A stretch of DNA of 64,000 bases from Asparagopsis taxiformis (lineage: Eukaryota; Rhodophyta; Florideophyceae; Bonnemaisoniales; Bonnemaisoniaceae), in contig JALQPE010000010.1 in NCBI GenBank assembly GCA_030407315.1, forward strand, positions 1 to 64,000. Direction: 5' to 3'. Under the pieces are notes generated by a model. That model saw only the letters and a list, made by a program, of their open reading frames with translations, did no database searches and was not told where the DNA came from. A program made the translations under genes and the position numbers. Every line of letters begins with the position of its first letter. Position 1 is the stretch's first letter. This document shows, one piece after another, positions 1 to 64,000 of this stretch.

Positions 1-2837
1 TGTTGCCGAAATCGTCATGGCAGAGATGAAACGTTGAGCGAGCCAAGCAGATTGTTCGTCTGGCTTACCCCATTGCCGAGTTTTCAAGACAGGATGAGCG
101 TATCGGGCAATGGGTTGAGCACTGCATCCTTTCTGGGATCGTGCCGCAGACCTTCCTTGGAGGTTTGTGTAACATGCTTCCTTCGCCACTACAGGCGCCG
201 CAGCGCGGGGAACCAAGCGCCTTCGTTCTTGCTCCACCGGAAACGTTCGAGGTATTGATGTATTTTCCAAGCGTTGTCTATCATCCGAAATCACAAAAGA
301 ACCTGCCGCGTCGCCGAATAGGAGATGCGGCGAAGAGGGGAACGAAGCCGCACGCGTCCAGCCCATCGGAAAAGCACTAATCGAGCTTGTTACGTGGTTC
401 AAGTTTTATACCATGCTTGGACCGATGTGGCCTACGCCGCAAAGTTTTCCAGCTTCGAAGAGTTGATGGGCGCCGTACAATTTTCGACAGCAGTGAGCAT
501 TGGTTTGACGTGCTCGATGAAGGTCTATTCGCACCGATGGAGCAGAAGCTAGATCTCTACCACAACAAAGCTCCCCTATCTCATCCTGATGGATATGGTG
601 GAAAAGTAGAGACAAGAACCAGTGCGCAGCACAGTGCATTTAGGGACCTTGTGAGGAAGTTCTTCGACCGGTTGCAGTTTCTTATCGTCAACCCGGACCT
701 GTACACCTGGCCGGAGTCCGACCGCTGGGGGGCACTGGAAATATACTTCTCAAGCGGAAATCCGGACAAGCTGCCAGCGTATTTTGACACCCTCGACGAA
801 GACGTTATGGCTGTCCTCCGCCCGGCACCACAAGCCGCGGACGCAGAAAAGGTCCCCAAGCCGGTTGATGACACTCCCACTCGTCGCAACACAGGAGGAG
901 AGGTTTGGTTCCGTCGACAAGACACACAACCAGGCTTCAACTTGGACCTGGGAGGACCAGTCTTACTGCCCAAGGGCCGTCTCCCCCGTCACCGTCACCC
1001 CATGCGACAGAAGAGCAGGAAAGTGAAGGGCAGGCTCTCGCAAAGGACTTTCTTTCGAAAATGAGTCAGTATTGCCGGGTGTACGACGTCCCTTTCGAAG
1101 ATTTGGTCAGTGCCGACGAGAGCCGAGAACACGTGCCCATCACGGGCAACGTTCAGCTCATTCTGACTGATCCGCCCTACAATGTTCGTCGTAAGAGGAA
1201 CGATTCCAACTCTTCGTACGACAGGCTAACTGCAGAAGATATGCAGGCTAGCATCGAAGTGTTTGACGAGCTGTTGCGCCCCGGTGGCCACGGCATCGTG
1301 TTCTGCTCCGTTTTGCAGTTCTACGAATGGTTCCATTACTTGGAAACGTACAAAGGACCGCAGTCAGAAGGCCCAACCGATACTGCTGCCAGTGATGACG
1401 GGTCGGATGAAGAAGAGGTTACGTCCATGAATTCGGACTCCGAAGCATCGCAGCACAGGGCGAAGAAAGTGCGGATGAGGAGGAGGACGAGGAGGAGGAG
1501 GACGTCGTTCGGAATTCAGTTTTCTTCGTTGACGAGGTACCTCTGTTGTTTGTCCGACTACCTGGGCACCTCTATCAAATGCCGGGGCGGAAGAGGTACC
1601 AACGCATGAACATGGCAGAGGTCGCTATCCACTTCTGGAAGCGAGGTGTTCCGTTCAAGACCGGAAGCGAGATGGTGGCCTATAGGAACCACGGATACAT
1701 GGACGGCACGTACCCGGCGTGGTGCAACGTCACCATCAATATGCCCGCCATCGATTCGAATGAGATGGTGTGGCGAACAAGGAGCACAAACCGGTGCTAC
1801 GGTCAGAGTTCGTGCAGAGCAGAAGAGCGTCGCTCTCATGATGGAGTTGATCAGCCAGCATTCACAGCCTGGTGATATTGTTGTCGATCCATTCTCTGGC
1901 ACTTTCGCAACGGGAAAAGCAGCTATGAGCTTGCCTGAGCACCGTGTTTTCGTCGGCAGTGACATGGACAAATTGTGTGTGGTACGATCGCTTCCAAAGC
2001 TGTGTGCAGTCATGTCACGTGTAATTCTTTCAAACAACACTGACATGAGGGTCACGACAGAAGCGAAACAGAGTGCTGAGAAGTTCTTGGCGTCCCCCTC
2101 TGTCACGATGCGTACGCAGAGGGAACGCAGGATCATCGAACCCCCACCTGGCCTTCCCCTGTACCAGAGGTTCCCGAAATATATTCGGCAGTACCTCTGG
2201 CAGCTGTGCCCAGAGTCGATTGCGTCGCGCGAGCACATGGAGAAACCGGTACATTATTGGCCACCTTCCCTGCGCCGCTGGTTGCAAACTGAAAACCCTC
2301 GCGTGATGCGGGCACACGATTGTGTTGCGAAAAAAATTGAGCGTTCGACCATCGCTGATTAAGCATCCAAATGCAGGAAGAGGGCTCTTCGCTGAACAGA
2401 CATTTAATGTTGGTGACGAAGTATGTGCATACTACGGAACTGTTGTGTACTCTGATATGAGCAAGGAGTCGATGAGGTTCGCGTACGGAGAGGGTCACAT
2501 GGCGATAACGAAGGAAACATTCTTGATGTATGCTATCAAGCTGTATGCAACAGCGGAGGACGACGAAAACATCGAGCATCCAATTTGGATTGTTCCGGCT
2601 CCGTTCTGTTCGGCGCAGTTCATCAACGACCCGCGGTATTTGCGAGGTGAGGACACTCCGGCGGAAGACACCAGGCGGATGGCCAACGTCGAGTTTGTCG
2701 AGAACTACAGCAGCGGTTCGACGGGGAAGAAGCTCAAGGCGAAGGACCTAGAAAATCCGAAGATCATTGTAGTACGTGCAATCCGCGATATCCGTCCGGG
2801 GCAGGAGCTCTACGTTCATTATGGGACAGCGTTTTAG
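1..2837 (+). pseudogene. DNA methyltransferase-SET fusion, copy A (broken, 5' end outside window)
   Basis: Coding similarity begins at the window edge and runs through several frames. A helical N-terminal region (about 1-880) leads to a beta-class amino-methyltransferase: motif IV LTDPPYN near 1165, then motif I DPFSGTFATG near 1886, in the DPPY-first order of the N6A/N4C group. A SET domain follows in frame 2322-2837, with GRGLFA, YYGT, FINDP and the closing PGQELYVHYG. The lysine-methyltransferase reading is from family knowledge; the usual NHSCxPN box is not canonical. At least four frame changes occur (around 890, 1500-1550, 1775 and 2330); the last is at a run of seven A. Copy D at 50318-52048 matches bases 1-1720 in the same orientation. 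Intact copy B (17458-20934) gives the domain order. No ParB domain is seen in the part present. It could be a dead copy or a poorly polished intact gene. Confidence 0.8.
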
Positions 2838-3078
2838 AGCATGGAATTAGGGTCACGAAAGATGTTTTCATTTCGACTACAAATAAAGCTACGTTCCAGA
2901 GTTGAAGTATATCATATAATGCAGAATGTCCAGCCACCATTAGTCCAGGGTGAAACCTATTCGGCAGTACTCGCCTGTCAAAAACCAATCGTTCACACTC
3001 TAGGTGCACTTCGTCCGAGCAGTGAACCTGACTGCTTGGTTGCTGTTATGCGTGCAGATGCAAAATACAAGACCAAGT

Positions 3079-4168
3079 TGAAATGGACGCCCGGTGGATG
3101 TCCAGCTCAGTTGCATTGCTGTCCAGCCCAGAAATTCTACAATTCAGGGGAGAAAAATATTGCAAAAAACATCGATTTCAGCGGGTCGATTGTGCCGTAC
3201 GGCACACCCCCATCTCAAAAACATGTTCACATGTGCATGTTTTTGAGAATAGCCCAAATTTTAATTCAAATCAGGGTGTCTAATTTGGCCACAACGGCCC
3301 CAGGAACCGACCGCCGCCCGAGTGGGGTTGTCACTGGCTTCTGTAAGCACTAACTGTAAGGCTAAATGGCGTCTGACAAAGGGTCAATTTCAGGCTCAAT
3401 ACGCCAGGGACAGGTCTTGGTCCTTGTTCCATCATGGTCCCACCCCACTCTCTCACGACCAACCTGAAATGCACGTCCGGTGGATGTCCAGCTCGATTGC
3501 ACTGCTGGCCAGCCCGGAAATTCTAAAATTTCGGGCACAAAAAAATTGTAAAAAATCAACGATTTCAGCGGGTCGTTTGTGCCGTACGGCACACCCCCAT
3601 TCAAAAACATGTTCACATGTGCATGTTTTTGAGAATAGCCCAAATTTTAATTCAAATCAGGGTGTCTAATTTGGCCACAACGGCCCCAGGAACCGGCCGC
3701 CGCCCCGAGCGGGGTCATCACTGGCTTCTGTAAGCACTAACTGTGAGGCTAAATGGCGCCGGAAGATGGGCCGATTGCAGGCTTCAAGCCTAAGTTATGC
3801 TAGGGAGAAATCTTCTTCCGTGTTTCATCATGGTCCCGCCTTACTCCCTCAACAGAAACACTACTCACCCATCACGTTACTCATATTCCGTGCACTTTAT
3901 ATTAGTAGTGAACCCGCCTGCTTAGTTGCTGCAATGCGTGGATGTAGGCAGCACACGACCAACCTGAAATGGACGTCCGGTGGATGTCCATCTCAGATGC
4001 ACTGCTGGCCAGCCCAGAAATTCTAAAATTTCGGGCACAAAAAATCTTGCAAAAATCAACGATTTGGGCGGGTCGATTGTGCCGTACGGCACACCCCCAT
4101 CTCAAAAAACATGTTCACATGTGCATGTTTTTGAGAATAGCCCAAATTTTAACTCAAATCAGGGTGTT
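3079..4168 (+). repeat. Cluster of three ~290-bp palindromic repeat units (U1-U3)
   Basis: Units start at about 3079, 3463 and 3963, each at GGACGTCCGGTGGATGTCC or a variant. Each unit then has the same order of parts: an AAATTC(T)A(A/C)AA segment, the perfect 16-bp palindrome TGTGCCGTACGGCACA, a hairpin with arms CTCAAAAACATG / CATGTTTTTGAG around CACATGTG, then CAAATCAGGGTGT, a GC-rich CCCCGAGCGGGG part and GTAAGCACTAACTGTAAGGC. U3 stops after the CAGGGTGT part. The same units flank the other side of the dioxygenase gene (8717-9745) and recur on the right arm. Short open frames inside the units are repeat noise. Confidence 0.9.
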
Positions 4169-4511
4169 CCCCGGATAAAGGGGTGCTCGCAGCCGCCCCA
4201 AAAGCCGCCTAGCTTGACAGCTGTAATTTTAACACATTACACATCAAGGACACTGCCTGCTTCACGCCACCTCGTCAGGTTTCGAGAGCCCGACTCGGGC
4301 CCGTTCTGAACGGACACTCACATCTCGATTGCCTGTCTTGCATTCCAGCGGTCACGATAGGTGTGTACCTAACAAAATTTCGGTTGTATTGTGTTATTAT
4401 TTCCAGCGATTGGCGTTCACGACCATTCTTCAACTTAACGTGAAACATACCATCCACATCACTCGAATACGTCAACGTCAACCATCTCTTTTCCTTTCCA
4501 ACTCAACAACC
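4169..4511. other. Upstream region of ParB-dioxygenase A
   Basis: About 340 bases between the last repeat unit and the chosen start codon. The segment is conserved on the right arm (about 47287-47630), as expected of a promoter or 5' leader. I see no clear TATA box and no coding signal. Confidence 0.4.
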
Positions 4512-7500
4512 ATGGCGGATACGCATTTCAGCAGTTTGTTTTCAACGGTTTGCGGCGATCAAGTGAGCGCGTCAGCGGAGTCGCGCGGACTCAAGCGCGG
4601 CGTCGATGTCGACTGTTTGCGGACGTGGACGGTGCGGCTGTGCATATTGGGACGGCTTCGGTGAGCACTGCTGGTGGCGATGTTGGCCTTCCGCGCACGC
4701 TGCACAACCACAAGCTGCCGGAAACCGACGAGGCCGACTATATCGTCGTGCGCAACATTGCGACTAAGGACAAGTTCAAGGACCTCCCGTTCCCGTACAT
4801 GTTTGATGGCGCCGAGGGACCGCCGGAGACGATGGGTGGAGCATACGCCGCGGCGTTTTACCCTTGGGATACTCGGATGATGCGCCCCGCTGCGGAGGAT
4901 GGCTCTAGCGACATTCGTACCCCTGCTGCAGCGTCAAACTTCAACGCAGCGACGAACCAGGCCAGCTCGGGACGGATGCCCAGTACCGGTCCAGCAGGCG
5001 AAATCACTGGTTCGGGGGGTACGAAGCATCCAGCACGCTCCGTCCGGTTTCGGGAGGCACGAAGCGCCCTGCTCGCTCTGCCAGAGCCTCCAGTGGAGGC
5101 ACGAAGCACCCTGCTCGCTCCAACGTCACCGAAGCTACTACGCAGGACGTAACCGAGGTGGACGACGAACCGGAGGTGGCGGAAAGCATTCGTGAGCAGC
5201 AGGGGACGCAAATTATGGTGCCCAAGTTTGTGACGTCGGATTACGTCGGAGAAGGAGCGACTGTGTTGGTGAGGCAGCTAGTGGAACCGGCCGTGACCCT
5301 TCGCGATGTCAAAGAAGACCACGTGGAGGACCTGCGCAACAATATGTTGGCGGTGGGGTATGTGAGCTCTTCGCGTATCACTGTGACGGTGCTGAGGTCG
5401 CAGAACACGCATTTGTCCGCCGACACGCGTCTGTTCCAGAATGGCAAATTCCATGCCAATGCGAACGTGACCGTGATCGACGGACTGCATCGTCTCAATG
5501 CTATGCATAGCATTGCGGATGACTTCACGCGCCTCACCCGTATGCACAGAACCAAGCTGCCACAGGAGGCAAACCGCTTGCGCTGGGTTACTCAGCCTCT
5601 GGATGTGTACTACCTTCGCCGCAAGGACGACAGTGATCTCCAGCCTCATGAGATCATCCACAAGAGTGCAGAGTCGAACCATACGACTGGGACGCAACTG
5701 ACGGAGCGCTCCCTGGTTCGAATCTTGTCGTCCATCCAGCAGTTCATCCGTACGATGCTGTTGCAAAAAACGTGGAAAACGCTGGCGACTTGCGTGAGTC
5801 TGATGTCATCCGAACATTGTTCGAGGCGCAGTTCATGGGGATGATGAATTCGACGAACACGGCTCGGCGGTGGACGCGTTTGGCTATAGCAACGCTGAAG
5901 CATCCTGTTCTCGACGACGTGTTGCGTGAGCTGAACAATTCCGAGCGCCGCAACGAGATTGGGATAACGCACCTGGACCACAAGATAGTGCGCGAGTTGC
6001 TGGAAGAAAACTTTGTCTTCGTCTTGCGTGGTCTTTCGGAGTACTTGAACCCTGCTCATGGCGGACGTCCGGATGGACGCTTTGACGTGAACGACTTTTA
6101 TACATACGTCCGTCGCGTGACTGCAATAGCAAATTCTCTGTACGCTGCGTTTGGGCGCCCAAAGAGTATTATGCGCAAGTCATTTCTGAGCACAGAGATG
6201 GCAATTGGGTCGGTTAAGCAGCCGAAGGAGTTGCAATGGCATCTCACCAATGCCATTGCAATGTATAGAGGGGACGACCGGAGCAGTGAGGTTCGAATGC
6301 GACGGAGAACCACGCGTTTACAGGATTTGGAAACGAACTTGAAAGAGTTTTTCAATCCGACATTGAAGAAGAAGACTAAGGCTCGACGCAAACGCCGCCC
6401 TTCTGCTGCCAATGTGAGACTCACTCACAAGAAGCAGCGGAATGTCGAACATGAGCCTGCTTCGCATGGCATCCGCCGCCGTTCACAGCGACTTCGCTCG
6501 ACGGGGAGCACACGCCTCGAGGAAGAAGAGCCGGTTGTGGTACAACAATCCGCCGGGGAAGAAGAGCAGGCCGTTGTTGATAAACCCACCGATCAACAAC
6601 AAGCCACTGCTTCCGGTGATGAGGTTGACGAAGACTCCGCCCGTTCCCCCGATTCTGCCGTTGAGATTGTCCCCCAAGATAACCAACGTGCTGGTGCGAC
6701 TCCCTCCAACCAAGAATCTGTCCATACCGCTTCGGACGAGGAAGACAAACAGGGTGCAGACGAGGGCCAAGTCGAAAGCAAGGGGGTCCGCGAAGTGACA
6801 ATTACATTCACTGTTCCGGAAGGAGTGGAAGTCGATGAAGACGGTTACATCGTTCGTGACTCTCCTTCTGAAGACGACCTCCTCTTCGACGACCGTATGC
6901 CGTCTCTTCCTGACGATTTCGAAGACCGAGCCGAAGGGCATCATCTGGCGCAGCGTCCCGCGGATGTCATCGCATCGGTGAGGGTTGGCTGTCTGCCCCC
7001 GATTGAGCTCAGGTTGTTATTGGAGAGTGTGGAAATCGATGAGGAGGGCAGAGAGGTGAGGTATTTGAAGCAAGTGGCGATGGACCCTGTGTTTGAGGGG
7101 CTGCATATTCCGGAAGAACATCGGGCTCGTGTGCTATTCGAAATCGATCACGTCTATCCGATGTTCTTCGCAGCGTGGAAGATGGCTGCCAAGGCGATGT
7201 GTGAGCCTACATCGACGTTTCTACCCTCGAGGCTGGACTTCGCTCAGGTTGCGCGAATGTCTACAAGCTGGAAGGATTCGTATGAGGCCGGCACTGGTAT
7301 GGCGTACTTCCACAATTGCCGAACGGAAATCAACGAGCGAGGGTATACGGTGATGCACAATTTCGCGGATGTAAGCTACCTAGATGCGTCGGACAAGTTC
7401 CCATTTGACTTGGGTCTCATGGAAGAAATTCCTAACCAGGAATTGTTTCGGTACTTTTTGGGAACGTGGGAGGGGGAGCAGGTGCACAAGGACCCTGGGA

Positions 7501-8441
7501 ACCGGCAGCTGTGGAGTCCCATTGTCAATACGGGGGACGATGAAACAGACGAGAAGAACCGGAATGAGGGGAGGGCTCGCTTCACGTCTACGCGCCACTG
7601 CCTGGTTGACTATGCCGAGAACGATGAGACGCATATCGACCGGTTCAAGTTTGTGACGCGGCGAGCCCTGCTGGATGTGTGGTTGGGAATCCTTGTCCGG
7701 CTGACAGGGCTGGAGGAGTGCGGTTTACCGGGAGAAAAACTTGTCATGCCGGCATCTGGGGGACGGTTTTTGATAACGGGAAAGGGGTGTCCTCGGCAGG
7801 TCCCACACAATGATTTCCCTGTTCCTCCTCGCGACCGCAAAGATCAACTTCCGGGTTACTTTGTTATTGCCAACGGAGATGACCCATTCCCTATCTGGGT
7901 GTGTCCAGGGTCCCACAAGTACGTCTTTTCCAAAGCGCTGGAATTAGATATGTACGCCAAGACGATGAAGCTGAAGAAGGTAATCGTTCCGCCACGTTCA
8001 GTCTTCATCGGTCACGGCCATGTACAACATGCCGGGGCAGGGCATGTCGACAGAGTTGTGTCACACACGACAACGAGGTATCACACGTATTTCAGGAATG
8101 CGTCGTATCCGATTCCCGACAATGTTTCGTTTGGTTTCATCAGGCGGTTGGGATTCGAAGAAGAAGTCATCGCCAATGCTCCGCGCCGGTCTGCAAGGCA
8201 AAGTCAACCGGCACCTGTCAATGTTCGCCACAAGACAGTTGTTCCCATCCCGGTCAAGAAAGATGGTAGGCCGAAGACAGGGCAGCTCCGAATGATGCGG
8301 ATGAAGACGACAGAACCTCGCAAGGATGTAATGCACACACCGAGTGTGGCCCCGGTAGTGCCTCTTCTGCCGGGACAACCTGGATATCTAGTTCACTATC
8401 ATAGTGAGGACGAAGAGGAAGAACAGTTTTCCGACGGCTAG
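4512..8441 (+). pseudogene. ParB-like/2OG-Fe(II) dioxygenase fusion, copy A (frameshifted)
   Basis: The reading starts at MADTHFSSLF (4512), conserved on the right arm. Domains in order: an N-terminal domain with PFPYMFDGAEGPP and PWDTRMM, homologous to the C-terminus of MTase E; a linker of GGTK(H/R)PARS repeats (5010-5130); a ParB-like domain with VIDGLHRLNAM near 5480; a helical region; a long acidic/basic linker; and a dioxygenase domain with HND (7806-7814), a distal GHGHVQH (about 8010-8030) and the 2OG-binding arginine in RYHTYF near 8077. Iron and 2OG binding follow from the HxD...H...R pattern; the substrate is unknown and nucleic acid is inferred from ParB and the MTase partners. 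Frame changes lie near 4612, 5042 and 5754, each a one-base loss relative to the right-arm copy, which is intact at those points. From 5772 the frame is open for 889 codons. Confidence 0.82.
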
Positions 8442-8716
8442 ATATCTTAACAACAACTACTTTAGCAAACAATTATCGAGAATATAATCATCTCCTTTAT
8501 CACTTTCAATCTATGAACCTACTATAATGCACTTCCGTTCCATGCTTTCAAACTAGATTGTCCATTCCCTAGTGGGTTGGAGCATGATTCCAGGACGATT
8601 CCCTCACATCTCTAGACTCGATGGTCTATGCTAGAAATAGCAGAACAATTGGGTTTATACGTGCTTCATCGCCAACTTGCTTCTGGTAATGGCTGGACGT
8701 GCACGATACACGATCA

Positions 8717-9745
8717 CCTGAAATGGACGTCCGGTGGATGTCCAACTCAGATGCATTCCTGGCCGGCCCAGAAATTCTACAATTTCGGGCACAAAAAAAT
8801 ATTGCAAAAAACATCGATTTGGGCGGTCGATTGTGCCGTACGGCACACCCCCATCTCAAAAACATGTTCACATGTGCATGTTTTTGAGAATAGCCCAAAT
8901 TTTAATTCAAATCAGGGTGTCTAATTTGGCCACAACGGCCCCAGGCACCGGAACCGCCGCCCCGAGCGGGGTCATCACTGGCTTCTGTAAGCACTAACTG
9001 TAAGGCTAAATGGCGCCTAACGATGGGTCGATTCCAGGCTTCAAGCCTAAGTTATGCTAGGGTGACATCGTTTCCCCTGTTCCATCATGGTCCTGCCTTA
9101 CTCCTCCACGACAAACACTACTCACCCATCACGTTACTCGTATTCCGTGCACTTTGTATGAGTAGTGAACTCGCCTGCTTAGTTGCTGCAATGCGTGGAT
9201 GTAGGCAGCACACGACCAACCTGAAATGGACGTCCGGTGGATGTCCATCTCAGATGCACTGCTGGCCAGCCCAGAAATTCTACAATTTCGGGCACAAAAA
9301 AATATTGCAAAAATCAACGATTTGGGCGGGTCGATTGTGCCGTACGGCACACCCCCATCTCAAAAACATGTTCACATGTGCATGTTTTTGAGAATAGCCC
9401 AAATTTTAATTCAAATCAGGGTGTCTAATTTGGCCACAACGGCCCCAGGAACCGACCGCCGGCCCCGATCGGGGGCTATCACTGGCGTCTGTAAGCACCA
9501 ACTGTAAGCCGGAGCCGGCTGCCGCCCCGATCGGGGCTATCACTGGCTTCTATTAGCACCAACTGTAAGCCAAAATCGCGTCTCACGAAGGGTCGATTTC
9601 AGGCTCAACACGTCAGGGAAAGGTCTTGGTCCTTGTTTCATCATGGTCCCGCCCCACCCTCTCGCGACCAACCTGAAATGGACGTCCGGTGGATGTCCAG
9701 CTCGATTGCATTGCTGGCCAGCCCAGAAATTCTAAAATTTCCGAA
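8717..9745 (+). repeat. Cluster of ~290-bp repeat units (U4-U6)
   Basis: U4 (8717-9015) and U5 (9221-9582) have the full part order described for U1-U3. U5 ends with a duplicated GCCCCGATCGGGG / TAAGCACCAACTGTAAGC piece. U6 (from 9671) keeps only the first ~75 bases, then turns into unrelated sequence at CCGAAAAATC. All units have the same orientation as U1-U3, so the dioxygenase gene is bracketed by direct repeats. Confidence 0.88.
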
Positions 9746-10040
9746 AAATCAATTTGGTGGCCCAGCATCTCCTGTGCCGAAAATTCCCGCACTCAGTTCT
9801 GATATACGTCTAGACGTGTTTCCCACTTGTACGCATCAGGGAAGGCGTCACGGAAGGTTGACACTACGCTACTTGTGTACCGCGTCGTCTGAAATAGCGA
9901 GTAGTGTTTGTTGTATAGTTGTGGAGTATGCGTCTAGTGGTTTGTAAAGCTTGCAGAACGGGATAGGGATGTGGGTGGCCCTATTTTATGAATACATGAG
10001 TACCAATATTCAGGGTTGACAAAGCGGAAAGGCATAGGCT

Positions 10041-11040
10041 CATACATGTTTGAGATTGCATAGTAGAGAAAATATTTTCATCGAAATTTACATGGAGCTG
10101 ATGGAGGTTTTAAGGATGAGGTATGAGAGGAAGAAAATTCTTCTGTGGTATGAGGATGTGTTCTGTGGGGGGATGGAATCTTGGGATGGTACAGGGGGAG
10201 GTGGAAATGTACGGAGTGCGGGTTTAGAATGGATTGTGATTCGGAGAGGAGTGCCGACAAGCATATTATGGGGATTGGGGAGACGCTGCGGGGTGTTGGG
10301 GTAGTGAGGGCGGAGGAGGGTGTTTAGGTGGGACCGTAGGAGGGTGCGGTTGAAGGCGCCGAGAGGAGGGGGTTTTAGGAAAGTGAGGAGAAAGAAGGGG
10401 AGGGGGTGGCGTCTGTTCTGGCTGTGGTGAGTGGGGATGTGATGGAGAAGAAGGGGGTTATTGTATTTGGGGAGGGAGGGGAGTGGGAGGAAGGGTGCGA
10501 AGTGGGGGGTTGATATGTGTTTCAGAGCGGGGAGGTTTCTGGGATACGGCGGGGGAGCCACCCCGCAGTGCGGGAGCGTGGGCCGGTGGTGGTGGTGTAT
10601 ACGGTATCGAAGATGCGGATGGCGTGGGGGCATGGAGCAGCTGAGGGAGGGAGGGGTGGAGCAGGTCGGGTACGGGATGGGGAGTGAGAGGTTTTGGAAG
10701 AGTAAGCTGCAGGGGAAGTTTGTGTAGAGGGCGAAGGAGAGGGGTTGAGGGTAGAGGAGAGAGGGTACTGAAGAACAATACGTTTCAAAGGTGATGGGGG
10801 AGAGCATGGTCGAGGAGATAGGGGGTGTTTTGCCCTATTCTGAGGTAGTATGAGGACTGGTTATACGAAATCTGTACGGTAGAGCAGAAAAGTAGGTATG
10901 GAATGGAGGTGTGCACCGTGGAAGCGGGGATAGGTATCTGAAAATGCGTGCTAGAGTGGTATTGGGGGTGTTTGAGGTACAGTACGGGGGAGGTGAGCAC
11001 CAACAGGAAGGGGGTGTGAGCGAGAGGATGAAAAAATTAA
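10041..11040 (+). repeat. Purine/G-rich strand-asymmetric block (left copy)
   Basis: About 1 kb in which the plus strand is dominated by G and A with many runs of GGGG, GGAGGG and AGGGGG; the complement is C/T-rich. Long proline/serine/leucine-rich frames on the minus strand follow from this composition. The plus strand near 10200 can be read as a short cysteine-histidine motif (CTECGF...DKH), weakly suggesting a decayed zinc-finger protein, but this is not secure. The block is conserved in inverse orientation at about 40745-41740. Runs of G could form quadruplexes. No gene is called. Confidence 0.6.
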
Positions 11041-11199
11041 AGACGAAATTGGAGTCGACCGACAAGGAAAAATAGAGTGGTCGCCGTGATGGATGCGGAC
11101 ATCCATGTCGAGCACGGCGGCAGAAATTTCTGGGGTCGAAATTTTTGAATTTCTGAACCGGCGCCCGTCCTAGGTGGACATAGACATGGCGGAAGTCCA

Positions 11200-11391
11200 T
11201 CCCGAGGGGGACATCCGTGGTACTAGAAACAATGAATGTCGCCCTAGTAATACTAGACGTACTAGACCGCATGGACGTCCGGTTCTAGGCGGACATCCAA
11301 AAATACTGGAGAACATGGACGTCCGCCTAGTAATACTAGGTGTACTAGAGGTTGTGGACGTCCGCGTCCATTTCCGAGAACACAGACGTAC
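11200..11391 (+). promoter_or_regulatory. Array of GGACGTCC and CTAGTAATACTAG palindromes
   Basis: This block at the inner end of the arm holds several copies of GGACGTCC(G) or GGACATCC and two copies of the near-palindrome CTAGTAATACTAG, plus related ACTAGA half sites. It lies 90-280 bp upstream of the start of ParB-dioxygenase B and is repeated inversely at 40402-40610, where no gene follows. Regular palindromes just upstream of a gene look like protein-binding sites. The first parts of the ~290-bp units also begin with a GGACGTCC palindrome. Confidence 0.5.
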
Positions 11392-11482
11392 TCAGCTTAC
11401 GCAGCAAAACAGCTTGTCGTTCAGATCTTCTTCTCTCTTTCTCAATCTTTCACTCTTCGTTTGTCAATCACTCATCAAAACA

Positions 11483-14400
11483 ATGGCTCAACAATCCCCC
11501 AACGCTTTCGACCGCCAGGTGCGCTCTGCCAGCCGCCGTGACAACGATTCTCCCACTCCTTCTCCCTCTCCTTCTCCTTCTCTGGCCCCCCCTGTCCCCA
11601 TGGACGTTTGCGAAGCTGCTGCAGCGCTGACCCAGCTCAGCCCAGCACCTAAGCCCGTCCCCTCCCCCCCTTCCGCTTCCGATCCCGCGGTTGTCCCGAC
11701 AATCGACGCTGGCGTTCCCGCAACTCGGCTTCCGGCTCAATCTGCCGAAGCGGCGCCAGCCGTCGAGGGATCTGGTGCTCCTCTGCCTAGCTCGCCTGCT
11801 CCGGACATGATCATCGCGTCCGGCAGCGACTTGGCAGATGATGCGGAGAAGGTCGATGATCACAACGCTCGTGACATCGTACCGAACAAGCCTCTCCGCA
11901 GCACCAGGCTGGCCTACCCTGGCACAGTGCCCATCCCGGTGGATGTGGACTATGACATAAGTCCGGAGAGCTGCCGAAACATTCCAGTCTTCATTTCCCC
12001 TCTGGATGTTTCTCCTCCGGCAGTCGTGTCCAGGGTGGTCAGGCCGCATCGCGTTGATGAGTTGAAGAAAACGTTTCTCACTCAAGGATTTTCCGTGATT
12101 GCTTCACGCGTGTCCGTCTGCGAGGTGATTGATTCCAATGCAAAAGTACGACTGCAATATGTCGATGGATCTCACCGAGTGACCGCGTTGAAGACCATTC
12201 TCGAGTCGGCTGGACCTGCTCCTGCGAAGGACAGTCCAGAGTGGGAGGAGTTTGTCAAGTCTGACATCTACCGTCGCTTTGGAACTATTCCAGTCGACTT
12301 TCTCCTCCCACCGACTCGGCTTGGCCGGGATGTCTTCTGCTCCGAAGAAGTACTCCCGCTTTCACGGCTGATGAACTTCCACACCCACAATGTCAGCGAG
12401 GTAACAGTTGCTGACAATGTGTGCTCTGTGATGGAGTTCATCAATATCCACCGCCTAGGAAAGAAGAAGATCGAGCCGACCGTTCAATACATTAAAGAAC
12501 GGAAAGCGCTGAGCTGGATTCGTCCGAGACAGCTCATGCGCTACGTCTCGATCGCGCGAGGGTTCAAGACCATTGAAAGCCCTGCTTTCAAATACTGGTC
12601 GAGCATCCCGAACAGGCCGGAGTTCGTTCAATTTTCTTCGACGGAGGATCTGGCTGGTTGTACGGTGAACTCGTTGTTCAATGGGTCGTTCAGGAGTGCT
12701 CCGGATGTGCAGAAGTGTTTCATCCTGGAGATGACGGCGCGCTACACTTGTAGCCGTCGGTCGGCCGGGCTGAAACCGTACTCGGTTGGCACCATTGGGC
12801 AGGAATGGATTGCTGGTTTGTTGGAAATCTTCGGGTACGTGAAGGAGGTGGCCGAGTACTGGAACGTGTCGGATGTGTTGCGGATGCTGGATGGGTCAAT
12901 TCCCAGCGTTGTGACCCGAGCAAGAGCTTCGAAATTCGCTCGCGCGTTGTCGAAGTTCTTGCTCAGATGGACCCCAAGAAGGGGTGTTGGGCAGACTTCC
13001 GTCCCAAGGAAGGCCCCCCGATGGTTACAAGTCGGAGAACATTTTTCCCCGTAAGAAGTCTGTCTTCGGGAAGGACGCCAGGAAAATGCTCCTGCGCGTC
13101 ACTGGGTACCGCGACATGATTATGCGGAAACGCTTTCACGCGATGTACCCAGACATCCCACATGCTGCGCTCCCAGCCACATGTGGTGATGATGCCCCCA
13201 TCCCTTCCTCTTCCAATTCCTTGCCCATCCCTTCATCCTCCATTCCTTTGCCCCCACCACCTCAACTGGAATCTTCCAGCAATTCCGAGGTTGCCCCTGT
13301 TCCTCTCACTACCCCTGCCGTGTCTGCATCCTCCCCTGCGGTGACCCCGGTCAAGCCGACTGCGCGTGGTCCCCAGGCTGGCAGTGAACAGTCTGGTCCA
13401 GTTTCCCACGCCGGGACTGGTACCCCCAACCGTCCTGTCCAAGCCGCGCAGGAGCAGGTCTCACCGGCTTCGCAGCCTGAGCCTGCGACTCCGGCTGCCG
13501 AGCAGCACCCTGCTGCTCCGGCCCCCGCTGTCGAAGCTTCCCGTTCTGCATCTGCTAGCAGTTCGGGAAGCTCCAGCGATGAAAGTTTCGTCCCTTCACC
13601 ATCCGGTGGGGTTGGACAGAAGACGGTTGCGAGGATTTCGACGGAGGGCCCTACTCCCGAGAATGTGGTCGAGGGCAGCAGTGCGAAGGGCGGTGCAGAT
13701 CCTGACGAAGATGTCATTGAAGTCAGTGATTCTGCACCGCCCGGAGTGGAAACTTCTGGGAGGAAAGTGATGCCCAGAAGGAGTACCCGCCTGCAAGCGA
13801 GTCGTTCCGGTCGTGGTGGAACGGCGGGTGGTGCTGTGGAGGTCGTCGAGATGGAGAGCGCCCCCGAGGATGCGGGTGAAAACTCCATCCTCGGGAAGCG
13901 TAACTTGGATGCGCCTTCTGCGACGCCCGAGCCTTCTACCAAAAAGAGAAGGCTCGGTGAGACTTCTTCGAAGTCGTCGTTGTGGGACTCGTCCCGTATC
14001 GCGCTGCGAGCGGTCACGGGAGGGACAATTCCAGGCGTCTGGAATGGGCGTCAGGAAGGGTCGCTTAAGCGGTACGCTCGAGAGCGTGAGTGGGTGCTCG
14101 ATAGGGAATCAGCCGCGAAGAGCCGCGTGGGGAATCAATAGCCACAGTGACGTGGCAAGGCAATTGTCGCCCAAGGGCGAATGGGCGCGTGCCGCCTTGC
14201 ATTGGCACCGGGCCACATTGCTTGCGCGGGACCCTTCGGCGAGCGTGCAACGTGTAGCGATATAGGCGCGATTAGTCACACACGTGTGCGAGCGGGAGGA
14301 TTCTCCCGTTACAGCTACACACGTGTATGTTACGGCTAGCCGTTTCTATTAGTTTACACGTAGCAACGTAGCAGCTTACTCCGTAAGGCCCCTGGGCCGC

Positions 14401-16358
14401 ATAAACACCCCACAAGGTCCGGTCCCGGCAGTCTCGTTGACCATTTAAGGTCAACGGATTGACCACTAAGCTACAATAAAGGTAGATCGTCTCGGTTCCA
14501 ATCTTTCGACCGTGGTCGTTTAACTTACAACTAAACGGCGGCGGCAGTTCCCTTACCGGATACCCGCTGCTCCGTTTCGATCTCCAATTGGGGATCGCTC
14601 GCACATTTCCCCAATTGCCCGCCGCGAGCCTCCTCCGGCGGGGGTGCACGTGGATTGCCCTAGGGCATTTCGTCTCTACGGTAGTGGAGAACCTTCCCGC
14701 TTCCTTTAACGCCGCTAGGCGACCGGGAGGGGCCTTCCGCCCACCGGGACAAGGCTGCCGACTGGGAGTGCTGTCGGTTGGCACCCCCAGCCGGTCAACC
14801 GAAGCCAACGCCCGCAGGCTTTTCAAACGGTCCCGACCGCTGCCGTCAGTGGTATCACAGTTGCGGAATACGTCGTGTGAAAACCACGCGTGGAGGCGAC
14901 CACAATCCCCGCGGGGATCCATCGCGCTAAGTGCCCAGTTAACCCTTGAGTGGGTTGAGGACGGCCACGGCCGATAGATCCCTCCGGCAGGTTTGATCCA
15001 GCCCTCCGGACCCCGCTCTACCACCCGCTACCGGGTTGGGAGACAGGTGTCCGGGCTCCGAGGGATCGATCCACCCGACACAGCCCTCGGGCTACTAGGA
15101 TCGCACGAGGCGTCAACCTCGTGGAATCGGCGCTCTCACTCGTGAGTTCGAAGCCTTATCCCTATCCTCTAATCCTCCTCGGAGGTATAATCCATCTACA
15201 AGGGCTAAGGTCCTACAGTCGTCAAAGAAATCCAAGTCGGCTTCCCGAGGTCGCTCTCGGGAGCCGGTTCTCCAGTTCGACGACGCCCAGGAGAATCCCA
15301 TTCCCGACAGTATCGTCGATGAGAATGTGGCCGCCGTTCTCCCCAGCGCAATTGCGTCTGGCAGCCGGATGAAGTACTATATGGAAAGTACGACGGTGGA
15401 GACGGTTCGGGCGGAAATGAGGGCGGCAGCATTCCAGGCAGCTGCATCGCCGGGTGCTGAGGATACGGTGGTGGACAGGTACTTTGCGGTGAAGAAGGCA
15501 TTGTTGGAAAACTTGGGGGTTATTGTTATGGAAGGCCTGTTGGCATCGTCCACGGCTGGTAATGCGACGCATGAGTTGTTCGGTCACTTCGCTAGGCAGT
15601 TCCCGCTGGTTGAGGAGGTTGAAAAACCCTCCCAGCAGTCTGATTCTAACGATGACGACAGGGAGCCACAGGACGAGCCGCCAGCTTTCGCAAAGCCCGG
15701 CTTCGATCCTTCGCCGTGGCAGTTCATCCACAACGTGGGTGATGCGAAGGACCGCATCGATGGTGGTCGTGCGCGCCTCTCTCTGCCGCGGCGTGAGTTG
15801 TGCGACAAGTTGGAGGAGGGGAATTTGGAGATGTACAAGAACAAGTTGGTGGCAGAGCTTGCTCTTGGTGTTTGTGCGGAGTTCTTGAAGTTGGGAATGG
15901 AGGGTGATGATCCTGTCTTCTTCCCAAAGACAGGATGGCGGCTGCTTCTTACAGCAGATGGGGCTGCGGACCAGGATGGGCACACGGACTTCAAGGTATC
16001 AACGAGTCGTGTTGCAGGACCTACCGAGTCTCCATCATATTTCATGATGTCGAGCGGAGCCGATGGGTTCTTTATAGTAGCTGCCCCTTATAGTCATGTA
16101 TGCCTGGCCAATCCGGACGCCGATATGTGGAAGGTTCCCATTCATAGGCTGTATGTGCCACCCTATTCCGTATTGGTTGGTCGCGGTGACCTTTACCATT
16201 ACGGGGTCGGCTTCAAGCGCGGAGATATTCCTGCGGGCGAAAAGCTAGTCTATGGCCTGCCCACGCGCGGCCACATCTACTTGAAGACGGAGAAGGACGT
16301 CCTCACGGACCACATCCACACCGTCGAATATTACAAGTACGATAGGAGCAATAGATAG
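11483..16358 (+). pseudogene. ParB-like/2OG-Fe(II) dioxygenase fusion, copy B (frameshifted, interrupted)
   Basis: A diverged relative of copy A. The start MAQQSPNAFD (11483) follows a promoter-like palindrome array. A low-complexity Pro/Ser/Ala leader precedes a ParB-like domain with YVDGSHRVTALK near 12170, a helical region, a second Pro/Ser-rich linker (13190-14000) ending in a basic KKRR stretch, and a dioxygenase domain (15240-16358) with GHTDF (about 15979), distal GDLYHYGVGF (about 16188) and RGHIYL. It lacks the PFPY...PWD N-terminal domain of copy A. The frame appears to change twice between about 12920 and 13020, once at a run of six C. A structured insert without coding potential (about 14142-15095) separates linker and catalytic domain. 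It is convergent with the intact MTase B. The gene may be dead, or spliced around the insert. Confidence 0.75.
14142..15095. other. ~950-bp non-coding, structure-rich insert inside ParB-dioxygenase B
   Basis: The upstream frame ends at 14141 and in-frame coding similarity resumes after a TAG near 15096. The insert is rich in short inverted repeats, for example CGGGAGGATTCTCCCG, TTGACCATTTAAGGTCAA and a pair of ACACGTGT sites (about 14280 and 14320), and its base use is unlike the flanking linker. I could not recognise rRNA, tRNA, LTR ends or group I/II intron signatures. It could be a transposed structured element or an intron. Confidence 0.45.
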
Positions 16359-16829
16359 CATATCAGAAGTAGTAAAACCTATACTACCGTTCCCTGCTAT
16401 AAAGCTATGTCTTTCTCATCTCAACATTGTTACCTTAGCCCACTTTTCAATTCTCATCTATACATCTGTCCTTCATCTCATAGTTTAGTGCTACTCAGCA
16501 GATTGATTGCTACTTTTTAATATTAGTCTACAACGTTATATGATTTTACTAGCTAGGCCGTAGGGGGAGACTAGTTTCAACCCTTGACAACGCGCAGATT
16601 TCGACTACGAGAGCCGTCACTGTGATAAATTATTTGTAGAATTTTCGTCTATCTTCCCACCTACACTAGGCTACCTATATATATACAGGGTATAACCTGA
16701 ACAGAGACCACGTGAGGTAAAATACTCCTGAGAGCTGCTCACAGCCGTACAGACCTTTGCTGAGCAATTTACCCGACTTCACACTTCGCTTCTCACCTTT
16801 ACCACGATGGGAGAAGGACGAAACTCCCT
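16359..16829. other. 3' flank between convergent genes, no gene seen
   Basis: AT-rich sequence after the dioxygenase B stop, with no supported frame or repeat until the foldback element begins. Confidence 0.5.
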
Positions 16830-16832
16830 GCT

Positions 16833-17183
16833 GCTTACAGCCGAAGCCGTTTACCAGGGTTCCTTACAGCAAAGTCATCGTAACGATGACTTTGCTGTAA
16901 GGAACCGTTTCCTTGCAGTGGCCAAAGAATTTTTTACCGGGTAAAAAATCAGCAAGAAATTTTACCGGGTAAAAAATTGTGGCCGCTGTAATGATTTGCT
17001 TTCTTACAGCAAAGTCATCGTTACGATGACTTTTCTGTAAGAAAACGTTTCATTACAGCGGCCACAATTTTTTTACCCGGTAAAGAAATCATGGCTGCTG
17101 TAATGATTTGTTTTCTTACAGCAAAGTCATCGTAACGATGACTTTGCTGTCAGCATCCCCGGTAAACGGCCCGCACTGTAATG
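16833..17183. repeat. Nested foldback (hairpin) element
   Basis: A ~350-bp set of nested inverted repeats. A 45-nt odd palindrome is centred at 16882 (arms with TTACAGCAAAGTCATCGT). A second hairpin of about 60-nt arms is centred near 17021 and includes TTACCGGGTAAAAAATTGTG and GGCCGCTGTAATGA. A third copy of the core lies at 17115-17150. Weak outer arms (TTACAG...GCCGTTTACC) lie at each end. It lies between the 3' ends of dioxygenase B and MTase B. Foldback-type MITE is the best label; a structured 3' processing element is an alternative. Confidence 0.75.
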
Positions 17184-17457
17184 GGGTGACTGCTTCTCCT
17201 ACATCGCTCTCTTACTGGTGTTCTACATGCTGCGTTGCTACACAATTTCGCACTCACATCTTTCTAGTTTCTCTCCTTTTCGTATCCATAGGTATAGCAG
17301 TAGAAAAGTGGATAGTTTGCACTCCAGGCCGCAGATGCCTTCCTGCAGTCATGTCACGATTGTTGTAGTGTAGTCTATAATATCTAGCGCTCTTGGAAGA
17401 TGATGCACAGTCTATTGTCTCTGTCAATGCGTGTTTAATCAAATCTATCAAAGTAGC

Positions 17458-20400
17458 TCAGTTAGCTGGCCAATATTTTCTACCATAGTCAGCAAATATC
17501 TCCTCATCAGCTTCAACGTCTCTGGTCAGAACGACCTTGACAGCATGGGGATTCTTGATATTTGAAGCAAAGTCCGGTTTGTCTATGGCATCGCCTTGTC
17601 GAAACTCGGCTGACTGTGTTCGACTCACCTCGGTCGCTTTCTCCGTTCCGTCAATGACCCGACAATCATTGAGGTAGCTGGTACAATTATAGACCGCTGG
17701 AACGAGCCAGACCTTCCGAACAGGTGCACCCCTCCCTATGTACGTGGTTTCCAATTCCATGTTGTAGTCCTGGAACCTCTGTCCTGTGCACCCAAATCCT
17801 TCCGGGCCGTACATCACTGATCTCTGCGGTTCCGAGTCTCGAATCTTCGCATAGAAAATCGTCCCGTTGTACCAGCCAATGACCGTCCCCTTCTTCAGTT
17901 TCTTCGCCGCGAATACGCCAAACCCACCACCTCTTACCTCCGATTGCGAAACATAGACACCGTAGAATGCGGCATCAGCAGCCAGAATCGCGTCCGGGTC
18001 TATGCTCCAAAACGAGTGCATGTCCTCGGCCGGCCACTGGTCCATAGGCACCCCGCTCAATCTGTGAAGCATAGACCCGTCCTTCTTCATTGACGCAACG
18101 AACACAAGCAGATGGTTCGGCAATGCTGTCACAGCAGGCAAACCTTCTGGTGCATCTGAGATGTGCTTCTGACGAAGCCTTGGAGCTTTTCCTGTGACCG
18201 GTACCGACTCGTCCCCAAGAATACTCTCCACCTCACGCTGCAAGATCCCCCCATATCGCCCGGCTTTCACCTCACTGACGAAAGCATGCAGTATCCACTC
18301 CTGCGATGCATCGTGGCACCTTTTTTCCTTCTCACACCCAATGAACCGACGATACGTACCATCCCTCAACGTCATACACGCTATGGCTGTGCTGTATGTT
18401 CCCGAGAAGAAATCCATCACGATATCGTTCTGCTTCGAAAATCGTTCCAGAAGCTCACGAAGAGTGGTCAACGCCTTCTGCTCATGGCGCAGTCGGTTGT
18501 TCTGCCCATCGTATTGAGCTTCACCAGCCGACAACCTCGGAACGTTGTCAATCGCGTTGGTGAACCCAGGGTGCCTCGATATGTCCGGATTGTGCAACCT
18601 GTGATCCACCATATCGTATGCAGCCATACCCTTCCCCCGCTTATACGCATGGATAACGAAATCGTGCATATTATGCAGTGTGCACGTTTTCGTCGATGGA
18701 TTGGACGTAAAGCTGTGTGGTCGGCGAGATAGCACGACTGGAACACTGTCCACAATCATCTTGCCAGGCTCGGCATTTCTGATTGCATCCATCCATGCCA
18801 CGAGTTGGCGCACGCTGGAATAGATTAGAGCATGACCGCCAGGCCGAAGAACTCGAACTATTTCACACGCAACACTCGCCAACTCTTCCGGCTCCAGAAT
18901 ATCGTACTCCGAGTTTTCTCTGCCGCCTTCCCGCCTCGTGTTGAATGGAGGATCAGTGAGCACAAGCTGAACACTGTCCTCCAACACGCCATCTTCCAGG
19001 AAACTAATTTTGTCCTCCACCTCTTTGGCTACATCAGTGGCGTCACAATTCACAGTGTGAATGTAACGCCCCATCACAGCTTCCAGCTTGGTGACATATT
19101 CCGGCTTGGATTCCTTTCCGACGTCAACGAGCGGTGCTTCTGTAGGCGATACAGTGTCAACCTCCATAGCGTCATCCTCGGCCGCACCTTCTCTTGTTGC
19201 TGTTTCGCTAGCAACCGCCGCATTATCGTCCTCTCCACCACCGCGCTCCAGCCTAGCCTTCTTCCTCTGTGGCTCCAGACTATCCTCTTCTATATCCTCG
19301 CTGCCATTGTTTGGCACTGCTGCGGATATTTCCATCTGCGCAGGTGCACCTTCAAGGATGCCAGGCTCGGGCGTATCCTCAAGACTGTGCAACTCATCCA
19401 TGGTCAGAGGAAGCTTTCGTTTCTCTCGGGTTCGCAATAACCAAGCCTTCAGCCTCCTCTGACCATCCAGGGCATGAGACGTGTTCAACTTGGCTCGCAT
19501 GAACGAGTTCAAGCCGAACTTGTCAGGAGTGTCGAAAAGCAAGGCTCGAAGTCTCTGCATCAGCTGACCACGCTCGGCGAACACATTCACCTCAGTGACA
19601 CATTGGCGTATCGACAGCAGGAAGGCGCTTGTCAATGATCGCAGCCTTGCATCCACAGCCACTGGAAGGTCGGCACAGAACCCGTTTTCACTGTCTACAG
19701 TTTTCGGGACAATGGTCAGGTTTTTCCGATGCTCCTCGACCGCGCAGCCATCAGACCGATTCGGGAGTGACCTGAAGCAAAGGCTCGCAGGATCGAATAC
19801 CATGAACGGCCAGCACATCGATTCAACATCCTCATACCCCAACACTCTTGCCCCGGTATCCCACGCAGCTAACACACGGTCGACAACAAATCCAAGCTGG
19901 TTGGCTTGCGCACTGGATGTTGCAATTCCAACCATTCCACCACCACCAATGGCCCCGGATGTGGCTCTGGCCCGCCTAGATGGCACACTGCCCATCTCCT
20001 TACTGCGAATAGCCAAGATACACTGGCACATCATAACCATCAGCCTCCTGAACCGCTTCTGGCTAGCCTGCAAAGAATCTTGCATGTCAGATGTAGCGCC
20101 GTCCAGAAAGTACCTGCTCGAAAGCAGTTCGCGGTTCAGTGGAGAGGACAATTCTCCGCGGGGTGTCTTGCCAAACATTTCGACGGCACGAGAACTAGTC
20201 ACCCCCACCTGTTTCGGAAACTCAACCATCCTCGGAGAATCACCCATCTCTGCATTGAGTCCCCATGCATGACAAAACATTTGCCACAGACGCAAATCAA
20301 TCGAACTCGAATCTTCTGCTCGGTGATACGGCCGAAGCACAGCCAGGATAGACATGCATGAGCTGTACTGCGGTTTACCACTCAGGCTTGAAGCAATTTG

Positions 20401-20934
20401 GCCGCTTGGATCGCAGGATTTGATCCAGCCCAACACATCGGCCATCCTCACAGACGAAATATGAGCGTACTTGTCCTTTCCGTTTTGGACCCAGTACTCG
20501 TCTCTGAGATCAACGGCGATCATCAGATACTCAACAAACATCATGCGCCTTTGCAGGCCTGCAATGTCGTTGGATGTCGTCGCTCTCACACGGTCCAGCA
20601 CAACAGCAGTACTGCTGTTGGTGTCCGCCACGATAGACTCTTCTCGCATAGGAATCGTAACGCCAGGAGGAAAGACGCCCTTCTCCATTCCACATACAAT
20701 TGCTATGCAGCGGTGCGCTCCATCCAATATCTCCAGAACGCCTTCTCGAAACCTGCCAGTCACGGGATGAGCTGTGTCATAACCGCTGTTGCGAATGCTC
20801 TCCATGAGCGCTTCCACATGACTTGCATCAACATCGCGAATCGATACGAATTTGCTGACTTGATTGGGGTCGATGAACACCCATCCGTCGTGCTTTTCAC
20901 CGTGATTGTGGAACGTTCCTTCCATGGCGAACAA
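17458..20934 (-). CDS. ParB-like/DNA amino-methyltransferase/SET fusion protein (copy B, intact)
   Basis: An uninterrupted 1158-codon frame and the reference copy for the family here. Residues about 10-110 form a ParB-like domain (FIDPNQV, then EILDGAHRC near residue 70). A helical region follows (about 120-560), then an acidic linker. A beta-class methyltransferase carries LTDPPFNTR near residue 660, LRPGGHALIY just after it, and the SAM motif DFFSGTYSTA near residue 840. A SET domain covers about 990-1158 (RGGGFGVFA, GWYNGT, SYLNDC, DEEIFADYG). Class beta enzymes methylate adenine N6 or cytosine N4 in DNA; the SET domain would methylate lysine; which activities are real is unknown. The intact catalytic motifs and lack of frame breaks make it the best candidate for a working copy. 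It is convergent with dioxygenase B and divergent from 21439. Confidence 0.93.
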   Translation of the reverse strand: MFAMEGTFHNHGEKHDGWVFIDPNQVSKFVSIRDVDASHVEALMESIRNSGYDTAHPVTGRFREGVLEILDGAHRCIAIVCGMEKGVFPPGVTIPMREESIVADTNSSTAVVLDRVRATTSNDIAGLQRRMMFVEYLMIAVDLRDEYWVQNGKDKYAHISSVRMADVLGWIKSCDPSGQIASSLSGKPQYSSCMSILAVLRPYHRAEDSSSIDLRLWQMFCHAWGLNAEMGDSPRMVEFPKQVGVTSSRAVEMFGKTPRGELSSPLNRELLSSRYFLDGATSDMQDSLQASQKRFRRLMVMMCQCILAIRSKEMGSVPSRRARATSGAIGGGGMVGIATSSAQANQLGFVVDRVLAAWDTGARVLGYEDVESMCWPFMVFDPASLCFRSLPNRSDGCAVEEHRKNLTIVPKTVDSENGFCADLPVAVDARLRSLTSAFLLSIRQCVTEVNVFAERGQLMQRLRALLFDTPDKFGLNSFMRAKLNTSHALDGQRRLKAWLLRTREKRKLPLTMDELHSLEDTPEPGILEGAPAQMEISAAVPNNGSEDIEEDSLEPQRKKARLERGGGEDDNAAVASETATREGAAEDDAMEVDTVSPTEAPLVDVGKESKPEYVTKLEAVMGRYIHTVNCDATDVAKEVEDKISFLEDGVLEDSVQLVLTDPPFNTRREGGRENSEYDILEPEELASVACEIVRVLRPGGHALIYSSVRQLVAWMDAIRNAEPGKMIVDSVPVVLSRRPHSFTSNPSTKTCTLHNMHDFVIHAYKRGKGMAAYDMVDHRLHNPDISRHPGFTNAIDNVPRLSAGEAQYDGQNNRLRHEQKALTTLRELLERFSKQNDIVMDFFSGTYSTAIACMTLRDGTYRRFIGCEKEKRCHDASQEWILHAFVSEVKAGRYGGILQREVESILGDESVPVTGKAPRLRQKHISDAPEGLPAVTALPNHLLVFVASMKKDGSMLHRLSGVPMDQWPAEDMHSFWSIDPDAILAADAAFYGVYVSQSEVRGGGFGVFAAKKLKKGTVIGWYNGTIFYAKIRDSEPQRSVMYGPEGFGCTGQRFQDYNMELETTYIGRGAPVRKVWLVPAVYNCTSYLNDCRVIDGTEKATEVSRTQSAEFRQGDAIDKPDFASNIKNPHAVKVVLTRDVEADEEIFADYGRKYWPAN

Positions 20935-21438
20935 AGGTAGAGTTTTTAAGAAAGGGATAGTTGGTTGCTGCTTGACCAGGGTGGCGCAAAGCAGAAGTTG
21001 GTTGTTTAAAACAAAGTGCCAGCGAGTGGTAGCACTTCGGTGGCTGTTTCCTTTCCACCCCTGTCCGAACCTTTACAAGATAACTACATCGACTGTTAGC
21101 TCAATAATCAATGTAATACTAAAGTAATACTCAAAATATTTTTCCATGCAATTTATTGGGCCCCGTAACATCTCTAAACGTATCTTTGTAGTCCAATCGT
21201 ATGCATCCGACATTCACTTCTAGAACGATTATTCACATCAAATTTTATGCTGCAATCAGTTCATGGCAGACATCATCCACACTGACGTGTCAATTTTGTC
21301 AATTGTCCATTCTATTTCTACACCACCTAAACATATCTTCTCGACCTTTCCAATCCTCCTAGTATATACTACTCTTTAGCAGAAGGTAACGGTTAGGCTT
21401 TCATTAATACAACAATTCTATCCCATAGCTATCCCAAC
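20935..21438. promoter_or_regulatory. Divergent intergenic region between MTase B and the Tudor-like gene
   Basis: About 500 bp between two outward-facing starts, so promoters of both genes should lie here. It is AT-rich from 21100, with a TATATACT-like string at 21363 upstream of the right-hand gene. No palindrome array like that upstream of dioxygenase B is seen. Confidence 0.4.
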
Positions 21439-22800
21439 ATGCTTCCTCTCGCTCCAAACGACGTTATAGAAGTTCAATGGGAACTTCGGCCGTTTGGGAG
21501 GAAACGAAAAATTGTGTGGTGGTCTGCAATCGTCAAGGAAATTACTCAGGTCAAGACTGAAACAGACCCATTCCTCCATGCATTGCTCGAATACAAAGCT
21601 GAATATGGTTTCGACTCTACCCTTTCTCAAGTCAAGATTTCAGATCGTAACGAGCTCGTCGACAAGGATTCCGGAAGGGTTCTCCCGTGGCGAAGTGGTG
21701 AGCTTCGCAGTATGGACTCACCTGCATCCCCAGCAGAGAGAGACCCGGACTACGGCATTGACCACACTCGCCACCGCCACCGTGGCATCCTTCAAGATTG
21801 CACTGCGGATCAAATGAAGAAGACCATAGCAGAAATGCTGGCAAGATTGGAAAAGCTGGAGTCAGCTGCCAAACATCCTCTTCCCCCTCCATTCGATTCC
21901 AACAGCTCCATGACCTCCTCTGCTCTGACTGTATGTAGCATTCTGTTTCAGAAGCTTGGTGTGTACACGGACAAGCCCCTCTCCCTCCGGATGAAAAAAT
22001 CCGAGCACTCCAGGGGAATGCGACAAACATCGCAAGAAGAAATCAGAGTACAGGCTGACTGCTCCCTTGCTCAATTCCGCACTATTGCCATTCAATGCAA
22101 GGCGAAAGAGAATCGTGACGTTCTCTTCCTGCCGTCCTTTGAGGACATCACCTTTCCCTCTGGAAATGAGTCGGATCTTTCCATCATTTTCCCCACCTTT
22201 CAGGCACTATGTAACTCCATAGGTACCTCGCAACACGGGTTCCAGAAAATATTGGTGAAGAGCAGGGCGGAACGCGATGGAGGCAGCTCATCGATTGTCC
22301 GAATTTTAGGAAATCTAGTCGACGTTGATTGCTCTCATGATGCTCCTTCTTCCGCATTTCTCGTCGGCTCATCTGCTTACGTCCTGTCCAGCCCAGACCA
22401 ACGTATGACAGTTCTTTGCAGAGACTCCTACGAGTTTGACCATGTCAACAATACATTTTTACATCCCCTATGTCTTAGCCAACTATCACAGTCTAGCATC
22501 GTGGACTCTTTCCACCTACGTGATAAGGCTACTGTTACCTATGGAGCAACGTTTTCGTTACTGTGGAGACGTATTCAGCTCCGAGCTTGTTACAGCACTT
22601 TCCAGCCTCTATCAACCGCAGAGACGTTTGGTACACTACATCTACGCTTACCTTGCTGTATTTTCAGTGGTACTACTACATGCCAGGAGCTTGAAGACAT
22701 TGGCTATGAGGCTATCTCTCGTCTTGGCTTCAATGCGGATTCAGACACTACCCACCCACCCTCTCCTCCACCTGCCACCTGCAGTCCGGAGCAAAAATGA
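21439..22800 (+). CDS. Hypothetical protein with a Tudor/agenet-like N-terminus
   Basis: An open frame of 453 codons. Residues 8-90 follow a pattern seen in Tudor/agenet-type histone readers: VIEVQWEL, WWSAIV, LLEYKAEYGF, a V-x-I strand, then LPWR. This assignment is by eye and tentative. A short helical segment (about 115-140) follows; the rest has no recognised domain. The gene is divergent from the ParB-MTase-SET gene and convergent with 23076-24602, separated by 275 bp. A chromatin reader beside a putative DNA/histone methyltransferase would fit, but that is inference. Codon use looks ordinary and there are no breaks. Confidence 0.7.
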   Translation: MLPLAPNDVIEVQWELRPFGRKRKIVWWSAIVKEITQVKTETDPFLHALLEYKAEYGFDSTLSQVKISDRNELVDKDSGRVLPWRSGELRSMDSPASPAERDPDYGIDHTRHRHRGILQDCTADQMKKTIAEMLARLEKLESAAKHPLPPPFDSNSSMTSSALTVCSILFQKLGVYTDKPLSLRMKKSEHSRGMRQTSQEEIRVQADCSLAQFRTIAIQCKAKENRDVLFLPSFEDITFPSGNESDLSIIFPTFQALCNSIGTSQHGFQKILVKSRAERDGGSSSIVRILGNLVDVDCSHDAPSSAFLVGSSAYVLSSPDQRMTVLCRDSYEFDHVNNTFLHPLCLSQLSQSSIVDSFHLRDKATVTYGATFSLLWRRIQLRACYSTFQPLSTAETFGTLHLRLPCCIFSGTTTCQELEDIGYEAISRLGFNADSDTTHPPSPPPATCSPEQK

Positions 22801-23075
22801 TAAAGCACACCTATCCGTAGTTATCATGTTCCTGGGTATTCCATTCTAGAGCTCCTGTGGCCATCAATTTCTAGTAAAGACGGATACCCTCGCCCCTTCT
22901 TACTTCGACTATTCCACTACCTGTCTCTGCGCTTTTCCTTCGACTTGACACTATCGTCTGACTGGTTTCCTGATGTCTCGCATCTATCTACTTCCATCTA
23001 TTACAAAATTCACCTCAACAGAAATTTTATTTCTTCATTCTTCGTCTACTACACCGAAACTGGTTTCATCCGATA

Positions 23076-24602
23076 CTACTCCCCTTCATTCTCGATTTCA
23101 TCATCGACGAATACCTTCACATATTCTGCATCTCCTCCGTCCTCTTCCATAGACCTGAAGCTCTCCTCTAGCACTGATTCCCCCCCATCGTCTACATTCA
23201 GTTCTTCATATCTATCACGCGATATAGTCAAAACCTCCTCATTCATGAACCGACTACTCACCCGCTCCCCGGGAAGAAGCAGTTTCACTGCTTCATTGAT
23301 TTCCCGGATTTGCGCTCCTTCCACCTCTGTTCCACTTTGAAATTTCAAAATCGTTCGGAACCCGTATGCAAGTATGTAGATGAATTGCAAGGAGTATTCT
23401 GAACGTCGCAGGAACATGTTCTTATCAGAACATTGCGTGTAGGCGACTGCAAAGTTCAGTGCAACCTCTACTAAATTGATCCTCCTAGTCAAAAACCTCT
23501 TGTCCGGTTCTCCAATTATTTGAACTTCGTACTCGACTTTGAATAGCATTTCTTTTCGCAACGCAATGAAGTCGCGAAGAATCTTCATATTCTTGTCATC
23601 CATTGCTGCACGCTCCGCTGCATTCATTTTCCTCTGCGCCGAGTACAGACTTGGAACTGACTCAATGTCCAGCCCACCGTCGTGCAAATGATGCTCCATT
23701 CGGACTGAACCTTGAAACCCACTGTATAGAACGAATCCAAGATCTCGGATGAACCGGTTTCGCACATGATCTCTGGACTTGTTCATAAACCCGGTCACTG
23801 CCGTCAGTGCCGATTTCGTCACAGTGATGCCTACCTCCTTTCTGTGGAACGGCCCATTGTCACCAACCTTTCTTCGCTTCTGCTTTCGAGCGGCCCCATC
23901 ACTTCCCTCGGACGTCCCATGCATTCCATCCATGCGAGCAGAGTCCGTTCCGCGAATTGTCTCCTCAATGGTCCCGGTAGTCACATACCCCCGCGCCCTC
24001 CACCGTTCGATACCTTCCGACGTTCCATTAGAGCTGGAACGGTCTCCTCCCTCTCTGAAAGAATTGTTTTGACACGTATTCTTGATTAAAGAGGTCACAA
24101 CTTGGCAGCGCAATTCAATGTGGTTCCGGCCGGCAAGCGTCCTATTGAACACATCCTTTCGCTCATTGCTCTGCCTGGCGAACATCAGCGTATTGATTAG
24201 CTGGCATCCGTTGAAATGCCTATCCCTCTTATCCACCATTGCTTTCGTGTACGTTGGAACAACAGCACACAGCACAGCACAGACCATTTCGAACGTGAAC
24301 GATTTCTCCGCATCCTGCGCAATGCGGAGACGTTCCCTGTCCTTCTCGGAGGCGATCTTCTTCGGATGTCCTTGTCCCTGGCTCAGAAGCCCATCGACGA
24401 TGCTCTTGACCTCCTGCATATCGGTGTTTAGCATGGAGACAGTCTTGGCGACATTTCCGAGAGTCTCGCGTAATTGAATGGTGCTCTTCTCGACGGCATC
24501 TATTTTATCACTCAGGGCTTTCAACTCTGCAGTGATGTTCGAAAAGCCCTCACGCGTTATTTCGGAAAATGCGGCGATGCTTACGGAGGTTTCGGGATTC
24601 AT
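23076..24602 (-). CDS. Hypothetical coiled-coil protein
   Basis: An open frame of 508 codons starting MNPETSVSIA. Residues 15-75 have heptad-like spacing of I/L/V (a likely coiled coil: LKALSDKIDAVEKS and onward). A lysine/arginine-rich stretch AARKQKRRKVG near residue 240 could be a nuclear localisation signal. The C-terminal 60 residues are strongly acidic. I recognise no enzymatic domain. It pairs tail to tail with the Tudor-like gene, and its 5' side faces the CACTA-type terminus region. Confidence 0.65.
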   Translation of the reverse strand: MNPETSVSIAAFSEITREGFSNITAELKALSDKIDAVEKSTIQLRETLGNVAKTVSMLNTDMQEVKSIVDGLLSQGQGHPKKIASEKDRERLRIAQDAEKSFTFEMVCAVLCAVVPTYTKAMVDKRDRHFNGCQLINTLMFARQSNERKDVFNRTLAGRNHIELRCQVVTSLIKNTCQNNSFREGGDRSSSNGTSEGIERWRARGYVTTGTIEETIRGTDSARMDGMHGTSEGSDGAARKQKRRKVGDNGPFHRKEVGITVTKSALTAVTGFMNKSRDHVRNRFIRDLGFVLYSGFQGSVRMEHHLHDGGLDIESVPSLYSAQRKMNAAERAAMDDKNMKILRDFIALRKEMLFKVEYEVQIIGEPDKRFLTRRINLVEVALNFAVAYTQCSDKNMFLRRSEYSLQFIYILAYGFRTILKFQSGTEVEGAQIREINEAVKLLLPGERVSSRFMNEEVLTISRDRYEELNVDDGGESVLEESFRSMEEDGGDAEYVKVFVDDEIENEGE

Positions 24603-25138
24603 CTTGACCTTGCAATTGGAGTTTGCTAAAAGGAGAATTGCTTTGAAGGAAGGATGTCACGCTTAGTACAGCAGTGTTGTAGCAAATATCATTTCAGTGG
24701 ATGCATCCATCCTGGTCTACTCTACATAATAATAATGCTTCTCAGTGCTCCGTAACGGTTATTTTTCATAATTTAGTGGTGGATGGTGCGTATTCTTTCC
24801 TTTGCCACCACCCACGTCCTGTGCATACCACACCTCGCTACCAGACTGACGTCTCCTACTAGACACTTTCAATGCAAAGATAGATAGGTATAATTTAAAA
24901 TGCTAAACTCAACATATTATAGCTACTCTGTACATTCTCTCCTTACGGTGAGACAAACCAGATATGTTCTGTTCTCCCAATCTTCCTTTCTACAACGTCC
25001 TATTCAGCATCTAGCTTCCCCGCACCCAACTATCTGTAAAGCACCATCACAATTAATATAGTCGTATACCACACACCATTCCAATATTTACCTTCACACC
25101 AACACTATGCTCCATATTTCCTCTAAGTCCACTCCACC
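24603..25138. other. Upstream flank of the coiled-coil gene, no gene seen
   Basis: AT-rich non-coding sequence that should hold the promoter of the minus-strand gene. I see no repeat until the GACAGT array begins near 25139. Confidence 0.4.
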
Positions 25139-25506
25139 AGACAGTGTTGTCAAACAATGCACGGTACTACCCGCAGACAATACAATTTGCTATCTACACT
25201 ACTGTCTACAGATTTCCCCAGACAGTGCAGTAATACAGTACAATGTATTGTCTCAGACAGTAAAATGTACTGTCTGCACATACTGTCTGGCGGCAACACT
25301 TCCGGACAGTAAAATTTACTGTTCTGGACAGTAAATTTTACTGTTTTTGGTACTGTCCAGATTTCGTGCCAGTTTACTGCTGCAGCAGTATTCTGAAATT
25401 TCCAGACAGTAAATTTTACTGTCTCCGCGCACTGTCTTGGCCAGACAGTAATTTTTACTGTCTCAGACAGTAAATTTACTGTCTTTTTCCATTCCCAACA
25501 CCGTAG
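25139..25506 (-). mobile_element. CACTA-type transposon terminus with subterminal palindromes (facing left)
   Basis: More than ten copies of GACAGT / ACTGTC, often paired as near-palindromes such as GACAGTAAATTTACTGTC, cover 25139-25490. The outer end reads CACTACGGTGTTG on the minus strand (near 25493-25506). The same end sequence and subterminal array recur in opposite orientation at 63824-64000. A CACTA start followed by arrays of subterminal motifs is the classic structure of CACTA/EnSpm ends. The array truncates the 3' part of the ParB remnant on the minus strand. The other end of this element was not found. Confidence 0.7.
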
Positions 25507-26603
25507 TGGAGATTCCTTCCTGATCAATACAGTTCGATTAGACGAGGACCTTGTTCTCGCCCTCACCGGGGTGGCTTTTAAATCTCTTTCCATTTGTAGC
25601 ATTGCCATGAGAAATATTATCTTCTCGAAAGCGGAAGAAACTCTTGGAGTAGCCCAGTTTCCATGGTCCGCAGTTCGTAGCTGGATATGCCCAAAAAAGA
25701 ATTGGCAAGCCAGAGTCTGCCGCACGAATGATTCACGAACAATTGAAGACCGAGACGCCGTGTGCACTGAGTGGAAATATTGTGCAACGGGAAGAGGTTC
25801 CGAACCTTGGCTGTGGAGGCTCTGGCTGGATGGTAACTTGGTGGTTGTTTTGTGCTCTTCTGCAACGAACACTGGCGTGAAGAAAGACATTGATAAGTCT
25901 TGTAAGGAACAACTGGTCAGGAACATATCCCAAACCCTCGTGTCTACGTCGGTAGACCCCTCATCGCATTCCGAAGACGAGAAAGTGTGGAGGGACTGGA
26001 CGATATTGAAGGTATGCCGATAGTAGGCCTTCCCAAACCAATCTTCCATGACAGCGACTGCCGCAGGCGGAAGCTTTGATTGGAACATGGCCTTGACAGC
26101 AGCTCGAAATCCTGGGAGGGTGTGATCTGCAAGGGGAACGTTATCCTCATTCCTCTCCCGATCATGCCAGTAGTCACGAAGGTATGCAAGTATGGAAACT
26201 GATTCAGTGAAGGGAACCCGTCTTTCTATCCTGAGGATGTGATAAACAATAGAGATCAGTGTGTGTGGCTCTGTAGAGATAGACTCGTAGCTCATGCGTA
26301 CTAAAACCGTGAATTTTTCGTGCGGGGGCGCGACCAGATCTCCTCACAGACGTCCATGCCTCCGACAAGGGTGACATCACCATTTTCAGTGATTGATCCG
26401 TAAAGATGGAGTGCATAAAAGTCCAGAGACACTCGGGAAGAAATGTCTGAAGTTGCAGTACCAGACCCTTTAATTGCTGGTACAGAAACAACACGAGCTG
26501 GATCTACCCATATGATAGTTCCGTCTCCATACAAGTCTCCTGGATTGGTGGGGCCACGCTCGCTTGCAGAGATAACAGCCCCATGTTTCATTGTATCAAC
26601 CAT
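25507..26603 (-). pseudogene. Remnant of a diverged ParB-MTase N-terminal region (copy C)
   Basis: On the minus strand from MVDTMKHG (26603), the first frame contains TIIWVDPARVVSV and a position equivalent to the DGxHR motif that reads LVGGMDVCEE, so the key residues are lost. After a frame change near 26298 the second frame aligns with the region after ParB in copy B: HTFNIVQSLH...TRVWDMFLTSC versus the CMSILAVLRP...LRLWQMFCHAW stretch, and later FLMAMLQME versus LMVMMCQCI. The methyltransferase and SET parts are missing because the CACTA-type terminus begins at 25506. The relationship is judged by eye over a few short blocks. Confidence 0.55.
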
Positions 26604-27119
26604 CGCGCCTTGAATATAGCAATAGAAGAGGAAAAGAAGGCAGAATCCGAAATGAGGTCGATGCGTCGGTGGCAGCGGAGGTGCTGGTAAGAAAAGGACC
26701 GTAAATTTGAAATCGTAATTCACAAATTGCACATGTGCATTCCTCGGAACAATCTGTAAAGTGCTATAGAGAGGTCGCCAGGACATGCATGTCAGCACCC
26801 GACATTACAAGGGTTGTCCATGAAACTATGAGAATCCGAACTGAACGGTTGGAAGTATCGTATTAGTGAAATCGGGTCTACTGCGGGGGACTTCAAGCTG
26901 GCTAATACGCTGCTTCCACCCGTTCACACCTCATTTACTGTCTATGGAAAATGCAATTTTTGTGGAAGACATCCCGCACCCCTTCTAGAACGATTCTCAT
27001 GAAAACATTACCGGAGTGGATCGATGGAGTTGAGCGTGAAGGGGTGCACGTCTCGAATTATAGCGCAATTTCGCACAAGTGGCAATGGGTGGGAGAGCAG
27101 CGAACGAACGCGAACATGT
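26604..27119. other. Flank between ParB remnant and the TIR element, no gene seen
   Basis: No supported frame. The promoter of the remnant would have been here. Confidence 0.4.
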
Positions 27120-27246
27120 GATTTGGGAGATGATAGAATTTGGTAATTTTTGGAGCCCAAAAAATTACCAAATTTTATCATCCGCGGAAAAGCAGCTGTA
27201 GAGGTGTTCTGGTCGTTGGTAGCAGTGCCAAGGCACACCTCAGGAG
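27120..27246 (+). repeat. Left terminal inverted repeat with internal hairpin
   Basis: Inverted partner of 31899-32023. The hairpin arms are near 27131-27148 and 27160-27180, with a short central AGCC. Confidence 0.82.
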
Positions 27247-29706
27247 TATTATGGGAGCTCCCAAACCTTTGTTCTAGCTTACATCGGCTCTGCTTTAAAA
27301 GATGATAGAACTGTAACTAAATGCTAGACAAATATCTACGAGAAGGGAGGTGTGCATGGAGGAAGGGACATGAAAGGTATATTCCAGTATCACGCTCTCT
27401 TTGTTCAGCTTAGGTGGGCTGGGAGAGTTGATGTATAGAATGAAAAAAGAGACGGTTTATGAAGACATATCCTAAAGTTATGGAATAGTCAACTGGTTGC
27501 AGCAAGCAACAGAATAGTTGAAATACGAGAGATCAACTAATGTCTACGGTATCTAACAGATTCTAAACTTCCATTTAGTCCTCCCCAGAACTGCCAGCTG
27601 AAGAAGAGCTGGTATCACTCTCGACGTCGTGGGGTAACTCGTACATTCTGGCCTTGCGACCGGACGCGGGTCCTTCAACGGTGCATAGACTAGATCGTTG
27701 ACGAAGACCGATGTTTCCCGAATTGCCATGGTGTGGGACCTAATATGATGAGGATAAACCATCTTGTATTTCTTCCCAAGCTTAGTTTTCATCAGCTCGT
27801 GATCTTTCCATCCCGGGCCGCTGTGCTCGAGGTCCCCACGGGTCCCCACGACATACTATAACAGAATACGGTGGGATCCATACCAATTCTGGCTTGAGTA
27901 GGGGAAATATGGCCGCTGCAGATTGATGGGGAGCGTTGAGGAATGTATGGCTTCGCGGCCGTACGGCCGTTGTACGTACAAGAAGCGGAGAGCCCATTGC
28001 ACCAGTAGCGATGAATGAATAATCCGGAAATGGAATAGGAGTCCCGCTGAAGCGGTTTTCGTCTTCTAACGGAGGACCAGGGTAGACGAAGTCGAGATGT
28101 GGGACTTGGCGCTCGCAACGAAATCCAGTTAGAAGCAACCTGAGCCCTGTCTTCCCAAACTGGACCTTTGGGCCTTTTTCAAATCCGTCCAGAGACGGAG
28201 TTGAATCCTCTAGATGCAACTTTTCTGCTATGATAGCAAAGAAAACATCCAAGGCCGCCTTGTCTCTCGCGAGAGTAGAAGTAGAATCATTTTCCAGATC
28301 TTCCACTACAGCCTTGCATGGGGTCATGAACCTTTGTTCATCCGGGCCACCACGCGCATCCTGGTCGGAAGAACCCAAATTCAGAATGGGCTCCCAAGCA
28401 CCATCCTGCCCATCTACGAACATGTTACAAAACGAGTCGAGGAGTTTGTGGATAGTAGAGCTGAGCTCGGATGGTTGTAGGATGCCGTCAAGGAGGACAT
28501 AACCAAGAGAGTCCAATCGGGCCCTGGAACGCTCGAAGTAAACCAATCTTGAAGAACTTGTATCCCCTGCCACGGACTCGATATCCTGTCGAAACTCTTC
28601 CTCCTCACCGTCCGTTACATGAAACCCCGAGCGGTGTTCCGGATGCAGTAAACTGGAAATGGAACGGACCAATGAAGCAGCTTCCACTACAGAAGTATGG
28701 CTGGTGAGAAATGGTGGGGGCTCAGGTTGCTGATCCTCGTACCGATGTACTTTGAAACCTTTGGATTGCAACTTCGTAGGAGTGATTTGATCCTCGTCTT
28801 CTTTTTCTTCTCCTGAGTCTTCACTTCCGTCCATGCTTCCTCCCTCATCATTACCTTGCTTGACTTCCTTTGTTTTCTTCGTCTTCTTTGTTCTAGAGAC
28901 AGACTGAGGAGTAACCGAAGGAGTAGATGGGGAATCAAGAGACGCGATGTGCTCAGTAATAGCAGCAGATCTAGTCTTTGAACGAGTAAGACGGGAAGGG
29001 AATGAGAGAGATTGGGGGATGATATAGCTCGCCGCTTCGCGGGTGGAGCTTCCGAGGAAGAAGGATATTTCCTCTTCGCCCCCGTCTTTTCAGGACCGGG
29101 TTCAGAGGGCTTGTCAGGTTTTCCCACGGAATCAGTACTGGAGCTGGCCTTCGAATATAGATTGAATCCATCCCCTTCCCAGGCTTCCTGTTCCGTTTCT
29201 CCCGGTGGCGGCTTCCAAGATGGTGGGTCACCATCTTTCCCACCATCGTAACATTTCCAGGAACAAACGAAGACCATATCACGCTCCCCTGTGGCGAGGT
29301 ACTTCCTTGGGATGAGATGGTGCACTCGCGCATAGTCACATAGATTGTGAACCGGATTAATTCTGCAAGCCGTGAATTTATGAACAGCGGCACTTCCAGG
29401 AAAAGCGCAGTAATCTCCAAAAGAGCATGGAAACGGACGTGGAGTAGTACTGTCACGTGGTATGCGGCTGACTGTGATATTAGACACAGTCTTACTTGCT
29501 CCCTTCGACGCAGAATCCGGAGCTTTCTGAGCTTCTGTGCCATCGTCCGCACCATCCGCACCAATTTCATTCCGTGAAGAGGGAGTGGAATGCGCGTCGG
29601 GTGGTTCAGAACGGTTCTCGTCCTCGGAGCCCAATTGCTCGGGATGTGGAGAATCTGCATCCTTTTCAGGTGCATCCGTCTGAGGTGCATCGTTAAGGAT
29701 TGGGTT

Positions 29707-29754
29707 GGATGAGAAGATGTAGATTGCCAATTGGCAATCTACATCTTCTCATCC
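29707..29754. repeat. Perfect 48-bp palindrome
   Basis: Arms of 24 bases meet at CCAATTGG with no spacer (GGATGAGAAGATGTAG... and its complement). It lies inside the linker of ParB-dioxygenase C and ends the frame on both strands: an upstream minus frame stops in it and the next begins in it. Confidence 0.92.
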
Positions 29755-30192
29755 GACCCGGCGCTGGTTTCGGGTATCACCTGTTTTGATGGGGGAGTGG
29801 ACGGTAGTTCCTCAACGGTCTCGTTGATAACGACGTCATCAGAAGAGATGGGGATTGGGAAAGGTTCCATGATAATGTCTTCGAACTGGGTTAAACAACG
29901 TTCATGTGTCGAAGCACCCGTAGACTTCGTCGCTGGTTGAGCAGCACCAGTCGACTGCGAAGCTTGCATAATAGCTTGAGTAACTGGTTCGCCACCTTCG
30001 CGCTTGTCTTGAACCCCCTTGTTTCCTCCAGTGCCGTCTTTTTCTTAATCCGGGCCGTGTGATTCGGATGAAACCTGGCGAGTGGACTGAATTCCAAAGC
30101 GGTCTCGAAGAACGGATCGAAAACTCTCCAGCCGTGCCTCCTGGTTTTTGGGTTTCCTCGTCACGGGATCTTCCTCGTATTGAATCATACGT

Positions 30193-30236
30193 ACGTGGAA
30201 ATACGTCTACAAACGTTTGTAGACGGATTTCCACGT
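30193..30236. repeat. Near-perfect 44-bp palindrome
   Basis: Arms ACGTGGAAAT(A/C)CGTCTACAAA meet at AACGTT with one mismatch. It closes the helical-region frame of ParB-dioxygenase C. Its sequence is unrelated to the 48-bp palindrome. Confidence 0.9.
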
Positions 30237-31241
30237 TGGTATCATATCTGTTCCATCTGATTCCAGGTCTTCGAGGTCAGCGATGTCTTCGGTCGACAGG
30301 TTACTGGCACGTGCCATCTCACGAATGACTTCGTAATACTGTTGAATGTAGGTCAAGTACGTCCGAAGGTCGAAAGACGGGACACGACCGAAGGCGGGAA
30401 GCAGTTGGACATTGCGGTAGTGAATGAACTTGACCATTAGCTCACTGGCACGATCCTCCGCCCTTGTAAAAGCAGTGTCCTTGAGAATTAAAAGACTGAT
30501 TCCAACTTCGTTTTCCTTCGTTCCTGAGGAAGCCTTGTACGCAGCGTATGTGCGGGGTGAACGCCTCATGTTCATCGCCACATCCACTATAGAAGATACC
30601 GTTCTCTTCTTCAGAATACCGCTGAAGTGGCGCTGGAAGAACCAGTTCGCAACCTGAGATGCAGGCATATCAGCGACAGTTCTTTCACCGGGTCGGGCAT
30701 ATTTAACATTGCAATTATAAATGCTAATGATCACGTGGATACGATCTCGAACTGTGGTCGGTAACACCGTGTGGACGAGTTCGTTCAAATGCTGACTGAG
30801 GTACAGCATGTCCTCCATTGTCATCTTTTCTCCGTCAGTTCTTTGGCTTCTTGTACTGGGACATTGTCAACCACAGACGCCAAACGTTCCACCCCTTCTT
30901 CTTTGGCACGTAAAAGAGCACGGCGACGATGGAGTCTGTACACGATGTAATAGCGGCTTCCACTGGATTGGTAAGGTAAGGAAACAACAGTGATACATCC
31001 CATCGCAGTGGTCTAGAAGCCTTTCATAACCATCTTGCGGAACAACAAGTCAACATGAGAGTCGTCAACTTTCTGGGATGTTTCATCGGGGACGTATATG
31101 TCCAGAATAGGCAACTTGATCATCTTGAAAACGTAATTCGACAACGAAGAAGCAACGGAGCGTGACATCGCAGGAATGTCTAATTGACTTGCGCTGGAAG
31201 AAGCTTCCCCTCTGCGGGGACGTAGGCTCATGGTTGGGATC

Positions 31242-31898
31242 GCAAGGAGGGTCGAATAGCTGACGATTGAAACGGTACCAGAGTAATGTGCTTTGGAGCG
31301 TAGAGATGAAAGTTTCGCGTAGAGAACACACCGAAAATGGTGCAAAACGTTTCTGTTGAGGTAACCGCGTTGAACAGCAATAGGTAGACAGTATCCACGT
31401 GCGCGGTATGCCTTTCAAGTAGCAGGGGAGTACTAATCTGCTAGCCAGCGAGGGACGATGTATTAACAAGAAATTTGTTCGACTGGAAGGACACCAAAAC
31501 TGTGCGTAAAAATTCAGACCGCGCGAGCGGTTTCTATTGGCGCATGAACCAACCTGGATCGATTAAAAGGTCATAGCGCCACTTCAAATAAAAATGTTAA
31601 TTTCGGTAATTTTGCAATCTCGAAAAGTTACCGAACTACATACACCTTTCATGACTCGGATATTATCAATAAGAAAAGAAGAAATGGAAACGGACTCTGT
31701 CTCAGCAAGTATTAATACAACGAAAGTAGTCCTGAACCATTCATGACTTGTTCCAGGTAGTCAATGTTCCTCAAACATGTGCCGGATGGAGCTACACGAA
31801 CCGTTCATTGAGCCTCACAACATTTTATTCCTCCTAACTACCTTTTCCGCGCAGTGCTGAACTGTCAGTAGCTTTTTGTTCTCTTTAGATATAACGGT
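31242..31898. other. 5' flank of ParB-dioxygenase C inside the element
   Basis: No gene seen. A small inverted repeat at 31602-31635 (TTCGGTAA ... TTACCGAA) echoes the GGTAATTT theme of the terminal repeats. Confidence 0.5.
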
Positions 31899-32023
31899 AC
31901 TCAGGTGTGTCTTGGCACTGCTGCCAACGACCAGAACACCTCCACACCTGCTTTTCCGTGGATGATAAAATTTGGTAATTTTTTGGGCTCCAGAAATTAC
32001 CAAATTTTATCATCTCCCAAATC
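31899..32023 (-). repeat. Right terminal inverted repeat with internal hairpin
   Basis: Inverted partner of 27120-27246, ending CATCTCCCAAATC at the outer edge. Confidence 0.82.
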
Positions 32024-32715
32024 GTCTGTTCTGACCACCATGGCAGTCTTTCTGCTTGCCACCGAACCCACTGCACCACTCTCTACATCTTCATTTTTCA
32101 CGGTATGCACCAAACAGCGCCTTTCCGGCCAAGAACAATATCCTGTGATCAATGTTGGTTACAATACATACTGCTAAGCCGCCTACCAACGCCGCATAGC
32201 GCTGTAATTTCTCTCCTATCCCAATCTAATCTGCTATCCTCCTTCTACATCCCTGTCCCAATATTATGGGTATTTATAAATACCTGAGTTGACATGAGGA
32301 AAACTAGTATATGTCGATAGCACTACATGTGAGTTGTGACGCTCACGTCGGGAATGGTGTGCTCTACACAGGTGGTGAAGCTAGTTCAGTTATTATTCCA
32401 GTAATTTTCACACCTCAAAAGTTACGAAATTTCAGCATCTCGCAACATGTCTTTCTCACCGTTCAGCGAATGTCGAATAGAGTACCATTAATGGTACTCT
32501 ATTCGACATTAAAATTTTAATGCTCGCTTCAGGTATTACGGAACCGTATTACGTAATATGAAAAACTCCTGTAACGGTATTATGTGAGTGACTACTCAGT
32601 ACCAGACTGCCCTCAACTTATGGTTGACCAAACGATTTCGTTCTAATAGAAATAATCTACTGTCTCTGAATCCATTTCCATCCTAGAACACCTTCAGATT
32701 CCCAGTTGTCACTTC
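32024..32715. other. Spacer before the Tnp2-like gene
   Basis: AT-rich, with no supported frame. It contains the perfect palindrome at 32469-32510. The promoter of the transposase gene probably lies in its last part. Confidence 0.4.
32469..32510. repeat. Perfect 42-bp palindrome
   Basis: Arms AATGTCGAATAGAGTACCATT and complement meet at ATTAAT without spacer. Confidence 0.92.
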
Positions 32716-35700
32716 ATGGGAAGACCAAGGATGCCCCGTTCCGGTCTGCGCCTTCGTTACAACACTGTTCCGCATCCCCATAACCGATCTAGACGGTCGA
32801 CGTCCAGAACCGTATCTGATCCTTTTGAACTTCGGCGACATGACTCGAGACTCTTTCAAGTCGATCGAGTTGCCTCATCCCTTGACTCACTCGCTACTGC
32901 ACCAGGATCCGAGCCTAGTCTGCGATTACCCCAAGAAAGCCCCTCCGAAGTAGTTCCTACCTCGATGTCTCCCGAAGGCCTACTTCCGCAGGAAGGTAGC
33001 ATTGCCTTCGCAGACAGCGATGGTATCCAATATATCGTTCCCCCTGCTTTGGAAGTTCATCAAGTTTTAAGTATTGTTGAAGATGAAGTCGTTTCCGTAC
33101 CATGCAGCGAGAACGCGACCAGGGGGCCTACTCATGGCATCGAAACTGATAGAAGAGGAGGTTCCGAACATTATCCTGGTCATATTGATGAAGATGAAAC
33201 ACATCCAGAATTTAATGATGTGTGTGCTGAAGATGAAGACCTTCTTCTACAAGAAATGACACAATCGAAGGTTCTCCTCTTGTCCCCTTTCATCGAGGAC
33301 ACCTCAAATCCGCTCAAGGCCCGCCAATATATGACGCAATGGACAACTCTGTATGCAGTAGCGAAGTTGACCGGATCCACGAAATGCACTGCCGCAGATC
33401 TGAATGAAGATCGCGTTTTGTTCGATTTCGCAAGGAAGGGTTCAACTGAAAAGCACGTTCAGAAAGGGCTTCCTCATTATTCTACGATCACCCGAAAAGT
33501 TAGACCATGGTTATTCTTCAACGCCTGGTTGCGTTCGGAAACGGTGTATTTCCCCGTGAATGTAGACCGCAGTGCAGCACGTATGGCATCTCAGACCATT
33601 TTGCGAAGAAGCAAGATCGAACAGAACAGCGCTGGCCAAACTGCACCAGTACTAATCGTTCCACCAAGTGAATACGCCGGAGAAGACATCTCTACTCCAG
33701 AACAGCTCGATCTTGCCTGGCGCCATAACGTAGCCTCCAAGTCATTCGAATCTGATGGGGTACCAACTATACATGGAAACATATATACGTCTAATCTGGG
33801 GAAATTCAGAGAGCGCTTCGTGAAAGGACAAAACCACTCTCTCAGTGCTGAGGAGATGGATGGTACACCCATCACTGCTTTCGGGGGTAGTACTGTCCAG
33901 GTCCGAGTTACCACTGGTCAATAAGCCAACCATCTGGACCCTAGAGCCGCCTCCTAATTTCAGAAGAAATCAATTTCCTCCAACTCAGATTCTTTCATGG
34001 CTTTCACGTCCTCTTCATGGGTGAACAACGGTAAGGCCTCTGATCAGCAGCAGTCCGTTTCTCCCCACTCCTTCGGACCTGATTTGGTACTCCGCAAAAA
34101 GTACTTTCAGCAATTCGCTCGACCTGGAGATCATCTCACACTTTTATCTCCTGCTTCAGGATGTAACTTCACGTATACTACTGGGCAGCCTTTCATCTTC
34201 GGTCTTATAGTCAGCTCTCCGGGTCCCCCATCTCCATTTCGAAAAATCATGTTCTTCATCAATTCTGAAGGACTTTACAATAATATCGGTGGCAGTCGTG
34301 CGATTAACAATGTCATTTTATTGAGTCAGGGCACGAACACCCTTCCCTGCCATCCGACAAGTATCCGTGGTGTTCTCAGCTGCGGCACCACATACTATGT
34401 CTACCCTTTTCTTTTGTACTGCGATGACTTCAATGAGGCCTCTGGTAAGAGTGGTAGTGCTGGATGATGTTATATGATCCCCATGGGGCTGCCCCTGGAC
34501 TGTCGCCGGAATAGTTCTGCAGTGCGTAATATCGGTGTCACTGGTCCCGGTGTAAGTACAAACCATATTCTTCGACATATCTCTCGCGACATAATCCAGG
34601 GATGTACGACTGGTTTCCATGACGTAGATCCAGAGGGTAACGATTGCATCATTTTCCTGGACTTTGTCGGTTTTGTATCAGACTATCCCGCATGTTCCCA
34701 TGTTCTCGATGTCATGGGACACAATGCAGATTGTCCATGCCACTTGTGTTTCTTCGTCAGAGGAGGTAAACACGGGAAACATTCACAGTTCGGGTACGAC
34801 ACCAGTCTTCATTCTAGTTCGGATTCTCTATTCCGTACTTCAGAGAGAACTCAGGCAGTTCAGTCATCACAAAGTACGGTGAGCATCATGAAGTACCTGG
34901 GAATGAGGAAAGTGCAAAGCGCTACTGAAACTCCAATGCTTCTTATAGAGCAACTGTTTGATGAAACTAGGTCTAAAGGCCTCGTTCCATCTGGCACACC
35001 CCTTGGTATGGATTCTGTGAGCATCCCTGTTGTTCCCGCTATTATTGATTCGTACCGTTCCACATTTATTGGGATCGACCACCTCCTCCAAGAGCTTGCT
35101 AAGGATGCCCTGGACAATGCTTTTTCATGCCTGCCTAGTGATGGTAGTAGAAGGATGGCAGAAAGTTTTATGGTAGATGCCCTCCACGTCCTAGGTCTCA
35201 CTAACCGGAAGAGGATATATAACTTCACCTCGGGTGAAACAAATACAATGGGAATCTCGGACAGATTTGCTTTACTTCTAGTCGCAGATCACTGTTTTGG
35301 GTTGGCTCTGAGCTTCCAGTCCGGGGAGTCTTCAGAAGGCTCTGGAGCAAGGTCTATCCGAGCTTCCGAGAAGCAAAGAGAACTTTCCCTAGAACTTGTT
35401 CGATTGCTATCCTCAATCGCCGCAGCTACTTATTTTCTACCTCGTGTCGATATTGATGGTATAGCGTCAGTACAGAGCGCGACTGGACTACCGGCAGCTA
35501 AGCGTTTTCGAAAATTGCAACAGCTTTCGAAAGATTATGCAAAACGTGTAGATGACCTGCTCGTAACCGTTCCTCCGAGAAAAAGGAGTACGGTACCATC
35601 TAAGAAAAGAAAACTGAAAGGAGACAGCTCTGTGGTAATTGACGCCGACCAAAATGAAGTTGAACAGAAGACCACGGGATTCAGGGCAAGGAAGCTTTTG

Positions 35701-36738
35701 GACAATAAGCCAAACTTGCATAGACTCATTGAAGCTTTCGAACACACGGTTCCTCTACTCAACCATGCTCGTCAGATGGCTGAACTTTCCTTCGAAGCAA
35801 CCTACCAACAGATGAAAAGAGGACTTGAACGTTCGGGAGGTGCTGACAGGCAGTTGGATGCAATGATGGCTGCACTTGGAAACCACTGGAAGGGAAGGCT
35901 CAACCTGGCTCTTAACAATTTTTCAAATACGCCACCAACTTCTGTTCAGCGAGATATCTCGAAACGATTCCTTCTCTGGGTCTTGTTCAGACGCGACCAT
36001 TGTAAATCGATGGAGGATATCCCAGCAAGCACTCTGCATGATCTTCGGCAGGACCCACTTCTCGAACATCTCAGGAAGTCTTCTCTCCCATGCTTCTCAT
36101 CTCCTTTTTCATATTACTTTTGGTCTCCTGTGCGTTCCATATCAACCCAACAGGACTTCACGTGTGGGCACAATTCAGATACTTTACACATTTCTGGAAT
36201 ACTTTGCAAAGGTGCTCGACTTATTTCTATGCACCCTGCTTGCTCCACACCATTCTCTGGTACATCTAGAGAGTTTTTCAAGTGTCATGAAATAGCTTCC
36301 GGGTGTGTTGTACAAGCTTGCTACTCGAATTTGCTAAATTCTAAGATCTTACAGAAGACTTCTTCACCCTCCTTCTGGGCTATAGATAATGTCTTCAAAC
36401 CGACTTCGGGACAAGAACACGTCCTACCTCATCTCTCTACGAAGGACAGATCTTCCGGCGGAATTAATCCTCTATCGTATGCAATTGTGCATTGTGTTTC
36501 GAAGAATAACTTCGATAATTCTAGTTTTACTGTGAATAGGGATTCAGTTTCCTGGTTCCTCCCTCTTACATTCGGGGTTCGAAAGGTTGGCCTGCTGCAC
36601 AACTGCACTCCGTCACTTTGCAAAGTGGAAAACAGGAGTGGAAGAGGAGGGATAACGCACGGTGGTCCTTCTTTCACAGAAGGAGGTTCGTTCTCTTTCA
36701 TTACCAGAGCGGATGGTTATCCGCCAAGGACAGCGTAG
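32716..36738 (+). pseudogene. Tnp2-like (CACTA/Plavaka-type) transposase gene with in-frame stops
   Basis: Three open segments lie in one frame: 32716-33924, 33997-34467 and 34474-36738. The middle/late part carries the Tnp2-type core: VYPFLLYCDDFN, a GK-x-GS stretch, LPLDCRRNS, then LDFVGFVSDYPACSHV and a zinc-knuckle-like CPCHLCFF, as in the D-x-PA...C-x2-C region of CACTA/Plavaka transposases. The segments are split by two stops in 33922-33957, where a 63-nt interval 33901-33963 ending CTAATTTCAG could be an intron, and by a single TGA at 34465-34467 inside the catalytic core. A basic stretch (about 35570-35620) suggests nuclear import. It could supply transposition for the CACTA-type ends in this window, but no such ends flank it directly. 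Confidence 0.72.
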
Positions 36739-37043
36739 AAATCTATGAAATTGTGTATTCGGTTTGGTTTGTCCTGTCAGAATGCTTTTTCTTGGATTCA
36801 CCCATTCCTGTTCTACAGATACTAATTTTTGTACTTCTCCAGCCGAATATATTACTTTATTCCTTTCCGCACTCGTAAACTTGCACCTGATTGTCGCTAG
36901 ACTAGTTCCTTATCCTTTTCCGACGTATTTCTTCCCCAGTCTACCTTCAGCTTCCTTACCCATTCGTTGAACTACCGTCAACCTGAACCAGCTTCATCAG
37001 GGCGGAACATACCACGATAGAAGTAACGGAAAAATAGTTTTTT

Positions 37044-37104
37044 TTACGGCAGTAAAAAGTGATCTACCAAATGCATCTTCCTAGATCACTTTTTACTGCA
37101 GTAA
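37044..37104. repeat. Inverted repeat, 22-bp arms
   Basis: Arms TTAC(G/T)GCAGTAAAAAGTGAT(CT) are separated by 17 bases. Confidence 0.8.
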
Positions 37105-37398
37105 CTGATCATATGAAAAAATATTTTTTCTTAAATTTTTCTTGCTCGGCTGCTCAGCTTGCAATATACGTTTCTACTCACAAGCGACGCTTGTATGCCG
37201 TGCAGTGTGTCAGTCCATGAAGTGTCGATGAATCATCGATGACTTGTCTATGATTTGTCAGTACCAAAAGAGCGCGCTTTCTCTGTTTCTGCAAGCGAAA
37301 ACCCCGCCTCGTTGAACCTACTGTGCACCAGTATTTAGAGATTGCGTCACGCTAAGCACCATCGTCATCGCCTGTCGCATGGAGCACATCACATACGC

Positions 37399-37465
37399 AG
37401 GATGGGGTCGTGGTGTGCAACCGCATCCCTACGGATGCGGTTCCGCTCCACGGCCTCATCCTACA
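37399..37465. repeat. Nested stem-loop
   Basis: An inner stem AACCGCATCC / GGATGCGGTT with a 4-base loop sits inside an outer stem AGGATGGGGTCGTGG / CCACGGCCTCATCCT (two mismatches). It could be a structured RNA or a DNA cruciform; no known family was recognised. Confidence 0.55.
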
Positions 37466-39398
37466 ATAAGGTTTTCCAGCCCATTTATTCTTTTATCCAT
37501 TCCTCCCATTTTCTTTTTCTGTGGTTCTTCGTTGTTCTTCTGCTAACATAAGTTTCTGCCTTTCCTACTTTCTGTTTCGTCTTTCTCCAGGGCTACTGTC
37601 ATTACTACGTGTTCTCCTAATCGAGCTTTTGTCATACTGTTTCTAGCACTAACCACTGTGTCATCCACTTCTTTCCATCTATGTGCTAACAGATGTTTCT
37701 GGGTTCTCTACAATCCGCTTACCCAAACTCTGGCCCCAATATCAACGGTATGTTCTCTCGCTTCTAATCATGCTTCAAGCATTACTGAAATTACATTCCT
37801 AGCACTAACCATTGATTCGTCTATTCTTCTCCTTCCGGGTGCTGACCGAAATTTCTGGCCTCCCTCCTCTCGTTTCATGCCCATATGTATTCGTAGTTAC
37901 TTTATTTAGAGCTAGTGTTTTGCCGTTTAGTATCTAACATGGTAGAATAGCGTTTGGTTCGTCCGTCCAGTGCACAGATAAATTGCATGCCATTAGACTT
38001 TTGGCCATAACCGACTATTTACCTATTCCATATCCACTACACCATATCTAAAATCTCTCGTTCCTGCTACTGACTGCAACCTAATCTAATTTATTGTCCC
38101 TATGCATATTCGCATTGCTCCGAGATATCGTTTCAGTCAGACCTATCCATCCTGCGGTTTCTCCGCAAAAGGGCGATGTGACGTTCATTCCATATCTTCG
38201 TTTCCACCTAGAGCGCCCACCGGTACAACCACTACATCCAGTGGAATTGAACTGTATCCATTTCAGTACTCTTAGGTGGAATCATTCCAACGTCCCCAGC
38301 AGGTGTGACAATAGAATATATTCTGTCTTTCCATAGTACTGTACTCTGGAAACCAACCGCCCTTCGCCTTGGGCAGTACATGTCCAGTCAATGGTCCCTT
38401 TCCAAATTATGATTTGGCCAGTTCCGCCTGTCGACCTGGTCACGCCCCATGAACAAGAAACCCACCTACTGTGGAATTATTCCAATGTATAAAATAATCA
38501 TACTGTGGTAACCGTCCATTCAGCGAGTTCTGTTTCCGTCTGGTTCCAGACAACCCGCCGTCACGGTGTGCCCATTCCATTTTATAGTTTATTTCTAGGA
38601 AGAGCTGTGCCCCTTACACCACATATCGCAGTCACGGTGCACCCCATATCTAATAATACCCATATACAGTACTGGTTCCACTCCAACCATCCGTGCCTGC
38701 GTGACTTGGCTTGTTCCAGTCTACCTACCGTCCCGCTCAAATATGGTCCTGGTTCTTTTCCATTCCTACGTGTCCTTCCGTATATGGTTTGGCCATCGCT
38801 TCACGGCCGCACCACATCTCCACTTGGTTCCTCCATACAGTACAAAACAATCGCCGTGCTGGTTTCAGCCCATAATTTTTTACATTTTTTCGATGGGCCT
38901 TATCCAAACGTTGGGGACGGGGGTTCCGCTAAAATATGATGACAAGTTCTACTGTACGATACGGTATTTTTCGTGGAAAATTCTCTATTTTTGCTTATGC
39001 TGTGGAGAGACGGTGGCTTTGTTGGTGAAAATGCTATTCACGACCTGACAAGCAATGTGCATGTCGCTGTCAGGATCCCCAGCGCTTCGTGCCGTGACTG
39101 TGTTGGTGCCCTCTACAATGGAAGCGAGATAGCGCAAAGCGGCCAATTAATCATGGATAGGAGCGAGAAACCGTTGAAGAAGTGAGGAGTACCTCTCTTC
39201 TATTTCGCAGAGCAGGTCGTTTTCGTTAGGAGGAGGCATGAGGGAATTGCATTGTATGGAGAGGGAGAAAGAGCATAGGTGCCGTCTCCAAACCGGGTGA
39301 AGCTGGAGAACTAGTAGAAATGTTGTGGATGGTTATGGTTGGACGTTACAGACCAAAGTCAACTAGTTTAGCAATACTCTATCCGGCATTGCTTGATT

Positions 39399-39722
39399 TC
39401 CAGATTGAGTTTTGCTCGACCAATTCCGGTATGACAAATTTTTTGACCCCCCCTGTAGATTTCACTGTAGTCTACGAATATGGTGTTAATTAAAATGTGA
39501 TTGAAGTAATTGCAATTACATTTTTTTGGAGCACACTAGAATCTCAAGATGGACTCGCAGGCGAAATAATTACTTTCCGTAATTAGTAGTTGAGATTGAC
39601 CGCTCAATTTCAATTTATTCAAGTACAATGTAATTACTACCATATTCAGAAACCAGAGCAAATTCCATGGGGGGTCAAAAAATTTGTCACACCGGAGTTG
39701 GTCGAGCAAAACTCAATCCGGC
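39399..39722. mobile_element. MITE, ~324 bp
   Basis: Terminal inverted repeats of about 54 bp, with CCGGATTGAGTTTTGCTCG and GACAAATTTTTTGACCCCCC parts, at 39399-39453 and 39668-39722. A partial extra copy of the end (TTGAATTTTGCTCGAC) lies at 39743-39765. The core has no coding potential. Confidence 0.8.
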
Positions 39723-39892
39723 CTAGTTCGTTTCCCGGGTTGAATTTTGCTCGACTAAGTCGAATACGGAAAAGTGGCCTCAGGAGGTTCAGAACGGGGA
39801 ATAGCCCCTCTCAAAGTCCTCCTGGATAAGCGTGTGTCTCAAGTAAACTAGTAAGCAGTATGCTATGTTGATTTTCTACACCAAAAAGTAGT

Positions 39893-39973
39893 TCTCACTT
39901 GCAAGTGAGAACTGGTTTCTAGTGAAGTGGGTCAAAGAAAGTGCACCAGGGTGCACTATCGTTGACCCACTTG
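39893..39973. repeat. Adjacent palindromes
   Basis: A perfect 24-bp palindrome (AGTTCTCACTTG and complement, 39893-39916) is followed by a nested hairpin AAGTGGGTCAA...TTGACCCACTT with an inner AGTGCACC/GGTGCACT. Confidence 0.8.
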
Positions 39974-40744
39974 TCAATCATGTTCGAGTCTGACATTGTC
40001 ATTGTCTCTGATTTGAAAAGTGACGGCTTTCGGTGCGAAGGATTGACAAGGGTGGCAACTTTTTGTAATATCTTCGATAAGCGATCTTGTATCGGTTGTC
40101 ATTTGTTCTGCAGAATCATGGAGATACCTTGTTTAGAAACTCATATAGCTTCTTGCTGCTGGGGTGGGACATGTGTCTATGAATTCATGTCAAGTGGGCT
40201 TTGGAGAAAAAGTTCTTGAACTGTATTTTTCAAGTCATGTATATATGTCCGAGTTCACGCGAGAGAGGTATATTCCAACGTTCAGGGACGGATTCAAAGG
40301 ATTTCTCGACGGTAACAACGTTCCATTTGTTTTTTCCCGGTGAGTCGAGGCCTATTAGAAGTGTTTTATCTTGAGGGATGATGTCAGTTTTAATGGTACT
40401 CGTCTGTGTTCTCGGAAATGGACGCGGACGTCCACAACCTCTAGTACACCTAGTATTACTAGGCGGACGTCCATGTTCTCCAGTATTTTCGGATGTCCGC
40501 CTAGAACCGGACGTCCATGCGGTCTAGTACGTCTAGTATTACTAGGACGACATTCATTGTTTCTAGTACCACGGATGTCCCCCACGGGATGGACTTCCGC
40601 CATGTCTATGTCCACCTAGGACGGGCGCCGGTTCAGAAATTCAAAAATTTCGACCCCAGAAATTTCTGCCGCCGTGCTCGACATGGATGTCCGCATCCAT
40701 CACGGCGACCACTCTATTTTTCCTTGTCGGTCGACTCCAATTTC

Positions 40745-41740
40745 GTCTTTAATTTTTTCATCCTCTCGCTCACACCCCCTTCCTGTTGGTGCTCACCTCC
40801 CCCGTACTGTACCTCAAACACCCCCAATACCACTCTAGCACCCATTTTCAGCTACCTATCCCCCCTTCCACGGTGCACACCTCCATTCCATACCTACTTT
40901 TCTGCTCTACCGTACAGATTTCGTATAACCAGTCCTCATACTACCTCAGAATAGGGCAAAACACCCCCTATCTCCTCGACCATGCTCTCCCCCATCACCT
41001 TTGAAACGTATTGTTCTTCAATACCCTCTCTCCTCTACCTTCAACCCCTCTCCTTCGCCCTCTCCACAAACTTCCCCTGCAGCTTACTCTTCCAAAACCT
41101 CTCACTCCCCATCCCGTACCCGACCTGCTCCACCCCTCCATCCCTCAGCTGCTCCATGCCCCCACGCCATCCGCATCTTCGATACCGTATACACCACCAC
41201 CACCGGCCCATGCTCCCGCTCCCCCGCCGTCTCCCCAGAAACCTCCCCGCTCTGAAACACATATCAACCCCCCACTTCGCACCCTTCCTCCCACTCCCCT
41301 CCCTCCCCAAATACAATAACCCCCTTCTTCTCCATCACATCCCCACTCACCACAGCCAGAACAGACGCCACCCCCTCCCCCTCTTTCTCCTCACTTTCCT
41401 AAAAACCCCTCCTCTCGGCGCCTTCAACCGCACCCTCCTACGGTCCCACCTAAACACCTCCTCCGCCCTCACTACCCCAACACCCCGCAGCGTCTCCCCA
41501 ATCCCCATAATATGCTTGTCGGCACTCCTCTCCGAATCACACTCCATTCTAAACCCGCACTCCGTACATTTCCACCTCCCCCTGTACCATCCCAAGATTC
41601 CATCCCCCCACAGAACACATCTTCATACCACAGAAGAATTTTCTTCCTCTCATACCTCATCCTTAAAACCTCCATCAGCTCCATGTAAATTTCGATGAAA
41701 ATATTTTCTCTACTATGCAATCTCAAACATGTACGAGCCT
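40745..41740 (-). repeat. Purine/G-rich strand-asymmetric block (right copy)
   Basis: Inverse copy of 10041-11040. The plus strand is C/T-rich here. On the minus strand the frame with CTECGF...DKH stays open longer than in the left copy (41347-41595), so a small zinc-binding protein remains a weak possibility. Confidence 0.55.
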
Positions 41741-42034
41741 ATGACTTTCCGCTTTGTCACCCTTGAATATTGGTACTCATGTATTCATAAAATAGGGCCC
41801 CCCACATCCCTATCCCGTTCTGCAAGCTTTACAAACCACTAGACGCATACTCCACAACTATACAACAAACACTACTCGCTATTTCAGACGACGCGGTACA
41901 CAAGTAGCGTAGTCTCAACCTTCCGTGACGCCTTCCCTGATGCGTACAAGTGGGAAACACGTCTAGACGTATATCAGAAGTGAGTGCGGGAATTTTCGGC
42001 ACAGGAGATGCTGGGCCACCAAATTGATTTTTCG

Positions 42035-43017
42035 GAAATTTTAGAATTTCTGGGCTGGCCAGCAATGCAATCGAGCTGGACATCCACCGGACGTCCATTT
42101 CAGGTTGGTCGTGAGAGAGTGGGGCGGGACCATGATGAAACAAGGACCAAGACCTTTCCCTGACGTGTTGAGCCTGAAATCGACCCTTCGTGAGACGCCA
42201 TTTTGGCTTACAGTTGGTGCTAATAGAAGCCAGTGATAGCCCCGATCGGGGCGGTAGCCGGCTCCGGCTTACAGTTGGTGCTTACAGACGCCAGTGACAA
42301 CCCCACTCGGGGCGGCGGCCGGTTCCTGGGGCCGTTGTGGCCAAATTAGACACCCTGATTTGAATTAAAATTTGGGCTATTCTCAAAAACATGCACATGT
42401 GAACATGTTTTTGAGATGGGGGTGTGCCGTACGGCACAATCGACCGCCCAAATCGATGTTTTTTGCAAGATTTTTTGTGCCCGAAATTTTAGAATTTCTG
42501 GGCTGGCCAGCAGTGCATCTGAGCTGGACATCCACCGGACGTCCATTTCAGGTTGGTCGTGTGCTGCCTACATCCACGCATTGCAGCAACTAAGAGGCGG
42601 GACTACTAATATAAAGTGCACGGAATATGAGTAACGTGAAGTAGTAGGGAGTAAGACCATTATGAAGAAGATGCCTACCTAGCATAACTTAGAAGCCTGG
42701 AATCGACCCATCTTTCGGCGCCATTTAGCCTCACAGTTAGTGCTTACAGAAGCCAGTGATGACCCCACTCGGGGCGGCGGCTCGGTTCCTGGGGCCGTTG
42801 TGGCCAAATTAGACACCTGATTTGAATTAAAATTTGGGCTATTCTCAAAAACATGCACATGTGAACATGTTTTTGAGATGGGGGTGTGCCGTACGGCACA
42901 ATCGACCCGCCCAAATCGATGTTTTTTGCAATATTTTTTCTGCCCTGAATTGTAGAATTTCTGGGCTGGCCAGCAGTGCATCTGAGCTGGACATCCACCG
43001 GACGTCCATTTCAGGTT
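42035..43017 (-). repeat. Cluster of ~290-bp repeat units (U4'-U6')
   Basis: Mirror copies of U6, U5 and U4: about 42035-42104 (partial), 42194-42553 and 42716-43017, each with TGTGCCGTACGGCACA and the CTCAAAAACATG hairpin in the full units. Confidence 0.88.
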
Positions 43018-43292
43018 GATCGTGTATCGTGCACGTCCACACATTACCGGAAGCAAGTAGGCGATGAAGCACGTACAAACCCAATTGTTCTGCTATTTCT
43101 ACCATAGACCATCGAGTCTAGAGATGTGAGGGAATCGTCCTGGAAATCATGCTCCAACCCACGAGGGAATGGACAATCTAGTTTGAAAGCATGGAACGGA
43201 AGTACATTATACTAGGTTCATAGATTGGAAGTGATAAAGGAGATGATTATATTCTCGATAATTGTTTACCAAAGTAGTAGTTGTTAAGCTAT

Positions 43293-46200
43293 CTAGCCGT
43301 CGGAAAATTCTTCTTCGTCTTCGTCCTCACTATATTCAGGATCTCCCGGCAGAATAGGCGTTATCGGCAACTGTGGAGTTGATCTGCTCAAGATGAATTT
43401 TTGACCCGGTGTGAGGGTTCTCTTCTTGGGAGCTTCTGTCGTCTTCATCCGCATGATTCCGAGTTGCCCTGTCTTCGGCCTACGATCTTTCTTGACCGGG
43501 ATGGGAACAACTGTCTTGTGGCGAACATTGACAGGTGCCGGTTGACTTTGCCTGGCAGACCGGCGCGGAGCATTGGGGATTACTTCTTCTTCGAATCCCA
43601 ACCGCCTGATGAAACCAAACGAAACATTGTCGGGAATCGGATACGACGCATTCCTGAAATACGTGTGATACCTCGTTGTCGTGTGTGACACAACTCTGTC
43701 GACATGCCCTGCCCCGGCATGTTGTACATGGCCGTGACCGATGAAGACTGAACGTGGCGGAACGATTACCTTCTTCAGCTTCATCGTCTTGGCGTACATA
43801 TCTAATTCCAGCGCTTTGGAAAAGACGTACTTGTGGGACCCTGGACACACCCAGATAGGGAATGGGTCATCTCCGTTGGCAATAACAAAGTAACCCGGAA
43901 GTTGATCTTTGCGGTCGCGAGGAGGAACAGGGAAATCATTGTGTGGGACCTGCCGAGGACACCCCTTTCCCGTTATCAAAAACCGTCCCCCAGATGCCGG
44001 CATGACAAGTTTTTCTCCCGGTAAACCGCACTCCTCCAGCCCTATCAGCCGGACAAGGATTCCCAACCACACATCCAGCAGGGCTCGCCGCGTCACAAAC
44101 TTGAACCGGTCGATATGTGTCTCATCGTTCTCGGCATAGTCAACCAGGCAGTGGCGCGTAGACGTGAAGCGAGCCCTCCCCTCATTCCGGTTCTTCTCAT
44201 CTGTTTCATCGTCCCCAGTATTGACAATGGGACTCCACAGCTGCCGGTTCCCAGGGTCCTTGTGCACCTCCTCCCCCTCCCATGTTCCCAAGAAGTACCG
44301 AAACAATTCCTGGTTAGGAATTTCTTCCATGAGACCCAAGTCAAATGGGAAGTTGTCCGACGCATCGAGGTAGCTTGCATCCGCGAAATTGTGCATCACC
44401 GTATACCCTCGCTCGTTGATTTCCGTTCGGCAATTGTGGAAGTACGCCATACCAGTTCCGGCCTCATACGAATCCTTCCAGCTTGTAGACATTCGCGCAA
44501 CCTGGGCGAAGTCCAGCCTCGAGGGTAGAAAAGTCGATGTAGGCTCACACATCGCCTTGGCAGCCATCTTCCACGCTGCGAAAAACATCGGATAGATGGT
44601 GTCGATCTCGAAAACAAGATGACGAGCCCGATGTTGTTCCGGAATATGCAGCCCCTCAAACACAGGGTCCATCGCCACTTGCTTCAAATACCTCACCTCT
44701 CTGCCCTCCTCATCGATTTCCACACTCTCCAATAACAACCTGAGCTCAATCGGGGGCAGACAGCCAACCCTCACCGATGCGATGACGTCCGCGGGACGCT
44801 GCGCCAGATGATGCCCTTCGGCTCGGTCTTTGACTTCGAAATCGTCAGGAAGAGATGGCATACGGTCGTCGAACAGGAGGTCGTGTTCAGAAGGAGAGTC
44901 ACGAACGATGTAACCGTCTTCATCGACTTCCACTCCTCCCGGAACAGTGAATGTAATTGTCACTTCGCGGACCCCCTTGCTTTCGACTTGGCCCTCGTCT
45001 GCACTGTTGTTTTCTTCCTCGTCCGAAACGTTATGGACAGATTCTTGGTTGGAGGGAGTCGCACCAGCACGTTGGTTATCTTGGGGGACAATCTCAACGG
45101 CAGAATCGGGGGAACGGGCGGAGTCTTCGTCACCCTCATCACCGGAAACAGTGGCTTGTTGTTGATCGGTGGGTTTATCAACAACGGCCTGCTCTTCTTC
45201 CCCGGCGGATTGTTGTACCACAACCGGCTCTTCTTCCTCGAGGCGTGTGCTCCCCGTCGAGCGAAGTCGCTGTGAACGGCGGCGGATGCCATGCGAAGCA
45301 GGCTCAAGTTCGACATTCCGCTGCTTCTTGTGAGTGAGTCTCACATTGGCAGCAGAAGGGCGGCGTTTGCGTCGAGCCTTAGTCTTCTTCAACGTCGGAT
45401 TGAAAAACTCTTTCAAGTTCGTTTCCAAATCCTGTAAACGCGTGGTTCTCCGTCGCATTCGAACCTCACTGCTCCGGTCGTCCCCTCTATACATTGCAAT
45501 GGCATTGGTGAGATGCCATTGCAACTCCTTCGGCTGCTTAACCGACCCAATTGCCATCTCTGTGCTCAGAAATGACTTGCGCATAATACTCTTTGGGCGC
45601 CCAACGCAGCGTACAGAGAATTTGCTATTGCAGTCACGCGACGGACGTATGTATAGAAGTCGTTCACGTCAAAGCGTCCATCCGGACGTCCACCATGAGC
45701 AGGGTTCAAGTACTCCGAAAGACCACGCAAGACGAAGACAAAGTTTTCTTCCAGCAACTCGCGCACTATCTTGTGGTCCAGGTGCGTTATCCCAATCTCG
45801 TTGCGGCGCTCGGAATTGTTCAGCTCACGCAACACGTCGTCGATAACAGGATGCTTCAGCGTTGCTATAGCCAAACGCGTCCACCGCCGGGCCGTGTTCG
45901 TTGAATTCATCATCCCCATGAACTGCGCCTCGAACAATGTTCGGATGACATCAGACTCACGCAAGTCGCCAGCGTTTTCCACTTTATTTGCAACAGCAAT
46001 CGTACGGATGAACTGCTGGATGGACGACAAGATTCGAACCAGGGAGCGCTCCGTCAGTTGCGTCCCAGTCGTATGGTTCGACTCTGCACTCTTGTGGATG
46101 ATCTCATGAGGCTGAAGATCACTGTCGTCCTTGCGGCGAAGGTAGTACACATCCAGAGGCTGAGTAACCCAGCGCAAGCGGTTTGCGTCCTGTGGCAGCT

Positions 46201-47286
46201 TGGTTCTGTGCATACGGGTGAGGCGCGTGAAGTCATCGGCAATGCTATGCATAGCATTGAGACGATGCAGTCCGTCGATCACGGTCACGTTCGCATTGGC
46301 ATGGAATTTGCCATTCTGGAACAGACGCGTGTCGGCAGGCAGATGCGTGTTCTGCGACCTCAGCACCGTCACAGTGATACGCGAAGAGCTCACATACCCC
46401 ACAGCCAACATATTGTTGCGCAGGTCCTCCACGTGGTCTTCTTTCACATCCCGAAGGGTCACGGCCGGTTCCACTAGCTGCCTCACCAACACAGTCGCTC
46501 CTTCTCCGACGTAATCCGACGTCACAAACTTGGGCACCGTAATTTGCGTCCCCTGCTGCTCACGAATGCTTTCCGCCACCTCCGGTTCGTCGTCCACCTC
46601 GGTTACATCCTGCGTAGTAGCCTCGGTGACGTTGGAGCGAGCAGGTGCTTCGTGCCTCCACTGGAGGCTCTAGCAGAGCGAGCAGGGTGCTTCGTACCTC
46701 CACTGGAGGGTCTTGCAGAGCGAGCAGGGCGCTTCGTGCCTCCCGAAACCGGAATGGAGCGTGCTGGATGCTTCGTACCCCCCGAACCAGTGATTTCGCC
46801 TGCTGGACCGGTACTGGGCATCCGTCCCGAGCTGGCCTGGTTCGTCGCTTCGTTGAAGTTTGACGCTGCAGCAGGGGTACGAATGTCGCTAGGGCCATCC
46901 TCCGCAGCGGGGCGCATCATCCGAGTATCCCAAGGGTAAAACGCCGTGGCGTATGCTCCACCCATCGTCTCCGGCGGTCCCTCGGCGCCATCAAACATGT
47001 ACGGGAACGGGAGGTCCTTGAACTTGTCCTTAGTCGCAATGTTTCGCACGACGATATAGTCGGCCTCGTCGGTTTCCGGCAGCTTGTGGTTGTGCAGCGT
47101 GCGCGGAAGGCCAACATCGCCACCAGCAGTGCTCACCGAAGCCGTCCCAATACGCACAGCCGCACCGTCCACGTCCGCAAACAAATTGACATCTACGCCG
47201 CGCTTGAATCCGCGCGACTCCGCTGACGCGCTCACTTGATCGCCGCAAACCGTTGAAAACAAACTGCTGAAATGCGTATCCGCCAT
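43293..47286 (-). pseudogene. ParB-like/2OG-Fe(II) dioxygenase fusion, copy A' (two frame breaks)
   Basis: Right-arm sister of 4512-8441, read on the minus strand from MADTHFSSLF (47286). Frame one (to 46603) has the PFPYMFDGAEGPP domain and four GGTK(H/R)PARS repeats. Frame two (46597-45566) has the ParB-like domain with VIDGLHRLNAM and the whole helical region. Frame three (45584-43293) has the linker and the dioxygenase with the same HND, GHGHVQH and RYHTYF motifs. The breaks are a CC instead of CCC near 46645 and a TT instead of TTT near 45604; the left copy has the longer run at both places. Conversely this copy is intact where the left one is broken. The C-terminal ~45 residues differ in sequence from the left copy although both end EEFSDG or EQFSDG. 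Confidence 0.83.
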
Positions 47287-47627
47287 GGTTGTCGAGTTGG
47301 AAAGGAAGAGCGATGGTTGACGTTGACGTATTGGAGTGATGTGGATGGTAGGTTTCACGTTGCTTGAAGAATGGTCGTGAACGCCAATCGCTGGAAATAA
47401 TAACACAATACAACCGAAATTTTGTTAGGTACACACCTATCGTGACCGCTGGAATGCAAGAGAGGCAATCGAGATGTGAGTGTCCGTTCGGAACGGGCCC
47501 GAGTCGGGCTCTCGAAACCTGACGAGGTGGCGTGAAGCAGGCAGTGTCCTTGATGTGTAATGTGTTAAAATTACAGCTGTCAAGCTAGGCGGCTTTTGGG
47601 GCGGCTGCGAGCACCCCTTTATCCGGG

Positions 47628-48690
47628 GAACACCCTGATTTGAGTTAAAATTTGGGCTATTCTCAAAAACATGCACATGTGAACATGTTTTTGAGATGGG
47701 GGTGTGCCGTACGGCACAATCGACCCGCCCAAATCGTTGATTTTTGCAAGATTTTTTTGTGCCCGAAATTTTAGAATTTCTGGGCTGGCCAGCAGTGCAT
47801 CTGAGCTGGACATCCACCGGACGTCCATTTCAGGTTGGTCGTGTGCTGCCTACATCCACGCATTGCAGCAACTAAGCAGGCGGGTTCACTACTAATATAA
47901 AGTGCACGGAATATGAGTAACGTGATGGGTGAGTAGTGTTTGTGTTGAGGGAGTAAGGCGGGACCATTATGAAACACGGAAGAAGATGCCTACCTAGCAT
48001 AACTTAGGCTTGAAGCCTGGAATCGACCCATCTTTCGGCGCCATTTAGCCTCACAGTTAGTGCTTACAGAAGCCAGTGATGACCCCGCTCGGGGCGGCGG
48101 CTCCGGTTCCTGGGGCCGTTGTGGCCAAATTAGACACCCTGATTTGAATTAAAATTTGGGCTATTCTCAAAAACATGCACATGTGCACATGTTTTTGAGA
48201 AGGGGGTGTGCCGTACGGCACAATCGACCGCCCAAATCGATGATTTTTTTACAATTTTTTTTGTGCCCGAAATTTTAGAATTTCTGGGCTGGCCAGCAGT
48301 GCAATCGAGCTGGACATCCACCGGACGTCCATTTCAGGTTGGTCGTGAGAGAGTGGGGTGGGACCATGATGGAACAAGGACCAAGACCTGTCCCTGGCGT
48401 ATTGAGCCTGAAATCGACCCTTCGTCAGACGCCATTTAGCCTTACAGTTAGTGCCTACAGAAGCCAGTGACAACCCCACTCGGGGCGGCGGCCGGTGCCT
48501 GGGGCCGTTCTGGCCAAATTAGACACCTTGATTTGAATTAAAATTTGGGCTATTCTCAAAAACATGCACATCTGAACATGTTTTTGAGATGGGGGTGTGC
48601 CGTACGGCACTTTCGACCGCCCAAATCGAAAATTTTGCAATTTTTTTTGCTGCCCGAAATTCTACAAGTTCTGGGCTGGCCAGTAATGCA
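47628..48690 (-). repeat. Cluster of ~290-bp repeat units (U1'-U3')
   Basis: Mirror copies of U3 (about 47628-47832, partial), U2 (48040-48334) and U1 (48432-48690). U1' ends abruptly at TAATGCAT, where the arm homology stops. Confidence 0.88.
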
Positions 48691-48994
48691 TTAGCTATCT
48701 CCTCTAAACCGATTCTAACAAGCAGAAAGAATCCTCTCCTTCATGACGATGCTCTCGAATTGAGTGCAATGCAACGGACTCCCTCCAGAGAACGATAAAG
48801 CATCGTCTTTTCCAAGGCATTTCCGTACGAAAAATAATCGAAAAACATATTTGACTTTAACCTAACAGCTATCGCGAGCACCGTACTCAGCTATATTTCC
48901 TCTGTAATTTCCTTCCTCCACCAATCAATAGCCGCTTGGTCCAGGCTTAAAAGCCTTCCACTATCTGTCCTATCCATCGAAGACCCTCGGAGGG

Positions 48995-49176
48995 TCCATC
49001 AACGGAGGTGGAGGAGGCTATAGTGGAAGCCTGGAGAACATGTGAGATGTCAGTACCCATGGATCACAAGAACATGTTCAGGTGCGGTTCGGATATTCTT
49101 CCATTAACGGAGGTGGAGGAGGCTATGGTGGAAGCCTGGAGAAGAATAGAGTAGTCCTATACCCATGGATCACAAG
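48995..49176. repeat. Two-copy tandem repeat, ~105-bp period
   Basis: Both copies contain AACGGAGGTGGAGGAGGCTA, GGTGGAAGCCTGGAGAA (or AGTGG) and ACCCATGGATCACAAG, with a variable part between. There is no coding signal across 48691-49435 otherwise. Confidence 0.75.
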
Positions 49177-49435
49177 TAGACGTTGTTGGGCTCCTTTCGA
49201 AGCCCATTCGTCTCTTGAATAAATTTAGCACCCAATCATATACGATTGCCGAGTTGACACCCCGTATGTCTCGTTGGTAGAAATAGCAGGGGTTCCACCA
49301 CTCAGCTGGCGGGAAGTAGTTACTGATTATATGAGATATGGCTTAGCTCCCGCCAAAACCGATAGCTCTGGGCTCAGGTTCTCCAAAGTGGTTATACGAA
49401 TGTGTTCTGACAATGCTAGAAGACGAATATCTGCA

Positions 49436-49640
49436 TCCTGATTTGAATTAAAATTTGGGCCATTCTCAAAAACATGCACATGTGAACATGTTTTTGAGAT
49501 GGGGATGTGCCGTACGGCACAATCGACCGCCCAAATCGATGATTTTTTGCAATTTTTTTGTGCCCGAAATTTTAGAATTTCTGGTCTGGCCAGCAATGCA
49601 TCTGAGCTGGACATCCCCATGTCCAGTGGCCGTCCGGATG
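49436..49640 (-). repeat. Extra partial ~290-bp unit (U7')
   Basis: Carries CTGATTTGAATTAAAATTTGGG, the CTCAAAAACATG hairpin, GTGCCGTACGGCAC and GGCCAGCAATGCATCTGAGC, then stops at a variant of the GGACGTCC end. It lies upstream of MTase D and outside the inverted-repeat arm. Confidence 0.85.
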
Positions 49641-49966
49641 TCGCTCACCTGGTAAGCGTGATGCACCTGTGACAACCTATGTGACTGCAGTCACAGCCGC
49701 CATGGCGGCCGTGCAGTACAACACTCAAAGACAGGGAATCACAATCTTTTTAAAAATTTTCTCTACCACGTATCCGTCACAACTTATTACCTACACCGGT
49801 TACGGGTTTCAAGACCTTTCCAGTGCTGTGTACCCGTATACTCTGTTCCGTTCGATATCAACCAGTGTTCCTCACGAAAGAGTGCAAACGTCACGAGATA
49901 CGTCGTCAAATTTGACTGTCTCGCCGAGCGGTCGCCATCCTGTACCGAATTCCCACTCATTCCATT

Positions 49967-52048
49967 ATGACGAATAAGCGCAGGCGCAACAGCAATCCGA
50001 TCGTTGACGACGCAACCGTGCCAATTCTGCGCGAACCCGCTAGCCATTGGGAGGATTCTAGTGACATGGGTACACGTCGAAACGTAGGTCGCGCCGCCCG
50101 CGAAACTACTCTCGCTGGCAAAGACTTCCTCCGCCTCCTGCTGGATTTATTCGCCCACTCAAGTTCCGCAGACTTGACGGACAAGCCGGGAGGTTTCACA
50201 TACGCGGACCTTGGCGCTTGGGTTGCGCAGGGCACGGAAGAACAATTTCTGGCGCTGCAAGGTCGACTCAGCATGGCCTTCAGCGGTCGTTCGAAGAATG
50301 CTGGAGTCGAGGCGGATGTTGCCGAAATCGTCATGGCAGAGATGAACGTTGAGCGAGCCAAGCAGATTGTTCGTCTGGCATTACCGATTGCCGAGTTTTC
50401 AAGACAGGATGAGCGTATCGGGCAATGGGTTGAGCACTGCATCCTTTCTGGGATCGTGCCGCAGACCTTCCTTATTGGATGTAACATGCTTCCTTCGCCA
50501 CTACAGGCGCCGCAGCGCGGGGAACCAAGCGCCTTCGTTCTTGCTCCACCGGAAACGTTCGAGGTATTGATGTATTTCCAAGCGTTGTCTATCATCCGAA
50601 ATCACAACAAGAACCTGCCGCGTCGCCGAATAGGCGACGCGGCCGAAGAGGGGAACGAAGCCGCACGCGTCCCAGCCCATCGGAAAAGCACTAATCGAGC
50701 TTGTTACGTGGTTCAAGTTTTATACCATGCTTGGACCGATGTGGCCTTCGCCGCAAAGTTTTCCAGCTTCGAAGAGTTGATGGCGCCGTACATCATTTTC
50801 GACAGCAGTGAGCATTGGTTTGACGTGCTCGATGAAGGTCTATTCGCACCGATGGAGCAGAAGCTAGATCTCTACCACGACAAAGCTCCCCTATCTCATC
50901 CTGATGGATATGGTGGAAAAGTAGAGACAAGAACCAGTGCGCAGCACAGTGAATTTAGGGACCTTGTGAGGAAGTTCTTCGACCGGTTGCAGTTTCTTAT
51001 CGTCAACCCGGACCTGTACACCTGGCCGGAGTCCGACCGCTGGGGGGCGCTGGAAATATACTTGTCAAGCGGAAATCCGGACAAGCTGCCAGCGTACTTT
51101 GACACCCTCGACGAAGACGTTATGGCTGTCCTCCGCCCGGCACCACAAGCCGCGGACGCAGAAAAGGTCCCCAAGCCGGTTGATGACACTCCCACTCGTC
51201 GCAACACAGGAGGGAGAGGTTTGGTTCCGTCGACAAGACACACAACCAGGCTTCAACTTGGACCTGGGAGGACCAGTCTTACTGCCCAAAGGCCGTCGTC
51301 TCCCCCGTCACCGTCACCCCATGCGACAGAAGAGCAGGAAAGTGAAGGGCAGGCTCTCGCAAAGGACTTTCTTCGAAAATGAGTCAGTATTGCCGGGTGT
51401 ACGACGTCCCTTTCGAAGATTTGGTCAGTGCCGACGAGAGCCGAGAACACGTGCCCATCACGGGCAACGTTCAGCTCATTCTGACTGATCCGCCCTACAA
51501 TGTTCGTCGTAAGAGGAACGATTCCAACTCTTCGTATGACAGGCTAACTGCAGAAGATATGCAGGCTAGCATCGAAGTGTTTGACGAGCTGTTGCGCCCC
51601 GGTGGCCACGGCATCGTGTTCTGCTCCGTTTTGCAGTTCTACGAATGGTTCCATTACTTGGAAACGTACAAAGGACCGCAGTCAGAAGGCCCAACCGATG
51701 CTGCTGCCAGTGATGACGGGTCGGATGAAGAAGAGGTTAGTCCATGAATTCGGACTCCGAAGCATCGCAGCACAGTGGCGAAGAAAGTGCGGATGAGGAG
51801 GATGAAGCAGGACGAGGAGGAGGAGGCACGTCGTTCGGAATTCAGTTTTCTCTCGTTGACGAGGTACCTCTGTGTTGTCCTCCTACCTGGGCACCTCTAT
51901 CAATGCCGGGGGCTGAAGAGGTACCAGAACGCATGAACATGGCAGGGTCGCTATCCACTTCCTGAATCGAGGTGTTCCGTTCAAGCTGGTAAGCGAGATG
52001 GTGGCCTATAGGAACCACGGGGGGATACATGGACGGCACGTACCCAAC
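49967..52048 (+). pseudogene. DNA methyltransferase-SET fusion, copy D (3' truncated)
   Basis: The frame from MTNKRRRNSN (49967) is open for 471 codons and holds only the helical N-terminal region; no ParB motif is seen at this start, unlike copy B. A one-base loss (TT for TTT near 51372; copy A has TTT) shifts into the frame starting 51379 with LTDPPYN near 51487 and LRPGGHGIVF. Further shifts follow after 51740. Similarity to copy A ends abruptly after ACGTACCC at 52048, before the SAM motif and SET domain, where unrelated sequence begins. The gene is therefore cut, most likely by insertion or deletion linked to the neighbouring transposase-like gene. It is divergent from dioxygenase A' with 2.7 kb between them. 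Confidence 0.8.
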
Positions 52049-52356
52049 ACTGATTTCGCTATGAACAGAACGTACTTTCCAAACCAGAATCCAACTTTCT
52101 GAAGTTGATTGAACATGAGAGATGTTTTTTCATATTGATTGAATAGGATAACAAAGTTGATTGAACTACTCGTGTCGTCGAAGACGAGGCGTTTTTACTT
52201 CGGAATAGACGCCAGGCCTGACCTGATCTCTTTCTCTACCCCAGCTCTTATCATCTTGTTTGTTAGTGAAGGGAACTCTGCAATGACGGTGTCAACCGAA
52301 ATATGTCCCTTCCAAGCCACTGTTGTTCTCCCTTGCGAAGCATGGCAGGCCTATAC

Positions 52357-54567
52357 TTACCTGACCATGCGTCTCTTCCATCGTAGACCTCGTACCACCG
52401 AACACACAGCTGACAAATAACCCCTTCGTTGTTTTTTCTTACAACTCATAATTTGTCCTAGCCAGAACGGCATCTCAGTAGTACAGTCTTCTCCATTTAC
52501 AGCCACGAAGCGATTCACCGAGTAGGGCAAGTCTGATAGTGGTATGCAATCTGCAGTCGACATGAGTTCCTCCTCCATCGGGACGACGTTCCGATTCCCT
52601 TTTCGATACATGCCATTCATCTCGAAACATTCGGTGAGGTTCCAATGAAAAGAATCTTCCCTTTCCTCATAAACCTGTCGTAGAAGCTCATGTAGCTGAT
52701 CCATTTTAGAATTGTTATTGACCCTGCTCTCTTCCGAACGAAAACGGAGCAGGACCTCATGTCGATCTGGAGGAGAACGTATGATATTACTCGGTGTTCG
52801 TTTCAGTTCAGGAGGCTTAACCAGGAAACCATTCAGCCCCGGTGAGAACTGGGAGAGGCTTCCAGTTGTCTTCACAAAATATCTTAACATCGCATGCAGT
52901 TCTGTAGAAGTCATAACTTTTTCCTGTATCTTGGGATCGGTGAAACCTGAAGTATCTGAATTTTGAAAAGCATGCACTTTTCCAACCGAATTCTCACTCC
53001 GGCAGAGACCGGAGAAGTTTGCCACGTGCAACATACGAGAGACAGAGGGTTCCGGAGTATAGGACACTCTGAGTTGTTCAACTAAATCTTCCATAGTGAC
53101 GGCGTTGTGGGAACGTAGCCTGCGAGAGGTACAGCTAAAGGCCTGGTCGATGTCTGCATGGGTGTGGCCGATGGGTAGGAAAGAAGCGTGTACTTCTTCA
53201 AACACACCCCAAGCAACGAGACATTCTAGATAGCAAAACAGAAACGTGTTCTTGTTCTCTCTTGTGCAATTGTCTACCTGCAAGTACAGTGTTCCCTGAA
53301 GACTCGAACCCATAGCCTTTTTGGTAAGAGTCCTGTGAATTGCCTCGATGATATGATTTGCCCCAGTTTCGAATTCAGCAGTAAGTGTGTACAACGAAAG
53401 ATGCTTTCGGACACCATGTTCGAGAACACCTATGAGTCTCACCTTCAAACTATGACCAACAGTCGCTTTTGTACATACCGTGAAATGGGGAAGACCGTAT
53501 CCTGATTGATCAGCCCCGTCTACGATCAGAGACGTGAACCTGGAGGGATATAGTGACGCTTCTTCACACTTCTTTTGATACTCCCTGCGTTCCCGTGCCA
53601 CCATCTCGATATGACGCTGGCGACGTTCCAGAAGCGGAGCAGTGCGTTGAATATCTGTCCCGATGGCTTCCAGTTTATCACGTATGTAATCACATTCCGA
53701 ACATTTCGTGAACCTCTGGACACGCCGAACCTTGATATTCGCACAAAACGTGTTCCAGGTGTTGTAGAAGTAGCTCAAAGTTGGTGGGTTCCGGTTCGAG
53801 TATAATAACGTAAATTGGTCGCAGAACATCTCGTACACAGCCTTCTTCTCGAAAAGAGGCAGATGCTTCTCTCCACTGTCTGGCATCATATCAGCAGTCG
53901 AGGCAGACAAGCGTTCAAGGAAGAAGATCACTGCATCTCTATGTGGAGAGCCAGAAATTCGTTTCGGAGAAGCCATAAATGGAAGACTCCCATTCTGGCA
54001 AGCTTTCTCTACCGAGGTCTGCATATGTCGTGAAAACTTGAAGCTGAACTCGAGGAATTCGCAACACACAGGCTTCTCAGAGAAGTAGAACCGGTTACTG
54101 TTTGGTTCCAGTAGAGCGTGCAGATACCTGCGGCGATCGTCCCTGTTGTACAACAAAACTCGTTCTGCTTCATTCCGAAGGAAAACATGGTCGGTTTTTC
54201 TGAAGCATCCCTTATTGCAGCATGGTATTCTTCTTATATCTGTTTTGGGCAGTGACAAACTGAACTTCACCCGCCTCTCTAGCATGCTGCTCTTTCGACG
54301 AACTGAACTGGACCTCGTCACACTTTCATAATTCTTCCTGTGTTGTAGGCGTGAAAATGGTTTATACATCGAAGCCGTGGATCGGAAAGAGTCGGAAGAA
54401 GTACCCACTATTCCATGCATCACTTCATCGTGGCTACGCGGCATAGATATGGTTTCAACAGAAGGAGCGTGTTCTGATTCGGAGTCCCTAGAAAGAGATT
54501 TCATGTATGATTCGGCTTTCTCCAGTGCGTCATTCCTAGCTTCGGCGAGATGAAAACGCGGAGCCAT
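52357..54567 (-). CDS. Transposase-like protein of the GHTH-DID family
   Basis: An open frame of 736 codons. An N-terminal cysteine cluster (CCNKGCF near residue 118; VCCEFLEFSF near 160) precedes a core with three acidic positions: SLIVDGADQSG near residue 350, LYLQVDNCTREN near 432 and PIGHTHADIDQAF near 470. This GHTH-x-DID core is widespread in algal and other protist genomes and is often annotated only as a domain of unknown function (I believe DUF7869); an RNase-H-like transposase is the likely role. The C-terminus has MPFWLGQI. It starts beside the breakpoint that truncates MTase D and is in the same orientation as MTase E, 400 bp downstream of it, so the two may share one element. Confidence 0.8.
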   Translation of the reverse strand: MAPRFHLAEARNDALEKAESYMKSLSRDSESEHAPSVETISMPRSHDEVMHGIVGTSSDSFRSTASMYKPFSRLQHRKNYESVTRSSSVRRKSSMLERRVKFSLSLPKTDIRRIPCCNKGCFRKTDHVFLRNEAERVLLYNRDDRRRYLHALLEPNSNRFYFSEKPVCCEFLEFSFKFSRHMQTSVEKACQNGSLPFMASPKRISGSPHRDAVIFFLERLSASTADMMPDSGEKHLPLFEKKAVYEMFCDQFTLLYSNRNPPTLSYFYNTWNTFCANIKVRRVQRFTKCSECDYIRDKLEAIGTDIQRTAPLLERRQRHIEMVARERREYQKKCEEASLYPSRFTSLIVDGADQSGYGLPHFTVCTKATVGHSLKVRLIGVLEHGVRKHLSLYTLTAEFETGANHIIEAIHRTLTKKAMGSSLQGTLYLQVDNCTRENKNTFLFCYLECLVAWGVFEEVHASFLPIGHTHADIDQAFSCTSRRLRSHNAVTMEDLVEQLRVSYTPEPSVSRMLHVANFSGLCRSENSVGKVHAFQNSDTSGFTDPKIQEKVMTSTELHAMLRYFVKTTGSLSQFSPGLNGFLVKPPELKRTPSNIIRSPPDRHEVLLRFRSEESRVNNNSKMDQLHELLRQVYEEREDSFHWNLTECFEMNGMYRKGNRNVVPMEEELMSTADCIPLSDLPYSVNRFVAVNGEDCTTEMPFWLGQIMSCKKKQRRGYLSAVCSVVRGLRWKRRMVR

Positions 54568-54964
54568 CTGCAGTGGGAGCAGAACGAATTATCTCTGAAC
54601 GGTAGTTAGATTTGCAGGTAGCGTGGAAAAGAGATGGCTGCAAGACGAGTATATCGGTTGATCAAGATGCATGGTGAGTAGGAATGACACCGGTGAGACG
54701 TTCATCTAATATGGATGCAGAGTGGCCTCCTCGACGGCGATAGTTGGCCCAGGATACAGCGCCAAATACCTATGCCAAATCAATCTCTGTTGTGAATGGA
54801 GTACGGCTGATTGGTTGATTTGTGCTCTTCATGCGCCCATGATTACGGGGAAAAACGACAACAATCTTTCCTCTCTGAAGGTTTACAAATGGTACGAAAC
54901 AGAGCTAAAGGTTTATTGCAGTGGTTTTGTTCAAATCTGCCGAGCGAAACTATACGTAATAAGA

Positions 54965-57900
54965 CTAAGACAACGTCCTCATCTTGTTCAAGTCCCATGC
55001 GAATATCCCGTTCAGTCCTTTCAAAGTTCCAGGAGGAGGTTCAATACCACCGTATTTGTACGGGTAAGGACAATCCAAACAACATTCGTTCGGTTCGAAC
55101 ATATAACAAGATACAAGTTTCTGATCCTCACCTTGAAAGTTCGCTAGAGGTACATTGTGTATTGTAGTTTGGAACCTCTCATCACTAGTTCCTGCACAAA
55201 GGAGAGACGCTTTTCCGACGACCTGATCCAAAATGTATAGTTCAACAGAATCTCCTCCTTTCAGTACTCTCTCTATTCCTTCGATAGTGGATTTACCGGC
55301 ATTTGTATTATCATCTTTTCCCCTTTTCTGTAGCGAACAGATTTTCGGTTGGCTTAGCAGAACGCCATCCTCTGCATGATTCCCTGTTCTCCTCTTCTTC
55401 GATCCGATACGTGCTCTCAGATCATTATGATACAAAGCATCGGCAATAGAACGAAGTCTTTCATGAGCGAGACGGAAAATCTTGGTACTAGCTTCCACAA
55501 CCACACATGAACGGGCTGTCTTCATCGCTGCGATCGCAGTAGTAAGTGTTCCTCCGTAAACATCAATAACTGAACCCCTCTCAGGACAAAACGTGTTGAT
55601 TATCTCGGATAACATTCCAATATGTTTCTCTTCTGTTAGAACAGGAGATTTTGTTCCTGGAGTGAGAAGTTTGTCTTTCGAAACGGGAATTCTGGACATT
55701 GCAGCGAATTTCCGTTTCGTTTCTGTTGGGACGAGGTGATATTGGCTTCGAAGGTCTGGCTTGAAACCGTCCTTACGATGTCCGGGAGCCCTGGCAACAA
55801 CTGCAAACTCGCACGCGTTTTGTGGGAACATATCTCCGCGATGTGCTTGTACAGTGTTCGTGTCTTTCATGAATACGAAAGGGTATTCCGGACCGTCGAA
55901 ACCGACGTTTCTCAGCTCATGCAGGAATGCTGGAAAGTTTCGGAATGATACAAAACAGAAAAACCAGCCACCTGGCTTCAAGGTTCTCCTTGCAAGCTGG
56001 CATAATGCATTGATTTCCTTATCACTTATGAAATTGTTATATGCGGTATTACGAAGGGATTTAGAATTCGGAGTTCTATACAGAGCGTCGGTAAGAACTA
56101 AATCCTGAAGAGGGTACTCATCTGTCCATATTTCCTTGTCGAAGTCCTGCCATTTCATCTGATAGCATGTAATTCCCATTTCAAGAACGTAGTCTTTTCT
56201 TTCTGGCTCATTCGTACCAGATGAACCGCGTTTAGAATGAAGGTTGAGGCGGTCTGAGTTGATACTAGGTGAAGCAGAGACATCTGAGTTGATACTAGGT
56301 GAAGCAGAGACATCGTTCTCTGTTATCATTCGGTCGACTGGAATAGAAGTTTTCGGTCCGGTGATAACCTTTTCAGAAGCGTCGACTTCATCTTGTACAG
56401 ATTCTTGCGTTATCTGGCTCATCTTCGGTACCGAGACTATATCCTCATCACATATTTCGGAGCCTAGTTGAGGAACACTATCTTCCTTCGAGACATCTTT
56501 TTGTTTCTCTTCTTTCGCGTCCCTTGTATCTGCATTTTCGTTATCGGCTGCCGTCTTGCCAATTTCCTGACAGAAAGAATCGGGATCTGGGTCTTTTCGA
56601 TGGCTTTCCCGATACTTCTTTTCCTTCATGGGAGCAATTTGAGGGCAAACTTTCCGGTACTGCTTCAAAAGAGCATCCAGAATATTATAATCGTTTCCCA
56701 TGTTCTCCATAACATCAGTATCGAACTTTGATGAGCGAAGTACATTCTGCTTGATTGATTCCATGCCCTTTGGCCATACCTGTCCTTCATGAAGAACCTC
56801 GAACTTACGCGCTTCTTTCATCGCTGCGCATGCGTATTCGTATTGCTGGAGGGTATCTTTGTATGATACTGGTTTGAATTTATTCAATCTGGAGATTCCC
56901 CGAAGCCTGTAAAGAGTATGAACTTGAACTTCTTCAGCATCAGTACCCGAAGCATTCATGAACTTGGTTGCAGATTTCAAAGATGTTATATTCACAAATT
57001 TGCGATACACGCGACAGTCAACGCTTTTCATTGGGGTATTAGTACCCTTTCTCCGAGTTTTCAATGCCATACTGTTGCTAGAAGGAGGTTCTGCCAAGTC
57101 TGGATGCTCCGAATTCATAATTGTTCCAATCTCTTCGATCACTCGCGCAGGAAGGCGCAATGCCGTCGCAGCAGTCTGTCTGACGGTGTTATCCTTGAGG
57201 TGGGAGCAACCATCATATGCGGCAGCAACTTGTTTGGCTCTAGGTGGCTTTGAGGTCATGCTCTGCATCCGGTGGGCTTCTTTCATTCCGCTCAGGATAT
57301 CATAGAACGTGGTTTCGACATATAATGTTGCATCATGCTTACGGTTCTGATGTCTGCCTAGTTGTTTCAGAACTTGGATAGAATGACCTCCTTTCAGTAT
57401 CGTGACAGGCCACATAAAAGAGTCCCACCTCTCCGGGTTCTCATCCATTAACTCCTGGATTGCAGTCAGTCTGTGCATACCGTCAACAACTCCGTACCAA
57501 ACGGAACGGCATTCGGACTTCTCTTTCGCCTCACTGTCAGAAAGAAAATCACCCTGAGGACCGCGTATCGTTTTGAAAAAGTCAATAATGTGGCGCTGGA
57601 ACGACCCGGTCAACTCGACTACGATCGCATTGTCGGAGCCCGAAATGAATCCATCAATTTCGTTTGTTTCATCTTGTTCTTGACATTGTGCTGACTTCAT
57701 GTTTCCAGAAAATATCGATTTCAATCGCAACACACCAGAGCGCACTACTTGTCGAACAGCAGTGAGTGGGATGCATGCCCGCGGATCAACACGTGTGTTC
57801 GTAGACCCTTCCATGACGCCTGCAAATAAGGCGGTATTAGTGTGCTCCATGGTGGAAGTACCCGGTTCCTCTTCTGGAGGACCTGATTTGGAACTGAGTC

Positions 57901-58024
57901 TGGACCCACTCCTCTTGAAGAATCTCGTCATGTCATCCAGTTCTGAAATAATGAAGTGCCGGGTAAGAAATGAAGGGGAAACAGAAGCTATAAAACTCTG
58001 TATCAATTTCTCGCACTTTCGCAT
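54965..58024 (-). CDS. ParB-like/DNA methyltransferase-like protein, copy E (altered catalytic motif)
   Basis: An open frame of 1019 codons. The ParB-like domain covers about residues 80-230 with GVVDGMHRLTAIQ near 183. A helical region and an acidic linker follow; the linker has a perfect 30-bp tandem duplication (56254-56283, 56284-56313) repeating DVSASPSINS. The methyltransferase-like region has LVLTDALYRTP near residue 645 where DPPY is expected, LKPGGWFFCF, and SAM motif DVYGGTLTTA near 820. There is no SET domain. The last 85 residues (HNVPLANF, PYPYKYGGIEPPP, FAWDLNKM) match the N-terminal domain of dioxygenase A (HNHKLPET, PFPYMFDGAEGPP, FYPWDTRMM). Loss of both prolines suggests weak or no methyl transfer, yet the frame is intact, so a binding or regulatory role is possible. 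Confidence 0.88.
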   Translation of the reverse strand: MRKCEKLIQSFIASVSPSFLTRHFIISELDDMTRFFKRSGSRLSSKSGPPEEEPGTSTMEHTNTALFAGVMEGSTNTRVDPRACIPLTAVRQVVRSGVLRLKSIFSGNMKSAQCQEQDETNEIDGFISGSDNAIVVELTGSFQRHIIDFFKTIRGPQGDFLSDSEAKEKSECRSVWYGVVDGMHRLTAIQELMDENPERWDSFMWPVTILKGGHSIQVLKQLGRHQNRKHDATLYVETTFYDILSGMKEAHRMQSMTSKPPRAKQVAAAYDGCSHLKDNTVRQTAATALRLPARVIEEIGTIMNSEHPDLAEPPSSNSMALKTRRKGTNTPMKSVDCRVYRKFVNITSLKSATKFMNASGTDAEEVQVHTLYRLRGISRLNKFKPVSYKDTLQQYEYACAAMKEARKFEVLHEGQVWPKGMESIKQNVLRSSKFDTDVMENMGNDYNILDALLKQYRKVCPQIAPMKEKKYRESHRKDPDPDSFCQEIGKTAADNENADTRDAKEEKQKDVSKEDSVPQLGSEICDEDIVSVPKMSQITQESVQDEVDASEKVITGPKTSIPVDRMITENDVSASPSINSDVSASPSINSDRLNLHSKRGSSGTNEPERKDYVLEMGITCYQMKWQDFDKEIWTDEYPLQDLVLTDALYRTPNSKSLRNTAYNNFISDKEINALCQLARRTLKPGGWFFCFVSFRNFPAFLHELRNVGFDGPEYPFVFMKDTNTVQAHRGDMFPQNACEFAVVARAPGHRKDGFKPDLRSQYHLVPTETKRKFAAMSRIPVSKDKLLTPGTKSPVLTEEKHIGMLSEIINTFCPERGSVIDVYGGTLTTAIAAMKTARSCVVVEASTKIFRLAHERLRSIADALYHNDLRARIGSKKRRTGNHAEDGVLLSQPKICSLQKRGKDDNTNAGKSTIEGIERVLKGGDSVELYILDQVVGKASLLCAGTSDERFQTTIHNVPLANFQGEDQKLVSCYMFEPNECCLDCPYPYKYGGIEPPPGTLKGLNGIFAWDLNKMRTLS

Positions 58025-59248
58025 GAAGGACTTGAAATGATTGTCATGAACGCCATACTCAAGTACAGTGTACTATGCATGGTGAAGCATCTTGGCCATG
58101 CAGGGCACGACACGGCTCAAACCGGATTACGACGGCGGTGGTGGCCCGTGTATCGTGGTTCCCATTACTAGGGAGACAATTGAAGTGGATAGGAGACGCA
58201 AGCACTCTCCCAATGATTGTCAATCAGAAATATCAGTAGCGGGGTATTCTAAAAATGATATTGCGCCGGGCCGTGTCTATCCAGATGATGGAATGATTTG
58301 GCAATCTGATTTGCTATATTGCTCACAACACTTGGCATATTTTTTTTCATATTTCCTAGGAATGGCCCATCTCACCAGGACTATTTCCTATACAGCAAAT
58401 GGGCCGTACACATCATCTTTTCGCTGCTAATAGCAGGAATTTCTGAACAGGTTTCGCCACCTTCCCCTCCGATACCAATATTACCGAACAGGTCTGAGTA
58501 TCTTTCACACCGAAAAACCATTCTCATTTCCCCATTGCAATGCCATTTTTCAGTAAACAGCGCAGCTACCAGGTTTCTTTCATCCCTTAATACATTCCAT
58601 ATCCTACATTACACCTTAGAGTACATTCCTACCCACTGCAACTTAGACGATAAACAATGCATATTAGAAATAGAAACTCACACGGAAAGAACATTATTAT
58701 TGCTTGAACGGTGCACAAAGCAGGCCTGCCGAAAAGTAGTACGTCGTACTGTTCTCAAACTACAGAAGCTTGATTCGATTTTTGTACAACTAAAATGGTG
58801 TTTACAAGGTTCAGGTGCAATAGCATGCAACTTGATACATATAAATGGTAGAACATTTACATTATGACTCCATTCAATGAACAGAATATTGTTCTACGAA
58901 CATGTGGAATAATAACGGGAGCAGATAATGAATCGTTCCCACCAAGAGTATTCGGATTAGAGATCAGACAGATAACATGTCTTTCCACAGTCATTGCTGG
59001 TTGAACTACGACTGGCACGCTGGAATCCTTCAATTCAAGAGAGTTCGGGGCGTCCAATGAGATCGATGGATTCAAGGCTCATAATTCAAGAATACATCTC
59101 GTTCCGAAAAGTACAGAAAGCGCTCATTTGTGACATATTTACATCCTGAACGTTTATAACTGATTAGAAGCTGGTTCCCGTTCTGGTATAAAGCAGGACA
59201 TGTGCTGCAAGTCCCCGACACTTTCGCCCCATACCACCTCCATCAACA
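58025..59248. other. Flank upstream of MTase E, no recognised gene
   Basis: Plus-strand frames at 58092-58430 and 58319-58867 are open but show no recognisable domain and overlap in different frames. I treat them as unsupported. Confidence 0.35.
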
Positions 59249-59800
59249 ATGACCGAATCATCAGGATCTAAAATAGACCGACTGTCTTTCGCGATGAAAG
59301 GACAGGTGTCCTCTATCAGGAAGAGAAATCTGAACAGGGCAAAAATCATAGCGAAAAAGTTCGAAGATGGAGAATTGCACAAGGTACAATGCTGTTCCCG
59401 GCGCTGCTTCGAAATTGCAGCCAGCGAAGATCTAGTAAGGGACTCATTTCGAGTCGTTGAGTGTGATCGTACGAGACGACAGCGCTACTTAGTATCGTTA
59501 TATGAGCCGGTGTCGGAAATGTACGCATATCGCGGGAGTGCCGTCTGCTATCAATTCTTAACGCAGGTATTCGGCTTCTCCCGCGAGATGCAGTGGTCAA
59601 ACAAAAAACCACTGAAAAAAGCTGCGCAACTGGCGATCGAGAAAGAAAAGGGGGGAGAGTGTGAACGTTGTGAGCGCTGTCTGCGACTCCGCTCTCCATC
59701 TCCTCACCATCGAGTACGCTTGCCGGCAGACAAAGCGCATCAATCCGCGCCGAAAAATTCGCACATTGACACGTTCAGTGCACAGAAATCTGAAATCTGA
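59249..59800 (+). pseudogene. N-terminal fragment of a GHTH-DID family transposase-like gene
   Basis: The frame from MTESSGSKID has VQCCSRRCFEIA, RRQRYLVSLYEP and AVCYQFLTQVFGFSREMQ. These match the N-terminal part of the protein at 52357-54567 (CCNKGCF, RRRYLHALLEP, VCCEFLEFSFKFSRHMQ) in order and spacing. The acidic core is absent; a second frame (59661-59987) continues with no recognised motif, apart from a tandem TDKNEVSRAE repeat. Together with 61024-61323 it may be the remains of one internally deleted gene. Confidence 0.62.
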
Positions 59801-60060
59801 TATGGACAAACATCTAGCGACGCAAACACAGCCGCAATCTCCTACGGACAAAAATGAAGTGTCGCGTGCTGAGCCTACGGACAAAAATGAAGTATCGCGT
59901 GCTGAGCAGCAGTTTCAACCCTCCAAAGCTACTGAAAAGCCCATCGTGCAACAGTCCGAAAATTCGGAGACGCTTTCGATTCACTAAGAAACGGCGCCGC
60001 CGAGTCTTCTGAGTGCTACACAATCGGGAAAGAAGTTATTTCTGGTGGTCAAAGGGGATC

Positions 60061-60480
60061 AGTGTAAGGGATCAGTCCTCTAGACCTCATTGTAAACACT
60101 AGATTCCTGTTCTTACAACACCATAACCCGACCAACCAATAAGATAGTAACATTCCACAGAGACCAAAGCTCCCAACTACAAGGGAAGCTTACAGTAACC
60201 ACTCCTACGAGGCTACTTACAGCTTTCCATATACCTTACACCACCTAGGAGACACTTGAGCAGGCTACTTACATGTTATGATACACTTACAACACCTGTC
60301 ATGTGACTGACACGGTTACTTACAAGATTACATGGCTTTTTCAGCCACTTTCGCCCCACTTACAGTGTTACTTACTCACACACGCCCGTGTGAAAGGTAA
60401 CTTACAACTGTAACTGACGGAAACCTCGTTTTTTCAATGAAATTTCAAATGTAAGCTTACACTGTAAGCCGCCCTGCGGG
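60061..60480. repeat. Region of dispersed CTTACA(G/C) motifs
   Basis: Roughly fifteen copies of CTTACA, TTACAG or their close variants occur at irregular spacing. No gene. It resembles the subterminal part of a transposon, or degenerate repeats ahead of the 25-bp array, which also contains TTACAC. Confidence 0.5.
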
Positions 60481-60533
60481 GCCCGGTCGCGCCCGGCTCC
60501 AGGTTTCCACGTGTCAGGGGTTCCTGCCGGCTT

Positions 60534-60783
60534 CTTACACGTGTGACATTGCTGGACTCTTACACGTGTGACATTGCTGGACTCTTACACGTGTGACATT
60601 GCTGGACTCTTACACGTGTGACATTGCTGGACTCTTACACGTGTGACATTGCTGGACTCTTACACGTGTGACATTGCTGGACTCTTACACGTGTGACATT
60701 GCTGGACTCTTACACGTGTGACATTGCTGGACTCTTACACGTGTGACATTGCTGGACTCTTACACGTGTGACATTGCTGGACT
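60534..60783 (+). repeat. Tandem array, 25 bp x 10
   Basis: Ten uninterrupted copies of a 25-bp unit containing CTTACACGTGTGACATTG, plus a partial unit. Each has the palindrome ACACGTGT, that is, a CACGTG (E-box/G-box) core. The units look identical, so the array is young or homogenised. Confidence 0.95.
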
Positions 60784-60952
60784 CTTACACGTGGCCCTCC
60801 GTGTCACACTCTCCTTATGACCGTTTCCAGATCCGCCACCACCAACAATATCTCCCATTCTCCTCTCCTATTGGTTGATTTCCGGATGCCTACTCCTCGT
60901 AGCTCCTCGTAGTTACCCTTCATTTTACCCCTCCTAGAGCTACCTCCTAGTC

Positions 60953-60960
60953 TATATAAA
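60953..60960 (+). promoter_or_regulatory. TATA-like box
   Basis: TATATAAA lies 64 bp upstream of the frame at 61024, and 170 bp after the CACGTG tandem array; together they resemble a promoter. Confidence 0.45.
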
Positions 60961-61023
60961 CTACCCTCCGCTCCCCACCTCGGGGATTCGGAGGCACCTT
61001 CGACCGGAACACCTTCTCCCAAG

Positions 61024-61323
61024 TTGTGCCTTAACCCCCACAATCAGTGTACGGATGAGGAGCCGTTCTGGGTGGCGAGAACACATAGAATTACGCGCAA
61101 GGGAAACCGTATCGCAAAATTGATGGTTCATTGGTACACCAAAACGGACGCTGACTCCTACCGGAGTAGGTACAAACCGTGCTTTGTGCTCGGCACTCCT
61201 ACACCCTGGATTGACACAATTGCGCTTACTTCGGTGATTACAACGTTTGACTCGCTAGTGGACGGAAAGTTATACGGTGCAACCTGTGATCGAGTACGAG
61301 AGCAGTTGCCATCGTTTAAATAA
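61024..61323 (+). pseudogene. C-terminal fragment of a transposase-like gene
   Basis: A 99-codon frame with EEPFWVARTHRITRKGN, MVHWYTKTD and a YKPCF stretch. A PFW(L/V) start followed by a V-HWY strand is what I expect at the C-terminus of GHTH-DID proteins (compare MPFWLGQI at the end of 52357-54567). With a promoter-like region and own ATG it could also be a small independent gene. Confidence 0.45.
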
Positions 61324-61454
61324 GTTGGTAAGACCGTTCACATAAATGTATGTCGTTCAGAATATCTTTAATGCCACTCACTCATTCATAATAATTCATA
61401 TTGCAAAGTGCTGTGACGTGCATACACTGTTGCACTGATTGCTTCACTGCCGCC

Positions 61455-61760
61455 ACACAGACATGCACACTTATTTGTACACCCTTCCGTGCCATCCATG
61501 CACGCCACAGACTCATGCACACTTCTTTGTACACCCATCTTTGCCATCCATGCACGCCCCAGACTCATGCAAACTTATGTGTAAATCCATCCGTGCTATG
61601 CATGCTCCACGCTCCTATACCCCTGTACAATCATACACGCCTTATTGCAAAGTGCCGACGTCCACACACTGCTCCACTGATTGCTTCTAGCACGCCACAC
61701 ACTTATGTGTACAACCATCCGTGTCATACATGCTCCACACTCCTATACCCCTTTACAGTC
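61455..61760. repeat. Degenerate tandem repeat (~56-60-bp period)
   Basis: Repeated blocks with GCCATCCATGCACGCC, CAGACTCATGCA and TTTGTACACCCAT, decaying to the right. Open frames here come from the repeat. Confidence 0.7.
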
Positions 61761-62068
61761 ATATGCTCCAGGCATGGACTGCAATAAGATCCTATTTGCA
61801 CGTTGAGTGTGTGATGCAGTCCATGCATGGACGTATCACATGCTCCGTCGTGTGTTGATGTCCGCGTCGGCATGCACGCACTGTTGTGCGTGAATTACAA
61901 TGAGCACCGCCAAGACATCCACGCCATGGCGTCTCGAGTACACACATGTACACAATCATTGTGCACATTGTGCACATTATGCTCAAAGTATGCAAAAGAA
62001 ACACTGCTACTTGTTGGCGGGAGGTACAACATGTCACAGAGGGGTGTGCTTGAAATTGAAGCACAACA

Positions 62069-62133
62069 GGCCGGTACAAAATTTTGAGTCACAATTTTGA
62101 ACTGTGACATGTGATCAAATTTGTACCCGCGGC
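62069..62133. repeat. Inverted repeat hairpin
   Basis: GGCCGGTACAAAATTTTG pairs imperfectly with CAAATTTGTACCCGCGGCC. It could be a transposon end or a foldback. Confidence 0.55.
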
Positions 62134-62818
62134 CGGCGGCTTTCTACTGGAAGCACACCGGCTATTTCATTGCCAGATATGCATTTTCTGTAAGCCGTGC
62201 ATGCATGACCCACCAAGGCCATGAAAGTATTCCCTCTCCCTTCCGCATCGCACATCCTCTCTCTGCAATGTGTTCCCTTTCCCTTCCCAACGTCTGTTTG
62301 CCATGAGTGATCGTCACAAATTTCTCAGCGTGTCGCGCATCGCAAGTATCCTCTGCATCTTTCTTGCCGTCTTTCCCGCTTGTCAGCCGCACGTTTCCGT
62401 CGCCAACTTGGGCGAAATCAATTCTACTCAAGCGGAAACAATTGTTCTGGCGAATGTTTTTAAAATGGCATCACCAGGAACGACCACCTATTCATACTGA
62501 AACAGAGAGCATTGATCCTTCACGCTCTCAGCGCATCGCCAATGCTGTCCGAATCATCTTCACCATTCTTGTCACAGACATTGCAACCGCACATGCTGCC
62601 ACTGAAATTGCGGGCGCACTCTCGGGCGTTAACAGTGCTCTTTCGGCCTGTGCAGTGGACAACGTCCTTTCAAGCTGCCAATCTCATCGGCGCACCTGTC
62701 AGTGAACAGCAAAATTCGCAGCTATCACTTGATCGCGCGCGCTCCTCCATGATTATCAAAGCACTTTCCGACACTTCCTACGCTCTTAACTTCCCCTCTG
62801 GAACCCTTCTAGCCTGCC

Positions 62819-63830
62819 ATGGCGTTTTTCACCCCCTTGTTCACCTGTTCACCCACTCTGTCGTTTGTCCGCAGTACAATTTGTACCCTTCATCCTATTT
62901 CCCCGTCCACTGCTACGAGTATCCGGAAAGAATTAATCGGCGAAGGGGAACAAGGCAAGGCGGCCAAAATTTTTCGCATACGGGGCTTTGTGGCGAGGAA
63001 TAGGGAAACGGCTTCTGGTGGTACAAGCGCGTTGTTCAACCATGCGCAGCGAAATCATCCACGTCTACAACTACTGAACAAATTCAAGAAGGGTCTGAGC
63101 ATCATCGTGCAAAGCGACGCCGGAAGGGACATGTGCCTCACTTTGAATGTGACGTAGCAATTGCGATATGCAAGTCTCTGATTCCGCCGGAGATGTTGCA
63201 GAATTGGGCTATGGTTCGAATATTGATATCGACACCGCCTTCGAAAGAGCAGCTTACTTGTGATATTCTTCCACAGCTGCAGGCGGAAGTGACGACAAAA
63301 GTGCGATCGCTGATATCGTCTGCATCTGCATTTTCGCTGACGCTGGACGTCTGGTGGTACAAAAAGTCGTCATCGCACTCCATGCGCACTTCATCGATAG
63401 TGAGTGGACGTGGCGTCATGCTATCCTTGGCATCATCCGATCATCTAACGAGCTTCTTGGAATTATCGATGAGTTTCATCTATCGGATCGCGACTTTGCC
63501 ATCGTTCATGCGTCGCATAATCTCACCGACGACGCTATCTCTGAGACTCCATGGGTGCTGTCATGTATAGCGCGTGCTGGGGCGCGGATATGTGGCATGC
63601 AATCACCTGATGATTTGACATTTCATGGCAAGCGTGACGCAACGGTGCAGAGTACCATAGCTATAGTAGCACGTGTCGTACGGAATCTGGATGATCGCGA
63701 GTATCGTGCGGAGTTTGCAAGACTTGCAGCAGTCACAGATCCACATACACCTCTACCTGGGCCTCGGGTGAGAGGATGCTCTATGTCGCTCCTGCAAACA
63801 TGGGAGAGAATGACAGCACTACGGTGTTGA
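62819..63830 (+). pseudogene. hAT-family transposase fragment
   Basis: A BED-finger-like end (TSALFNHAQRNHP, near 63030) is followed in a new frame by the hAT core start FSLTLDVWW near 63335, then after another shift near 63352 by VIALHAHFIDSEWTWRHAI and, late, RVRGCSMSLLQTWERMTALR, the equivalent of the hAT TRWNSTY-x-MLERLLELR motif. The C-terminal dimerisation domain is missing because the CACTA-type terminus starts at 63824. Frames change at least twice. Confidence 0.72.
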
Positions 63831-64000
63831 GAATGAAAAAAGACAGTAAATTTACTGTCTGAGACAGTAAAAATTACTGTCTGGCCAAGACAGTGCGCGG
63901 AGACAGTGAATTTCACTGTCTGGAAATTTCCGAGTACTGCTGCAGCAGTAAAATGGCACTAATTCTGGACAATATCAAAAACAGTAAAATCTACTGTCCA
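63824..64000 (+). mobile_element. CACTA-type transposon terminus with subterminal palindromes (facing right, runs off the window)
   Basis: Begins CACTACGGTGTTG and continues with GACAGTAAATTTACTGTC, GACAGTAAAAATTACTGTC and CTGCTGCAGCAG. It is the inverse copy of about 25340-25506, including 13 bases before the array, which fixes the element end. It is inserted into the hAT fragment. Confidence 0.75.

Follow-up and report, generated by a model that had tools for sequence, protein, structure and literature searches.

Large DNA transposons of the red alga Asparagopsis taxiformis carry methyltransferase-SET genes and probable dioxygenase genes as cargo

Why should genes that join a ParB-like domain to a DNA amino-methyltransferase or to a dioxygenase recur within one stretch of an algal genome, and what might they do there? 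The stretch analysed (the window, 64,000 nucleotides in all) had been described in an earlier note as holding nine such loci, which were thought to form a ParB-targeted modification and removal system spreading with transposons. The domains were seen again, but the loci are not independent, and six distinct genes are left after duplicates are removed. Self-comparison of the window found 40401-48690 present again, inverted, at 3112-11388, and showed 50317-52045 and 1-1715 to be direct copies of one another. The genes are cargo within DNA transposons and do not merely lie beside them; the proposed spread with transposons is borne out in a stronger form, the writer (methyltransferase) and ParB-dioxygenase types travelling together inside element E1 and again inside element E2.

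Transposons in the window and their cargo

The features of the window are as follows (strand in brackets).
1..2837 (+): methyltransferase-SET of E2 copy 1, no ParB, frameshifted, 5' end beyond the window; N6_N4_Mtase at 872-1606 and 1610-2359
3004..4167 (no strand): E2 repeat array, units ACACCC...GGGTGT, between E2's two cargo genes
8700-9508, 42268-43063, 47630-48691, 49434-49616: arrays related to the 3004-4167 array
4439..8441 (+): ORFs of ParB-dioxygenase A, E2 copy 1, frameshifted
11355..11388 (-): end A (terminal inverted repeat) of the E2 copy that is nested in E1 at this point
11389..25508 (+): part of E1 right of the nested E2; right end ...CACCGTAGTG
11486..16358 (+): ParB-dioxygenase B, split here by a ~1.24-kb insertion at 13981-15217
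17458..20925 (-): ParB-methyltransferase-SET (E1 writer), 1155 aa; DGAHR at 68, DPPF at 658, FSGT at 840, C-terminal SET
21397..22800 (+): E1 cargo ORF, 467 aa, without Pfam match
23076..24656 (-): E1 cargo ORF, 526 aa, N-terminal coiled coil, nothing above cut-off in Pfam
25325..25508 (+): E1 right terminal region; second copy, inverted, at 63817-64000
27500..31200 (-): locus of dioxygenase C; HLD motif present, reading frames broken
32656..36738 (+): broken transposase-like gene, homologue of the E1 transposase (26% identity, E 1.7e-63)
40401..52045 (no strand): E2 copy 2, end A at 40401
43293-47424 (-): ParB-dioxygenase A of E2 copy 2, frameshifted
49916-52045 (+): methyltransferase-SET of E2 copy 2, cut short
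52357..54588 (-): DUF7869 protein, candidate transposase of E4 (Pfam 3.6e-46)
54965..58024 (-): ParB-methyltransferase D of E4 (third writer); DGMHR, and DALY where DPPY is expected

Within the 19-25 kb of E1 lie one transposase-like gene, a pair of ParB-dioxygenase genes (B and a further one, E1 no. 3) and one ParB-methyltransferase-SET gene. Motifs of the E1 termini, CACTACGGTG...CACCGTAGTG, were counted 1059 times for the left end and 697 times for the right, and the reversed control gave 0. As in CACTA/EnSpm (CMC) elements, these CACTA...TAGTG termini are inverted in orientation, and the expected target-site duplication of 2-3 bp is found as matching 2-bp flanks in four of seven end pairs (chance 4.6e-4, equal bases assumed), the other three pairs being without a match. 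The transposase-like ORF of 1288 aa has zero Pfam matches at E up to 10 and contains one CHIC, at residue 669, after which a pattern search finds no H(3-4)H. Because no family model recognises its transposase, E1 is CACTA-like by its ends and is not assigned to CACTA/EnSpm. Position 11389 was considered as the left end of E1 and dropped, as all five other copies run on leftwards past it; a truncation of E1 there was likewise replaced by the nesting of E2 at that point, and E1 and E2 are found inserted into one another.

E2 (~21 kb) differs from E1 in its ends and its candidate transposase, and carries ParB-dioxygenase A together with a methyltransferase-SET gene without ParB. Its ends gave 2689 motifs against 0 in the control, and the 2-bp flanks match in six of ten end pairs (chance 1.0e-5, equal bases assumed) and do not in four. 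The dioxygenase C locus and the transposase-like gene at 32656-36738 probably belong to another element, E3. In E4, the gene for ParB-methyltransferase D adjoins the DUF7869 gene in 7/7 copies examined (the window copy and 6/6 others). The elements bearing writers hold three different transposase candidates.

Several of the window copies are broken, with dioxygenase A frameshifted in both copies, B split and C frameshifted. Intact copies of A (1310 aa counted from ATG) and of B (1211 aa) are found elsewhere in the genome, and the insertion that splits B is missing from all five E1 copies compared. Near-identical copies in the genome number at least 38 for the E1 writer, at least 49 for the E2 oxidase (A) and at least 44 for the third writer (D), for which 45 matches were counted, all lower bounds. 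The reading frame of the E1 writer is open in each of the ten copies read, and its variants comprise 11 synonymous and 7 non-synonymous changes (ratio 0.19, Fisher p 5.2e-4). The elements are recently active, and the E1 writer copies are, as judged from their variants, under selection to remain intact.

Domains of the cargo proteins

Pfam N6_N4_Mtase matches of 1.8e-16, 1.4e-8 and 3.3e-10 mark methyltransferase domains in the window. The E1 writer has this match and DPP[YF] ahead of FxGT, as in a beta-class amino-methyltransferase, and also the one Pfam-positive SET domain (4.3e-6; 27.5 bits against a cut-off of 22.4). The closest solved relatives of the methyltransferase are DpnA, CcrM, MboIIA and RsrI, with CcrM ranking first by fold and the NCBIfam match being CcrM/YhdJ-type. 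The identity of the methyltransferase, of m6A type, and of the SET domain is well supported. The SET-like tail of the 1-2837 gene lies in frame from 2363 and was recognised through alignment to the protein P0003. Protein D matches N6_N4_Mtase and has no Pfam SET match; the catalytic motif that the earlier note took to be intact in it reads DALY at the DPPY position. A scan of prokaryotes gave 10 loci, each matching the methyltransferase part only, and viral scans gave nothing for the writer, nothing for the oxidase and, for the writer alignment, one 43-residue SET match; the phage matches reach over only ~21% of the query.

The DG-x-HR motif was found in the E1 SET protein, ParB-dioxygenases A and B and protein D. 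The writers of E1 and E4 have the ParB-like module in common with ParB-dioxygenases A, B and E1 no. 3. Fusions of this module to an amino-methyltransferase (plus SET) or, separately, to a probable dioxygenase do exist, but not every member has it: no frame of either E2 methyltransferase-SET copy (1-2837 and 49916-52045) contains DG-x-HR, nor does the dioxygenase C region (27.5-31.2 kb), although the HLD motif is present there. A uniform targeted system is thus not carried by all elements, since the E2 writer and dioxygenase C are without the ParB motif and the E4 writer is without DPPY. The C-terminal module of D is common to the N-terminus of ParB-dioxygenase A (score 88 versus 26.8 +- 4.4, 0/2000 shuffles). 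Pfam gave no match above cut-off for the ParB regions of writers and dioxygenases, and the ParB alignment profile had zero matches among PDB sequences. The fold check suggested earlier for 17458-20934 yielded a usable methyltransferase core, whereas the DG-x-HR part (residues 1-130) was modelled at pLDDT 25-45. The module is called ParB-like on the strength of profile matches, among them that of a relative, P0002, to the ParB-like family phrog_1033 (6.2e-5).

Of the enzyme parts named at the outset, the beta-type methyltransferase and one SET domain stand on Pfam matches, whereas the dioxygenase is known by its HxD-H-R motif alone. This motif is present in A, P0005 (a relative of 1200 aa with ParB-dioxygenase architecture), B and E1 no. 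3 with H-to-H spacings of 74, 71, 72 and 72 residues, and makes these proteins probable 2OG/Fe(II) dioxygenases. Pfam at E up to 10 yields neither Tet_JBP, which places the dioxygenase outside TET/JBP by this measure, nor any other 2OG match, and the dioxygenase alignment has zero matches among PDB sequences. The predicted model (pLDDT 38.6) is too poor for a meaningful Foldseek list (best E 0.49). Co-occurrence of the two fusion types in other genomes had been proposed as a check, and it finds partial support in relatives of each, recovered as separate protein entries, namely P0002 (43% identity across 99% of the E1 SET protein) and P0005; ParB-dioxygenase B has no relative among the 8000 protein-database candidates scored.

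A proposed role and its alternatives

In E1 as in E2, a methyltransferase-SET protein is encoded alongside one or more probable dioxygenases. The reading we tentatively prefer is that the elements are large cut-and-paste DNA transposons whose cargo re-marks chromatin and DNA, keeping their own chromatin permissive. The ParB-like module would guide the enzymes to element DNA, with the arrays of repeats at the ends and between genes as possible landing sites; the methyltransferase would write N6-methyladenine (6mA), and the SET domain would mark histones. Such a pair of marks is tied to permissive chromatin in other eukaryotes, where 6mA accompanies H3K4me3 (PMC12695648). The oxidase may strip or change a repressive or misplaced mark, and the element would still be expressed and mobile although the host would silence it. 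A six-frame search of the host genome for the C5-methyltransferase family PF00145 (introns not modelled, prokaryotes as controls) found none, which makes m6A a likelier substrate than 5mC; the host search for MT-A70 was without a match, its controls being likewise silent.

Among the alternatives, the methyltransferase might label the element ends so that the transposase distinguishes the element or its new copies from host DNA, with the oxidase resetting the label and chromatin effects being secondary, by analogy with Tn10, the timing of which is set by Dam methylation. The m6A type of the enzyme, the three transposase candidates of writer-bearing elements and the repeat arrays close to cargo genes and ends would all suit such self-marking, but the fusion of SET to the writer points to histones, and we regard it as unlikely. 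Somewhat less probable still is that the ParB-like part acts as a nuclease or binds NTP, like the DGQHR/DUF262/GmrS branch of the ParB/Srx fold, the proteins serving competition between elements or a role against foreign DNA and not gene expression. Weak matches to GmrSD_N (0.1 and 0.19) and DndB (0.15) do fall at DG-x-HR, the mutual insertion of E1 and E2 would fit competition, and PMC4619093 places DUF262 and DGQHR domains, with nuclease and NTPase roles, within the ParB/Srx fold; but these scores are weak, the phrog_1033 partition family matches P0002 better, and no restriction partner is seen.

We give equally little credence to a dioxygenase unrelated to DNA methylation (e.g. a histone or ribosomal protein hydroxylase, or no 2OG enzyme at all) that was paired with the writers by chance capture. 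The silence of Pfam and of the fold test speaks for this reading; against it, the HxD-H-R spacing is preserved across four diverged sequences, the pairing is seen in E1 and again in E2, and A, B and E1 no. 3 all bear the ParB-like part. Contamination or an assembly artefact, with bacterial, viral or collapsed repeats outside the algal nuclear genome, might account for the frameshifts in both window copies of A and the small indels between window copies, but is largely refuted: contig C38 combines a light-harvesting gene (59347-59784) with three E2 ends, and the prokaryote and virus scans gave only methyltransferase-domain or short SET matches.

In the preferred re-marking reading, these transposons would rewrite DNA marks to their own benefit, with one DNA-recognition-like module common to many of the enzymes. 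A bolder version, which we consider doubtful, is a complete transposon-borne epigenetic system in which an m6A writer-histone methyltransferase and an m6A-oxidising eraser have a common ParB-like address, were taken up separately by three or more types of transposase, and serve as the chief means of adenine methylation in a host without detectable cytosine DNA methylation. Transposons known so far carry single epigenetic enzymes; if true, DNA and histone writer and oxidase would be united in one mobile unit with a common addressing module. With hundreds of copies in a single genome, alongside the enzymes and the sites they probably act on, this would provide a natural high-copy test of whether eukaryotic DNA adenine methylation causes open chromatin.

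Comparison with known systems

A literature search in one open-access library found no earlier report of a writer and oxidase pairing. Bacterial and phage beta-class m6A methyltransferases (CcrM, DpnA, RsrI) and the bdelloid rotifer N4C-methyltransferase have a catalytic domain alike by sequence and fold, but are without SET and without the helical middle region present here. Domains of the ParB/sulfiredoxin fold (ParB, GmrS/DUF262, DndB/DGQHR) have DG-x-HR and partial profile matches in common with the module, a likeness of sequence, and their fusion partners are unlike those here.

Transposon-borne TET/JBP and SET genes are already known, as set out in Kojima 2025 (PMC12730594), where fungal DNA transposons (KDZ, EnSpm, Plavaka and others) carry TET/JBP dioxygenases in several unrelated cut-and-paste lineages, are proposed to oppose methylation-based silencing and, in some cases, have 2-bp target duplications, as here. 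In contrast, the present oxidase is without detectable Tet_JBP similarity; it is joined to a ParB-like module, and the element that encodes it also encodes an m6A-type methyltransferase-SET. No C5-methyltransferase was detected in the algal host. In Phytophthora, HarbingerS and MuDR elements also carry a SET histone methyltransferase gene as cargo (PMC12730594), whereas here the SET domain has a DNA amino-methyltransferase as its fusion partner, to which a ParB-like module is added in E1. This leaves the plant VANDAL elements, whose anti-silencing proteins have, to our knowledge, no known enzyme domains. Such proteins are element-encoded and sequence-specific, and lift the silencing of their own family (PMC12730594). 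Unlike VANDAL, the elements described here encode a predicted writer together with probable oxidase domains.

Window genes and their elements

Nine loci combining ParB-like, methyltransferase, SET or dioxygenase parts were counted earlier in the window, which covers the first 64 kb of C10, a contig in an assembly of 141.5 Mb and 3156 contigs. Stop-to-stop frames, Pfam and self-comparison reduce them to six distinct genes: ParB-dioxygenases A and B, dioxygenase C, two methyltransferase-SET genes (the ParB-methyltransferase-SET and one lacking ParB) and ParB-methyltransferase D (writer D). ParB-dioxygenase A and the ParB-less methyltransferase-SET have two window copies each. The ParB-like part is not common to all members as the earlier note had it, since one methyltransferase-SET lacks it and its DG-x-HR motif was looked for without success in the dioxygenase C region of the window. 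The suggestion that the genes spread with transposons is borne out: comparison of ends and gene order across contigs places them as cargo inside mobile elements.

Element E1, ended by CACTA...TAGTG, was delimited by piecewise comparison of the window with 20 stretches fetched from five other contigs. The segment 11389-25508 is common to the window and the stretches of all five. The window and four copies with different flanks have a sharp right end at 25508 (...CAACACCGTAGTG); the C436 copy has the same right flank as the window. The left end, CACTACGGTGTTGAAAAGG, is located further left of 11389. E1 measures 19,410 bp on C436 and 25,292 bp on C1830, where its genes are, from the left:

Gene 1, a 1288-aa transposase-like ORF
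Gene 2, ParB-dioxygenase no. 3, a single ORF of 1087 codons (DG-x-HR at 139, HTDV at 969)
Gene 3, ParB-dioxygenase B, frameshifted here and intact (1211 aa) in C436
Gene 4, ParB-methyltransferase-SET (the E1 writer), on the opposite strand
Last, two more ORFs

Relative to C1830, the C436 copy lacks ~5.4 kb between 6-bp repeats, so that the transposase and the end of dioxygenase no. 3 form one open reading frame of 968 aa. On C436, another, divergent methyltransferase-SET gene (6030-8271 of fetched stretch L011) lies immediately outside the left end of E1 and indicates further such families in the genome. The window's ParB-dioxygenase B carries an insertion of ~1.24 kb (13981-15217) with long open frames on both strands; none of five further E1 copies has it, and an Rfam search gave zero matches. 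Strongly palindromic tandem repeats downstream of the window ParB-methyltransferase-SET gene (16860-17153) vary between E1 copies.

E1 is uninterrupted at the corresponding place in five of five other copies and 11388 is an E2 end, indicating that a second element, E2, is nested in the window E1 at 11388|11389. E2 ends have in common the inverted motif CGTCTGTGTTYTCGGAARTGGACGCGGACGTCCA; two end pairs are spaced 20.0 and 20.8 kb, and the E2 length of ~21 kb is an estimate pieced together from different copies. Within E2 are ParB-dioxygenase A, the ParB-less methyltransferase-SET, a 794-aa coiled-coil ORF and repeat arrays. Further ORFs are taken for the E2 transposase; these candidates have zero Pfam family matches and do not significantly resemble the transposase of E1. 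At its A end E2 has an ORF (10088-10834 and 40955-41698) that is rich in proline and shows strong strand skew; it is probably not a protein gene. The reverse nesting, E1 inserted into E2, occurs on C1772 and C2805, and on C1830 E1 directly adjoins E2 sequence.

Two further elements are putative. E4 consists of a DUF7869 gene (Pfam 3.6e-46) adjoining writer D, a neighbourhood 99% preserved in six of six other sampled copies. E3 would unite dioxygenase C with a broken relative of the E1 transposase (32656-36738; E 1.7e-63), the two being grouped by proximity only. An ORF at 59192-59800 resembles the DUF7869 protein N-terminus and is apparently a truncated second copy; a tandem repeat at 60475-60849 has 11 overlapping in-register copies of a 25-bp unit.

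Copy number, constraint and host

The elements have spread recently. Copy searches, which scored the best candidates only and so give lower-bound counts and upwardly biased identities, placed the E1 writer at at least 38 genomic places (protein search; 38 scored of 3846 first-look candidates), ParB-dioxygenase A at at least 49 (protein search; 49 scored of 4434) and writer D at at least 45, two of which are fragments of a single gene (protein search; 44 scored of 2884). Most listed ParB-dioxygenase A places are 100% identical across the aligned part, and at 41 of the 49, among which its second window copy is missing, the open frame is exactly 1403 aa long; writer D is without a stop at 36 of 45 places. 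The E1 writer is under constraint: all ten copies read keep its 1155-codon frame open, and their single changes comprise 11 synonymous and 7 non-synonymous ones (per-site ratio 0.19, Fisher p 5.2e-4).

The genome contains 1059 left-end and 697 right-end motifs of E1 and 2689 end motifs of E2 (reversed controls 0), many of which must come from shorter relatives, since pairs are also spaced 10-15 kb. Among end pairs, taken as facing ends within the first 100 places listed and perhaps not all true pairs, 2-bp flanks match in four of seven for E1 (C19, C104, C212 and C436; no match on C10, C64 and C1830) and in six of ten for E2.

The assembly holds ten light-harvesting matches; the two compared with solved chains fit the red-lineage type, one of the best-matching chains being that of the red alga Porphyridium. 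On C38, three E2 ends occur together with a light-harvesting gene, so the elements belong to the algal genome. A whole-assembly search for the C5-DNA-methyltransferase family PF00145, which could miss a gene with introns and whose controls were positive in 10 of 14 prokaryotes, gave no candidate; this is notable for a transposon-rich alga.

Among ~8000 protein-database candidates scored, the writer has at least four relatives, namely P0001 (99% identity to the E1 writer), which may come from the same organism, P0002 (43% over 99% of the E1 writer), P0003 (methyltransferase-SET without ParB) and P0004 (methyltransferase); ParB-dioxygenase A has at least one, P0005, also among ~8000 scored. Both fusion types thus occur outside this genome, P0001 perhaps excepted.

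Domain assignments and proposed function

The methyltransferase is the writer's best supported part. The E1 writer matches a PHROG DNA methyltransferase (4.1e-23), the solved sequences nearest to P0002 are DpnA, CcrM, MboIIA and RsrI, and the 46 fold matches at E up to 0.001 have CcrM and others, including a rotifer N4C enzyme, as the nearest. Judging by DPPF and the nearest relatives, the predicted product is N6-methyladenine, with N4-cytosine methylation as a less likely alternative. The SET domain of the E1 writer scores above the Pfam cut-off.

For the ParB-like part, P0002 residues 38-131 match a ParB-like phage family (PHROG, 6.2e-5) and residues 26-107 of the window ParB-methyltransferase-SET match a PHROG family that has no name (5.1e-5). 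Profile alignments of these parts from the writer and two dioxygenase groups gave single-comparison E values of 5.2e-4, 2e-7 and 1.2e-4, with probabilities of only 31, 94 and 55% (two sequences a side). Weak GmrSD_N and DndB matches at the DG-x-HR motif suggest the DGQHR branch, placed in the ParB/Srx fold by PMC4619093. A structure model of the E1 writer gave no confirmation of that fold, its confidence in this region being low (pLDDT 25-45 over residues 1-130). The predicted dioxygenase identity rests on HxD-H-R with constant spacing; comparison with Pfam, PDB sequences and folds (the last with a low-confidence model) gave no match. The writer and dioxygenase kinds are also linked by a module of ~100 residues that ParB-dioxygenase A and P0005 have N-terminally and writer D has C-terminally (scores 88 and 90, shuffled means ~27; 0 of 2000 shuffles each).

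We propose that the ParB-like part would target DNA, the methyltransferase would make m6A, SET would act on a histone target and the oxidase on its substrate, and that these enzymes would benefit the element. With moderate confidence we favour 6mA over 5mC as oxidase substrate, because a C5-methyltransferase was not found in the assembly. According to PMC12695648, 6mA accompanies H3K4me3 in several eukaryotes, and in one H3K4me3 is not required for 6mA.

The system is one of real, mobile and unusual transposons with epigenetic cargo. No report of a writer and an oxidase in one element, or of a writer-SET-ParB fusion, was found in the open-access literature searched. According to PMC12730594, TET/JBP genes are carried by fungal transposons of many lineages, with silencing escape proposed, and one fungal TET is also active on 6mA; like E1 and E2, these fungal transposons carry epigenetic cargo.
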